A stretch of 40,654 bases of DNA. Source: a virus. The notes beneath the pieces were generated by a model, which was not told the origin of the DNA, searched no databases, and saw nothing but the letters and a program-made list of their open reading frames with translations. The position numbers were made by a program, and so were the translations under genes. The stretch spans positions 1 to 40,654 of IMG/VR virus record IMGVR_UViG_3300011116_000277. One strand, given 5' to 3'. Shown here piece after piece: positions 1-40,654 of this stretch. Numbering within the stretch: position 1 is the stretch's first letter; each line of letters opens with the position of its first letter.

Positions 1-127
1 CAGTAAGTACTTGGTCATTAGAGCCAACGGCTAATCTGGCAACTGTATCTGCTGCAGTAGCAGCAATGATGTCACCCTTAGCATCTACTATGTTAGGGTT
101 AATCGCTGAACCTGATGTAATGTAATC
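1..127. repeat. 127-bp terminal direct repeat, left copy
   Basis: Bases 1-127 are identical to 40528-40654. A reading frame continues through the overlap, so joining the ends gives one continuous circle of 40,527 bp. A length of exactly 127 equals the largest k-mer commonly used by short-read assemblers, so the repeat is best read as the assembler overlap of a circular (or circularly permuted) genome and not as a biological terminal repeat. Confidence 0.95.
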
Positions 128-223
128 AGCGTGTGTGTGAGGACCAGTACCTATAGGATACCAAACATTGTCTGTTGAATCCCATACATACCCTGGTCTA
201 GGTGTATTACTAATTGTTGCCAT
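1..223 (-). CDS. Tail fibre/receptor-binding protein, N-terminal part (continues at 40527)
   Basis: This is the start of a fibre gene cut by the contig ends. The ATG at 223 opens MATISNTPRPGYVWD, followed by a GPHTHADYITSG segment that enters the terminal repeat. The frame then matches the open frame running from 40654 to 39944. Joined across the repeat, the gene is 807 nt, 268 residues. Its middle carries the AKGD...AVGSNDQVLT...TGLKWATPAAGG segment shared with two other fibre genes here; the C-terminal 176 residues are the variable, presumably host-contacting part. It overlaps the end of the upstream gene by 14 nt (210-223), which suggests translational coupling. Confidence 0.8.
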   Translation of the reverse strand, partial: MATISNTPRPGYVWDSTDNVWYPIGTGPHTHADYITSGSAINPNIVDAKGDIIAATAADTVARLAVGSNDQVLT

Positions 224-692
224 TTACTGATTCCCTCCAAGTTAGGTCATCTTCTGACCAGTAGTAACGCTTACCCTCAACTATTGGTTTTGGTGTAGGT
301 GCTTGCCATTGGCAAGTAGCCTCATCTAATATCCAAGAGTTAAATGGTTTAGGTGCTATATTCCAAGATAAAGTTTCTTCATTCCAAACCCAATCACCAG
401 TTTGAGGTATTGGTTTAGATATTGGTGCTTGCCAATCAAAATTGTTATCTAGTACCCAAGAAGCAAAAGGTTGCGGTGAAATAAATACATCATTTTCTGA
501 ATCGTATGTATAGCCAATACCTGCATATTGCTTTCGAATATTGTTATTGTAAGATGTTCTCTTACATACTTGACCTCTGAAGTTACCATACCAAGTTTCG
601 GTATCTAATCCTTCAATTAGTTCAGTTTCATCAATGCCTACAATAACTTCGGTAACTATATTGTTTTTATCTAAAAAAGCGTAATGTGCCAT
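210..692 (-). CDS. Tail-associated protein with SWxLD/WQAP repeats
   Basis: 160 residues from the ATG at 692, which overlaps the TAA of the preceding gene (TAATG). The N-terminus (MAHYAFLDKNNIVTEVIVG) and the KQYAGIGYTYD segment recall a family common beside tail fibres in marine and freshwater phages (recalled, not searched). The C-terminal half holds two imperfect tandem units of about 40 residues built as PFxSWxLD - WQAPxxKPI - W-rich, ending ...LSW and ...LTW. Such Trp-rich repeats fit a structural or sugar-binding part of the fibre complex. The function is inferred from position between fibre genes. An upstream ATG at 701 is possible, but the coupled start looks better. Confidence 0.7.
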   Translation of the reverse strand: MAHYAFLDKNNIVTEVIVGIDETELIEGLDTETWYGNFRGQVCKRTSYNNNIRKQYAGIGYTYDSENDVFISPQPFASWVLDNNFDWQAPISKPIPQTGDWVWNEETLSWNIAPKPFNSWILDEATCQWQAPTPKPIVEGKRYYWSEDDLTWRESVNGNN

Positions 693-1603
693 TATGACCA
701 ACTCACATTTCCAGTGCCTGCTGTAATTGTAGTTCTCTTATATCCACCACTTGCTGCACTTGTAGTTCCAGTTAAGCCTGCGCCGATAGTAATTGTTAAA
801 GTATCTGCATATCTTAAAACTACAATACCTGAACCACCTGCTAAACCAACTAAATTTCCACCAACATAAGAACCGCCACCTCCACCGCCTCCTGTGTTAG
901 CATCACCTGCTGTACCTAATCCTCCAGTGCCATCATTACTTCCTAAACCGCCACCGCCAGTACCACCTGCTCTTCTACTAGCGCCAGTACCACCGCCACC
1001 ACCACCGCCAGCATAAGTAACAGATGAACCACTAATAGAAGTTGTTACACCATTACCACCACCATTGGCTTGTCCAACTCCACCAACGGCTCCGGCACCT
1101 CCACCTGAACCAGACCTACCTGTGCTATTAACATTTCCGCCAGCATAACCTTGATTAGTAGTACCAGCACCACCAGTAGCCGTAGCATTGTAAGCACCAG
1201 CACCACCACCTGAACCACCAGTTAAACCATTTCCTGTATTATATCCGCCACCGCCACCGCCAGTAGAAGTAATAGATGAAAAAACAGAATTGTTACCGCT
1301 ACCGCCACTAGAACCTGAACCACCTGAGCCACCAGCGCCAACAGTTACTGTGTAATTTGTTGATAATTGTATTGCCAAAGCACTCTCTAGCGAACCTCCA
1401 CCACCAGTAGCAGTAACTGTGCACCTAAAGCCACCAGCACCACCACCGCCACCGCCTTGTCCGCCACCCGTATCAGCACCACCGCCACCGCCACCAGCGA
1501 CTACTAGGTAGTCAACTGTAATAGGTGGAATAAATCCAGCCTTCATATTTCCATAATTAGTTCTACCAGTTATAGAACTAGAAGAAAATTTATATACAGC
1601 CAT
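692..1603 (-). CDS. Glycine-rich tail adhesin (polyglycine type)
   Basis: 303 residues. A short N-terminal region (MAVYKFSSSSITGRTNYG) is followed by ITVDYLVVAGGGGGGAD and then about 200 residues dominated by Gly runs of 3-7, broken by short Ser/Thr/Asn segments. After GIVVLRYADT the chain ends in a Gly-poor tail (TTITAGTGNVSWS). The YLVVAGGGGGG entry and GGSGIVVLRY exit are typical of the glycine-rich domain of phage tail proteins. By analogy with the phage S16 gp38 adhesin, such runs can stack as polyglycine II helices displaying variable host-binding loops. Both ends are coupled to neighbours by 1-nt overlaps. Likely role: distal receptor-binding tip. Confidence 0.75.
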   Translation of the reverse strand: MAVYKFSSSSITGRTNYGNMKAGFIPPITVDYLVVAGGGGGGADTGGGQGGGGGGAGGFRCTVTATGGGGSLESALAIQLSTNYTVTVGAGGSGGSGSSGGSGNNSVFSSITSTGGGGGGYNTGNGLTGGSGGGAGAYNATATGGAGTTNQGYAGGNVNSTGRSGSGGGAGAVGGVGQANGGGNGVTTSISGSSVTYAGGGGGGGTGASRRAGGTGGGGLGSNDGTGGLGTAGDANTGGGGGGGSYVGGNLVGLAGGSGIVVLRYADTLTITIGAGLTGTTSAASGGYKRTTITAGTGNVSWS

Positions 1604-1917
1604 TAGGCTATCTCCACTCCTGAGATATGAAAATTAACTGTAGTTGCGGAGGCTAATCCTTTAATAGTTTTAGGAGTAGCATTTGCAGGAATAACCTGCT
1701 TCATATCAATAACAGTTGTATCATTTGCAGCAACTGGTACAGTCTTTGCTATAACTACATCATCAATTAATAATTCAAATGTTGCAGATGATGCTGCAGT
1801 ATTAGTTACTAAAACATTAGTTACTACTGTAGTAGTAGATGAATTTGGTACTGTATATAGGGTTGTGCTTGATGTTGATGCTGCTCCTCTAAAGAGCACC
1901 TTTGAAGTTGTAGCCAT
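1603..1917 (-). CDS. Small beta-rich virion protein
   Basis: 104 residues, rich in Thr, Ser and Val with alternating hydrophobic strands (TVVTNVLVTN, ATFELLIDDVVIAK). There are no Cys, membrane segments or catalytic motif. The composition suggests a small all-beta domain such as a fibre-associated or decoration protein. It lies between the long alanine-rich fibre gene and the glycine-rich adhesin, and its stop overlaps the adhesin start at 1603. I do not recognise a named family; the structural role is inferred from context. Confidence 0.65.
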   Translation of the reverse strand: MATTSKVLFRGAASTSSTTLYTVPNSSTTTVVTNVLVTNTAASSATFELLIDDVVIAKTVPVAANDTTVIDMKQVIPANATPKTIKGLASATTVNFHISGVEIA

Positions 1918-1932
1918 TAGTTACTACCTTTC

Positions 1933-4017
1933 TTAGTATGCACCCATAATAGTCATTATGGTGTTGTCGTTTATTAAAGTGTTTACTTGAGCCTGTGTGT
2001 ATACATCTGCAATAGCCAATACTGCACTAGCAAATACCTCAATGATGTCACCAGTAATAGTTGCATCAGTTAAGGTAATAGATGTACCATTAGTTGCGGT
2101 ATAGTCATTACCACGAGATAGCAGTACACCATTGCGGTATACCTGCTCATATCCTACTGTGTACCCAAGAGTAACATTGTTATCATCAAGACCAGATAGG
2201 CTAGTAGTACCACCAGTAGGAGCCTTTGACCAACGAGTCATTTGTTGACCAACTACTGTTCCATCTGTGTCTATCCAAATAAGTCCATCAATTAAGGTTG
2301 CTGGTTCAGTTGTTTGAGCAATAGGTGCAGCACCAGCCCAAGAAGCAGTAGTGCCATCAGTTGTAAGTAACTTGCCAGTATTACCAGTTTGTGATGGTAG
2401 GCTTACTGGAGCAGCAGCCCAAGTAACACCGCTAGTAGTTGCAGTTAATAAGTAACCATTTGTTCCTGATGTTGCACCAGCAGTAAGTGTTCCAGTTAAT
2501 GTTACATTGTTTAAAGTTACTGTATCAATAGTTGTAACAGTAACTCCTGAAGTAATTACTGTAGTACCAATAGTAGGTGCTAAATATCCAGCAGGAGCAG
2601 CAGCCCATTTAATACCAGTAGTTTCAGCAGAGTCTGCTGTTAAAATATATCCATTAGTTCCAACCGCTAAACGACCAGCAGTATCTGCTGCGGTTCCAAC
2701 TATTAAATCACCTTTAGCATCAATAATACTTGCTTGAATTGCAGTAGTTACTGCAGCAGCAGCACTCGCTGCAGATACTGCAGCAGAGTTAGCAGATGTT
2801 AAAGCAGATGATGCTGAAGTGCTTGCAGATGAAGCAGATGTAGCAGCAGCCGTAGCAGAGGCAGCAGCACTAGTTGCGCTAGTTGCTGCAGCAGTTGCCG
2901 AAGCAGCAGCACTTGTGGCAGATGTGGCAGCAGCAGCAGCAGAGTTAGATGCAGTCGTTGCATAACTTGCAATAGTGGCTACAGAGGCAGCAGCAGATGC
3001 TGCACTTGCTGCAGCAGAAGTGGCACTTGTTGCTGCTGCGGTTGCATAATTAGAAGCATTGGTTGCTTGAGTTCCAGCATTAGTTGCAGAAGTTGCTGCC
3101 GAAGAAGCAGAGGTTGCTGCTGCAGTTGCAGAGGTAGCAGCACTTGCTGCAGAGGTTGCTGCAGCAGTAGCACTATTAGCAGCGCTTGTAGCAGAGGTTG
3201 CTGCTGCGGTAGCACTGGCTGCAGCAGAGGCTGCAGATGTGGCTGCTGCAGTAGCAGAACCTAGAATTGCATCTACATAATCTTTTGGAGTAGCAGATGA
3301 TGAAATCATACCTGCGCTGGATAGACCAGTAATAACTGGTGAGCCTGAGATTGTAGGGCTAGTTAAAGTTTTGTTAGTTAATGTTTGTGTTAATGTATCA
3401 AGAACGACATTACCTGTAGCATTAGGCAAAGTAATAGTTCTATCGGCTGTTGGGTCTGTTACTTGTAAAAATGTTTCATAAGCATCAGGAGTTGAACCCT
3501 CAAAAGTAATACCAGTATCGCCAACTTGACCACCAGTAATAATTGGAGAAGTTAAAGTTTTATTGGTAAGTGTTTGAGTTTTAGTTGTACCAACTACGCT
3601 ACCATCACCAGAGGCTAATCCGTGAACATGTGTTTGGTTTGCAAGGTCTAAAATTGCTTGGTCTACATCATATCCACGAGCAGCGATATGGGTTTGTTCT
3701 TCACGGAAATCTCTACCAGATACACCGTGTCGTACAACCGCACCAGCAGAGTGGGCTACAGCCTGAGTGCTATCTTCACCACGAGTAACAGTAAGTGTTG
3801 TGCTGCTTGCAGCAGTGACCGTTACAATTTCTTCTTTAGAAGTATCTGGGTCAACAATAAGAGTAAATGGAACTGATGGAAAACCGCTAACGGATGCGAC
3901 AATGAAAGATGTATTTGATGCACCTTGTGATTGTGCTGGTATAGATGATTGAAGCGAAGTTTCTACTGCGGTTGAGGAGAAATTCCGCTTGGGGGTACCT
4001 GGGTCGCCTGCTGCCAT
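1933..4017 (-). CDS. Long tail fibre with 24 alanine-rich heptads
   Basis: 694 residues. The N-terminal 130 residues (MAAGDPGTPKRNFSS..., then SFIVASVSGFPSVPFTLIVDPDTSKEE and RGEDSTQAVAHSAGAVVRHG) look like a virion-attachment domain. Two TKTQTLTNKTLTSP-type segments follow, then 24 uninterrupted heptads of the type SATAAAT/SAASAAA (2755-3258), a predicted thin coiled-coil shaft. Next comes the AKGDLIVGTAADT...AVGTNGYILTADS module that recurs in two other fibres here. The C-terminal 100 residues (YRNGVLLSRGNDY...) resemble a fibre head domain. Ala-rich trimeric shafts of this kind are common in phage fibres. It is the first and largest member of the fibre cluster. Confidence 0.85.
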   Translation of the reverse strand: MAAGDPGTPKRNFSSTAVETSLQSSIPAQSQGASNTSFIVASVSGFPSVPFTLIVDPDTSKEEIVTVTAASSTTLTVTRGEDSTQAVAHSAGAVVRHGVSGRDFREEQTHIAARGYDVDQAILDLANQTHVHGLASGDGSVVGTTKTQTLTNKTLTSPIITGGQVGDTGITFEGSTPDAYETFLQVTDPTADRTITLPNATGNVVLDTLTQTLTNKTLTSPTISGSPVITGLSSAGMISSSATPKDYVDAILGSATAAATSAASAAASATAAATSATSAANSATAAATSAASAATSATAAATSASSAATSATNAGTQATNASNYATAAATSATSAAASAASAAASVATIASYATTASNSAAAAATSATSAAASATAAATSATSAAASATAAATSASSASTSASSALTSANSAAVSAASAAAAVTTAIQASIIDAKGDLIVGTAADTAGRLAVGTNGYILTADSAETTGIKWAAAPAGYLAPTIGTTVITSGVTVTTIDTVTLNNVTLTGTLTAGATSGTNGYLLTATTSGVTWAAAPVSLPSQTGNTGKLLTTDGTTASWAGAAPIAQTTEPATLIDGLIWIDTDGTVVGQQMTRWSKAPTGGTTSLSGLDDNNVTLGYTVGYEQVYRNGVLLSRGNDYTATNGTSITLTDATITGDIIEVFASAVLAIADVYTQAQVNTLINDNTIMTIMGAY
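2755..3258. repeat. 21-bp tandem repeat encoding 24 Ala-rich heptads
   Basis: On the minus strand this stretch encodes 24 consecutive seven-residue units with Ser (or Tyr/Gln) at the first position and Ala at most others. The DNA is correspondingly a degenerate GCN/TCN-rich 21-bp repeat. Such arrays are prone to unit gain or loss. The low-complexity sequence explains the several spurious frames seen on both strands here. Confidence 0.85.
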
Positions 4018-4025
4018 TGTTTACC

Positions 4026-4919
4026 TTATCTCTGATAGTGTGAGCGAATTGGATATTGACGGTCTTGGTAATCGGCAATCTCCGTAAGTCTTTGTTGATA
4101 AATGTTGTATAGGAATCTGGCAGTATTTTGACCAGAACCTGTAGGTCTTACGCCATCTAAAATATCTGCTGCTGCAGATTGAGGACCAAGGCGTGATGGG
4201 TCCAAGAAAGAAATCATACGGAAGGCTGCACCATAAATAACTACATCCTCTGAGTATGATGGAAAACCTGTAACTGTTGCATAATCATCATTGTTATTAG
4301 TTAGTGTTGTTGGGCGTTTGCTATAGACAACATGGACTGTTTGTCCAGGGACAATTTCAGAATAAACTGAAAGACTCTTACCATTAGCAAAAGCAGTAGT
4401 ATCTGCAGTTCTATCTAATTGCCAACCACGAGCAGGGAACCACTCTTTAGATGGACCAATAATAGAATAGGTTACACTTAAAACATTATCTACTGCAGCA
4501 GGTATTGAGTATGAGTATTGTGCTGCTACATAATCAAAGTCATAAGTACCAACAGCAAAAACTGATGGATACATTGCATTGATAGTATCGTTAATAGCAT
4601 TTTTAATTTCTTGGCGTGGGAATAATGGACTTACTGTAACTTTGGCATTAGCACTATGTGCTGCTGCGGTAGTATTGCGCTGCGCTCTACCCCATGGTGA
4701 GATAGTTAAAGTATTAGCAACATTGTCTGTATTATTAACAAATACAATTTCGTCATCAATTTGAATATACCCACGACCTATTACTGTGGCATCGTGAACA
4801 GTCATGCTTGTTGTGGTGCTAGTAGCACTTGTAGTAAGCCATGTGGTTGGCTCAGTATTTTCTGTATACCCATGCAGTACCGCTTCAACACGGTCTGCTA
4901 ATTGAGCAAATGTACTCAT
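4026..4919 (-). CDS. Putative head-tail adaptor / tail tubular protein
   Basis: 297 residues. The N-terminus MSTFAQLADRVEAVL is followed by a beta-rich segment ending RGYIQIDDEIVFV. The central part (FPRQEIKNAINDTINAMYPSVF...) is an amphipathic helix region, and the C-terminus ends with helices (ARFLYNIYQQRLTEIADYQDR). A beta-sandwich framed by helices, with the position between capsid genes and fibres, fits a connector or tail-tubular-A-like protein that sits under the portal. The assignment is from layout and general composition, not from a diagnostic motif. The start overlaps the upstream stop as ATGA at 4916-4919. Confidence 0.5.
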   Translation of the reverse strand: MSTFAQLADRVEAVLHGYTENTEPTTWLTTSATSTTTSMTVHDATVIGRGYIQIDDEIVFVNNTDNVANTLTISPWGRAQRNTTAAAHSANAKVTVSPLFPRQEIKNAINDTINAMYPSVFAVGTYDFDYVAAQYSYSIPAAVDNVLSVTYSIIGPSKEWFPARGWQLDRTADTTAFANGKSLSVYSEIVPGQTVHVVYSKRPTTLTNNNDDYATVTGFPSYSEDVVIYGAAFRMISFLDPSRLGPQSAAADILDGVRPTGSGQNTARFLYNIYQQRLTEIADYQDRQYPIRSHYQR

Positions 4920-5191
4920 AGGTTTATACTCCTTAAGGCATCTACGGCTGATAGCCCACTGGTGCCAGCAATTTCATTACATACAGCGTTTAAACCTTTG
5001 TACTCATTAGGCTGTCTAGTGGCGCTGGCTTTGATATTAAGGGCACCTAAGAGTCCTAAGCCAGAAGTACCAGCCCAAGCGTTAGCAGCCCCTACAAGGG
5101 CTTTGTAAGCCGTCATAGCGGGATATGTACCACCATTGGCTACACGATTCATTTCGCTTGTTAGCGTGCTTCCTGCGACTCCCTGTGCCAT
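4916..5191 (-). CDS. Small virion-cluster protein, unknown
   Basis: 91 residues, rich in Ala, Gly and Asn, with no charged clusters or membrane segment (MAQGVAGSTLTSEMNRVANG...). It is coupled on both sides: its ATG overlaps the TAA of the basic gene upstream (TAATG) and its TGA overlaps the ATG of the connector candidate. That placement suggests a minor head or tail completion component. I do not recognise a family. Confidence 0.6.
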   Translation of the reverse strand: MAQGVAGSTLTSEMNRVANGGTYPAMTAYKALVGAANAWAGTSGLGLLGALNIKASATRQPNEYKGLNAVCNEIAGTSGLSAVDALRSINL

Positions 5192-5364
5192 TACTTACCC
5201 TTCTTCTTAGCCTTGCGTGCTACTGCTGCATTGTCCACAAGGTTGGGATACTTCCGCCCCGCAGCCTTTGCACGAGCACGAGCAGCAGCCTTCTGTGCAG
5301 AAGTCAGTTTTGTAGATGTCTTTTTTGGATTCTTCTTGTCCCAAAATGCTTTACCTTTCACCAT
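5191..5364 (-). CDS. Tiny lysine/alanine-rich basic protein
   Basis: 57 residues, MVKGKAFWDKKNPKKTS... with the Ala/Arg/Lys stretch AAARARAKAAGRKYP and a KAKKKGK end. It is strongly basic and was found by reading the gap between the neighbouring genes. The stop TAA overlaps the ATG of the next gene, and the start lies inside the last codons of the upstream gene. Tight coupling in a run of basic mini-proteins supports a real gene. It may bind nucleic acid or be packaged in the capsid, but this is inference. Confidence 0.65.
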   Translation of the reverse strand: MVKGKAFWDKKNPKKTSTKLTSAQKAAARARAKAAGRKYPNLVDNAAVARKAKKKGK

Positions 5365-5633
5365 TTCACCTTATCTGCCCAATATGCTGCAGACATTTTG
5401 CCTTTAGCGATATTCTTGGCGTGACGAGCCTTAAAAGATTTTTGTCGTGCAGTTGGTTGTCTATCACCAGTTACACCTTGTTGACCAAAGCGGATAGTCT
5501 TAACTTGGCTACCCTCTTTGGCTACTACTACATGTGACTTAGTTGGATGACTAGGAGTTCTCTTAGGTTTATTAAAACCAGATACTCCTGCTCTAGCGAG
5601 CCTTGAGTCCTTTTTCTTTGCCATATTCCCCAT
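5358..5633 (-). CDS. Conserved basic phage protein (GFNKPKRTPSHPTKSH type)
   Basis: 91 residues, basic. It has GVSGFNKPKRTPSHPTKSH, VVVAKEGSQVKTIRFGQQG and, at the end, FKARHAKNIAKGKMSAAYWADKVKW. I recall nearly the same blocks in small virion-region proteins of many aquatic phages; the function is unknown. The start at 5633 has AGGA just upstream. An alternative ATG at 5624 (MAKKK) follows GGGGAA closely. It overlaps both neighbours. Confidence 0.75.
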   Translation of the reverse strand: MGNMAKKKDSRLARAGVSGFNKPKRTPSHPTKSHVVVAKEGSQVKTIRFGQQGVTGDRQPTARQKSFKARHAKNIAKGKMSAAYWADKVKW

Positions 5634-5745
5634 ACTTTCCTAAGACTGTTTTTACTGTTCCATCTTTACGCAGTCTTACTATCATGCCATTTTTTATTTG
5701 AACTGGATTAAAACCATCATGGCGTTTTAATTGTCCAGATGACAC
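5593..5745 (-). CDS. Short coupled ORF, 50 residues (GTG start)
   Basis: GTG at 5745 shares its G with the TAG of the upstream gene (TAGTG). The product (VSSGQLKRHDGFNPVQIKNG..., then VRLRKDGTVKTVLGKYGEYG) is basic, with a small beta-type segment. It runs 41 nt into the following gene. Support comes from the coupling and from filling an otherwise empty gap in a dense operon; no family is recognised. Confidence 0.45.
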   Translation of the reverse strand: MSSGQLKRHDGFNPVQIKNGMIVRLRKDGTVKTVLGKYGEYGKEKGLKAR

Positions 5746-5906
5746 TATTTCTTTTTCTTAGCCATCTTTGCTTCGCTCATAGCGATAGCCACGGCTTGCT
5801 TCTTGGATGTTACCTTTGGTCCTTTTTTAGAACCTGAGCGTAGAGTTCCACGCTTGTATTCACCCATAACTTTTTTAACTTTCTTTGCTGCCATTGTTTT
5901 TTTCAT
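5745..5906 (-). CDS. DUF6496-like small basic protein
   Basis: 53 residues. The core VKKVMGEYKRGTLRSGS followed by VTSKKQAVAIAMSEA matches the pattern of the DUF6496 family as I remember it (KVMxEFKxGxLxSGS...VxSRKQAIAIALSEA), short proteins common in phages and bacteria, of unknown function. A KKKK end adds charge. The ATG at 5906 overlaps the upstream TAA (TAATG); an in-frame ATG at 5894 is an alternative. It sits in the chain of basic mini-proteins beside the capsid genes. Confidence 0.75.
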   Translation of the reverse strand: MKKTMAAKKVKKVMGEYKRGTLRSGSKKGPKVTSKKQAVAIAMSEAKMAKKKK

Positions 5907-6085
5907 TAGTCCATGTCCTCCTCGTAGTCATCCATCTCTGGCTTCATGCCGTATGGTGTTTCACCAATGCGGTGAATTGGTCTGTTGTACATTGCAACAT
6001 TTGGTTCTTTTGGTAGTTCTGTAGGTGTTCTTCCACCCACTCCGTAAGGAGTAACAGTGCCGAAGCAATTACACTCAATACACAT
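5906..6085 (-). CDS. Small Cys-containing protein, unknown
   Basis: 59 residues, MCIECNCFGTVTPYG..., with three Cys in the first seven residues, a repeated TPYG motif and an acidic end (MDDYEEDMD). The start follows a clear AAGAGG ribosome site 6 nt upstream. It lies just after the Ntn-hydrolase gene and is coupled by TAATG to the next gene. The Cys cluster may bind a metal, but a fourth ligand is not evident. Confidence 0.6.
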   Translation of the reverse strand: MCIECNCFGTVTPYGVGGRTPTELPKEPNVAMYNRPIHRIGETPYGMKPEMDDYEEDMD

Positions 6086-6095
6086 TTTTAACCTC

Positions 6096-6665
6096 TTATC
6101 TAGTAAATTGGGTTTTTATATTCACTGGTCCGCCACACCAGATGTTATACTGAATAGCGATATTGATTGCTTTCTTAGCAGCACTTGCTGCTTTAGTATG
6201 CGTTCTTCTCTCTGCATCTAATGCCGATAATGCACCTAATGCAATACCACCACCAGCACCTATTCCGTATAAACCTTTGTCATCTCGCATATATCCATAG
6301 TCATCACTAACTTGATATATCTTTCCATTAAAACAAATTAAAGCATCCCAGCCAGCATCATCATCATTTTTATTCTTAGGTGCTGGGTCGTAACCTGCTT
6401 CGGTTAATGTTTGCTTTATAGAAGGTAAAACTCTAATCATCATAAATCTATCTGAGTCTTGAGTTTTAATTACCTTTGGTGGTTGCCATAAGTTATTTAG
6501 AATATCTCCTGCTATAGCATCACCTGCTACTGCAACTAGATACTCACCAACCTTGACTATCTTCTCGCATCCTTTGGCTACATAAGGTTTATCCGTATAT
6601 GTAGTCATTGAGTCTGCTGCTAAGACAGCCCAGCCTTTGCCTTGCACACCAACTATTGCTGTCAT
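6096..6665 (-). CDS. HslV/proteasome-beta-like Ntn hydrolase
   Basis: 189 residues. After the initiator Met, Thr becomes residue 1: TAIVGVQGKGWAVLAADSM places Asp at 17, as in proteasome beta subunits and HslV, and CEKIVKV supplies a Lys at 34, matching catalytic Lys33 with one residue offset. Further on GIGAGGGIALGALSAL matches the glycine-rich GSGG.yA segment next to the active site of this family, and HTKAASAAKKAINIAI the following helix. It should be an N-terminal-threonine peptidase after Met removal. Placed in the capsid operon, with no other protease seen there, it is a candidate prohead maturation enzyme or a virion-associated peptidase. The fold assignment is fairly firm; the role is inferred. 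Confidence 0.75.
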   Translation of the reverse strand: MTAIVGVQGKGWAVLAADSMTTYTDKPYVAKGCEKIVKVGEYLVAVAGDAIAGDILNNLWQPPKVIKTQDSDRFMMIRVLPSIKQTLTEAGYDPAPKNKNDDDAGWDALICFNGKIYQVSDDYGYMRDDKGLYGIGAGGGIALGALSALDAERRTHTKAASAAKKAINIAIQYNIWCGGPVNIKTQFTR

Positions 6666-6679
6666 GGTCCCCTTCTAAA

Positions 6680-6925
6680 TTATGCGCCGTATGCTTTTCC
6701 TGTTTGGTTTGAAATCCTTACGGCTTTTTCAATTTGTTTCATGCTAGTTCCATCAGGCTGTATGCCTTGTGCTCTAGCATTTTTATATGCTGCTAACTCT
6801 CTATCCCATTTTTTCGTAGACATGTGAAGATTAGAATTAGCCTCACCAGCGTTCATATTTAAAGATAATGCTTTACAACCAAAGCAACCTTCTTTAGGCT
6901 CTGGATGATATTCCCAATGTTTCAT
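6680..6925 (-). CDS. Small CxxC protein of the capsid operon
   Basis: 81 residues. The N-terminal motif HPEPKEGCFGCKAL carries a CxxC; the rest is polar and helical (TKKWDRELAAYKNARAQGIQPDG). I recall proteins with an EPxxGCFGCK start near structural genes of other actinophages; no function is known to me. The ATG overlaps the stop of the upstream gene (6922-6925). Confidence 0.65.
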   Translation of the reverse strand: MKHWEYHPEPKEGCFGCKALSLNMNAGEANSNLHMSTKKWDRELAAYKNARAQGIQPDGTSMKQIEKAVRISNQTGKAYGA

Positions 6926-7182
6926 GCAGGCACTATGTATGCTCCGTAGCCTTGTGCTACTAAAGCATCCTTTGTTGTTTGGTCAATAAGATTTTTTGTA
7001 CCACCCATATAAAATTCCTCTGCAGCCAGTATTTGAGTTTGGCTTGGGTATCTAAATGATGAGTATACACCATTAGTGCGAAGTACGGATATGCCACGGT
7101 TTAACTTGTAACGGTCAAACAATGGTGGTCCACCTGCTGGTGTTTCATCTATTGTTGGTGGTGTAAAGTAATAGTTTGCCAT
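6922..7182 (-). CDS. Small structural-region protein (head completion candidate)
   Basis: 86 residues from the ATG at 7182, which follows AGGAGG at good spacing; a longer frame from 7239 lacks such a site. The sequence MANYYFTPPTIDETPAGGPPLFDRYKLNRG..., with VLRTNGVYSSFRYPS, is typical of short proteins found just after the major capsid gene. The position suggests a decoration or head-tail joining part. No diagnostic motif is seen. Confidence 0.65.
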   Translation of the reverse strand: MANYYFTPPTIDETPAGGPPLFDRYKLNRGISVLRTNGVYSSFRYPSQTQILAAEEFYMGGTKNLIDQTTKDALVAQGYGAYIVPA

Positions 7183-7239
7183 AGTCCTCCTAATGGACTC
7201 ACCATAAGGCAGGATTGCTCCTGCCCTACAGTCAATCAA

Positions 7240-8418
7240 TTACAGAGCAGCGATTGAAGAACCGCTTTCAATGCGATACAACGCTTCTTCGCGGTAACGG
7301 TTCCATCCAAGGACTCCGTACCAACCGATTGGGCGGAAACGCATTAACTTATCAGTGATAGGTCCGATGACCACACCTGGCTCTTGTGACACGGCTTCTG
7401 CCAATGCTTGCTTACCGCAAAGAATTGTACGGAATACACGAGTTACAGGAGTTACAGTTACAACAGTTGTAGCAGTTACTGCTGCTGTGTTAGCAGTATC
7501 AACAGTAATTGTTGTTGTTGAACCAGAAGTGCTGATAGCAGAAATCTTGGCACCTGAAGCGATACCTGTTCCTGCAATCTTATCGCCAACCTCTGAACGA
7601 GTTGCAACTACTGAAGAAGAAGCAACACCGAAGGTGAAGCCTGCTGAAGTACCTGCAACGGTTACTGCGGTTGTAGCAAGGGCAGTCTGGTCTGCTCCAT
7701 CTTTAGCGGAGTACATGCGTGGGTTCTCTACGAAGAAAGCACCCTCGTATGTTCCGATGGTACCTGCGAACAAGTTACCAAGAGAAGCATCAGTGTGTGA
7801 GTGAGTATCACGCCATCCGACAGAGCCTGACTCTGCACGAAGGTCATGTGATACTTCTGGGTGGATTCCTACCCAGTATAGGCTTCCTGAACGAGGAACA
7901 GCCTTGTTTGAGCGTAACTTAGCAACAGCCTTGCGGATGTCAGCAGAATCAAGTGTATCTGATGCTGTGATTGTTGCAGTGCTTGTGCGGGTTCCGCCAT
8001 AAATAACATTGGTTCCTTGACGAAGGGTGTTTTGTGCCACGATGTCAAGTGAGTCAGCCATGTTAAATGCGATGATGTCTGCAACAGCAGGGTCAACATC
8101 GGATAGTGAGAACAACTGTAGTTTGCGAGTTACAAGTGATGCGTTACCGTACTCGTTTAGAGTAACAGATACGGTATCAACATCGCTTAGTGCAACTGCA
8201 TCTGGGTCAGTTGTTTCTGCGAGTGTAGAAGTAGCAGCAGCCAAATCGTTGTAAAGTGAGAATACAACGGATGACCCTGGCATTGCCTGTTGTACAGGCT
8301 TCTTGTCCGCAACAGCACGAATCATTGGCTGAGCGCGGAGTGCAAATTCAACATATCGGTCATAAGCGGTCTTTACTAGACCACCTAGAGCCGAGGTGTC
8401 TGTATATGAATTTGGCAT
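7240..8418 (-). CDS. Major capsid protein, N4-gp56 family
   Basis: 392 residues. The start ATG at 8418 follows AGGAGGTG; the in-frame GTG at 8427 lies inside that site. The N-terminal half (RYVEFALRAQPMIRAVADKKP, MPGSSVVFSLYNDLA, then SVTLNEYGNASLVTRKLQ and ADIIAFNMADSLDIVAQNTL) fits the N4-gp56/P22-type coat family. Near residues 248-325 a Ser/Thr/Val-rich stretch (TVAGTSAGFTFGV...TTVVTVTP) interrupts the core; it looks like an inserted beta domain, possibly exposed on the capsid surface. The C-terminus (RFRPIGWYGVLGWNRYREEALYRIES) returns to the family pattern. Scaffold lies directly upstream. It assembles the icosahedral shell. Confidence 0.9.
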   Translation of the reverse strand: MPNSYTDTSALGGLVKTAYDRYVEFALRAQPMIRAVADKKPVQQAMPGSSVVFSLYNDLAAATSTLAETTDPDAVALSDVDTVSVTLNEYGNASLVTRKLQLFSLSDVDPAVADIIAFNMADSLDIVAQNTLRQGTNVIYGGTRTSTATITASDTLDSADIRKAVAKLRSNKAVPRSGSLYWVGIHPEVSHDLRAESGSVGWRDTHSHTDASLGNLFAGTIGTYEGAFFVENPRMYSAKDGADQTALATTAVTVAGTSAGFTFGVASSSVVATRSEVGDKIAGTGIASGAKISAISTSGSTTTITVDTANTAAVTATTVVTVTPVTRVFRTILCGKQALAEAVSQEPGVVIGPITDKLMRFRPIGWYGVLGWNRYREEALYRIESGSSIAAL

Positions 8419-8457
8419 TGGGTTCACCTCCTAGTGAGTGGTTGATGTATAAGTTGT

Positions 8458-8910
8458 TTAATTCAAACCAAGGAGTATGTCTAAGTCCTCTTTACTTTTA
8501 GCATTAGCAATCTTTGCAAAAGCATCTTCGTCAATATCTGGCGCAGTGCCAGTGGCGACCATGTTGTTGATTCTTGCTTGTGCTTTAATTTCGGGACTTT
8601 TTTCTGCAGGCTTTTCTTCTGTAGGGGTTTGGATTCCAAACACATCGCCGAAGTCCTCAACCCACTTACCAAGAGCCTCATCTGTAGGCTCAATGTCTTG
8701 TGGTATGAGTGCAGCAATCTTTGGATTTAATCCCTTAGCCTGTAGCACATCCTTGACAGTACGCTGACGAGTCTGTGACTTAAGACCTGCCAACTCCTGT
8801 TCTAGTTCTTTTGCACGCTTTTCAAGTGTGCGGTTGACTTTTCGGAGTTGACCAACAACATCAGTTGTTGTGTCGTTATCTTCATCGTCATCGTAGTAAT
8901 TGGTAGCCAT
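8458..8910 (-). CDS. Capsid scaffolding protein
   Basis: 150 residues. An acidic N-terminus (YYDDDEDNDTTTD) is followed by a coiled coil (LRKVNRTLEKRAKELEQELAGLKSQ, residues about 21-45), a VLQAKGLNPKIAALIP helix and an acidic C-terminal helix region. Gene order (directly before the capsid protein), size and charge pattern are those of phage scaffolds, which guide coat assembly and leave or are cleaved before DNA packaging. The ribosome site GGGAGAAGG precedes the ATG at 8910. Confidence 0.85.
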   Translation of the reverse strand: MATNYYDDDEDNDTTTDVVGQLRKVNRTLEKRAKELEQELAGLKSQTRQRTVKDVLQAKGLNPKIAALIPQDIEPTDEALGKWVEDFGDVFGIQTPTEEKPAEKSPEIKAQARINNMVATGTAPDIDEDAFAKIANAKSKEDLDILLGLN

Positions 8911-9033
8911 CTACCTTCTCCCTTTTCTATTAGTTGTATTCGCAATCCTCGTATAAGTTCGGGGAAACTATTACGGCTATTGCTACCAGACTTTTACGCC
9001 CCCCTGGGCTGGTTGGTCAGGGTGGGGATTCTG
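8911..9033 (-). promoter_or_regulatory. Gap before scaffold gene: possible processing or attenuation site
   Basis: This 123-nt gap in a nearly gapless operon separates the internal-protein genes from scaffold and capsid. On the minus strand it holds a C-rich then G-rich tract that can fold (ACCCTG with CAGGGGGG, 9000-9030) and AT-rich sequence nearer the scaffold start. A hairpin or extra promoter that raises capsid expression would be expected here, but no clear -35/-10 pair is visible. Confidence 0.3.
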
Positions 9034-10575
9034 TTATATTGTTGTTGTTTCTTTTAGGCTGGTACCGCTAATACCACCCTTTTGAGCAAACCTTGCAGTT
9101 TCGCGGGCTGCTCTGCGTTGTGACTGTAATAATTGTTCTGTATCTGCACCAACAATTCCACCGATTGCTTCAAGGTCTGAATACTGTTGACCTTCAATTT
9201 GTGCCAAACGGCGTTGAGCCTTAGATAATTGTTGTGCTCTTTGGAATTCATTTCTAAGAGTAAGATAGTTTTTCTCACCAGTTATTGGTACAAGAGTTTG
9301 ACTATAATCAATATTCATTAAATCTTTTGCAAAGCCTGCTGCAGCAGCAGCAGCGCCAATCTCAGCAGTACGAACTTGTTTCTTAATAATAGCCATACCT
9401 GCTTCAGGATTTAACAAATAAGCAGCAACGCTACTCTTATCTGCTTCAGGATAAAAAGATTTAAATGTAGCAAGAACTTCTGGATTTTCATTAACTCTAG
9501 TAACAGCCAAATCTAATCTTGATTCAAACTCACGAGGATTAACCATATTAGATATGTATGTACCAAGTGCTTTACGACTGCCAAGAACTGCAGTATCTAA
9601 TCCATAAGCACGCAAACTTTGTAGATATGCTCGTTCATTAGAAATATAGGTGCTTTCATTTATTGCTACGCCTGCTTTTCTTAAAGACTCCATACCAGGA
9701 AATCTATCTGCATAAGCCTGAGTTTTAGGTAACTCTAATTTAATTTGTGCTGCTGTATAATCGTTCTTAATAAATGAATCAATAGTATCTGCTAAATCTG
9801 CCAAACCCATATCAGTTAAAGATGCTCTAAATAATTCAACTGCAGTCTTTTGTTCAGTAGTTAACTTAGATGTAGAAGTTTGTGTTGATGCAGTGCTTGG
9901 TAAAGTACCTGTTGATGAACCTACATAAGTTCCTTTAGAATCAAATTGTCCACCAGGAACTTTATTACCTTGTGCGTCATAACCACCTTCTGTTGTAGAG
10001 GTTGGTAAACCAGCAGAACCGTATAAATTGCCCCATTGAGATTGCAATTTTTGAACTACTAACTGTGGAATACCACCAGCAGCAATAGCCTCATCATATT
10101 GTTTTTTTATTAAGATAGCAGCCATTGCATTAGTATCAGTAGTACCATCTGGTTTTCTTACTTGCTTTTGTTCTTCAGCAGTTAGTTGTCCAGATATGGG
10201 TGTATCATTAAAATATCCCTGTGAGTTAATTCCACCACGAGAAGCAATATATTCTTTTGTATAACCAAGTGCTCTGGCTTCTGCTTCTTTAGCAGCGTTA
10301 CGCTCAGTACCAGTAATTGTTAAACCAGATGAAGGTGAAACCATACCAATAGTAGTAGCAGCAGGTGGTCTACCTGTTGTTGGGTCTATACCAGTATAAG
10401 TTTTTCCGTCAATAGTTACAGTTCTAGTTTGTGCTCCATATTGGTCTGCAGCAGAACCAGTAACTGTTGATGGAGTTGCAACACCTGCTTGACCAAAAGG
10501 TGTACCAGTTGTAGATGTACTACTTACGGATGGTAAACCCATCATTGCTCTAATTCTGTCGCGTTCGTCAGCCAT
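9034..10575 (-). CDS. Putative internal virion / ejection protein
   Basis: 513 residues. The N-terminal 230 residues are low-complexity Ser/Thr/Gly/Pro sequence (MADERDRIRAMMGLPSVSS...); the remainder is helical with AAAAAAGFAKDL and ends in Gln/Arg-rich helices (RRLAQIEGQQYSDLE). A middle segment (LPKTQAYADRFPGMESLRKAG, residues about 280-300) resembles repeats seen in phage internal proteins. With two neighbours and the 1945-residue protein it forms a group between portal and scaffold, the place of ejection proteins in many podoviruses. I assign the role by position and size only. Confidence 0.5.
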   Translation of the reverse strand: MADERDRIRAMMGLPSVSSTSTTGTPFGQAGVATPSTVTGSAADQYGAQTRTVTIDGKTYTGIDPTTGRPPAATTIGMVSPSSGLTITGTERNAAKEAEARALGYTKEYIASRGGINSQGYFNDTPISGQLTAEEQKQVRKPDGTTDTNAMAAILIKKQYDEAIAAGGIPQLVVQKLQSQWGNLYGSAGLPTSTTEGGYDAQGNKVPGGQFDSKGTYVGSSTGTLPSTASTQTSTSKLTTEQKTAVELFRASLTDMGLADLADTIDSFIKNDYTAAQIKLELPKTQAYADRFPGMESLRKAGVAINESTYISNERAYLQSLRAYGLDTAVLGSRKALGTYISNMVNPREFESRLDLAVTRVNENPEVLATFKSFYPEADKSSVAAYLLNPEAGMAIIKKQVRTAEIGAAAAAAGFAKDLMNIDYSQTLVPITGEKNYLTLRNEFQRAQQLSKAQRRLAQIEGQQYSDLEAIGGIVGADTEQLLQSQRRAARETARFAQKGGISGTSLKETTTI

Positions 10576-10577
10576 AA

Positions 10578-11975
10578 TTAACTCACAAATCCAAAGGTTC
10601 TGCCAAGGTCAAGTGCCATATTGGTATAAGTTTCCTTTGCGTTTCTAGTATATTGCCATAATGGGTCTTGCTTTAGAGCCTTGTTAAAGTCTGCAAATGT
10701 ACGAGCATTGCCAGTATCTCCAACAATAACTTTATTCATAAGGTCATCCCATGTAATGTTAGAGCCATCTACCTCAAGTAAATTAGCCATTTGATTACGA
10801 TAGTTAGCAGTTACCTCATATAAACTTTTACCAGCCTTTAAAGACTCAGCAAATGGTTTATTTTGTGGTGCATCTATTGCCATTTGCTTAACACTATTAA
10901 CCCAGTACTGAGCATCTCTGCCATCCATTGGGTCAAGTAAAGATGTGTTAATAGCCTTTTTTAAATTACTATCTAGGTTAATTCCATATAGATATGCAGT
11001 TTGATTAATGCGGTCAAGATAACTACCAATGGTGCCACCACCAGTAAAAATTAACTCACTTTTAGTTGATAAGTAACTATCTAGTTGTGAATCAGTCCAG
11101 TTGTTTTGTATTGCTTGTAGTGCAATACCTTTCATATATTCTGTATTATCAACAACCCTACCAGTAGTTGGGTCCACTGTACGAGGCGCTACACCAAGTG
11201 CTTCCATTTTCTTGGTAATGCTATCCATCTGATTCTTAACTCTCTCAGCAAACATACCTGCTTTGCGAGGGTCATTACTTTCTAAGAAAAATTGAATCAA
11301 ACTAGGAGAACTTGTACGCCACCAAGTTGTGCCCTCAAGGGCTTCCATAAATGTTTTTTCATCCCACTTTTGTTTTACAGCAGTATCAAATATTCTATCT
11401 ATTTCAGCCTTTTGAACTTTGTCATCAAGTGTAGAAAATACTGTTCGTAAATATGAAATCCATAAACCTTTTGTATCTTCTGTAGTTGTAGTTTTTGCCC
11501 CACCTACAGATGGTTTTGGTGCAGCAGTAGAAGCAGGAGTAGGTGTAGGGGTTGCAGTAACTACTGGCTTTACAGTTGCAGCAGTTTCATATTCAGGACT
11601 ACCAGGTCTTATGCTTTCTCCACCAGGACCAAAACGAAGTTCTTGAGGTGGTTGATTTAATAAATCAGTACCTGTAAATTTATCTAAAGCCTCTTGTGCT
11701 TTAGTAACTTGTTCCTCAGTACCATACCTTTGAGCACGAGTTAAAGCATCTTGAAGTTTCTTTCTTTCTTTTGCAGCCTCAGCATTTTTCTTTGCTTGTG
11801 CTTCTGACTCAAGAGTTCTAATTTTACCTTGTATATCATCAAACTTCTTTTTTTCTTGTTTATATTTAGTAGAATCAAGAGGCAGTTTATCTAAAACTTT
11901 TCTTTGTCTATCTAAATCAAGATATGCTCTTTCAATTTCGGTTACTGGGCGTAAACTGCTTCCACCTATTGCCAT
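10578..11975 (-). CDS. Putative internal virion protein, coiled-coil N-terminus
   Basis: 465 residues. Residues 12-90 form charged coiled coils (RQRKVLDKLPLDSTKYKQEK, EAQAKKNAEAAKERKKLQDA). A Pro/Thr linker (TPTPTPASTAAPKP) follows, then a helical C-terminal domain with Trp/Tyr-rich segments (TWWRTSSPSLIQFFLESNDP, DPLWQYTRNAKETYTNMALD). There is no membrane segment or catalytic motif. It is probably a partner of the adjacent 513- and 1945-residue proteins in the ejected core. The start overlaps the upstream stop at 11975. Confidence 0.5.
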   Translation of the reverse strand: MAIGGSSLRPVTEIERAYLDLDRQRKVLDKLPLDSTKYKQEKKKFDDIQGKIRTLESEAQAKKNAEAAKERKKLQDALTRAQRYGTEEQVTKAQEALDKFTGTDLLNQPPQELRFGPGGESIRPGSPEYETAATVKPVVTATPTPTPASTAAPKPSVGGAKTTTTEDTKGLWISYLRTVFSTLDDKVQKAEIDRIFDTAVKQKWDEKTFMEALEGTTWWRTSSPSLIQFFLESNDPRKAGMFAERVKNQMDSITKKMEALGVAPRTVDPTTGRVVDNTEYMKGIALQAIQNNWTDSQLDSYLSTKSELIFTGGGTIGSYLDRINQTAYLYGINLDSNLKKAINTSLLDPMDGRDAQYWVNSVKQMAIDAPQNKPFAESLKAGKSLYEVTANYRNQMANLLEVDGSNITWDDLMNKVIVGDTGNARTFADFNKALKQDPLWQYTRNAKETYTNMALDLGRTFGFVS

Positions 11976-12361
11976 TATGCCTGTGCCCTTCTAACATTTT
12001 CTAGTACCTTGTTGTAGATAGCATCTAAATAATCATTTTCTTGTCGCTTACGAAACTCAGGTGTTTCTTGAACTACAGATATAACAGCCTGTTGGCGACC
12101 CATAGCATCTGTTCCTGCTGGTTGACTTAAGAATACATTAATAGCCTTGCTGCGTTCTGCTCCTACAGCATTACGACCAAGGTATTGAGTATAGATATTT
12201 TGAATTGCAGCCTCTGCATCTTGAGCAGTTGGTCCTTCAGATACAACTCCACCCATAGAAGCATAGGATTTAATTAAATCTTCTAAGTTTACTCCACCAG
12301 TAGTTTTACCAGTACCTGCTGGTGTACCAGATTGAGTTGCTGGTTTATTGTCTTTTGCCAT
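11975..12361 (-). CDS. Small helical virion-cluster protein
   Basis: 128 residues. A disordered N-terminus (AKDNKPATQSGTPAGTGKTT) leads to a helical domain (AIQNIYTQYLGRNAVGAERSKA and TPEFRKRQENDYLDAIYNKV). It is coupled on both sides by 1-nt overlaps (11975, 12361). No named family is recognised. It may join or chaperone the large internal protein encoded directly upstream. Confidence 0.6.
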   Translation of the reverse strand: MAKDNKPATQSGTPAGTGKTTGGVNLEDLIKSYASMGGVVSEGPTAQDAEAAIQNIYTQYLGRNAVGAERSKAINVFLSQPAGTDAMGRQQAVISVVQETPEFRKRQENDYLDAIYNKVLENVRRAQA

Positions 12362-15300
12362 TAAACTACCACCGTATCATTTATGAAGTAACGATTTAAG
12401 AATTGTTCAAACTCTGGACTTTCTGCAATAAGTTGTTGTCTTACTTGCTCAAAAGCATAAGCCAAGTCAGCATTACTTTTTGCGCTAAGTGTTTGTGAAC
12501 CACCTGCCCTGTCACGCTGCTTTAATAATTCTGCCATTTGTTCACGCAAGTCAAGGTATACTCCCATAGCCTTAACTACTGAACGGTCACCATTTTGTGC
12601 CATCCATTTTTTATCAGCCAAAGCCTTTTTCAAAACAAGAGCACGGCGTTCATACTTACCTCTATCTGGAGATATGTACTCTGAATACCAGTCAAAGTTT
12701 TCTTCTGCTTGAGAGCGAACCCATAATTGCTTGGCACCATTAATAACATCCATACGAGGGTCACTATCAGCAACAATACCATTTTGAATTTTATAGGTAT
12801 TAATCTGACCCATTAATGAATTGAACTGAGTCCAACCACGCTTAATGTTTGCATCACGCAATAGTTCTTCTGGAGCACGATTTTGGCGGTAAGTATTTTT
12901 AGAGCCAGGATATGCACCTTGGCGATATTGCCATTGGTACGCTGCTTGGCTAAATGTGTACTGACCATCAAAATCATTTGCAAGGAAACCAATTAGTTCT
13001 GGATTATCAGAAGCCTCAGCCTCTGCCATAAGTCCACGGAACTTCTTTAAGTTTTTAACTGTATTCATATTAGACTCAAGGCTGCCAGGTGACTTAGAAA
13101 GACTTACTGTAGCCTCAAAATAATCTGGATACATCTCAAGAAACTTAGCCTCAGCCTCACCAGGTCCATATTGATTTTGGAACTGACGGAAAGTCTGTTG
13201 GTAAAAGTCCATTTCTGGGCTAATTGCAAATGGCATAGTTAATGATGAAAATGCACGAAGTAAAAAAAACTTATTTGTTTTATCTGTTATTTCGTCTAAA
13301 GTAGGTTCATCTGTTCTTTTACCAGAGTTATAGTTGTAAGCCTCATATCGTAGCATTTGGTTAAATGTACGAACATAAAGTTCATCTTGACTATACATAG
13401 TGCGTAAACGGCGAAATGCTGCAGGTGTAAATAAGTCTGTTGCAGACTGTGGCATACCAGCAGGGAAGAAAGGTCTAAACGCTTCTTCCAATTCAGGGCG
13501 ATTACGCAAAATTAAATATGTTGGAAGTACTGCATAAGGACCAAATCCAGGGTTACCAGGTTGACCTTGAGTAATAACATCTAACGATGCTAATGGTATA
13601 TTTACAGACTTAAAGGCATTATTAGCAACTTCTTGCCATGCTTTTGGTAGTGAATCAATAAAGCCTTGTGGAACTTGAATTACTAAATTAGCATATCTGT
13701 CACCAGATAAATCTTTAGCATCTGTAATACGGTTACCATCTTGGTCTACAACAGTTTGACCATTTACAATCTGGGCAATAGTACGACCAGCAGTTGCTAC
13801 AGCCTGTGGATTTTCAGCAACAATACCTGACCATCTTTTAGCAGTATTTTCATAGGCTGCATAAAATGGAAATAGTAATTGCATTACTTGGCTTGAAGAA
13901 GCACGAGTACGGCGCACAATAGTAAACAAAGTTTGTTCTACCGTACGGCGAGAATCTTCTCTAGCACCTTTAACTGCTGCATTTAATTCTTCTGCAGTTA
14001 ATTTATCTGTACCTTTAGCATCAGCAATATTTTGAATATTTATTCTAACCTGACGGTTATATGTAGATACTGCTAATGGATGACGAGCAAAAACATCTTC
14101 AGGTAATGAACCTAAGAAACGCATTACACGCCTATTAAAGGTATCAATTAAACGCTCTTGGTCACGATACTCTTTGCTTGTGGTAACAAGTAGTCCATTA
14201 ATATCTGGTAAGTTTTCTGGGTTAGCACCAAACTTATTTCTTAAATAATTCTGCAATTCAGCACCAGATATTGGTTTACCATCTGGGCGTTTATTGCTAA
14301 GTAATAATGCTGTTTCTTCGTCAGGTATGTATAGTTTTACAGAACTGCGAGTAATATTAATTTTTTCTAATAAATCTTCGTTTAACTCTCCACCCCTTAA
14401 GGCTGTTAAACCAAATGCTTGTCGTGGAGTTGTATATGTATCATTAGCATAAAGACGACCCTCTGAACTGCGAGTTAACCAACCAAGAATATCTTGGTCT
14501 GTTTCGCCATCAAGAATCCTACGAACCATTGGGTCAAGTATTCCTGTTTCAGGGTCACGGAAATGTAAGTTAAGAATATTTGACCAAGCCTCAAAATACT
14601 TTGGGTCATTAGATTTTACTTTGCTAACTGTTCTAGCACCAATGCCAGCAGAAAATGCCATCTCTTGTGAGCCAACTAAAGCGTTCCAAGTATCTTCAGC
14701 AGATGTGCGACCCATAAACCAAGTAGCATCTTGGAAAGTATTTGGGACATTGTATTTATAGCCATTGGCTTCAATATCAATATATCCATAACCTGTGCGT
14801 TGCTTAATAGCATTTGTTTCAGCACGAGTTACACCAGCATTTAATCTAGTAGAAATGTCATCAAGATAAGCATGTGACATTGTATAAAGTTTTGCTAAGT
14901 TTTCAGCAGCATCTTCAACACCATTATTAATCATGGCATCAACATTTTCCTTAGTGTAGTAAGGAGATATTGGTGTTTCTGTTTTTCTCGCTGCTTTACG
15001 AGCAGCAGTTTTAGCAAGACGGCGTTGTTTAGGTGTAGCCATTTGTTGCTCAAGAATTGGTAAATCTTCAGCAGCCTCAACTGCAGCACGCTCTTGCATT
15101 TGTGTAATGCTGCGTTCTACAGAGCGTTTACGACCAGCGCTATCTACAGCCTCTGGCAGTACGATATTAGATACTCCGCCTGCTAAATTATCGTCTTGGA
15201 CAACAGCACGACCAAAACCTTTTTCACGCATATATTGCGTAACTGGGTCATTAGGATTATTCCAACCCTTATTTCTAGTCCACTCTTTGTAGTTGGCAGA

Positions 15301-18198
15301 TTTGCCACCAAAAGCAGACTCACGCAAATCTAATGGAATATCAGACCATTTAGTTAGATATAAAGCCTCACCATATACACGAACAGATACTGGTTTGTTT
15401 ACTGTACCTTTAACTCTGAATACAGCACGGCGAAATAAATCTGGAGTAATTTCTAAAGCATCTTCTTCAGCAAGACGAATTTGATTCCAAGTTAACAAAT
15501 CAACTTTTTTCCACCCTTTAGGGGTACGCATTTCAACTTCTTTGCCAGCATTTTGTGCTGCAATCATGTCAGTTAATAAGTTATCTGAAGCCTCATCTAA
15601 TGTAGCAGCACGGCGCTCAGCAGAACGCTCACGAGCACCAGCACGCTTAATAATAGCCTTTTGCTCATCAATGGTTTGTTGTAATAAGTTTACATCCCAT
15701 TGTGTTTCACCACTTCTGGTTAATTCTTTTTGAGCCTGGGCTAAATTGCTTTGTGCTTGTTGTAAAGTTTTACGAGCATCTTTAATGCTTTCAGCAACTT
15801 CAGTAATTTTACCAGGGCGACCAGTAGGTGTTTGTAAATAGTTTTCTGTAGAGTGAATTGTAAAGCCAGTTGAGTAACGAGCAGCGATTGCTGGTGATGC
15901 AGAGGTAGCCAGTACTCTTGCTTCATCTAATTTAAATGCTGCATCTGGACTGCCATGATAAACAGTTACAGACTCTAAATCAGATAATACGCCACGAAGG
16001 GTGCGAATCTCATCTTCTGCTGTTAACGGACCAACACCTGGAGTAAGCCGTAATTTAAATACATCGTTTTCTAAATCTCTAACACGGTCAGAAACTGCCT
16101 TAGCAAGTTGTTTTCTGCTCATATCTATAGAGCGAAGTTTGTCAACCTCTGATTGAAATGCGTACTCAAGAGCACGCACATCATCTATTCTGCCAGCAGA
16201 AACATTTACATTGTCAATTAATCTATTAAAACCAACTTTGCGATTATTGAAGAATCGTTTTACTGCCTCTGGTCCACCTGCTGCCACCATTGCTGGTAAC
16301 GCAAAACCTTTAGCCAACATAGATAATTGTGCTTCAGTAATATTACGCACGGTATAACCTAGGCGCATAAGTACTGATGTTTTAAAAATATCATTAATAG
16401 TTGCTAGTGCAGATAAACCTTTTTGAGTTCTTAGGGTTAAATCTTCTACAGCCAAGCCATCTAAAAGTCCTGGCAATATACGCTCATGTGAATCAATCGC
16501 ATATTTTAATTTTCTTAAATCTGCAATTACTACAATGTTTGCTGATTCTCTTTGTAGTATAGGAGCAATAGCATTTACAACTTGACCATTTTCCATGTAG
16601 GAAACAAAACCTTGGTTACGGTGTTGTTGGATTCTTGATGCTCTACGAGAGTCAAAAATTGCATATAATTTATCAACAGTTTGTTGGTCGTAATTAGGAA
16701 ATAATGTAGATAATGAAGCCTTTTCAGCCTGTTGAATAATTGCATTACGCTCACCAGGAGAAACTGCTGCTAAATATCTATCAGCAAATCCTGCTGCTTG
16801 AGAACCAAAACGACCTTTTGATAACTCATTAGCCTCACGCAAAAAAGCATTAAACTCAATATATGAATCACCATCGTTAACATTAAATACACCACTTGGT
16901 AATTCTTTAGTAAAAAAGTTAACAACTTTAACCATTGGGTGAAGGCTAGTCTTTTGAAAAATTACACTATCTGCTTCAGCAAATACAGCCTGTGCTTTCT
17001 TTTGTGACTTTTGGGCAAGTTTACCTTCCCATGGTCCACGACTAAATCCATACTTTAATTGACCACCAGTACGAACATCAGCCAATGCTGCTGCAAATCT
17101 TTGGTCGTATGAATCACTTGCTTCATCTGTTAACTTTGAAATATAAGCACCAGTAGCAGTATTGTAATCTGGAGATGTAATTAAATCACCATCTGTTTTA
17201 CCCTCAAGAAATTGACGATGAGGATGTGGTACATCACTTAAAGCATCTAAAACTAAAGCAGGCTCTGGGTCATTTGCAGCAATTTTTGAAATAGCCTTTG
17301 TATCACGATACATAACAGCGCGGAAAGTATCTACTACTTCCTCTTGGCTGGTTGCTCTACCAAACAAATATGCCATTGCATCTGGATTAGTAACTTTCTT
17401 TTTGCGCCAGTATTCATATTGCTCACGAGCATTACTACGAGCAAGAAAGTCAATATCAGAAAGTGCTTCACCCTTACCCTCAAGGGCTTGGGTAAGAATA
17501 TTATCTAACCGTTCTTCAGTCATAGCAAACTTGCCAAATACTGCACGAGCAGTCTTGCCTTGAATTTGGTCAAGCATTGGAGCCTTGGCTACAATTACCG
17601 CACCTTTACCTAAGAAACCAGCAAAGGTTAATGGGTCAATAATTGTAGAGGCTGTAATATCAGGAATACCAGATAAAAACTTTCCTAAGTATTGGTCACG
17701 AAAGGCTGTATCTCTGTCTTCCTGATTAAAAACATCAAAGCCTGCAGATAAAAATTTAAGATTATTGTCAGTCCAATTTTGGAACCAACCGCTATTATCT
17801 CCAGCATTGCGACCTGGAGAGAGCACAGAAAGTGCTGCTTGTCCTAAAGAAATATTTTGTTTTTCGCGCTCTACACGAAGTACATAATCAGAATAAGATT
17901 CACCTGGAGCCTTAAACTTATTATACATAAATGGTTGTTCAAGGATTGTTTCAACACCTTCACGGCGTACCTTGCCACCTAATTCGTATGAAGCCTCACC
18001 AACAGCAAGTAGTCCACCAACTGCAGCACGAACTGGAGTTGTTGCTACTTTAACCGTGTTCTTTACAAAGTTAACACCGTCAATATACCAAGGGTCATCA
18101 TTACTACCAGAGGTTGCTATGTCTTTAAATAAACCTGGTACTCCAGTAAAGTCAACTGCAGACTTTGCCATCTTACCTAGGTTATCAAACCATGACAC
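12361..18198 (-). CDS. Giant 1945-residue internal/ejection protein with ART-like segment
   Basis: The GTG at 18198 shares its G with the upstream TAG (TAGTG). The product is a long, mostly helical protein that opens MSWFDNLGKMAKSAVDFTG and contains LFPFYAAYENTAKRWSGIVA in the C-terminal third. About residues 744-1016 include VYHGSPDAAFKLDEAR, ASPAIAARYSTGF and KGFGRAVVQDDNLAGGVSNI, the order and spacing expected of an ADP-ribosyltransferase-like fold (entry YHGS, exit xxGxVxxN...GGxSxIV). No transglycosylase or polymerase motif is seen. Its place between portal and scaffold and its size suggest a protein injected with the DNA. It is 14% of the genome. The ejection role is inferred, and the ART call is tentative. 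Confidence 0.6.
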   Translation of the reverse strand: MSWFDNLGKMAKSAVDFTGVPGLFKDIATSGSNDDPWYIDGVNFVKNTVKVATTPVRAAVGGLLAVGEASYELGGKVRREGVETILEQPFMYNKFKAPGESYSDYVLRVEREKQNISLGQAALSVLSPGRNAGDNSGWFQNWTDNNLKFLSAGFDVFNQEDRDTAFRDQYLGKFLSGIPDITASTIIDPLTFAGFLGKGAVIVAKAPMLDQIQGKTARAVFGKFAMTEERLDNILTQALEGKGEALSDIDFLARSNAREQYEYWRKKKVTNPDAMAYLFGRATSQEEVVDTFRAVMYRDTKAISKIAANDPEPALVLDALSDVPHPHRQFLEGKTDGDLITSPDYNTATGAYISKLTDEASDSYDQRFAAALADVRTGGQLKYGFSRGPWEGKLAQKSQKKAQAVFAEADSVIFQKTSLHPMVKVVNFFTKELPSGVFNVNDGDSYIEFNAFLREANELSKGRFGSQAAGFADRYLAAVSPGERNAIIQQAEKASLSTLFPNYDQQTVDKLYAIFDSRRASRIQQHRNQGFVSYMENGQVVNAIAPILQRESANIVVIADLRKLKYAIDSHERILPGLLDGLAVEDLTLRTQKGLSALATINDIFKTSVLMRLGYTVRNITEAQLSMLAKGFALPAMVAAGGPEAVKRFFNNRKVGFNRLIDNVNVSAGRIDDVRALEYAFQSEVDKLRSIDMSRKQLAKAVSDRVRDLENDVFKLRLTPGVGPLTAEDEIRTLRGVLSDLESVTVYHGSPDAAFKLDEARVLATSASPAIAARYSTGFTIHSTENYLQTPTGRPGKITEVAESIKDARKTLQQAQSNLAQAQKELTRSGETQWDVNLLQQTIDEQKAIIKRAGARERSAERRAATLDEASDNLLTDMIAAQNAGKEVEMRTPKGWKKVDLLTWNQIRLAEEDALEITPDLFRRAVFRVKGTVNKPVSVRVYGEALYLTKWSDIPLDLRESAFGGKSANYKEWTRNKGWNNPNDPVTQYMREKGFGRAVVQDDNLAGGVSNIVLPEAVDSAGRKRSVERSITQMQERAAVEAAEDLPILEQQMATPKQRRLAKTAARKAARKTETPISPYYTKENVDAMINNGVEDAAENLAKLYTMSHAYLDDISTRLNAGVTRAETNAIKQRTGYGYIDIEANGYKYNVPNTFQDATWFMGRTSAEDTWNALVGSQEMAFSAGIGARTVSKVKSNDPKYFEAWSNILNLHFRDPETGILDPMVRRILDGETDQDILGWLTRSSEGRLYANDTYTTPRQAFGLTALRGGELNEDLLEKINITRSSVKLYIPDEETALLLSNKRPDGKPISGAELQNYLRNKFGANPENLPDINGLLVTTSKEYRDQERLIDTFNRRVMRFLGSLPEDVFARHPLAVSTYNRQVRINIQNIADAKGTDKLTAEELNAAVKGAREDSRRTVEQTLFTIVRRTRASSSQVMQLLFPFYAAYENTAKRWSGIVAENPQAVATAGRTIAQIVNGQTVVDQDGNRITDAKDLSGDRYANLVIQVPQGFIDSLPKAWQEVANNAFKSVNIPLASLDVITQGQPGNPGFGPYAVLPTYLILRNRPELEEAFRPFFPAGMPQSATDLFTPAAFRRLRTMYSQDELYVRTFNQMLRYEAYNYNSGKRTDEPTLDEITDKTNKFFLLRAFSSLTMPFAISPEMDFYQQTFRQFQNQYGPGEAEAKFLEMYPDYFEATVSLSKSPGSLESNMNTVKNLKKFRGLMAEAEASDNPELIGFLANDFDGQYTFSQAAYQWQYRQGAYPGSKNTYRQNRAPEELLRDANIKRGWTQFNSLMGQINTYKIQNGIVADSDPRMDVINGAKQLWVRSQAEENFDWYSEYISPDRGKYERRALVLKKALADKKWMAQNGDRSVVKAMGVYLDLREQMAELLKQRDRAGGSQTLSAKSNADLAYAFEQVRQQLIAESPEFEQFLNRYFINDTVVV

Positions 18199-18650
18199 TA
18201 TACGCCCTCTACCTGACTACGCACATAACGATACCAATTACGCATTGCGTTTGATGCTTGTGGGCTTTCGGCAATCTTTGCATAAAATGGCAAATATGCT
18301 GCTAGTTGTGCAATGTCTTGATTATTCTGTGCACGAAGCATAGCAGGTGCTGCCATAACTTCTTCACCAGCATTTGGTCCAGCAATACCACCAGTATCCA
18401 AACCTTCATCTGGGAATTGAGTTGGAGCATTAAGTGGAACTATCCCAGTTGTATCCATCCTAGGTATAGTTGGTTCTGTAGAAACTTTTAAATTATTTGC
18501 AGGATTTTGTCCTGACATTTTTGCTTGTGTTTGCATGTCGTAAAAATCTTGAGCGTTATCAATACCTGCTGCATATCTTGCTGGTTGTCCATTAGTGCCT
18601 GCACCACCTGTTGCAGATACTTGGAAATTATTTTCTTTTGCTTTTGCCAT
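18198..18650 (-). CDS. Portal-adjacent small protein, unknown
   Basis: 150 residues. The first 110 are disordered, rich in Asn, Gln, Gly and Pro, with PRMDTTGIVPLNAPTQFPDE; a short helical end follows (YLPFYAKIAESPQASNAMRNW). It is coupled to the giant protein by TAGTG and preceded by the 23-nt palindrome at 18685-18707, so it opens a transcription or translation unit. No family is recognised. Proteins of this shape can act as portal clamps or plugs. Confidence 0.6.
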   Translation of the reverse strand: MAKAKENNFQVSATGGAGTNGQPARYAAGIDNAQDFYDMQTQAKMSGQNPANNLKVSTEPTIPRMDTTGIVPLNAPTQFPDEGLDTGGIAGPNAGEEVMAAPAMLRAQNNQDIAQLAAYLPFYAKIAESPQASNAMRNWYRYVRSQVEGV

Positions 18651-18684
18651 TATTACCTCTCGCTATATGAGCGCTTAAATGTTA

Positions 18685-18707
18685 TGAGCAGTTTTAAAAC
18701 ATGCTCA
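18685..18707. promoter_or_regulatory. 23-nt palindrome TGAGCA-N11-TGCTCA
   Basis: The arms TGAGCA and TGCTCA flank GTTTTAAAACA, itself nearly self-complementary. It lies in a 67-nt gap upstream of the minus-strand gene that starts at 18650. A second copy of the same layout, with changed but still pairing arms, is at 38799-38821. Both are preceded on the minus strand by ACC. Operator or RNA hairpin. Confidence 0.6.
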
Positions 18708-18717
18708 GGTTTTTAAA

Positions 18718-18879
18718 TTACTTACTGCGTGAACCGCGAGTTCCGCTTGGATTTCCTGAGAAATATGTCTTTCCACCTTTTGATGATGCTTTCTTAGCCA
18801 TCATTGGTTTCTGAGTTGGAGCCTTGCCTGCTGAACCTTGGTTCTTAGGCTTCTTTCCTCCTGATAGGGACTTCTTCAT
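18718..18879 (-). CDS. Tiny Lys/Gly/Ser-rich basic protein
   Basis: 53 residues from the ATG at 18879, which follows a strong GGGAGGTG ribosome site; the longer frame from 18900 is less well supported. The sequence MKKSLSGGKKPKNQGSAGKA... has KKASSKGGKTYFSGNPSG and ends GTRGSRSK. It is highly basic and probably disordered. It lies directly after the portal gene. It may bind DNA in the head, but the function is unknown. Confidence 0.65.
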   Translation of the reverse strand: MKKSLSGGKKPKNQGSAGKAPTQKPMMAKKASSKGGKTYFSGNPSGTRGSRSK

Positions 18880-18892
18880 TTGTTCACCTCCC

Positions 18893-20716
18893 TTACGCAA
18901 CTGGTAGTCGTCTTACGAGGGAAGCCTGAAGATTAGGTTCACCTCTTTGCGTTAAACTTGCTAAAAGCGATTGAACATCTGGTCTACCACCTGGAGCAAT
19001 TTGTCCAGGAGCCACACCTTGCATACGACCAGTTTCACTTAATCCCAATGGAAGTTGCCCCTCACCTGGGGGGACCGCACCTGACTGCCCAGCAAGTTCG
19101 GGACTTACACCTTCAGGGGTCATCATCGCACCAGGTGGGGGATTCTGTGGTTGAAACGCCTCTGATACTGCTTGTTCAATAGGTGTACCTTTTTGGCGTT
19201 GATTGATGACTGTAGATAATTTATACAAAATATCTGAAGGGTTTTGTCCTTGTGATGCAAGGGCTGGAATTGCTTGTGCATAAGAAGCAATAGCCTGCTT
19301 CATAGCATCGCGCAAATCTTCGGTATCAACTTTTTCTTCTTCTTGTGTTGCATTAAATGAGAACGGCATCTGACGGCGTAAGAAGTCACGAGAAATTAAC
19401 TTATCGCCACGAGCCTGCAATCCGAATACTAATGCACGGTTTGGGTCAAGTCCTGCCATCAATCCGTATTGAACATCAACAGTGTAATCACCGTCAATAT
19501 CACGAGATGGCTTGTATTTGATTGCGTATGGAACTCCGTTGCGTGTACCACGCAAAGTTTTTTCCATATTGTCAAAAACTTTTTCGTCTACTTTAAGTGC
19601 TAAGCCAACAAGTTCTACAAAGGCACGAGCAAACATTGCATGTGCTGATTTAATCTGGGTATCAAAGCCACCCATAAGAGCCTGCACACCACGACCAGTT
19701 ACGATAGAAGCATCAATGTTTCCTGTGCGTGACTCTGGATAACGAGAACCTAGACGAAGTTCTCCTTCAAGTACTTGCTGTTGAGCAAAAGCACCTGGTG
19801 GTATGTCAATAGACAATCGGCGAACATCTGAAGGTCGTTCAGTTCTGATAACAGCATCTGGTCCAAGGGCTAACTCACTTACATCTCGTGGGGCTACAAG
19901 GGGTGCTTGGACTGCTTTGGTGGCAGCCTCAAGTGAAAGAAGTGCATAACGAGCCTTTGCAACTTGAATTGCAAGTACATCGTCAAACTGTCCTCGCGCT
20001 TGTGAATCTAATGATGGGCGTTGGACAACACGAATAAGAACTTCACCAATAGGATTTGGTGCTCTATCAATAACTAAGTTACTTCTTTGTGGAACAAAGA
20101 GAATATCTTGGTCTTTGTCATGGTAGCGCACAATCTCTAACATTGAGTTGGTAGAGTCTTTGTCGTATAGCAAATGGGCATATTCTGGATATGCAGCCAT
20201 TAAGTCAGCCAATGGTTTCTTAATTCGTTGATACATGCCATGGACTTTGCCGAAGCGGTCAATGACTGGGTAGCAACCATAAGAATCTAAGAAACGGATT
20301 CTTGGCATATTGTTTTCTAAGTCAACCTCAACCTGTGCTGGTACAAAGCCGTATGAAACATAACGGTCTGCAGCATCAAACATTTGAGTTTGCAAATCAG
20401 AAAAGTCAATAATTCCATTTACGATTTCTTCGCGCTTGTCAGCCTTCTTGCGCTCTTTGTCAGAAACCATAGTTGGTGAATTACAGTTAAAAGCAGGAAG
20501 CGGTGCAATTACCTCAGACAAATCTCGTGCTGCAATGTCCACCATGTTTGCAACAATAGGGTTCTCAAATGGACCATCTGGAAATAAATCAGGGTACACA
20601 TCACGCATACGACCTTTACGAACAAGAAGGATTTGCTCCATACGAGTATCTCGTTCAGCATAAGCCTGCTTGTAGCGGTCATAATTATCTTTAATTGCTT
20701 CTAGGGAAAGTGGCAC
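18893..20716 (-). CDS. Portal protein
   Basis: 607 residues from the GTG at 20716, 13 nt after the terminase stop. Portal-type features: an N-terminal helical part (IKDNYDRYKQAYAERDTRMEQ), a NPIVANMVDIAARDLSEVIAPLP helix, a central wing with RFLDSYGCYPVIDRFGKVHG, and a C-terminal crown and Gln/Pro/Gly-rich tail. GGFDTQIKSAHAMFARAFVE fits the long stem helix. As a dodecamer at one capsid vertex it forms the DNA channel and docks terminase. The order terminase-portal supports the call. The length is at the long end for a podovirus portal. Confidence 0.85.
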   Translation of the reverse strand: MPLSLEAIKDNYDRYKQAYAERDTRMEQILLVRKGRMRDVYPDLFPDGPFENPIVANMVDIAARDLSEVIAPLPAFNCNSPTMVSDKERKKADKREEIVNGIIDFSDLQTQMFDAADRYVSYGFVPAQVEVDLENNMPRIRFLDSYGCYPVIDRFGKVHGMYQRIKKPLADLMAAYPEYAHLLYDKDSTNSMLEIVRYHDKDQDILFVPQRSNLVIDRAPNPIGEVLIRVVQRPSLDSQARGQFDDVLAIQVAKARYALLSLEAATKAVQAPLVAPRDVSELALGPDAVIRTERPSDVRRLSIDIPPGAFAQQQVLEGELRLGSRYPESRTGNIDASIVTGRGVQALMGGFDTQIKSAHAMFARAFVELVGLALKVDEKVFDNMEKTLRGTRNGVPYAIKYKPSRDIDGDYTVDVQYGLMAGLDPNRALVFGLQARGDKLISRDFLRRQMPFSFNATQEEEKVDTEDLRDAMKQAIASYAQAIPALASQGQNPSDILYKLSTVINQRQKGTPIEQAVSEAFQPQNPPPGAMMTPEGVSPELAGQSGAVPPGEGQLPLGLSETGRMQGVAPGQIAPGGRPDVQSLLASLTQRGEPNLQASLVRRLPVA

Positions 20717-20728
20717 ACCTAGTCCTAT

Positions 20729-22588
20729 CTATGAGTATATGTCGTCTAGTTGGACAGTTATTTGTCGTGCTTTGTCATAACGAGTATGGAACATACTTAT
20801 GCTGTTATGACTTCGGGCAAACGAAGTAGCGTTTGTTATTCGGTCACGACATCCAAGTTCGGCAAACCAAAACGCCATAACTGTGTCTGTCTTTTGGCTC
20901 TTGGGTGCATCTGGATACCAGGTTACTAATTGTTCAATTAGAGCCTTTAGACCTTCTGAGGCATGAGTAGATGGAAACTCTATAAGAGCATGACCATCTT
21001 CCCAACCATGGAATAGTGTCGTCAGGGATGCAACCCCGAAATCAGAATCCCATTTGTTTTGACCTGTGTGATGTTCTCGTAGTATTGCACCCCTTGACGA
21101 AAGGTATTCTCGTACCTCACGGTCCTGAGTCAACATTGTTTGGAAAGCATTTTTCTCAACTCGCCACTCAGAAATCTGATAATCGTCTGTCCAGTTTTTA
21201 ATTAATTCTCGTATCTCATCTGGCTTCATTGCAGCCACATTGGATACATCTAAGAGATAACGCTTTTGTGTAGATATATCTAAACCTAAACATACGGCTG
21301 CGGTATAACCTGAACCTGCTGGGTCAAGCCCTGCAACTACAATAAGTCCATCCATACCGTTAGGTCTTACACCAGCCTTGCCTTTAGGTATGCGACCTAT
21401 ATTGCGAGCACCGTTGATAATTCCTTTAATAGCATCAGATGGAAATGCTGAATCTTCATGCACCTGTTGTTGCTGATAAACCATAGCCCATAGGTTTGGA
21501 GATAACCTTGCCCTGCGTTTATGTAACGCCTCTCCATCCCACTTGCGGTATAGACCATCAGCATCTGGTTTACCCATACCTGAGTTGGGTGGTAAATTAG
21601 TTTTTGCCCATAGGGTTACCCACTTGTTTGGGTCCTCATCAAATTCTAATACTGCAGGTTGTGCAAAGTAAGTCCATGGTGAAGATTCATCTGGATAGCG
21701 CATAGGGTCGCGTAATTCAGAGTATAAATCTCTAGGTCGTAGGCGGGTGCCTATGATTAGGAGTTTGCCTCCATTGTCATCAATACGCGACATAACTTCA
21801 GATTGAATCCAGTCAATTTGCTTTTCAAATTCATGGGCGTTGGTATTGTCAACACAGTCATCCATGATAATCAAGTCTGCACGAGCACCGTAAATATGAC
21901 CCCTAATACCCACAGCCTGCACGGTAGGGTCCTTCTCGCCAGAGTCACGAGCCTCTGAGGATAGGTAAATTAAGTCCTGCTTCCATGAATCAGAATTCTT
22001 TTCAAATCCCCCTGGAGGTCCAAAGGTTAATTGTAGGTCCTGATACTTAGGATGCGTTAGTCTGTTCTTGATGGAGAGCAGGAACTTTTGCGCCATAGCC
22101 TGTGTCTTAGACACAATCATGATTCTGATATTAGGGTTCTGGCAAATCCGATATACGGCATAGTTAACCGTAATTGTTGTTGACTTAGCGTGCTCAGGTG
22201 GAGTATTTACAATAAGTAAATCTTGGGCACCTTGTTCGTAGGTTATAGCAGGATGTAAGTCGGTTGGCACTCTACTCTCAAGTAGGTCAATCCAATGTTC
22301 CTGATGTTTAAAAACTTTTGTACCGAGATACTTCTCGGAAAATTCGGGGAAGGGTGGTACTTCCCCTCTAGCATTGCCTATCTCACCCCTTGCGGTCATA
22401 GACCGCACTTTGTCTACAGCCAAGGCAAAGGAAGGGTCAACCTTTCGGTAGTACTCGTAGGTCTTAATACTTCTACCTACGGCATCCATAGCCTTCTGAG
22501 TTGAGTAGCCTTGCATTAAAAAATCTATTACTTGCTTTTTGATAGCATCACTTTTATGAGATGCAGAGGTTATGCGTTTTCTGTCCAT
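20729..22588 (-). CDS. Terminase large subunit
   Basis: 619 residues from the ATG at 22588, which follows GGAGAA; a TTG 63 nt upstream gives a longer frame without such a site. The N-terminal ATPase has a deviant Walker A (NTPPEHAKSTT) and Walker B ADLIIMDDCVD, with the coupling motif in LLIIGTRLRP. The C-terminal RNase H-like nuclease opens with VVAGLDPAGSGYTA (acidic residue D in LDPAG) and ends near KSQKTDTVMAFWFAE. An N-terminal KQVIDFLMQGYSTQKAMDAVG segment looks like a small-subunit-like helix-turn-helix, and no separate small subunit is visible. It pumps DNA into proheads and cuts concatemers. Confidence 0.92.
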   Translation of the reverse strand: MDRKRITSASHKSDAIKKQVIDFLMQGYSTQKAMDAVGRSIKTYEYYRKVDPSFALAVDKVRSMTARGEIGNARGEVPPFPEFSEKYLGTKVFKHQEHWIDLLESRVPTDLHPAITYEQGAQDLLIVNTPPEHAKSTTITVNYAVYRICQNPNIRIMIVSKTQAMAQKFLLSIKNRLTHPKYQDLQLTFGPPGGFEKNSDSWKQDLIYLSSEARDSGEKDPTVQAVGIRGHIYGARADLIIMDDCVDNTNAHEFEKQIDWIQSEVMSRIDDNGGKLLIIGTRLRPRDLYSELRDPMRYPDESSPWTYFAQPAVLEFDEDPNKWVTLWAKTNLPPNSGMGKPDADGLYRKWDGEALHKRRARLSPNLWAMVYQQQQVHEDSAFPSDAIKGIINGARNIGRIPKGKAGVRPNGMDGLIVVAGLDPAGSGYTAAVCLGLDISTQKRYLLDVSNVAAMKPDEIRELIKNWTDDYQISEWRVEKNAFQTMLTQDREVREYLSSRGAILREHHTGQNKWDSDFGVASLTTLFHGWEDGHALIEFPSTHASEGLKALIEQLVTWYPDAPKSQKTDTVMAFWFAELGCRDRITNATSFARSHNSISMFHTRYDKARQITVQLDDIYS

Positions 22589-22744
22589 TTGTTCTCCAAG
22601 GCGGACTGCAGGGAGCCTTGGGCTAAAACCTAACCGAAGGGCGAAGTCCAAACGAAGCCCGAAGGTTAGGGCTAATACTAGGGCGCAACCCTTTGGGGTT
22701 GCAGTGTACTTGCGGAGGCTCCGATATTATCGCCTCCTACTTAT

Positions 22745-22802
22745 ACTATAGGTGTCCAGAAGGTCCTTGGCGGACACTTCTGGGCTTGTGATTTACGCCA
22801 CA
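22745..22802 (-). promoter_or_regulatory. Candidate late promoter with CRP-like site
   Basis: Read on the minus strand, TATAGT (22745-22750) could be a -10 box, but no TTGACA lies 16-18 nt upstream. Instead TGTGA-TTTACG-CCACA (22787-22802, plus-strand reading), one base off TGTGA-N6-TCACA, is centred about 57 nt before the expected start. That is the geometry of an activator-dependent promoter. It would drive terminase and the rest of the late operon. Weak sequence support. Confidence 0.35.
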
Positions 22803-23123
22803 TATTAGTAAATCAAGCAAAAGCGCAGGTCAGAGCCACATTTATGGGGGGCGAGGACTAGCAAAGTTATGTAAGTAGATACACATACACATACACACAG
22901 CCGTTTTAATAACCCTGGGGTGCAGACCATGCACCTCACTCGTCTATTTGCAAAGCAACAGAGCACAGCGCTGCAAAGACAAGGCTAGGATTTGCAACAA
23001 CTGGCAGGGCTGGAGGCTTTTACATGCAATCCCGCCCGCTTTATTAATCGCCCCGCGCCCCCCGCTTTGCTTTGCATGGCGTGCCATCTCACTATTTGAG
23101 ATGAGCACAGGCACAGGCTCATT

Positions 23124-23194
23124 TATAACAATTCCGTTATATTTAAAAAATCTTTTAAAATGTAGTTGACACCTGTCAATCGTGGCATTATTCT
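23124..23194 (+). promoter_or_regulatory. Early promoter P1 with two palindromes
   Basis: TTGACA (23166-23171), a 17-nt spacer and TATTCT (23189-23194) form a sigma-70-type promoter. The -35 box is half of a palindrome TTGACA-CC-TGTCAA (23166-23179), and TATAAC-N6-GTTATA lies at 23124-23141. Both look like repressor or activator sites. It drives the SprT-like gene and perhaps the whole early block. Confidence 0.65.
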
Positions 23195-23201
23195 GCGGTT
23201 A

Positions 23202-23220
23202 TTAAGTCACAATGACTTAA
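23202..23220 (+). promoter_or_regulatory. Leader hairpin before the SprT-like gene
   Basis: A perfect 8-bp stem TTAAGTCA / TGACTTAA with a CAA loop lies just downstream of promoter P1 and upstream of the GACAGGAG ribosome site. It occupies the same place as the leader hairpins of two other early transcripts and may protect the 5' end of the mRNA. Confidence 0.6.
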
Positions 23221-23251
23221 GAAAGAAAAAGAAAGACAGGAGAAAAAAGCA

Positions 23252-28407: not shown

Positions 28408-28746
28408 ATGAAACCAAAATTCCACAAAATACTGGAAGAAAAGCAAGTAATAGATAAGCAAGGCAAACCAGTCACTCGTTATGTCTTAAGATACAACTCT
28501 AAGTTATTTGAAGGTGGCACTTGTAAAGGATTAGATGTTGAAACTTTTTATCCACCACAAGATGTGTTCTCATATACCGAGGAGAAGATGGTTAGCAAGA
28601 TGTGTGCTGACTGTCCAGTAATGATGGCTTGTTTAGAGTGGGGCTTGGCTCACGAAAGGTATGGGATATGGGGTGGCACTACGCCAAACCGAAGAAAAAC
28701 ATTGAGGCGCTTGATGAAAATACAGGTGACAGAGCCAAGGATATGA
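28408..28746 (+). CDS. WhiB-like iron-sulfur regulator
   Basis: 112 residues from the ATG at 28408; a longer frame from 28363 overlaps the previous gene. The four cluster cysteines are C39, C66, C69 and C75 (the CxxCxxxxxC block CADCPVMMAC), followed by LEWGLAHERYGIWGGTTPNR, the family's G(I/V)WGG turn, and a basic end for DNA binding. WhiB proteins hold a 4Fe-4S cluster and bind the host sigma factor; phage copies can take over host WhiB targets or block superinfection (known for mycobacteriophage TM4 WhiB). It identifies the host as an actinobacterium. It is the last gene before the terminator at 28760. Confidence 0.92.
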   Translation: MKPKFHKILEEKQVIDKQGKPVTRYVLRYNSKLFEGGTCKGLDVETFYPPQDVFSYTEEKMVSKMCADCPVMMACLEWGLAHERYGIWGGTTPNRRKTLRRLMKIQVTEPRI

Positions 28747-28759
28747 TATACTAATGCTT

Positions 28760-28804
28760 GAAAGCCCAGTAATACTCTCCTGTCTTGCTGGGTTTTCTTA
28801 TTTC
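28760..28804 (+). terminator. Intrinsic terminator after WhiB
   Basis: GAAAGCCCAG (28760-28769) pairs with CTGGGTTTTC (28788-28797) with one wobble; the loop is 18 nt, followed by TTTTCTTATTT. It ends the early transcripts. Confidence 0.7.
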
Positions 28805-28899
28805 TAAAGTCAGTATTTTATACTGTCAAGTCTAATTGATTATCGGGAGTGTCGCTGTTTAAGTTTTGTCAAAAAATAAAATTAAAAAATCTTAATTAG

Positions 28900-28942
28900 T
28901 ATACTTATACTAAACCAACCAAATCGGTTGGCAGTATATGAC
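28900..28942 (+). promoter_or_regulatory. Candidate promoter and leader hairpin of last early gene
   Basis: An A/T-rich stretch ends in two TATACT boxes (28900-28905, 28906-28911) without a good -35; TTGTCA is at 28866. Then CCAACC-AAATC-GGTTGG (28915-28931) makes a leader hairpin, followed by GACAGGAGG. This repeats the promoter, hairpin, GACAGGAG order of P1-P3. Confidence 0.4.
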
Positions 28943-28954
28943 AGGAGGAAAGAA

Positions 28955-29122
28955 ATGAAATGCTGTAATCATACAGTTATCAAGGCATATTGTTTTTGTC
29001 ACAACTGTTCAGGCAATCAATGTGATGAACCAATATGGACAGTAAGGGATTGTGGTTGTCCAGAAGAACATCCAGAAGGGCATCAAGAAGGCTGTGGGGT
29101 TATTGAGAACCTAGCACATTAA
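28955..29122 (+). CDS. Cys-rich zinc-finger mini-protein
   Basis: 55 residues from the ATG at 28955 (AGGAGG upstream); a frame from 28928 is rejected. MKCCNHTVIKAYCFCHNCSG has CCxxH and CxCxxC, then QCDEPIWTVRDCGCPEEHPE and HQEGCG. Nine Cys and several His suggest two metal sites. It is alone on its transcript between two terminators, so it is independently regulated. No family is recognised. Confidence 0.65.
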   Translation: MKCCNHTVIKAYCFCHNCSGNQCDEPIWTVRDCGCPEEHPEGHQEGCGVIENLAH

Positions 29123-29136
29123 TTACATACGGATAG

Positions 29137-29165
29137 CCCCTGCTTCGGCAGGGGTTTTCTTATTT
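29137..29165 (+). terminator. Intrinsic terminator, CCCCTGC-TTCG-GCAGGGG
   Basis: A perfect 7-bp GC-rich stem (29137-29154) with a TTCG tetraloop and TTTTCTTATTT tail ends the plus-strand early block. It stands between convergent genes, but the minus-strand side lacks a U-tract. Confidence 0.9.
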
Positions 29166-29699
29166 GTCCAAGCCTAAATGTTTAGCCAACATAAATACTT
29201 CATCACTTAAGTCATCAAGAGTTCCATCATTATAAATAACATGATTAAATAAATAATTATCCATTGCATGTTCTGATGGATGCCCATTAACTGCGCTATG
29301 ATTTTTTCTATTGATGCGCCATACGGAACCACCAAGTTTAGTTATTGCATCAGCCTCATTAGGAAACCTAACATCGCTAATCACGACATCATTACTGCCA
29401 TCTAAATCTTTTAATGCTATGTCAATCCAAAAGTCTAAACCAAACATTTTTCGCCCAACCTCGGTGCCAAATACTTGAAGCAACCTACGAACCTCTTGGT
29501 TCTGCTTGGCTACATCCCAACCATAATCATCTACATATTCTGACAATCGCACAATGTTATCTAGTTTAGGACTTAAGACATATAATGCTTGTCGCATAGG
29601 GTCTGCAAATGAAACCCTTTTATATCCGTAATTAAGACATAACAATTCTGCAACAGTATCTTTACCGCTACGAGCATAACCACTTAAACCAATTAACAA
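29160..29699 (-). CDS. Deoxynucleoside monophosphate kinase
   Basis: 179 residues from the TTG at 29699. The P-loop GYARSGKDT (residues 7-15) is followed by AELLCLNYGYKRVSFADPMR (the nucleotide-binding SFADP block) and LLQVFGTEVGRKMFGLDFWI, then VVISDVRFPNEADAI, characteristic of the T4 gp1-like dNMP kinase family. It phosphorylates dNMPs, including those from degraded host DNA, to supply dNTP synthesis. It is the last gene of the minus-strand replication operon. Confidence 0.88.
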   Translation of the reverse strand: MLIGLSGYARSGKDTVAELLCLNYGYKRVSFADPMRQALYVLSPKLDNIVRLSEYVDDYGWDVAKQNQEVRRLLQVFGTEVGRKMFGLDFWIDIALKDLDGSNDVVISDVRFPNEADAITKLGGSVWRINRKNHSAVNGHPSEHAMDNYLFNHVIYNDGTLDDLSDEVFMLAKHLGLDK

Positions 29700-29700
29700 A

Positions 29701-29793
29701 TTAAATACCTAACTTAATAAAGATTTCTAATACCATTTTGTAGAACTCCAAATCAAGTAGCATCATCTGTAGTTCCAGTAATATAGATTGCAT
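29701..29793 (-). CDS. Micro-ORF, hydrophobic (30 residues)
   Basis: The ATG at 29793 overlaps the TAA of the sigma-like gene (TAATG). MQSILLELQMMLLDLEFYKM plus VLEIFIKLGI is a very hydrophobic amphipathic helix or a short membrane peptide. It fills the only gap in this stretch and ends 2 nt before the kinase TTG, so it may just couple translation. Weak support. Confidence 0.4.
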   Translation of the reverse strand: MQSILLELQMMLLDLEFYKMVLEIFIKLGI

Positions 29794-30479
29794 TAGTCCC
29801 CCATCTGTTCTTGATTTATTATCTCTGCTTGGGCTTCTGCATTACTACGAACACGCCTACGCCCTCGCCATATAGGTGGTTCTCCACCAAGTCTATCTTG
29901 CAACTTATCTAAGGCACGCTTGACACGCTTACGCATTGCTTCATCACTAGCACCATAACTCTCAGCAAGCGCAGCAAAATCCATACCACCTTGTGCATAA
30001 CGCATCCGTAGTAAATCATTATCTGCCTTATTTAAACGAGCCAAACCTGCAGCAACATCTGATAACAAGGCTAGTCTGTTCCCACCCTCGGAAGGTTTAC
30101 TAGAGTGGGCAACAAACTCTGAGGTCATGTCAGGTGTATCAGTCCAACCAACATGTTCCCAGACATCAGGCAGTAACTCGTGTAATACTGCATGTGTGTA
30201 ATAAAAACTATCTGACATAGGTGAGCGTGAGTGTCTTGCTCTTTCCTTAGCCACATATTTTTGTGCCTCATTATAAAAAGTCTTACGCAACTTATACTTT
30301 AAACTTTCTTCACCTTGCCATTGTTCAATCTTATGCCAGTGTTCTAACGCCCACAAAGACATGTGCTGGTATAAATCATCAGTGCTTACTAACCCTCTGT
30401 GCATACGATTAGAACGACTTGATACTTGACGAGCAACACCATAAATAGTTTCCCAAATTTTATCTTGTTCATCCATCAT
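29793..30479 (-). CDS. Sigma-70-like / HTH regulator
   Basis: 228 residues from the ATG at 30479 (in-frame GTG at 30485 and ATG at 30476 are alternatives). The N-terminus (RGLVSTDDLYQHMSLWALEH and LRKTFYNEAQKYVAKERAR) resembles sigma region 2. The C-terminus has LNKADNDLLRMRYAQGGMDF, ALAESYGASDEAMRKRVKRA, a region-4-type helix-turn-helix. It looks like an ECF-like sigma or a derived regulator that could direct late transcription; no conserved late -35/-10 set was recognised to prove it. It overlaps the previous gene by 11 nt. Confidence 0.65.
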   Translation of the reverse strand: MMDEQDKIWETIYGVARQVSSRSNRMHRGLVSTDDLYQHMSLWALEHWHKIEQWQGEESLKYKLRKTFYNEAQKYVAKERARHSRSPMSDSFYYTHAVLHELLPDVWEHVGWTDTPDMTSEFVAHSSKPSEGGNRLALLSDVAAGLARLNKADNDLLRMRYAQGGMDFAALAESYGASDEAMRKRVKRALDKLQDRLGGEPPIWRGRRRVRSNAEAQAEIINQEQMGD

Positions 30480-30957
30480 TGGCACCCACTATCAAATCAA
30501 TCGGCACTCGCCAACCATCTATAGAAGAATCAAAAAATTCATCCTTCATAAAATCATTTGCTTCAAAGGAACCATAAATTTCAACCATAGAATAGTATTC
30601 CTCATCTAAAACTTTAACGCCAAAGATTGTTCTACCCGCATCCTTTTTCCAAAATGGAATTGCGTTCTGAGTTCGCACAGTTCTAACCTCAAAGTCACCT
30701 ACATCAGGTATATTTTTACGCTTGTTATGTAGTTCATTGGGGTACCAAGGCACAGACCAAGATAGGTTATACTCTCTAGCAACTGCCCACTCTGCAACAT
30801 TTGCTCTGATGTTAGCGTTAATCTCAGGTTCTAACTTTCCATACTTTTTTCCTGCTGCATAGTTAGGTCTATCTGTTGAACCAAACTTAGCAAGCCAACG
30901 CTCAACCGCCAGCAGTGTACAAATTCTTACTTCTTCTTGACTCATTTTAATAATCAC
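30469..30957 (-). CDS. Putative PD-(D/E)XK-type endonuclease
   Basis: 162 residues from the GTG at 30957 (an ATG at 30945 is possible). A helix with NIRANVAEWAVAREYNLSW is followed by IPDVGDFEVRTVRTQNAIPF, giving an E...D-(x)n-ExR/T arrangement like nuclease active sites (Lys replaced by Arg or elsewhere), and a beta end. This pattern occurs in small nucleases of actinophage replication regions. The call is tentative. It is flanked by the primase TOPRIM gene and the sigma-like gene. Confidence 0.45.
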   Translation of the reverse strand: MIIKMSQEEVRICTLLAVERWLAKFGSTDRPNYAAGKKYGKLEPEINANIRANVAEWAVAREYNLSWSVPWYPNELHNKRKNIPDVGDFEVRTVRTQNAIPFWKKDAGRTIFGVKVLDEEYYSMVEIYGSFEANDFMKDEFFDSSIDGWRVPIDLIVGANDG

Positions 30958-30961
30958 TTAT

Positions 30962-31582
30962 TTAGATACCTACTCGTCTGCGTAATCCTTCGGCACCTTC
31001 GGCTAGAAATACATCATTAACATCTTGATTATCAGGCATAAACACAGGGAAAACATTATCTAGTTCTCTGCTTATAGTCTTAGCCATTTCACGCCCTGCA
31101 TTATCACCATCGCAGAACAACATAATCTTGTCCCAGCCATCAAGCACACGAGAGTAAAACTGTTTCCAATTATTAGCACCAGGCAAACCAACTGCAATAA
31201 AGCCAACCTGTGTAGCAATGATGGTATCAATCTCACCTTCACATACAACTAACATGCCATTATCTTTTGTCAATGCAGTTATGTTATAGATATGAGTACT
31301 TGCTCCTGGTCTTGATAAATACTTCGGTCCACTATCATTGCTTAAACTACGAAAGCGAATATCAATTACACCTGATGGTGTCAGATAAGGTATAGATAAC
31401 TTACCTTGGTATAACTCATGTCCTGTTTCAGGATTCTTCACGAAGCCGAGGCGGAACATACGAGCCGTTTCTTCTGTTATACCGCGACTCTGTAGATATG
31501 GGAGTGCTTCTCCTAGGTTTCTTTCGTAGTTCTCCGTTGCTTTCGCCAGTAATTCCCTCTGCGATTTTGAGAGCCTCGCCAT
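30962..31582 (-). CDS. Primase, TOPRIM catalytic part
   Basis: 206 residues. The N-terminus (TENYERNLGEALPYLQSRGI, then EETARMFRLGFV) is the linker seen between zinc and catalytic domains in DnaG. TOPRIM motifs: VVCEGEIDTI (residues 112-121) and LFCDGDNAGR (155-164), the Mg2+-binding DxD. It makes RNA primers for lagging-strand synthesis. AAGGAG 6 nt before the ATG shows an independent start, although its first 155 nt lie inside the zinc-finger gene in another frame. It needs the CHC2 protein in trans or by frameshifting. Confidence 0.85.
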   Translation of the reverse strand: MARLSKSQRELLAKATENYERNLGEALPYLQSRGITEETARMFRLGFVKNPETGHELYQGKLSIPYLTPSGVIDIRFRSLSNDSGPKYLSRPGASTHIYNITALTKDNGMLVVCEGEIDTIIATQVGFIAVGLPGANNWKQFYSRVLDGWDKIMLFCDGDNAGREMAKTISRELDNVFPVFMPDNQDVNDVFLAEGAEGLRRRVGI

Positions 31583-31805
31583 AATTAACTCCTTCTCGTT
31601 TCATGATAATTGAATAAACATCCCCTGCCATATCGCAAGCAAAACATCTAAAGCCACCGCCTTCTATATTTACACGAGCCGATTTAACATGGTCATTGTG
31701 GAACAAGCAACGAACTGATTGCCAGCCTCCACGATTACTTGGAATAGTAAAACCATAGTGTTCTAATACCTTTACGATACTGTGCTTAGAGGTTTGGGAG
31801 GACAT
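31428..31805 (-). CDS. Primase, CHC2 zinc-finger part
   Basis: 125 residues from the ATG at 31805. SIVKVLEHYGFTIPSNRGG precedes the zinc ligands C33, H36, C54 and C57 (RCLFHNDHVKSARV, GGGFRCFACDMAGDVYSI), the DNA-recognition finger of bacterial primases. The C-terminal 40 residues (KKPRRSTPISTESRYNRRNG...) are basic, disordered and encoded in the 155-nt overlap with the TOPRIM gene. Splitting of zinc and catalytic domains into two genes is known in actinophages; this long overlap is less usual. It also overlaps the resolvase gene by 20 nt. Confidence 0.85.
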   Translation of the reverse strand: MSSQTSKHSIVKVLEHYGFTIPSNRGGWQSVRCLFHNDHVKSARVNIEGGGFRCFACDMAGDVYSIIMKREGVNYGEALKIAEGITGESNGELRKKPRRSTPISTESRYNRRNGSYVPPRLREES

Positions 31806-32148
31806 CGCTGAGCCTCTGGACAACATAAGCATCCCCTATTCCTTTGTTACTTGCTTTGATTATCAACAATGGTATTGGTGTAACCGCAAGTTTCTTTTGT
31901 TCTTTATAGTTCTCTGCTTCAATCATTGCTTCACGCAACCAACCTGATAAGTCAATGCGACCATCACGCCTTGGAGCCTTGGCTTCTACTACATAGGAAC
32001 CATTAACACCAGGAACAAAGGCATCACCAACATCATTACGACCTGCACGAGGCAAGCGTTGAGCATTTATATTATGACTTAAGAACCAATCAACTAAGTC
32101 TATCTCAAATGCTGCACCTCTGCGTTTGTTACTCTTTTGCTGACTCAC
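31786..32148 (-). CDS. Holliday-junction resolvase-like nuclease
   Basis: 120 residues from the GTG at 32148 (AAGGAAAG upstream). Conserved elements: GAAFEIDLVDWFL (E14), RLPRAGRNDVGDAFVPG (acidic D39/D42) and YVVEAKAPRRDGRIDL with the ExK pair E55/K57. This is the PD-(D/E)XK layout of Hjc/VRR-NUC-type nucleases that cut branched DNA. It probably resolves recombination or packaging intermediates. A longer ATG frame from 32214 would lie inside the glycosyltransferase gene and is not preferred. Confidence 0.75.
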   Translation of the reverse strand: MSQQKSNKRRGAAFEIDLVDWFLSHNINAQRLPRAGRNDVGDAFVPGVNGSYVVEAKAPRRDGRIDLSGWLREAMIEAENYKEQKKLAVTPIPLLIIKASNKGIGDAYVVQRLSDVLPNL

Positions 32149-32857
32149 GCTCTTTCCTTTCTGTTGCTTCAACGGCTGCCCAATATAAGTTATAGAAGGC
32201 ACCATCAAATGCAAAGCGTTTCATGTGCTTTGCTATTACCCCAGTATGTGCATGTATTTCCATGCCTGCTTTTCTAACTTTACGGAAGAAAGCAATGTCC
32301 TCACCAATAAACTTTTCACCTCGTTCATTGTTTTCTCCGAACCAAAAGTCCCCTGGAAATTCTTTATTAAGTACTGATAACACACTTTTGTGCATAAGTA
32401 TTAATCCCATACCAGCATTATCTACCTTAAGTATTTGATTCTTAGGCAATGGATGAACATAACTAATCTCATAATCATTACCTGTTTCATTAAAGATACA
32501 AGGCATAGGTTGCATCAATGAACCCTCTGATTGTTTAGATATAAAGTAAACTCCACACATAATAGGGCGAGCAACCTTGTCTGCTGAATCCCATAAAGTT
32601 TTTAGTATCTGTTGTGTTAACTCAATATCTGAATCAATCCATAGTGCCCAGTCAGTACCAACCTTTTGCCACATTTCAATGGCTGCTTGGCGTTGTCTTG
32701 CTATCTGATTACCCTGTACACGAATAGCATTATTAACTGGTACGCCTACTGTGCCAGCATGGATAATTGAATAGACTAAACCCTCTGTAAACTTACCATC
32801 TGTGCTTCCATTATCACACCAAATAATTGATAAAGTTTCTTTATTACTGTGTGCCAT
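32129..32857 (-). CDS. GT-A (GT2-like) glycosyltransferase
   Basis: 242 residues. The fold starts LSIIWCDNGSTDGKFTEGLV; the metal-binding DxD is D75-S-D77 in WALWIDSDIEL; downstream NAGMGLILMHKSVL and KFIGEDIAFFRKVRKAGMEI supply the GxG and acceptor-side GED motif. It transfers a sugar from a nucleotide donor. It sits among replication genes, so its target may be phage DNA, a virion protein or host surface; there is no base-modifying enzyme nearby. No signal peptide is seen. AGGAG precedes the ATG. Confidence 0.8.
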   Translation of the reverse strand: MAHSNKETLSIIWCDNGSTDGKFTEGLVYSIIHAGTVGVPVNNAIRVQGNQIARQRQAAIEMWQKVGTDWALWIDSDIELTQQILKTLWDSADKVARPIMCGVYFISKQSEGSLMQPMPCIFNETGNDYEISYVHPLPKNQILKVDNAGMGLILMHKSVLSVLNKEFPGDFWFGENNERGEKFIGEDIAFFRKVRKAGMEIHAHTGVIAKHMKRFAFDGAFYNLYWAAVEATERKERESAKE

Positions 32858-33263
32858 CGTCAGGTTCTCCTTGTGTTTTGTCTATAACTATCATTGCATG
32901 TTCTGCTAATTCTTTAAATGATTCACTCATGATTGAGAGTCGTTCTGCGATTTCTTCTCGGTGGTCTGCGCCCCCTTCTTCTGTGAGATGTCCAGCAAGT
33001 TGACCCACATAGTCAGCAAACTGGATTGACTCAAGCCAAATTGCGGAGGGATTGAAGATTTTGTTTGTTGCTTCATCAATATGTTCCACAAAGTTTGGAA
33101 GTTCACTTAGCAAACTATCCTTTAGTGTCTGTGGTAGGTCCGCTTGTACTATCGCTTTCTCCACCATCTTCGGGTTGATTGAGATGCTCGCCACTGTAAA
33201 GTTTTTTATGCTCTCCTTGCGTGAGTTCTTTAAACTCTTTCTTTTCCGTTTCTTCCCAAACAT
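32844..33263 (-). CDS. Unknown replication-cluster protein (139 residues)
   Basis: A basic start (FGKKRKRKSLKNSRKESIKN), then an acidic helical body (QTLKDSLLSELPNFVEHIDE, IWLESIQFADYVGQLAGHL). GGAG lies 6 nt before the ATG at 33263. The first 149 nt overlap the preceding gene in another frame; a start at 33167 would shorten the overlap. No family is recognised. Confidence 0.6.
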   Translation of the reverse strand: MFGKKRKRKSLKNSRKESIKNFTVASISINPKMVEKAIVQADLPQTLKDSLLSELPNFVEHIDEATNKIFNPSAIWLESIQFADYVGQLAGHLTEEGGADHREEIAERLSIMSESFKELAEHAMIVIDKTQGEPDDGTQ

Positions 33264-33423
33264 AGGTTCTCCATCCGACTATCCAAGTAAAGTTCTTTGG
33301 TAAAAATTTCAACTGCTTTTTCATATCTGCGATTAGTTCTTCGGTGGGAACAACTACGCTTTCACTTCTATCTGAGCCAAGTATCTCGCCCATGTTCTCT
33401 ACTAATCTAAGTTCCCAAGTCAT
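33115..33423 (-). CDS. Unknown replication-cluster protein (102 residues)
   Basis: MTWELRLVENMGEILGSDRS, then IADMKKQLKFLPKNFTWIVG and a polar acidic tail (NQPEDGGESDSTSGPTTDT) encoded inside the overlap with the following gene. It starts in an ATGA overlap with the ATPase gene. No family is recognised. Confidence 0.6.
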   Translation of the reverse strand: MTWELRLVENMGEILGSDRSESVVVPTEELIADMKKQLKFLPKNFTWIVGWRTYVWEETEKKEFKELTQGEHKKLYSGEHLNQPEDGGESDSTSGPTTDTKG

Positions 33424-34199
33424 TGAATAACTGCATCCTTAATCTGCATACTGGCTGGGTCGTAGATAAGCCAAACAGGTGAAGCACCATTGGCATCGGC
33501 TGGACCGTATCTATTTTTAACAGCACACACGCCCATAGTTGCAATCTGTCCGTGTACTGTGAGGATTAACGAAGGAGTCTGAGCAATCTTTCCATGCAAT
33601 GATGAACGCGGTGGACAAGGATTACCAGTAACACCTTCGCTAGTATGATGACATACAACTACAGCAGCACCAGTATCTCGTGCCCACCACTTGAGTTCAC
33701 GCATGAGGGTGCGTAATCCACCCCACTCATCTTGCCCATCAAGTGTAACATCAACAGCATTATCTAGTACTATAAGTTCAACATCTTTACCTAAGCGTTC
33801 GCGGGCTGCAAGGATTGCATCCTCAATATCTTTTAGATTAGGTGCAGAATCAAACTCCCACATAATATGGTCTGCTGGTTTCAACATTTGTGCTGCCCAC
33901 TCTCTATCTGATTCCATCATAGGTTCAACCTCTGCTTGTGTTCTGTTAGTTAACATTGCAAGCAAACGCAAACTCATGGTGTGAGAGTGAGTATCTGCAG
34001 ATATGTAAAGAGTTGGAACCTTTGCATGTACTGCAAGTGATAAAGCAAATGTAGATTTACCAGCACCTGGTGGTCCTGCAACCATACTTACTTCGCCTCG
34101 TCTAAACGCTATCTGCTGCTCCAGCAGGGAGCGCCACACTGTTGGAAGCGTGGCACCACCCTGTGAGGCAGTCCTGATTGCGCGAGAAAGTAAGCGCAT
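33420..34199 (-). CDS. RecA/DnaB-like replicative ATPase
   Basis: 259 residues. Walker A AGPPGAGKST (residues 41-50), followed by FALSLAVHAKVPTLYISADT; Walker B VELIVLDNAVD (about 140-150), then WARDTGAAVVVCHHTSEG, the sensor region of RecA-like and DnaB-type ATPases. It lacks a DnaB N-terminal domain, so it resembles the single-domain RecA-like ATPases/helicases of small phages. It probably unwinds DNA at the phage fork with the split primase or loads recombination factors. It lies between a zinc-ribbon protein and the unknown pair. Confidence 0.8.
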   Translation of the reverse strand: MRLLSRAIRTASQGGATLPTVWRSLLEQQIAFRRGEVSMVAGPPGAGKSTFALSLAVHAKVPTLYISADTHSHTMSLRLLAMLTNRTQAEVEPMMESDREWAAQMLKPADHIMWEFDSAPNLKDIEDAILAARERLGKDVELIVLDNAVDVTLDGQDEWGGLRTLMRELKWWARDTGAAVVVCHHTSEGVTGNPCPPRSSLHGKIAQTPSLILTVHGQIATMGVCAVKNRYGPADANGASPVWLIYDPASMQIKDAVIQ

Positions 34200-34202
34200 C
34201 TG

Positions 34203-34577
34203 CTATGCAGGAACCTTATTTTGGCAAGCCTGACCCTGTGGCTTAGGGCAAGCATAAAACGCCTTGTATGGTCTACCAGTAGATTTAGCAATACCTGCTG
34301 GAACAAAGCGCATAGCACCACCACCACATGCACACTCAGGTGTGCCTGCTGACGGAGTTGCGGTTGGTGCTGAGCCTACGACTTGTGCGGTAGGGAAAGC
34401 ATTTTTAACTACTGCCATACCTTCCACTGTTTTTTCTAAATCAACTAATGCTGCAAGGCGTTCGCTGATTTGTGTCATTAGTAAATCAAGTTCAGCACCA
34501 TCGGCAGCACGAAGATTAATTAACATGCCATCCTTTTTGGTTTTGAAGTTGATTTGTATTGGTGTGTTTTCACTCAT
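34203..34577 (-). CDS. Zinc-ribbon protein, ssDNA-binding candidate
   Basis: 124 residues. The N-terminal part (IQINFKTKKDGMLINLRAAD) is beta-rich; a helix and a Pro/Ala/Thr linker follow; the C-terminus has CACGG then FVPAGIAKSTGRPYKAFYAC and a last Cys (ACQNK), a ribbon like those of topoisomerase ends (GxxY/FxxC). It sits between nuclease and ATPase, so a ssDNA-binding or loading role is plausible. AGGAG precedes the ATG. Confidence 0.6.
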   Translation of the reverse strand: MSENTPIQINFKTKKDGMLINLRAADGAELDLLMTQISERLAALVDLEKTVEGMAVVKNAFPTAQVVGSAPTATPSAGTPECACGGGAMRFVPAGIAKSTGRPYKAFYACPKPQGQACQNKVPA

Positions 34578-35448
34578 TTGATTCTCCTAACTCAGGATAT
34601 TTATGTGATTCTATACCTTTTACTGCATAGCAAGCATGATTAACAGAACATGTCCCACACATAAAGCCTGGTTGTGGGATGAATATATTGTTATCAATGG
34701 CAATCTTGAACCCACGAAGATGTGAGCCAAGTCTATTTTCAGTGTAGTGGTCTAGGTCTACTGGAGTTGTTAACTCCCCTGTGCGTGCCATAAAGTATGC
34801 ACCCTTTGTAGGGCGTACACCCATAACCTTTTCGCACATGATTGCGTAGGTTCCTAGTTGTGTGTATGTAATTGGTGCTCTTGTAGATGTCTTAATATCT
34901 ATAACAGTAAGTTCTCCGTCAGGAGATACCATTAATCTATCAAGAAATCCTTTCATTAGTACTCCGCTAATCTCAACATTTAGTTCTGTTTCAATAGCAA
35001 AGTCACCGCCTGAAAGTTGGTAAGGAATATATGGATTTTCTTGTCTGCGCCACTCTATCCAGTTGTGGAACATCTTTGGTCCATTATCTAACCACCAAGA
35101 AGAATCCTCTTTGTTTGGATATTTTAGAGTTCCTTTACCTCCAGCGCGGAACGGCATACCGTTGTCAGCCATCTCGTAGTTCTTTTGCCAATACTCTACA
35201 AAGACTGCACGACAATCAACATCTGCGATTGCCTGCATTTGTGGCTCCATACGGTCATACCACTCAGTACACTCGTGCACAGATTTACCCCCTACAAGCC
35301 AGTAGGATGGATTCTCAGGCACTTTCTGTATTCGGGAAAGATAGTACGACCAACCACAATTAAGCCATGTACTCATGGCGCTGTGGCTGATGTAGGGCTT
35401 TCCAGTTTTTTCTTCAAGTGTCATTGCAATAGGAGAGTTTACACGCAC
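34570..35448 (-). CDS. Cas4/RecB-like PD-(D/E)XK exonuclease with Fe-S cysteines
   Basis: 292 residues from the GTG at 35448 (GAGGAG upstream; an ATG 24 nt on is possible). Start YISHSAMSTWLNCGWSYYLS, then LVGGKSVHECTEW (motif I His). Nuclease core: GFLDRLMVSPDGELTVIDIKTS with Asp and D-I-K, followed by YTQLGTYAIM (the Q..Y motif). Cys C31 with C264, C267 and C273 (CGTCSVNHAC) forms the Fe-S clamp typical of Cas4/AddB. It is a 5'-3' type exonuclease that probably makes ssDNA for recombination. First gene of the replication operon. Confidence 0.85.
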   Translation of the reverse strand: MRVNSPIAMTLEEKTGKPYISHSAMSTWLNCGWSYYLSRIQKVPENPSYWLVGGKSVHECTEWYDRMEPQMQAIADVDCRAVFVEYWQKNYEMADNGMPFRAGGKGTLKYPNKEDSSWWLDNGPKMFHNWIEWRRQENPYIPYQLSGGDFAIETELNVEISGVLMKGFLDRLMVSPDGELTVIDIKTSTRAPITYTQLGTYAIMCEKVMGVRPTKGAYFMARTGELTTPVDLDHYTENRLGSHLRGFKIAIDNNIFIPQPGFMCGTCSVNHACYAVKGIESHKYPELGESNE

Positions 35449-35546
35449 CTTACTCCTCTATTCAGCGACACGCCCAAGGAATTACATAAATGTAGTTTTG
35501 CGTAAAATTTCACTACACTCCTGTTCGTGCAGAACGGAATAAGTGT
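35449..35546. promoter_or_regulatory. Divergent gap between replication operon and 35547 gene
   Basis: 98 nt. It includes the inverted repeat TACAT-AA-ATGTA (near 35486) and GTTCGTGCAGAAC (near 35524), arms GTTC/GAAC. Promoters for both directions must lie here or overlap the genes, but no clear -35/-10 pair can be named. Confidence 0.4.
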
Positions 35547-35750
35547 ATGTGGTTGCTGAAGCGAAAGCGAAAGCAACCCTCTGCAGATTATAGTGGTATT
35601 CCAACACATGTGTGTCCATGTGGTTCTAGGTTAATAAAAGTAAATTGCATCTTTGATGGTGGCGAAATAGTCCTTTGGTTTACAGATGCAGAGTGTGCAT
35701 TTTGTGGCGCAAAGTTGACAGCACCCACACCAGTAGATGGCGTGCTATAG
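35547..35750 (+). CDS. Small zinc-ribbon protein
   Basis: 67 residues. A basic start (MWLLKRKRKQPSADYSGIPT), then CPCGSRL and, after about 25 residues, CAFCGAKLTAP: two CxxC-type knuckles of a zinc ribbon with a central beta hairpin (IFDGGEIVLWFTDAE). It is a lone plus-strand gene divergent from the replication operon and followed by a terminator. It could regulate the divergent promoter, but this is inference. Confidence 0.7.
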   Translation: MWLLKRKRKQPSADYSGIPTHVCPCGSRLIKVNCIFDGGEIVLWFTDAECAFCGAKLTAPTPVDGVL

Positions 35751-35823
35751 TTTGATTGACCGTACAGCGTTGGGGAACGCGGTGTGGTGTGCCTATAAAG
35801 GAAAATAGGTAGAACAACGGACA

Positions 35824-35879
35824 AACAAAAAAAGCCCCCGCTAATCAAGATTTCTCTTGACTGCGGGGGTCTTTTGTTT
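35824..35879. terminator. Bidirectional terminator, long hairpin
   Basis: GCCCCCGC (35834-35841) pairs with GCGGGGGT (35863-35870). Inside, TCAAGA-TTTC-TCTTGA forms a second stem. A-tract upstream (35827-35833) and CTTTTGTTT downstream give U-tracts in both directions. It ends the 35547 gene and the ~27-kb late operon. Confidence 0.92.
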
Positions 35880-35891
35880 AAACAGTATAAG

Positions 35892-36104
35892 TTATTTAGA
35901 ACCTAAACCATATTCTTTCTCGGTCTTGTCAGCCCACTTAGCAAGTGGTGCAGCAAGAGCGCCGATAAGAATTGCTTGCTCAGGTGCTAGGTCAGCAGCA
36001 AGTGCTAATCCCATTGAGATTGCTGATGCAAGAACAGCACGAAGATAAGACTTAACTGCAGCCTTAGTCTTTTTGCTTTTTAGTTTAGCGATTAGGTCTT
36101 TCAT
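35892..36104 (-). CDS. Holin candidate (70 residues)
   Basis: A basic start (MKDLIAKLKSKKTKAAVKSY), then two short hydrophobic segments, LRAVLASAISMGLALAADL and AILIGALAAPLAKWA, and a charged end. The size, the double hairpin-like hydrophobic core and the location directly after the endolysin gene fit a class II-type phage holin. No diagnostic motif is seen. Last gene of the late operon. Confidence 0.7.
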   Translation of the reverse strand: MKDLIAKLKSKKTKAAVKSYLRAVLASAISMGLALAADLAPEQAILIGALAAPLAKWADKTEKEYGLGSK

Positions 36105-36127
36105 GTTTTGCCTTTCGTTTAAATTGC

Positions 36128-36589
36128 CTACTTTTTTTTTGGGTTATTGCTTATTGTTTCGGCAATTATTTGTTTGGTTAGGCTTGGTTGATTTTTCCAC
36201 CAGAACCAAGGGCTGGTATCTTTTGCAAACTCTGGTCTAATGGAAATATGTAAGTGTTTGTTATGGAGATTACTACCTGTATATTTTCTATCACCTTGCT
36301 TGGCTTTAGCCCTTGACCAAATCTTTCCTTGGAATATGAGATAGTCAACTCTGTCATCTTCCTTGAACTTTTGGAATAACTCCGCACAGTCAATACCATG
36401 CTTTGGGTCATGGGTTAAGTCTACCGCAAGACCTGTATTATGGTCGGAATTTGGGCTTGCTTTTACATGTGCTGCCGATGGCAGTAAGCCATCAGATGCT
36501 TTCTTTCTTAGTGGTGATAGGGCTGTTGCTTGACGAAGGACCGATATAGCAGCAGGACTTGCCACCTTTGCTATCTTTGGTTTACTCAT
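36128..36589 (-). CDS. Endolysin, M15-type peptidase
   Basis: 153 residues. The zinc-peptidase signature of VanY/L-alanyl-D-glutamate peptidases is SDHNTGLAVDLTHD (H50, D57) with LHNKHLHISI (H112/H114). A central segment (VDYLIFQGKIWSRAK) fits the same fold. It cleaves peptide crosslinks of the host wall; no separate wall-binding domain is present and no signal peptide is seen, so a holin would release it. Flanked by two holin candidates. Confidence 0.85.
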   Translation of the reverse strand: MSKPKIAKVASPAAISVLRQATALSPLRKKASDGLLPSAAHVKASPNSDHNTGLAVDLTHDPKHGIDCAELFQKFKEDDRVDYLIFQGKIWSRAKAKQGDRKYTGSNLHNKHLHISIRPEFAKDTSPWFWWKNQPSLTKQIIAETISNNPKKK

Positions 36590-36591
36590 AT

Positions 36592-36795
36592 CTACTTTCT
36601 TAAAGCCTCTTTAACTAACTCTGTTAATAACTCTACCTTATGTTCTAGCGCATTGACGGTATCTTTAAGGCTTGACCCACCATTGGGTTTAAGTTCTGAC
36701 AGATAATGTTTTGTCAGATGCTTTACTCCCATGGCTAGTGCGCCAACTAAAGTTGTTATAGATACTGCGAGTGCAGCCCAATCAGAAGGGGTCAT
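36592..36795 (-). CDS. Small membrane protein with coiled coil (holin candidate)
   Basis: 67 residues from the ATG at 36795 (TAGGAG upstream; a longer frame from 36867 overlaps the tail gene). MTPSDWAALAVSITTLVGAL contains one membrane segment (about residues 7-25); a coiled coil follows (KDTVNALEHKVELLTELVKEA). The SDWAALAVSI start is common in class III-type holins and related small membrane proteins. It may pair with the 70-residue holin candidate. Confidence 0.65.
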   Translation of the reverse strand: MTPSDWAALAVSITTLVGALAMGVKHLTKHYLSELKPNGGSSLKDTVNALEHKVELLTELVKEALRK

Positions 36796-36808
36796 TATGG
36801 CTCCTAAA

Positions 36809-38779
36809 TTATACGACAGTTCTTGCCGTGATTTGAATAATCCCACCCCACCCAGTGAAGTTTCCATTAGGTGGTGTAGTACGAGTGAAGGTTACTTGTT
36901 CAATCACAGCCTCAATAGGTTCACCATTAGCCGTGAAATCTTGGATGATTACAGTTTCGCCTTGTGCTTCCATTTGCTCAAGCGATTGTAAACGAGCAAG
37001 GGCATATCCTTGATAGCCCATAATGTTTTTAAGACGGTCACGCTCAGAATCAAAACAAAAGAGAGGAAACTGAATAAGACGAGCACGAGTAGGAGTAGGC
37101 AAAGCCTTAACAGAGTAACCAGACATAACAGCACCTGTTGTTGCAGTGGTGTCGTTACGGTTGAGGCGGAACTTAAATTGCGCTTGAACATCAACATCGC
37201 TAAAAACCGATGATAAATCGTAGTCATAATCTGTAGTGCTTCCCTCTGTTACTGTTCTAAATGAAGATGCTGCTCCATCTATTATACGAAAAATATCAAT
37301 ATCACCATCTAGTGCGCCTTCAGTACGCAGTCTTAAACGCTTCCATGCTTTATTCTCAAGAGTTTCGTAACGGATAATACCTGTAGTTAATTCACCTGAT
37401 TCTAATAACTCAGTAGCATGTTCAATAAATAATCCATCACCATTTACACAAAAGGCTACGCGACCATTACTTAGGTTAGCAACACCTTCAACCTTACCAG
37501 TAGTAGTATCTGCATATACATCTGTAGCATAGGCATAGCCTCCACCAGTTAATGGTTGTGATAAATCAACACGATAGATACCAGAGTTACCACCTACACC
37601 AGAGTCAACTCCAGCATAAATAAATCTACTGTAGGCACTCATTTTGAATACACCTAATGATGTTGTAAATACTAAAGGTCCATAGGATAAGTCGCCTGTG
37701 TCATTAGCAATAGCAACTCTTAATCCTTGGCTAGTTCCCAAAATTACATAAGTACCAAGATATCCAAGTAAGCCAGTAATCTGTTCTCCACCAGGTAATG
37801 TAATTACACTGGTCATAGTATTTAAAGTACCATCATCGGCTACTGTAATCTTATAGACATTACCTTGCTCACCTGAAAATCCACCAATATAGATAGCAGC
37901 ACCAGCCTCAGTAACTGCTCGGAAAGTATATCCAAGAGGTAAAGTAGTACTGCCATTTACTGCAGTAAGTGTGCTTAGGTTAATAGAAGCACCAGTATTA
38001 CGATTTAGTTCATATACAAATGTACTCTTATTAACATCATGGTAGCCTAGAATAAAACGATTCTTTACATAGGCAATCGTAGCAGTTTCTGCGTTGGCTG
38101 AGTTAATTGTATAGTCTTGATGTAATGCTGGGCTGGCTGCATCAAATGAGTAACGCCAAACTTTAGTTGGAGTAACCATCATTAAATCATTACCACCCAT
38201 ACCAACAGCAATAATGTTTTCAGTAAGTGCGGTGTTATCTACTATGGTAGTTTCATTACCATCACTTACTCTAATTCTTAAGACACGGATTGCTTCGGCA
38301 GATGAGTACTTGACTAAGATTAAATATTCAACACCAGCAATTACTGTATTGAATACACGGCTATCACCAGTGACTGCCTCTTGCAGAGTAGTTTTCTTTA
38401 ATAAAGATATTTGTCCTGGAGTCCAAGGATTAATACCTACTGAACTAGCAAAGCGAAAGCGTGCCTCATCAAGGCTACCTGTAATTGGTTCTTGGTATGG
38501 GCTACCTGCACCTAAATGAAAGGATGACTGGGAACGAATCCAATAGCCCGAACCTGATAATGATTGCTCACCTGGGTCACGCAGTTGGTCAACTCGTTGA
38601 GTTCTAAACTCTGCAGTCTGTCTGCGGTATGGAGTGTTGTCTGTGATGGCGTAGATAAACGGCATACCAGCAACTGCAACATCATACTTATATGTGGTTG
38701 GGTCATAGTAAGTTGAGATACGACCTGAGAGGTCAATGTATACGCGTTCCGATATATCGGGTGGTCTACTATCAGCCAT
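36809..38779 (-). CDS. Tail protein, beta-propeller-like (nozzle candidate)
   Basis: 656 residues. The N-terminus (RVYIDLSGRISTYYDPTTYK, then MPFIYAITDNTPYRRQTAEF) recalls tail proteins of other actinophages. A long central region carries repeated strand groups with small motifs (RFILGYHDVNKSTFVYELN, YIGGFSGEQGNVYKITVADD, IYAGVDSGVGGNSGIYRVDL), as in a beta-propeller. The C-terminus (RLKNIMGYQGYALARLQSLE) is helical. With no tail tube or tape measure around, a tail nozzle or hub of a short tail fits. AAGGAG precedes the ATG, and the 38799 palindrome lies upstream. Confidence 0.6.
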   Translation of the reverse strand: MADSRPPDISERVYIDLSGRISTYYDPTTYKYDVAVAGMPFIYAITDNTPYRRQTAEFRTQRVDQLRDPGEQSLSGSGYWIRSQSSFHLGAGSPYQEPITGSLDEARFRFASSVGINPWTPGQISLLKKTTLQEAVTGDSRVFNTVIAGVEYLILVKYSSAEAIRVLRIRVSDGNETTIVDNTALTENIIAVGMGGNDLMMVTPTKVWRYSFDAASPALHQDYTINSANAETATIAYVKNRFILGYHDVNKSTFVYELNRNTGASINLSTLTAVNGSTTLPLGYTFRAVTEAGAAIYIGGFSGEQGNVYKITVADDGTLNTMTSVITLPGGEQITGLLGYLGTYVILGTSQGLRVAIANDTGDLSYGPLVFTTSLGVFKMSAYSRFIYAGVDSGVGGNSGIYRVDLSQPLTGGGYAYATDVYADTTTGKVEGVANLSNGRVAFCVNGDGLFIEHATELLESGELTTGIIRYETLENKAWKRLRLRTEGALDGDIDIFRIIDGAASSFRTVTEGSTTDYDYDLSSVFSDVDVQAQFKFRLNRNDTTATTGAVMSGYSVKALPTPTRARLIQFPLFCFDSERDRLKNIMGYQGYALARLQSLEQMEAQGETVIIQDFTANGEPIEAVIEQVTFTRTTPPNGNFTGWGGIIQITARTVV

Positions 38780-38798
38780 GCTACTCCTTAATAATTAA

Positions 38799-38821
38799 TG
38801 AACAGTTTAAACACATGTTCA
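38799..38821. promoter_or_regulatory. 23-nt palindrome TGAACA-N11-TGTTCA
   Basis: Second copy of the 18685 element: arms TGAACA and TGTTCA, middle GTTTAAACACA. Compared with the first copy, the third-from-centre base pair is A-T instead of G-C on both arms. It lies in the 78-nt gap before the tail gene, on the minus-strand leader. Confidence 0.6.
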
Positions 38822-38857
38822 GGTGTAGTTCTACCCAGGGGACTTTGGGTAACACTT

Positions 38858-39073
38858 CTAAGAAAGTAAAAGTTTTGCTTGTTCTTCGGTAATGCCTAGT
38901 TGTGCTAGTAGTTGTGCTTTGGCTTGCGCCTTTGCCTCTTCTTCTGTTTTTCTTGCAAGTGCATTAGCGGCATCAATTTCCATCTGAGCAATTTCCTCAG
39001 CATTAGCATCTCTGACAATTTCCTCGCCAGTTTCAACATTTACAATTTTTATTTGTGGTTTAGATTTAGTCAT
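38858..39073 (-). CDS. Fibre-partner protein (chaperone-like), copy 1
   Basis: 71 residues. IKIVNVETGEEIVRDANAEE, then acidic/Ala coiled coil EEEAKAQAKAQLLAQ and LGITEEQAKLLL. It is clearly paralogous to the protein at 39729-39944 (both have NVETGE, NAEEIAQ, LGITEE.A..LL). It follows a fibre gene with 1-nt overlap, as its paralogue does. The composition suggests a tail-fibre assembly or peripheral virion protein. Confidence 0.7.
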   Translation of the reverse strand: MTKSKPQIKIVNVETGEEIVRDANAEEIAQMEIDAANALARKTEEEAKAQAKAQLLAQLGITEEQAKLLLS

Positions 39074-39729
39074 TATTTAACTCCGTAAAGTAAAATTGTT
39101 CCTGAGTCAAAATTGCCTGTTCCGTTAGAAAATTCAATAGAACTTATTGCACCTGTATTGAAAAAAAACAATGATGAAAATGTTCCCCATTTATCAGTTC
39201 CATTTGAGCCTTCTTTATAATAATTACTTGTTCCTATTTTGAAGGTGGTTGTATTTGTATAATCGTCAAATTTTAAAATTGTTAAATTAGCATTGGTAGA
39301 ATTATCACCATTATACTGTGATGTAAAATTTAAAAAAGTTTCAGCAGCCATGTCAGTAGAATTATAATATCCATTTAATGCATCATTAGTAAAATAACTT
39401 GAAGTTGTAATTCCGTTGATACGACACCGCATAAAAGAATCAGAAACAGGTCTGTAATTTCTTATAACTATTTTTAAATCGTTGTAAGTTTGTGGAATAG
39501 ATGAAAGCGTTACTGAAGCACCAGTTAAAGTAGTTGTGCTAATTAAAGTCATTCCACCTGCTGCAGGGGTTGCCCACTTCAATCCAGTAGCGGTAGAAGA
39601 GTCAGCAGTTAATACTTGGTCGTTGCTACCAACTCCAAGAACGGCAGCATCATTAGTAGCACTACCTACAACCAGGTCTCCCTTGGCTGCTGGTGCTATA
39701 GATGATGCAGTTGCTTTAGTTATCGGCAT
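39073..39729 (-). CDS. Tail fibre protein, copy 1
   Basis: 218 residues. It opens with MPITKATASSIAPAAKGDLV, then VGSNDQVLTADSSTATGLKW and ATPAAGGMTLISTTTL, the module shared with the fibre spanning the contig ends and with the long Ala fibre. The variable C-terminal domain (SSIPQTYNDLKIVIRNYRPV..., FDSGTILLYGVK) ends in LYGVK, as the sister protein ends in LYGVS. Likely a short fibre or alternative tip. The stop and start overlap both neighbours. Confidence 0.75.
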   Translation of the reverse strand: MPITKATASSIAPAAKGDLVVGSATNDAAVLGVGSNDQVLTADSSTATGLKWATPAAGGMTLISTTTLTGASVTLSSIPQTYNDLKIVIRNYRPVSDSFMRCRINGITTSSYFTNDALNGYYNSTDMAAETFLNFTSQYNGDNSTNANLTILKFDDYTNTTTFKIGTSNYYKEGSNGTDKWGTFSSLFFFNTGAISSIEFSNGTGNFDSGTILLYGVK

Positions 39730-39944
39730 TAGTTACCTCCTAGTAGGATTCTTGCTTCTTCTTCTGTGATTCCAAGACGGCTCAAGAGTGCTTGGCGTTG
39801 TGCTGCTTTGGCTTCTGCTTCGGCATCTGCTATGGCTTTTGCTGCTGCGATATTAGCCTCATCAATTTCTTGTTGCGCTATTTCCTCAGCGTTTAATTCT
39901 CTTTCAATAACTTCGCCAGTTTCAACATTGATAATTCTTTTCAT
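39729..39944 (-). CDS. Fibre-partner protein (chaperone-like), copy 2
   Basis: 71 residues: MKRIINVETGEVIERELNAE, then EEIAQQEIDEANIAAAKAIA and a coiled coil ending LGITEEEARILLGGN. Paralogue of 38858-39073; about half of the positions agree by eye. It lies directly between the two fibre genes, with 1-nt overlaps on both sides, so fibre and partner are made together. Confidence 0.7.
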   Translation of the reverse strand: MKRIINVETGEVIERELNAEEIAQQEIDEANIAAAKAIADAEAEAKAAQRQALLSRLGITEEEARILLGGN

Positions 39945-40654
39945 TATGATACTCCATATAATCTAATTGTTGAATTTGTTGTATTGGAAAATGTTTGTGA
40001 ACCACTTAATCTGACAATATCTAAAGAGGTAATTGCGCTTGTGCTATCAAACATAGAATTTGTATTCATTACTTGATACCTGCCATTATTAGCATCATAA
40101 TAATTACAACTCACAAAAATACTTTTTGATTTTGTGGAAGATGTGTAATTGTCAATTAATATGTATCCTTTTACATCTGTGCTTAAATTAGCATTGCTTG
40201 AGTTTTCACCAAAAGGATAAATATAGGTGCCAGCAGATTGACCGCTTATACTATCTGGACTATTTCCAGCGGTGTTAATTGTTGTCGCCGAAATTTGTAA
40301 TCCTGCTATATGATAAATAGATGAAGAACTATTGTTTAATCTTATACTAAATACCGACCCAGTTGCTGAGTGCCTAATTCCTGAATACATCAATAATAAT
40401 TGTTTATAACTACCTAAAGATGTAAATGATAAACTAGATAAAGCATTTGCTGATGTTTCAGATATTAAAGTCATACCACCTGCAGCAGGTGTAGCCCACT
40501 TTAATCCTGTGGCTGTTGAACTATCAACAGTAAGTACTTGGTCATTAGAGCCAACGGCTAATCTGGCAACTGTATCTGCTGCAGTAGCAGCAATGATGTC
40601 ACCCTTAGCATCTACTATGTTAGGGTTAATCGCTGAACCTGATGTAATGTAATC
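39944..40654 (-). CDS. Tail fibre protein, C-terminal part (starts at 223 across the joint)
   Basis: The open frame continues from the right edge without a start: DYITSGSAINPNIVDAKGDI..., through the shared AVGSNDQVLTVDSSTATGLK module, to the variable domain (SETSANALSSLSFTSLGSYK ... NSTIRLYGVS). With the ATG at 223 on the other side of the overlap the protein has 268 residues. The C-terminal domain shows the same order of elements as the 39073-39729 fibre (shared ending IRLYGVS/ILLYGVK), so the two are diverged copies with different tips. Confidence 0.8.
   Translation of the reverse strand, partial: DYITSGSAINPNIVDAKGDIIAATAADTVARLAVGSNDQVLTVDSSTATGLKWATPAAGGMTLISETSANALSSLSFTSLGSYKQLLLMYSGIRHSATGSVFSIRLNNSSSSIYHIAGLQISATTINTAGNSPDSISGQSAGTYIYPFGENSSNANLSTDVKGYILIDNYTSSTKSKSIFVSCNYYDANNGRYQVMNTNSMFDSTSAITSLDIVRLSGSQTFSNTTNSTIRLYGVS
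40528..40654. repeat. 127-bp terminal direct repeat, right copy
   Basis: Identical to 1-127; see the left copy. The minus-strand fibre frame runs through it without a stop. Confidence 0.95.

Follow-up and report, generated by a model that had tools for sequence, protein, structure and literature searches.

A proteasome-like threonine hydrolase gene alternates with a gene for an unrelated 85-residue protein in the late genes of a freshwater actinophage lineage

The window, that is, the whole stretch of DNA analysed here (40,654 nucleotides), is a 40.7-kb virus record. Its late block lies on the minus strand. The block begins with the terminase, the portal protein, a 150-aa ORF, a 1945-aa protein, three more ORFs and a scaffold-like protein, and continues with the coat protein (Phage_capsid_3), o6922, o6680, the proteasome-like gene (referred to as Ntn), small ORFs, o5358 and the tail genes. 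The Ntn gene is thus located among the head genes, as the initial annotation stated. The main features are as follows.

5358 to 5633, minus strand: o5358, 91 aa, a very conserved marker on the downstream side of the slot
5906 to 6085, minus strand: 59-aa ORF directly downstream of the cassette, kept in both Ntn and p85 phages
6090 to 6680, minus strand: exchangeable cassette, replaced by the p85 gene in the relatives L296 and L300 (flank alignment; last aligned bases 6681 and 6089)
6096 to 6665, minus strand: Ntn gene, proteasome-like N-terminal-threonine hydrolase, 189 aa (ORF, Pfam, PHROG, AF2 model and alignment)
6680 to 6925, minus strand: o6680, an 81-aa conserved protein with a GCFGCK motif, the end of which forms the upstream slot border
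6922 to 7239, minus strand: o6922, a conserved protein between the coat gene and the cassette
7240 to 8427, minus strand: major coat protein, Phage_capsid_3, PHROG 1357, 395 aa
8458 to 8910, minus strand: probable scaffold protein, 150 aa (weak DUF4355/Gp46 scaffold match)
18893 to 20716, minus strand: portal protein; the portal slot is empty here, and the next ORF starts at 18650
28363 to 28746, plus strand: WhiB transcription factor (Pfam Whib, 8.5e-15), a marker of an actinobacterial host

The WhiB protein, together with a sigma-70-like gene in the window, points to an actinobacterial host. No DNA-level relatives of window positions 1–25,000 were found among phage records. An SprT-like metallopeptidase gene (23252–23890) is encoded on the other strand and is not part of the late block. 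The o5358 protein is about 90–99% identical across most of the lineage (71–72% in L289) while its neighbours diverge, and a phage minor-head/pilot protein profile matches it weakly. Alignment of Streptomyces phage coats with the window coat falls into two segments that together cover about 75%; the window coat (395 aa) has an apparent extra domain near residues 245–325, which is missing from the coat of Streptomyces phage Immanuel3 (320 aa).

The Ntn gene is an ATG-started ORF of 189 aa that runs from 6665 to 6096 on the minus strand, and its product starts with Met-Thr. The product matches the Pfam family Proteasome (PF00227) with an E-value of 6e-8 and a score of 32.9 bits, above the curated cut-off of 22.4 bits. 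In PHROG, it matches family 1040 ('peptidase HslV family') at 4e-27. By single sequence, the nearest solved structure is BPH, the betaproteobacterial proteasome homologue (5ovs, 5ovt and 5ovu), at 1.6e-5, and a profile of 34 Ntn sequences reaches both HslV and BPH in the PDB at about 1e-11. The AF2 model has a pLDDT of 89.5 and a pTM of 0.87. BPH is again the best match of this model by Foldseek (5e-12), and the VIA comparison with BPH gives a Z score of 19.6 over 172 residues at 2.6 Å. HslV and the 20S beta subunits are close behind BPH in fold, many of the 20S beta subunits being within 1 Z. According to AF2, Foldseek and VIA, the Ntn sandwich with the helices H1–H4 is present in the model. 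The dN/dS values between Ntn and its relatives are 0.04–0.14, indicating strong purifying selection on the gene. The proposal of an HslV/proteasome-like Ntn hydrolase is therefore borne out by Pfam, PHROG 1040, the PDB profile search and the fold predicted by AF2, and the suggested structural check against HslV returned the Ntn sandwich.

After removal of the Met, the residues Thr1, Asp17 and Lys34 are present, and the GxGGxxALGA segment reads GIGAGGGIALGAL; these are the active-site features that the initial annotation had listed. Asp17 and Lys34 are identical in all 131 distinct aligned relatives. The corresponding count for Thr1 is partly by construction, because the script chose starts followed by ACN; the N-terminal Thr is also kept in annotated phage homologues. 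At mature residue 136, which corresponds to Ser129 of the proteasome, the window protein has Ala; among the 131 relatives, 97 have Ser here and 18 have Thr. This Ala may lower the activity of the enzyme. The loop after H2 (about residues 90–105, NKNDDD) is long and partly acidic, and all four ring-contact helices are present in the AF2 model, unlike in connectase. According to sequence and model, the product is an N-terminal-threonine hydrolase of the proteasome superfamily, and its catalytic residues look intact. As for the C-terminus, relatives of 241 aa encoded by L355 (11777–12502), L369 and L372 carry a lysine-rich extension of ~50 residues, and basic tails are also found on the relatives of DSL-LC01, L127 and L144.

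Close relatives of Ntn are encoded on 343 IMG/VR stretches. Among the ~40-kb relatives, the commonest placement is directly after the portal gene; in the clade of the window, the gene follows the coat gene, o6922 and o6680, and in larger phages such as L136 it directly precedes the portal, scaffold and coat genes. Homologues outside the head block are found in DSL-LC01, L119, L134, L154, L182, Pantoea phage AAS21 and Vibrio phage 1.101.O. The nearest named relatives are OX376640/1 'ct2KA10', which by name and description correspond to the Planktophila phages LanE43AprE7 and LanE43AprF5 (hereafter E7 and F5), the first phage isolates on Ca. Nanopelagicales (PMC10202952). E7 and F5, whose coats are 71–72% identical to the window coat, are members of the same ~40-kb actinophage lineage. 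An Ntn homologue is present in each of them, and in F5 it is located directly after the portal gene. The homologues of E7, F5 and Actinomycetia phage DSL-LC01 (OQ999401) show 30–36% identity to the window Ntn, and that of DSL-LC01 adjoins whiB, away from the head genes. Two PHROG 1040 Ntn genes (796–1419 and 27775–28389) are present in the record G034 (locus L170). A bacterial source of the gene was also considered but gained no support: the scan of genome contigs, which used a strict pattern, gave one weak match, L294 (JAURLY010000091.1, labelled as a Gammaproteobacteria MAG), and this contig itself appears to be phage DNA. The Ntn gene of L294 comes after a phosphoesterase-like gene, an arrangement shared with L136, and inspection by eye shows an ORF that resembles WhiB; the contig is probably a mis-binned actinophage.

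In part of the lineage, the Ntn position is occupied by p85, an ORF of ~85 aa that is not related to Ntn. The p85 protein is basic at its N-terminus and acidic at its C-terminus, and it contains a motif resembling GFxxxxAMxFVMDKxSYPxW. No trustworthy match was obtained in PHROG, Pfam, phage records or PDB folds, and the model has a pLDDT of 76 and a pTM of 0.49. A set of 45 whole records, sampled by coat protein and not by Ntn, was searched for both genes. Ntn was detected in 24 records and p85 in 20; no record has both, and the sole record with neither, G001, is a contig whose start is so close to the coat gene that the portal slot is left out. The p85 gene occupies the exact position of Ntn, namely, after o6680 in the clade of the window and after the portal gene in G011; in the sister clade, Ntn or p85 directly follows the portal gene. 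Across the loci, the coat-side slot holds Ntn in 32 cases and p85 in 48, and never both. The portal-side slot holds Ntn in 103 cases and p85 in 5, again never both, where the Ntn count is biased by the way the loci were found and by repeated contigs. In the contig L368, the coat-side slot is empty, and the portal slot lies outside the region covered by the contig. In the coat-protein tree, a branch with full support separates the phages of one slot from those of the other, and Ntn and p85 must have replaced one another at least six times, with switches in both clades. Among 22 near-complete genomes, Ntn is present in 14/14 of one group and 0/8 of the other, and p85 in 0/14 and 8/8, respectively; no other family separates these genomes perfectly.

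The borders of the exchange were determined by comparing the window with L296, which has p85 in place of Ntn. The coats of the two phages are 97% identical and the scaffolds 96% identical. The DNA is about 90% identical up to position 6681 and again from position 6089, and L300 breaks at the same two positions. The exchange is therefore gene-exact, and only the Ntn gene is swapped. Recombination at a single cassette position could partly explain the exclusion at one slot; the exclusion also holds for whole records and across the two slots. The large internal-type late proteins at 12361–18198, 9034–10575 and 10578–11975 show only 25–39% identity to those of L002 and L299, against 93–98% for the coats, so this block has also been exchanged, independently of Ntn.

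Ntn and the coat have evolved apart. The window Ntn is 88% identical to that of L107, a portal-slot phage whose coat is 73% identical, whereas it is 53% identical to that of L299, whose coat is 93% identical. In the Ntn tree, the clade of the window is nested among portal-slot phages with a support of 95, in disagreement with the coat tree. Ntn is uncoupled from both the coat and the scaffold.

We consider that Ntn is a late, BPH-like, probably unfoldase-independent peptidase, that it acts in an accessory niche which p85 can also fill, and that it is not the capsid-maturation protease; we give this reading a probability of about 0.5. No HslU partner was found among the window ORFs scanned with Pfam, and one may be supplied by the host. 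No other unfoldase partner was found in the window, and the one AAA protein matched is DnaB-like. In BPH, a long acidic pore loop has been linked to independence from an unfoldase (Fuchs et al., PMC8665760). From the long, partly acidic H2 loop, the four ring helices and the lack of an unfoldase gene in the window, an unfoldase-independent, BPH-like peptidase is most likely.

According to this reading, Ntn would be a BPH/HslV-group peptidase with its catalytic residues in place. It would probably form a ring, would be produced late, along with the virion proteins of this freshwater actinophage, and would probably need no AAA+ unfoldase. Each phage of the lineage would keep one of the two genes, Ntn or p85, in one of the two late-gene slots, and either product would fill the same accessory niche of the infection cycle. 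The alternation suggests one common niche. As p85 has no recognized function or fold, the sharing of this niche is deduced from the exclusion. In the simplest mechanism, the same host or late-phage protein would be removed by both kinds of phage: by proteolysis in the Ntn phages, and by binding, or by handover to a host protease, in the p85 phages. The removal of a target by digestion or binding is what we infer from the alternation. Immanuel3, a cultured Streptomyces phage, has neither Ntn nor p85 in the stretch examined, and thus the niche is not shared by all phages with this type of coat. It may be, and we propose this only tentatively as something short of an even chance, that freshwater actinophages need one late function which is met either by a proteasome-like protease or by a substituting 85-residue protein, the two being carried as exact cassettes and never together.

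Several other explanations were weighed against the BPH-like late peptidase. Ntn may be made along with the coat, packaged inside the head and brought into the cell together with the DNA, with a defence or regulatory protein of the host as its target at entry; p85 would be the alternative packaged protein. Such a protein would resemble the exchangeable internal proteins of T4. The slots beside the coat or portal gene, the exact cassette exchange, the decoupling from the coat, and the tails rich in Lys and Arg, which p85 and some of the Ntn relatives carry, are consistent with packaging. Nevertheless, we regard this as unlikely, since no packaging signal was identified, homologues are located in non-head blocks of larger phages, and a ring-sized complex may not fit ejection.

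Alternatively, Ntn could act on the Pup-proteasome of the host, as a beta-like subunit that either joins the 20S particle or blocks it, and p85 could be a small proteasome-binding inhibitor. The host is inferred to be an actinobacterium, and 20S proteasomes occur in many actinobacteria and are raised by Rhodococcus during phage infection (PMC10986025). However, Ntn is closest to BPH and HslV in sequence and fold, though the 20S beta subunits are nearly equal in fold, and it retains all three catalytic residues, although a poison subunit could do without them. The literature searched gave no information on whether Nanopelagicales hosts have a proteasome. We consider this explanation improbable. 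A similarly small chance is given to a non-proteolytic enzyme, for example, a protein ligase or an amidase that modifies a virion or host protein. The Ala at the position of Ser129 would agree with such an enzyme, but the closest folds to Ntn are proteases, and the helices H1 and H2, missing from connectase, are present in the model.

The least probable explanation is that Ntn is a prohead maturation protease cleaving the coat, scaffold or portal protein during assembly, a role raised in the initial annotation. In favour of this role, the gene has its place among those for the head: in the ~40-kb lineage it comes directly behind the portal gene or behind the coat gene, and in L136-type phages directly before the portal–scaffold–coat genes. 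In the ORFs scanned with Pfam, no protease of the S14, S78 or U35 type was matched, as the same annotation had reported, nor was any other head protease, and Ntn itself gives Proteasome only. However, a maturation protease is expected to travel with its substrates, and Ntn does not. It is exactly swapped for p85 in close relatives with near-identical capsid proteins, its tree disagrees with that of the coat, and in many other actinophages its homologue is located outside the head genes. In addition, no protease is annotated next to the portal, scaffold and coat genes of the cultured coat relatives Immanuel3 and LuckySocke (Streptomyces phages) and Pascal (a Bacillus phage), and no N-terminal prosegment is seen on the window coat relative to the Immanuel3 coat. 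Ntn is thus probably not the capsid-maturing enzyme, and maturation was rejected as the main explanation.

In comparison with known systems, BPH is the best match to Ntn in fold and near the best in sequence. Both have the Met-Thr start and a long, partly acidic H2 loop, and in both no unfoldase partner is seen. Unlike BPH, Ntn is a phage late gene product with Ala at the position of Ser129, the two proteins are only about 23–25% identical, and whereas BPH forms a double heptameric ring, a ring is probable for Ntn. Ntn shares with HslV the Met-Thr start, the Thr1/Asp17/Lys triad, the GxGG segment and the fold. In contrast, its scores are far below the NCBIfam HslV cut-offs (23.3 against 137 bits for NF003964, and 22.4 against 157.75 bits for TIGR03692), and HslU was not found in the window.

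The initial annotation regarded an Ntn enzyme in this setting as unusual. Proteasome homologues of phages as such are not: PPH and AAH were described by Fuchs, Alva and Lupas in 2021 (PMC8665760). From these reports and from the name of PHROG 1040, the Ntn gene belongs to an already known kind, and like PPH and AAH its product is a group I proteasome-like protein in Caudoviricetes. PPH has ~140 residues and the window Ntn has 189, so that Ntn falls outside the length given for PPH (PMC8665760). No AAH was found by these authors in Actinobacteria-specific phages (PMC8665760), whereas the Ntn family is common in actinophages; this comparison with AAH is by description only. Strict alternation with p85 is not described for PPH or AAH (PMC8665760). 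It was not found in the literature searched, and we consider it the part worth following.

Although phage proteasome homologues have been catalogued, we found no account of what they do. Their function can be approached genetically through the strict alternation, since whatever Ntn and p85 have in common, for example, a target, is likely to be the function. The cultured Planktophila phages E7 and F5 infect a bacterial group that is among the most abundant in lakes, and as they carry a homologue, the present reading is testable. The case also shows that a protease encoded within a capsid operon does not have to be the one that processes the capsid.

Follow-up and report, generated by a model that had tools for sequence, protein, structure and literature searches.

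A recurrent 28-nucleotide RNA pseudoknot, often close after stop codons, predicted in the mRNA of unrelated phages

Two 23-nt palindromes in a 40,654-nt stretch of viral DNA (IMG/VR record IMGVR_UViG_3300011116_000277, hereafter the window) are, judging from base-pair covariation, copies of one recurrent and compact H-type RNA pseudoknot that would act in cis in phage mRNA. The palindrome forms stem S2, which is crossed by a second helix, S1, made from an upstream NNNC and a GNNN in the loop of the palindrome. The element is 28 nt long, and its consensus is NNNC-C-UGAGCA-U-GNNN-NNAAAC-UGCUCA (S1a, L1, S2a, L2, S1b, L3, S2b). S1 contains 3–5 bp of any sequence closed by a C-G pair, L1 is a single C, S2 has 6 bp and is usually UGAGCA/UGCUCA, L2 is usually U, and L3 ends in AAAC. 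Phages of cyanobacteria and of both Gram-positive and Gram-negative hosts carry the fold, yet no Rfam 15 family matched it at the loci compared.

The two palindromes of the window

A sequence-only reading of the window had reported two palindromes of common layout, and both were confirmed. Read on the minus strand, they are ACC-TGAGCA-TGTTTTAAAAC-TGCTCA at 18685–18707 and ACC-TGAACA-TGTGTTTAAAC-TGTTCA at 38799–38821. A joint palindrome pattern with up to three mismatches matches the window nowhere else, none of 100 dinucleotide shuffles of the window contained any match, and a relaxed pseudoknot search of the window gave no further convincing copy. In IMG/VR, this joint pattern of 23 nt is matched exactly 112 times, far beyond chance. 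The letters before the CC in the flanks of IMG/VR matches mirror the loop (ACACC with TGTGTT, AAACC with TGTTTT), and this pairing of flank and loop points to an H-type pseudoknot on the minus strand, which is the mRNA strand. The flanking ACC and the TTTAAA-type core are present as had been noted; their pairing with each other had gone unnoticed. The features of the two loci are listed here.

18718–18720, minus strand: TAA stop codon of a 60-residue open reading frame (18718–18900), 5 nt before S1a of copy 1
18685–18712, minus strand: pseudoknot copy 1, predicted from its sequence, its distance from the stop codon and the length of S1; 12 orthologous sites conserve it and covary
18712–18709, minus strand: S1a of copy 1, AAAC, followed by L1 (18708, C), S2a (18707–18702, TGAGCA) and L2 (18701, T)
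18700–18697, minus strand: S1b of copy 1, GTTT, followed by L3 (18696–18691, TAAAAC) and S2b (18690–18685, TGCTCA)
18198–18650, minus strand: 150-residue gene downstream of copy 1; phrog_8200, annotated as of unknown function
38858–39073, minus strand: 71-residue open reading frame upstream of copy 2, with its stop codon 31 nt before S1a
38799–38826, minus strand: pseudoknot copy 2, predicted from its sequence and 27 related sites with covarying S1
38826–38823, minus strand: S1a of copy 2, ACAC, followed by L1 (38822, C), S2a (38821–38816, TGAACA) and L2 (38815, T)
38814–38811, minus strand: S1b of copy 2, GTGT, followed by L3 (38810–38805, TTAAAC) and S2b (38804–38799, TGTTCA)
36809–38779, minus strand: 656-residue gene downstream of copy 2; phrog_11667, annotated as of unknown function, previously described as a tail protein

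The absence of conservation in relatives had been named beforehand as telling against the palindromes. Both loci are kept in relatives and covary. All 12 orthologous sites of copy 1, the S1 of which can be extended to 5 bp, have a stop gap of 5 nt, and their S1 pairs are AAAC/GTTT, AATC/GATT and TGAC/GTCC. The 27 sites related to copy 2 contain the S1 pairs ACAC/GTGT, ACCC/GGGT and ATCC/GGAT, and their S2 shows the swap of a G-C for an A-T pair, from TGAGCA/TGCTCA to TGAACA/TGTTCA. The earlier remark that the arms differ and still pair was thus borne out, and this change is one among many compensatory changes. The gap from the stop codon is 4–6 nt in 15 of the 27 sites, compared with 31 nt in the window copy. 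A small inverted repeat (TACCC...GGGTA, 38832–38851) separates copy 2 from the stop codon before it, and occurs in some relatives too.

Covariation and variants of the fold

The unfiltered covariation tests employed two sets of sites. For the first, from scans of IMG/VR with S1b opened and from other loci, the pattern prescribed S2 and the core letters and left S1a free. From the core outward, the S1 pairs form in 319, 314, 246 and 120 of the 321 distinct sites among the matches listed, with up to six pair types. The second set was obtained with a pattern that held only the junction and left both S2 and S1a free. It comprises 467 distinct sites, of which 307 have the canonical S2, and S1 forms in 301 of these. 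Among the other 160 sites, 80 retain at least five of the six S2 pairs, and 77 of these have both S1 pairs; the remaining 80 have at most four S2 pairs, and both S1 pairs occur in 11. Controls with an altered junction gave at least five S2 pairs in 3 of 113, 4 of 61 and 2 of 86 sites. An alignment of 111 sites has a covariation score of 0.406 against a shuffled mean of 0.106 and at most 0.118 in slid controls, with double-sided changes in seven of the ten pairs; because a pre-filter admitted only sites with S2 and two S1 pairs, the covariation of those two pairs is biased upward in this alignment.

The S2 variants include TGGACA/TGTCCA, TGAACA/TGTTCA, TAAGCA/TGCTTA, TGGGCA/TGCCCA and TAGACA/TGTCTA. 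A degenerate pattern matched 69 times in 40 known carrier records, with complementary S2 arms in all matches as judged by eye, and the reversed-pattern control gave no match. The element thus displays the two crossing helices with compensatory change that define an H-type pseudoknot. A geometric rule for such pseudoknots is that the loop lengths must be able to span the grooves, and the alignment gives an L1 of 1 nt over the 6-bp S2 and an L3 of 6 nt over a 3–4-bp S1, which are of such lengths. The best non-knotted fold is an extended S2 hairpin with a bulged U, which competes with S1. The proposal that the palindromes are mRNA hairpins is supported as far as it concerns RNA: both helices covary, the element is in sense orientation to the gene before it, and the geometry agrees. 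It falls short in that the fold is a pseudoknot and not a plain hairpin. A role in setting expression levels, which had been suggested together with the hairpins, would be plausible.

The alternative had been that the palindromes are DNA sites of a late regulator, for example the sigma-like protein, and serve it as operator or promoter. They are near-palindromic and repeated in the late operon, as such sites could be. However, the covariation of S1 joins the flank and the loop in a register that a DNA palindrome does not explain, the element keeps a sense orientation, and it occurs in unrelated phages without a shared neighbour gene. Sites resembling sigma-70-type -10/-35 boxes upstream of the element were found in 5 of 54 groups of sites without a nearby stop codon and 5 of 79 stop-anchored groups (the groups are defined below), compared with 3.6 and 6.0 expected in shuffles. 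We therefore reject a DNA operator or promoter as highly improbable, because of the covariation, the sense orientation and the absence of -10/-35 enrichment. The notion that many copies are located just downstream of promoters failed in the same test, although single cases such as locus L182 look convincing.

Position relative to genes and possible roles

Clustering of 354 sites by flanking sequence resulted in 133 groups, which share no flank similarity by blastn but may be distant relatives. In 79 of the 133 groups, a stop codon (of an open reading frame of at least 50 codons) precedes S1a by 0–16 nt, and in 54 it does not; the sites used for the stop gaps were pre-filtered for S2 and two S1 pairs. 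At random positions in the same loci, a stop codon was found at 0–19 nt in 78 of 1640 cases. The gaps are sharply distributed, with 24 at 5 nt, 18 at 6 nt, two each at 4 and 7 nt, and none at 0–3 nt. The upstream gene is co-directional with the element in 84 of 89 groups (control 935/1226, p 8e-6), and the downstream gene in 72 of 89 (control 934/1226, p 0.32). The 89 are the 108 groups outside GTDB loci minus 15 covered by a called open reading frame and four at contig edges.

When a stop codon occupies the A site, the next 5–6 nt should fill the mRNA entry channel of the ribosome. A spacing of 5–6 nt would place the first base pair of the knot approximately at the leading edge of the terminating ribosome, from which we infer a mechanical boundary at the end of the cistron. 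The best-supported reading, given the spacing, the link with the gene before the element and the lack of one with the gene after it, is a barrier at the cistron end, which would meet the ribosome at termination and punctuate the polycistronic mRNA. Being derived from position, it is held tentatively, at somewhat under an even chance. The 54 groups that have no stop codon at 0–16 nt and the competing S2 hairpin count against it. The knot would fold right beside the last ribosome at the stop codon and separate the translated upstream cistron from whatever follows, be it a gene, a tRNA or a terminator. Most likely, the end of the cistron would be shielded from nucleases by a 3'-end cap, or ribosomes would be kept from drifting onward, or both.

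Some of the elements precede tRNA genes, which begin within 60 nt in 4 of the 133 groups. One group has 15 sites at 3–12 nt from the tRNA, two others have distances of 3 and 5 nt, and one of 32 nt; a further element lies 3 nt before a tRNA gene in phage Molivia, with the gene for the single-stranded DNA-binding protein on its other side, and phage Labelle also has a copy upstream of a tRNA. The element is positioned 3–7 nt 5' of tRNA genes in several groups, where RNase P would leave an mRNA ending 3–7 nt after the knot. A phage contig (L062) contains eight tRNA genes and a tmRNA gene (tag ANTQTAFALAA), with a pseudoknot 5 nt before the first tRNA.

The same structure could act in the opposite direction and protect what follows it. 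The knot would then block 5'-to-3' decay by RNase J or 5'-end-dependent RNase E in the manner of an xrRNA, giving high expression of the downstream gene and low expression of the upstream gene. The element repeatedly precedes scaffold or major-capsid genes and tRNAs, and copies can stand in tandem, an arrangement also known from flavivirus xrRNAs; bacterial RNase J1 can be halted by an xrRNA (PMC5760640). Head-scaffold genes recur downstream of the element in Staphylococcus, Streptococcus, Lactobacillus and D6E phages while the upstream genes differ, which suggests that the downstream gene can matter. On the other hand, the anchor is the stop codon and not the next start codon, which lies within 40 nt in 34 of 79 stop-anchored and 9 of 54 unanchored groups (about 15% at random positions), and the downstream gene is co-directional no more often than in the control. 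The element is also present in Moraxella phage Mcat1, and the class of its host is for the most part not known to have RNase J. A strict specificity for RNase J is weakened by this canonical copy and by the near-canonical one in Vibrio D456-type phages. We regard protection of the downstream gene as unlikely.

A stable structure just past the stop codon might instead stall the terminating ribosome and lower the expression of the upstream gene. The sharp spacing of 5–6 nt is compatible with such a brake, and REP elements of E. coli located up to 15 nt from the stop codon stall ribosomes and lower translation, according to earlier work cited in PMC12306157. However, the spacing clears the expected footprint of the ribosome and does not overlap it, as none of the gaps is 0–3 nt, and the upstream genes have no common theme. 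This makes a translational brake slightly less probable still than protection of the downstream gene.

Pseudoknots downstream of a recoding site are known to stimulate recoding, and the element could be such a stimulator of readthrough or frameshifting. The in-frame extensions beyond the stop codon are patternless, ranging from 0 to 143 codons, with at most 14 codons in 42 of 79 groups, and 143 of 194 close stop codons are TAA. The extensions thus do not amount to the open downstream frame that a recoding pseudoknot calls for, and we consider this role very improbable.

An RNA that acts on RNA polymerase where translation ends, by put-like antitermination or by pausing, is improbable, albeit to a lesser degree than recoding. 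The element is found at the start of untranslated stretches such as tRNA clusters and long gaps, and the nine bases 3' of the knot (+1 to +9) are poor in G (3–12% against a background of 22%). Cyanobacteria and streptococci are said to lack Rho, and the element is present in their phages, so that its action would not be specifically anti-Rho. Hairpins resembling intrinsic terminators are rare within 150 nt downstream, in 3 of 133 groups, all three of them GTDB genome loci.

No consistent partner gene was found. The commonest PHROG accounts for 6 of 101 upstream and 3 of 73 downstream proteins, where 101 of 121 upstream and 73 of 101 downstream extracted open reading frames were submitted for matching. 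This diversity is one reason why sites for a sigma-like late regulator are unsupported.

If the element marks the boundary of a cistron, it has a bearing on the way in which phages express adjacent genes of an operon to different extents. Such differential expression would become testable in model phages, and the element would provide a tiny part that could be moved between constructs to stabilise or insulate mRNA.

Carriers, relation to known RNAs and chromosomal loci

The element was found in phages of Roseobacters, cyanobacteria, Staphylococcus, Lactobacillus, Mycobacterium and Moraxella and in crAss-like phages. Phage records were searched by BLAST with single variants, and the element may be depleted in gammaproteobacterial phages. 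Named carriers include Roseobacter SIO1, Lentibacter ICBM2, Celeribacter P12053L (after ribonucleotide reductase), crAss-like cr7_1 (upstream of the primase), Vibrio D456, Staphylococcus phiETA and B236, Mycobacterium Labelle, Arthrobacter Molivia, Streptococcus Javan383, Lactobacillus Lj771, phig1e and AQ113, cyanophages S-RIM4 and S-H35, Rhizobium TM30, Moraxella Mcat1, Paracoccus ParMal1 and Synechococcus S-EIVl. S2 is imperfect in phiETA, Javan383 and Vibrio D456, and S1 is poor in Aeromonas phiA050. Weak BLAST matches of 17–18 nt in Pseudomonas, Acinetobacter and Aeromonas phages and a match in Flavobacterium at an E-value of 5 were taken as chance. One variant searched in a collection of E. 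coli genomes gave no match. One pattern with a fixed S2 matched 33 stretches in 84,980 GTDB species genomes; two of these stretches (L373, L391) are CRISPR spacers, and several others look like phage genes by eye.

In searches of Rfam 15 at gathering thresholds, no hit was obtained at the element in the window, six further loci (L012, L062, L115, L117, L048, L022) and 16 GTDB loci, and the E-value mode gave none on the element at one crAss-like site and one site of the window. No description of the element stood among the papers listed in searches of a library that lacks bioRxiv and most subscription journals. The element is filed as a new RNA family within the known kind of cis-acting mRNA pseudoknots, and an earlier description is possible.

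Like the stop-proximal class of REP elements of enterobacteria, it is a conserved extragenic palindrome close after stop codons, and REP copies near a stop codon reportedly influence how the gene before them is translated (PMC12306157). The proximity to stop codons is thus shared. The element differs from REP in its sequence, in its fold, a pseudoknot with a covarying S1, in its occurrence in unrelated phages and in its sharp spacing. Whereas REP is a high-copy hairpin, each of the 40 carrier records contains 1–5 copies (more under relaxed search); the two were set apart by copy number and fold. The pseudoknot of the T4 and T2 gene 32 mRNA is likewise a phage mRNA pseudoknot with a less structured 3' flank, but it is located in the leader of one gene, where it binds gp32 for autoregulation, and the same gene has an RNase E site close to a stop codon that is maybe masked by ribosomes (PMC3014915). 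The element comes after stop codons of genes from many families, in phages that are unrelated, and is tied to no single gene; its neighbours are diverse and include a gene for a single-stranded DNA-binding protein only occasionally. With xrRNAs it shares the character of a compact pseudoknotted viral RNA that is sometimes in tandem, and by analogy it would be a plausible nuclease barrier (PMC5760640). The element is much smaller, has no known ring fold, and its carriers are DNA phages. Among known systems, the REP element comes closest as regards position, and the xrRNA as regards a putative nuclease resistance.

The antitoxin RNAs of type III toxin-antitoxin systems (the ToxI family) are also small pseudoknots that are sometimes in tandem. 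The element usually occurs as single copies after unrelated genes.

In several bacterial lineages, the pseudoknot is part of a chromosomal microgene with a Shine-Dalgarno sequence and a conserved peptide of about 18–20 residues, for example MKRFTMPRTAHCSEGCKLKS or MRWMFPHATHCSTCGSIRWS. The microgene loci are L407–L421, L366, L367, L372, L376, L378, L380, L385 and L388. Of the 23 genomes of one class, 11 have a match to the pseudoknot, as do 4 of the 142 genomes of another class. The stop codon of the microgene is inside the knot or overlaps S1, and in many cases an intrinsic terminator follows. A terminating ribosome would melt a knot in this position, which counts against the cistron-end barrier. 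The broadest proposal is an RNA punctuation mark shared by phages at large. A single fold, retained or acquired again and again by phages of many bacterial phyla, would dock on the terminating ribosome and make the stop codon a physical boundary between cistrons (3' cap, ribosome stop and insulator at once), and the chromosomal version would be fused to a conserved gene for a micropeptide of about 20 residues. We speculate that this may be the case, and regard it as rather doubtful.

Spacers matching the element occur in regular CRISPR arrays (L391 at about 929 and L373 at about 211; Poribacteria and a cyanobacterium). Another match (L362) looked like a spacer, but no array was found around it. 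The Staphylococcus phages ROSA and 71 match phiETA at the end of the minor-head gene only; the match does not span the element, which these phages may naturally lack. Two or three pseudoknots per intergenic gap are present at L142:7400–7600, L322:4530–4640, and L294 minus strand 2756–2950 and 4143–4260. The stretches between such tandem pseudoknots are short, and are possibly structured RNAs in their own right. In L010, L012, L036, L044 and similar loci, a TATAAT-like box, a variable hairpin and a conserved acgggctaatagttacgcctt(a/g)ggat lead up to the element from about 55 nt before it, and possibly constitute a separate leader RNA.
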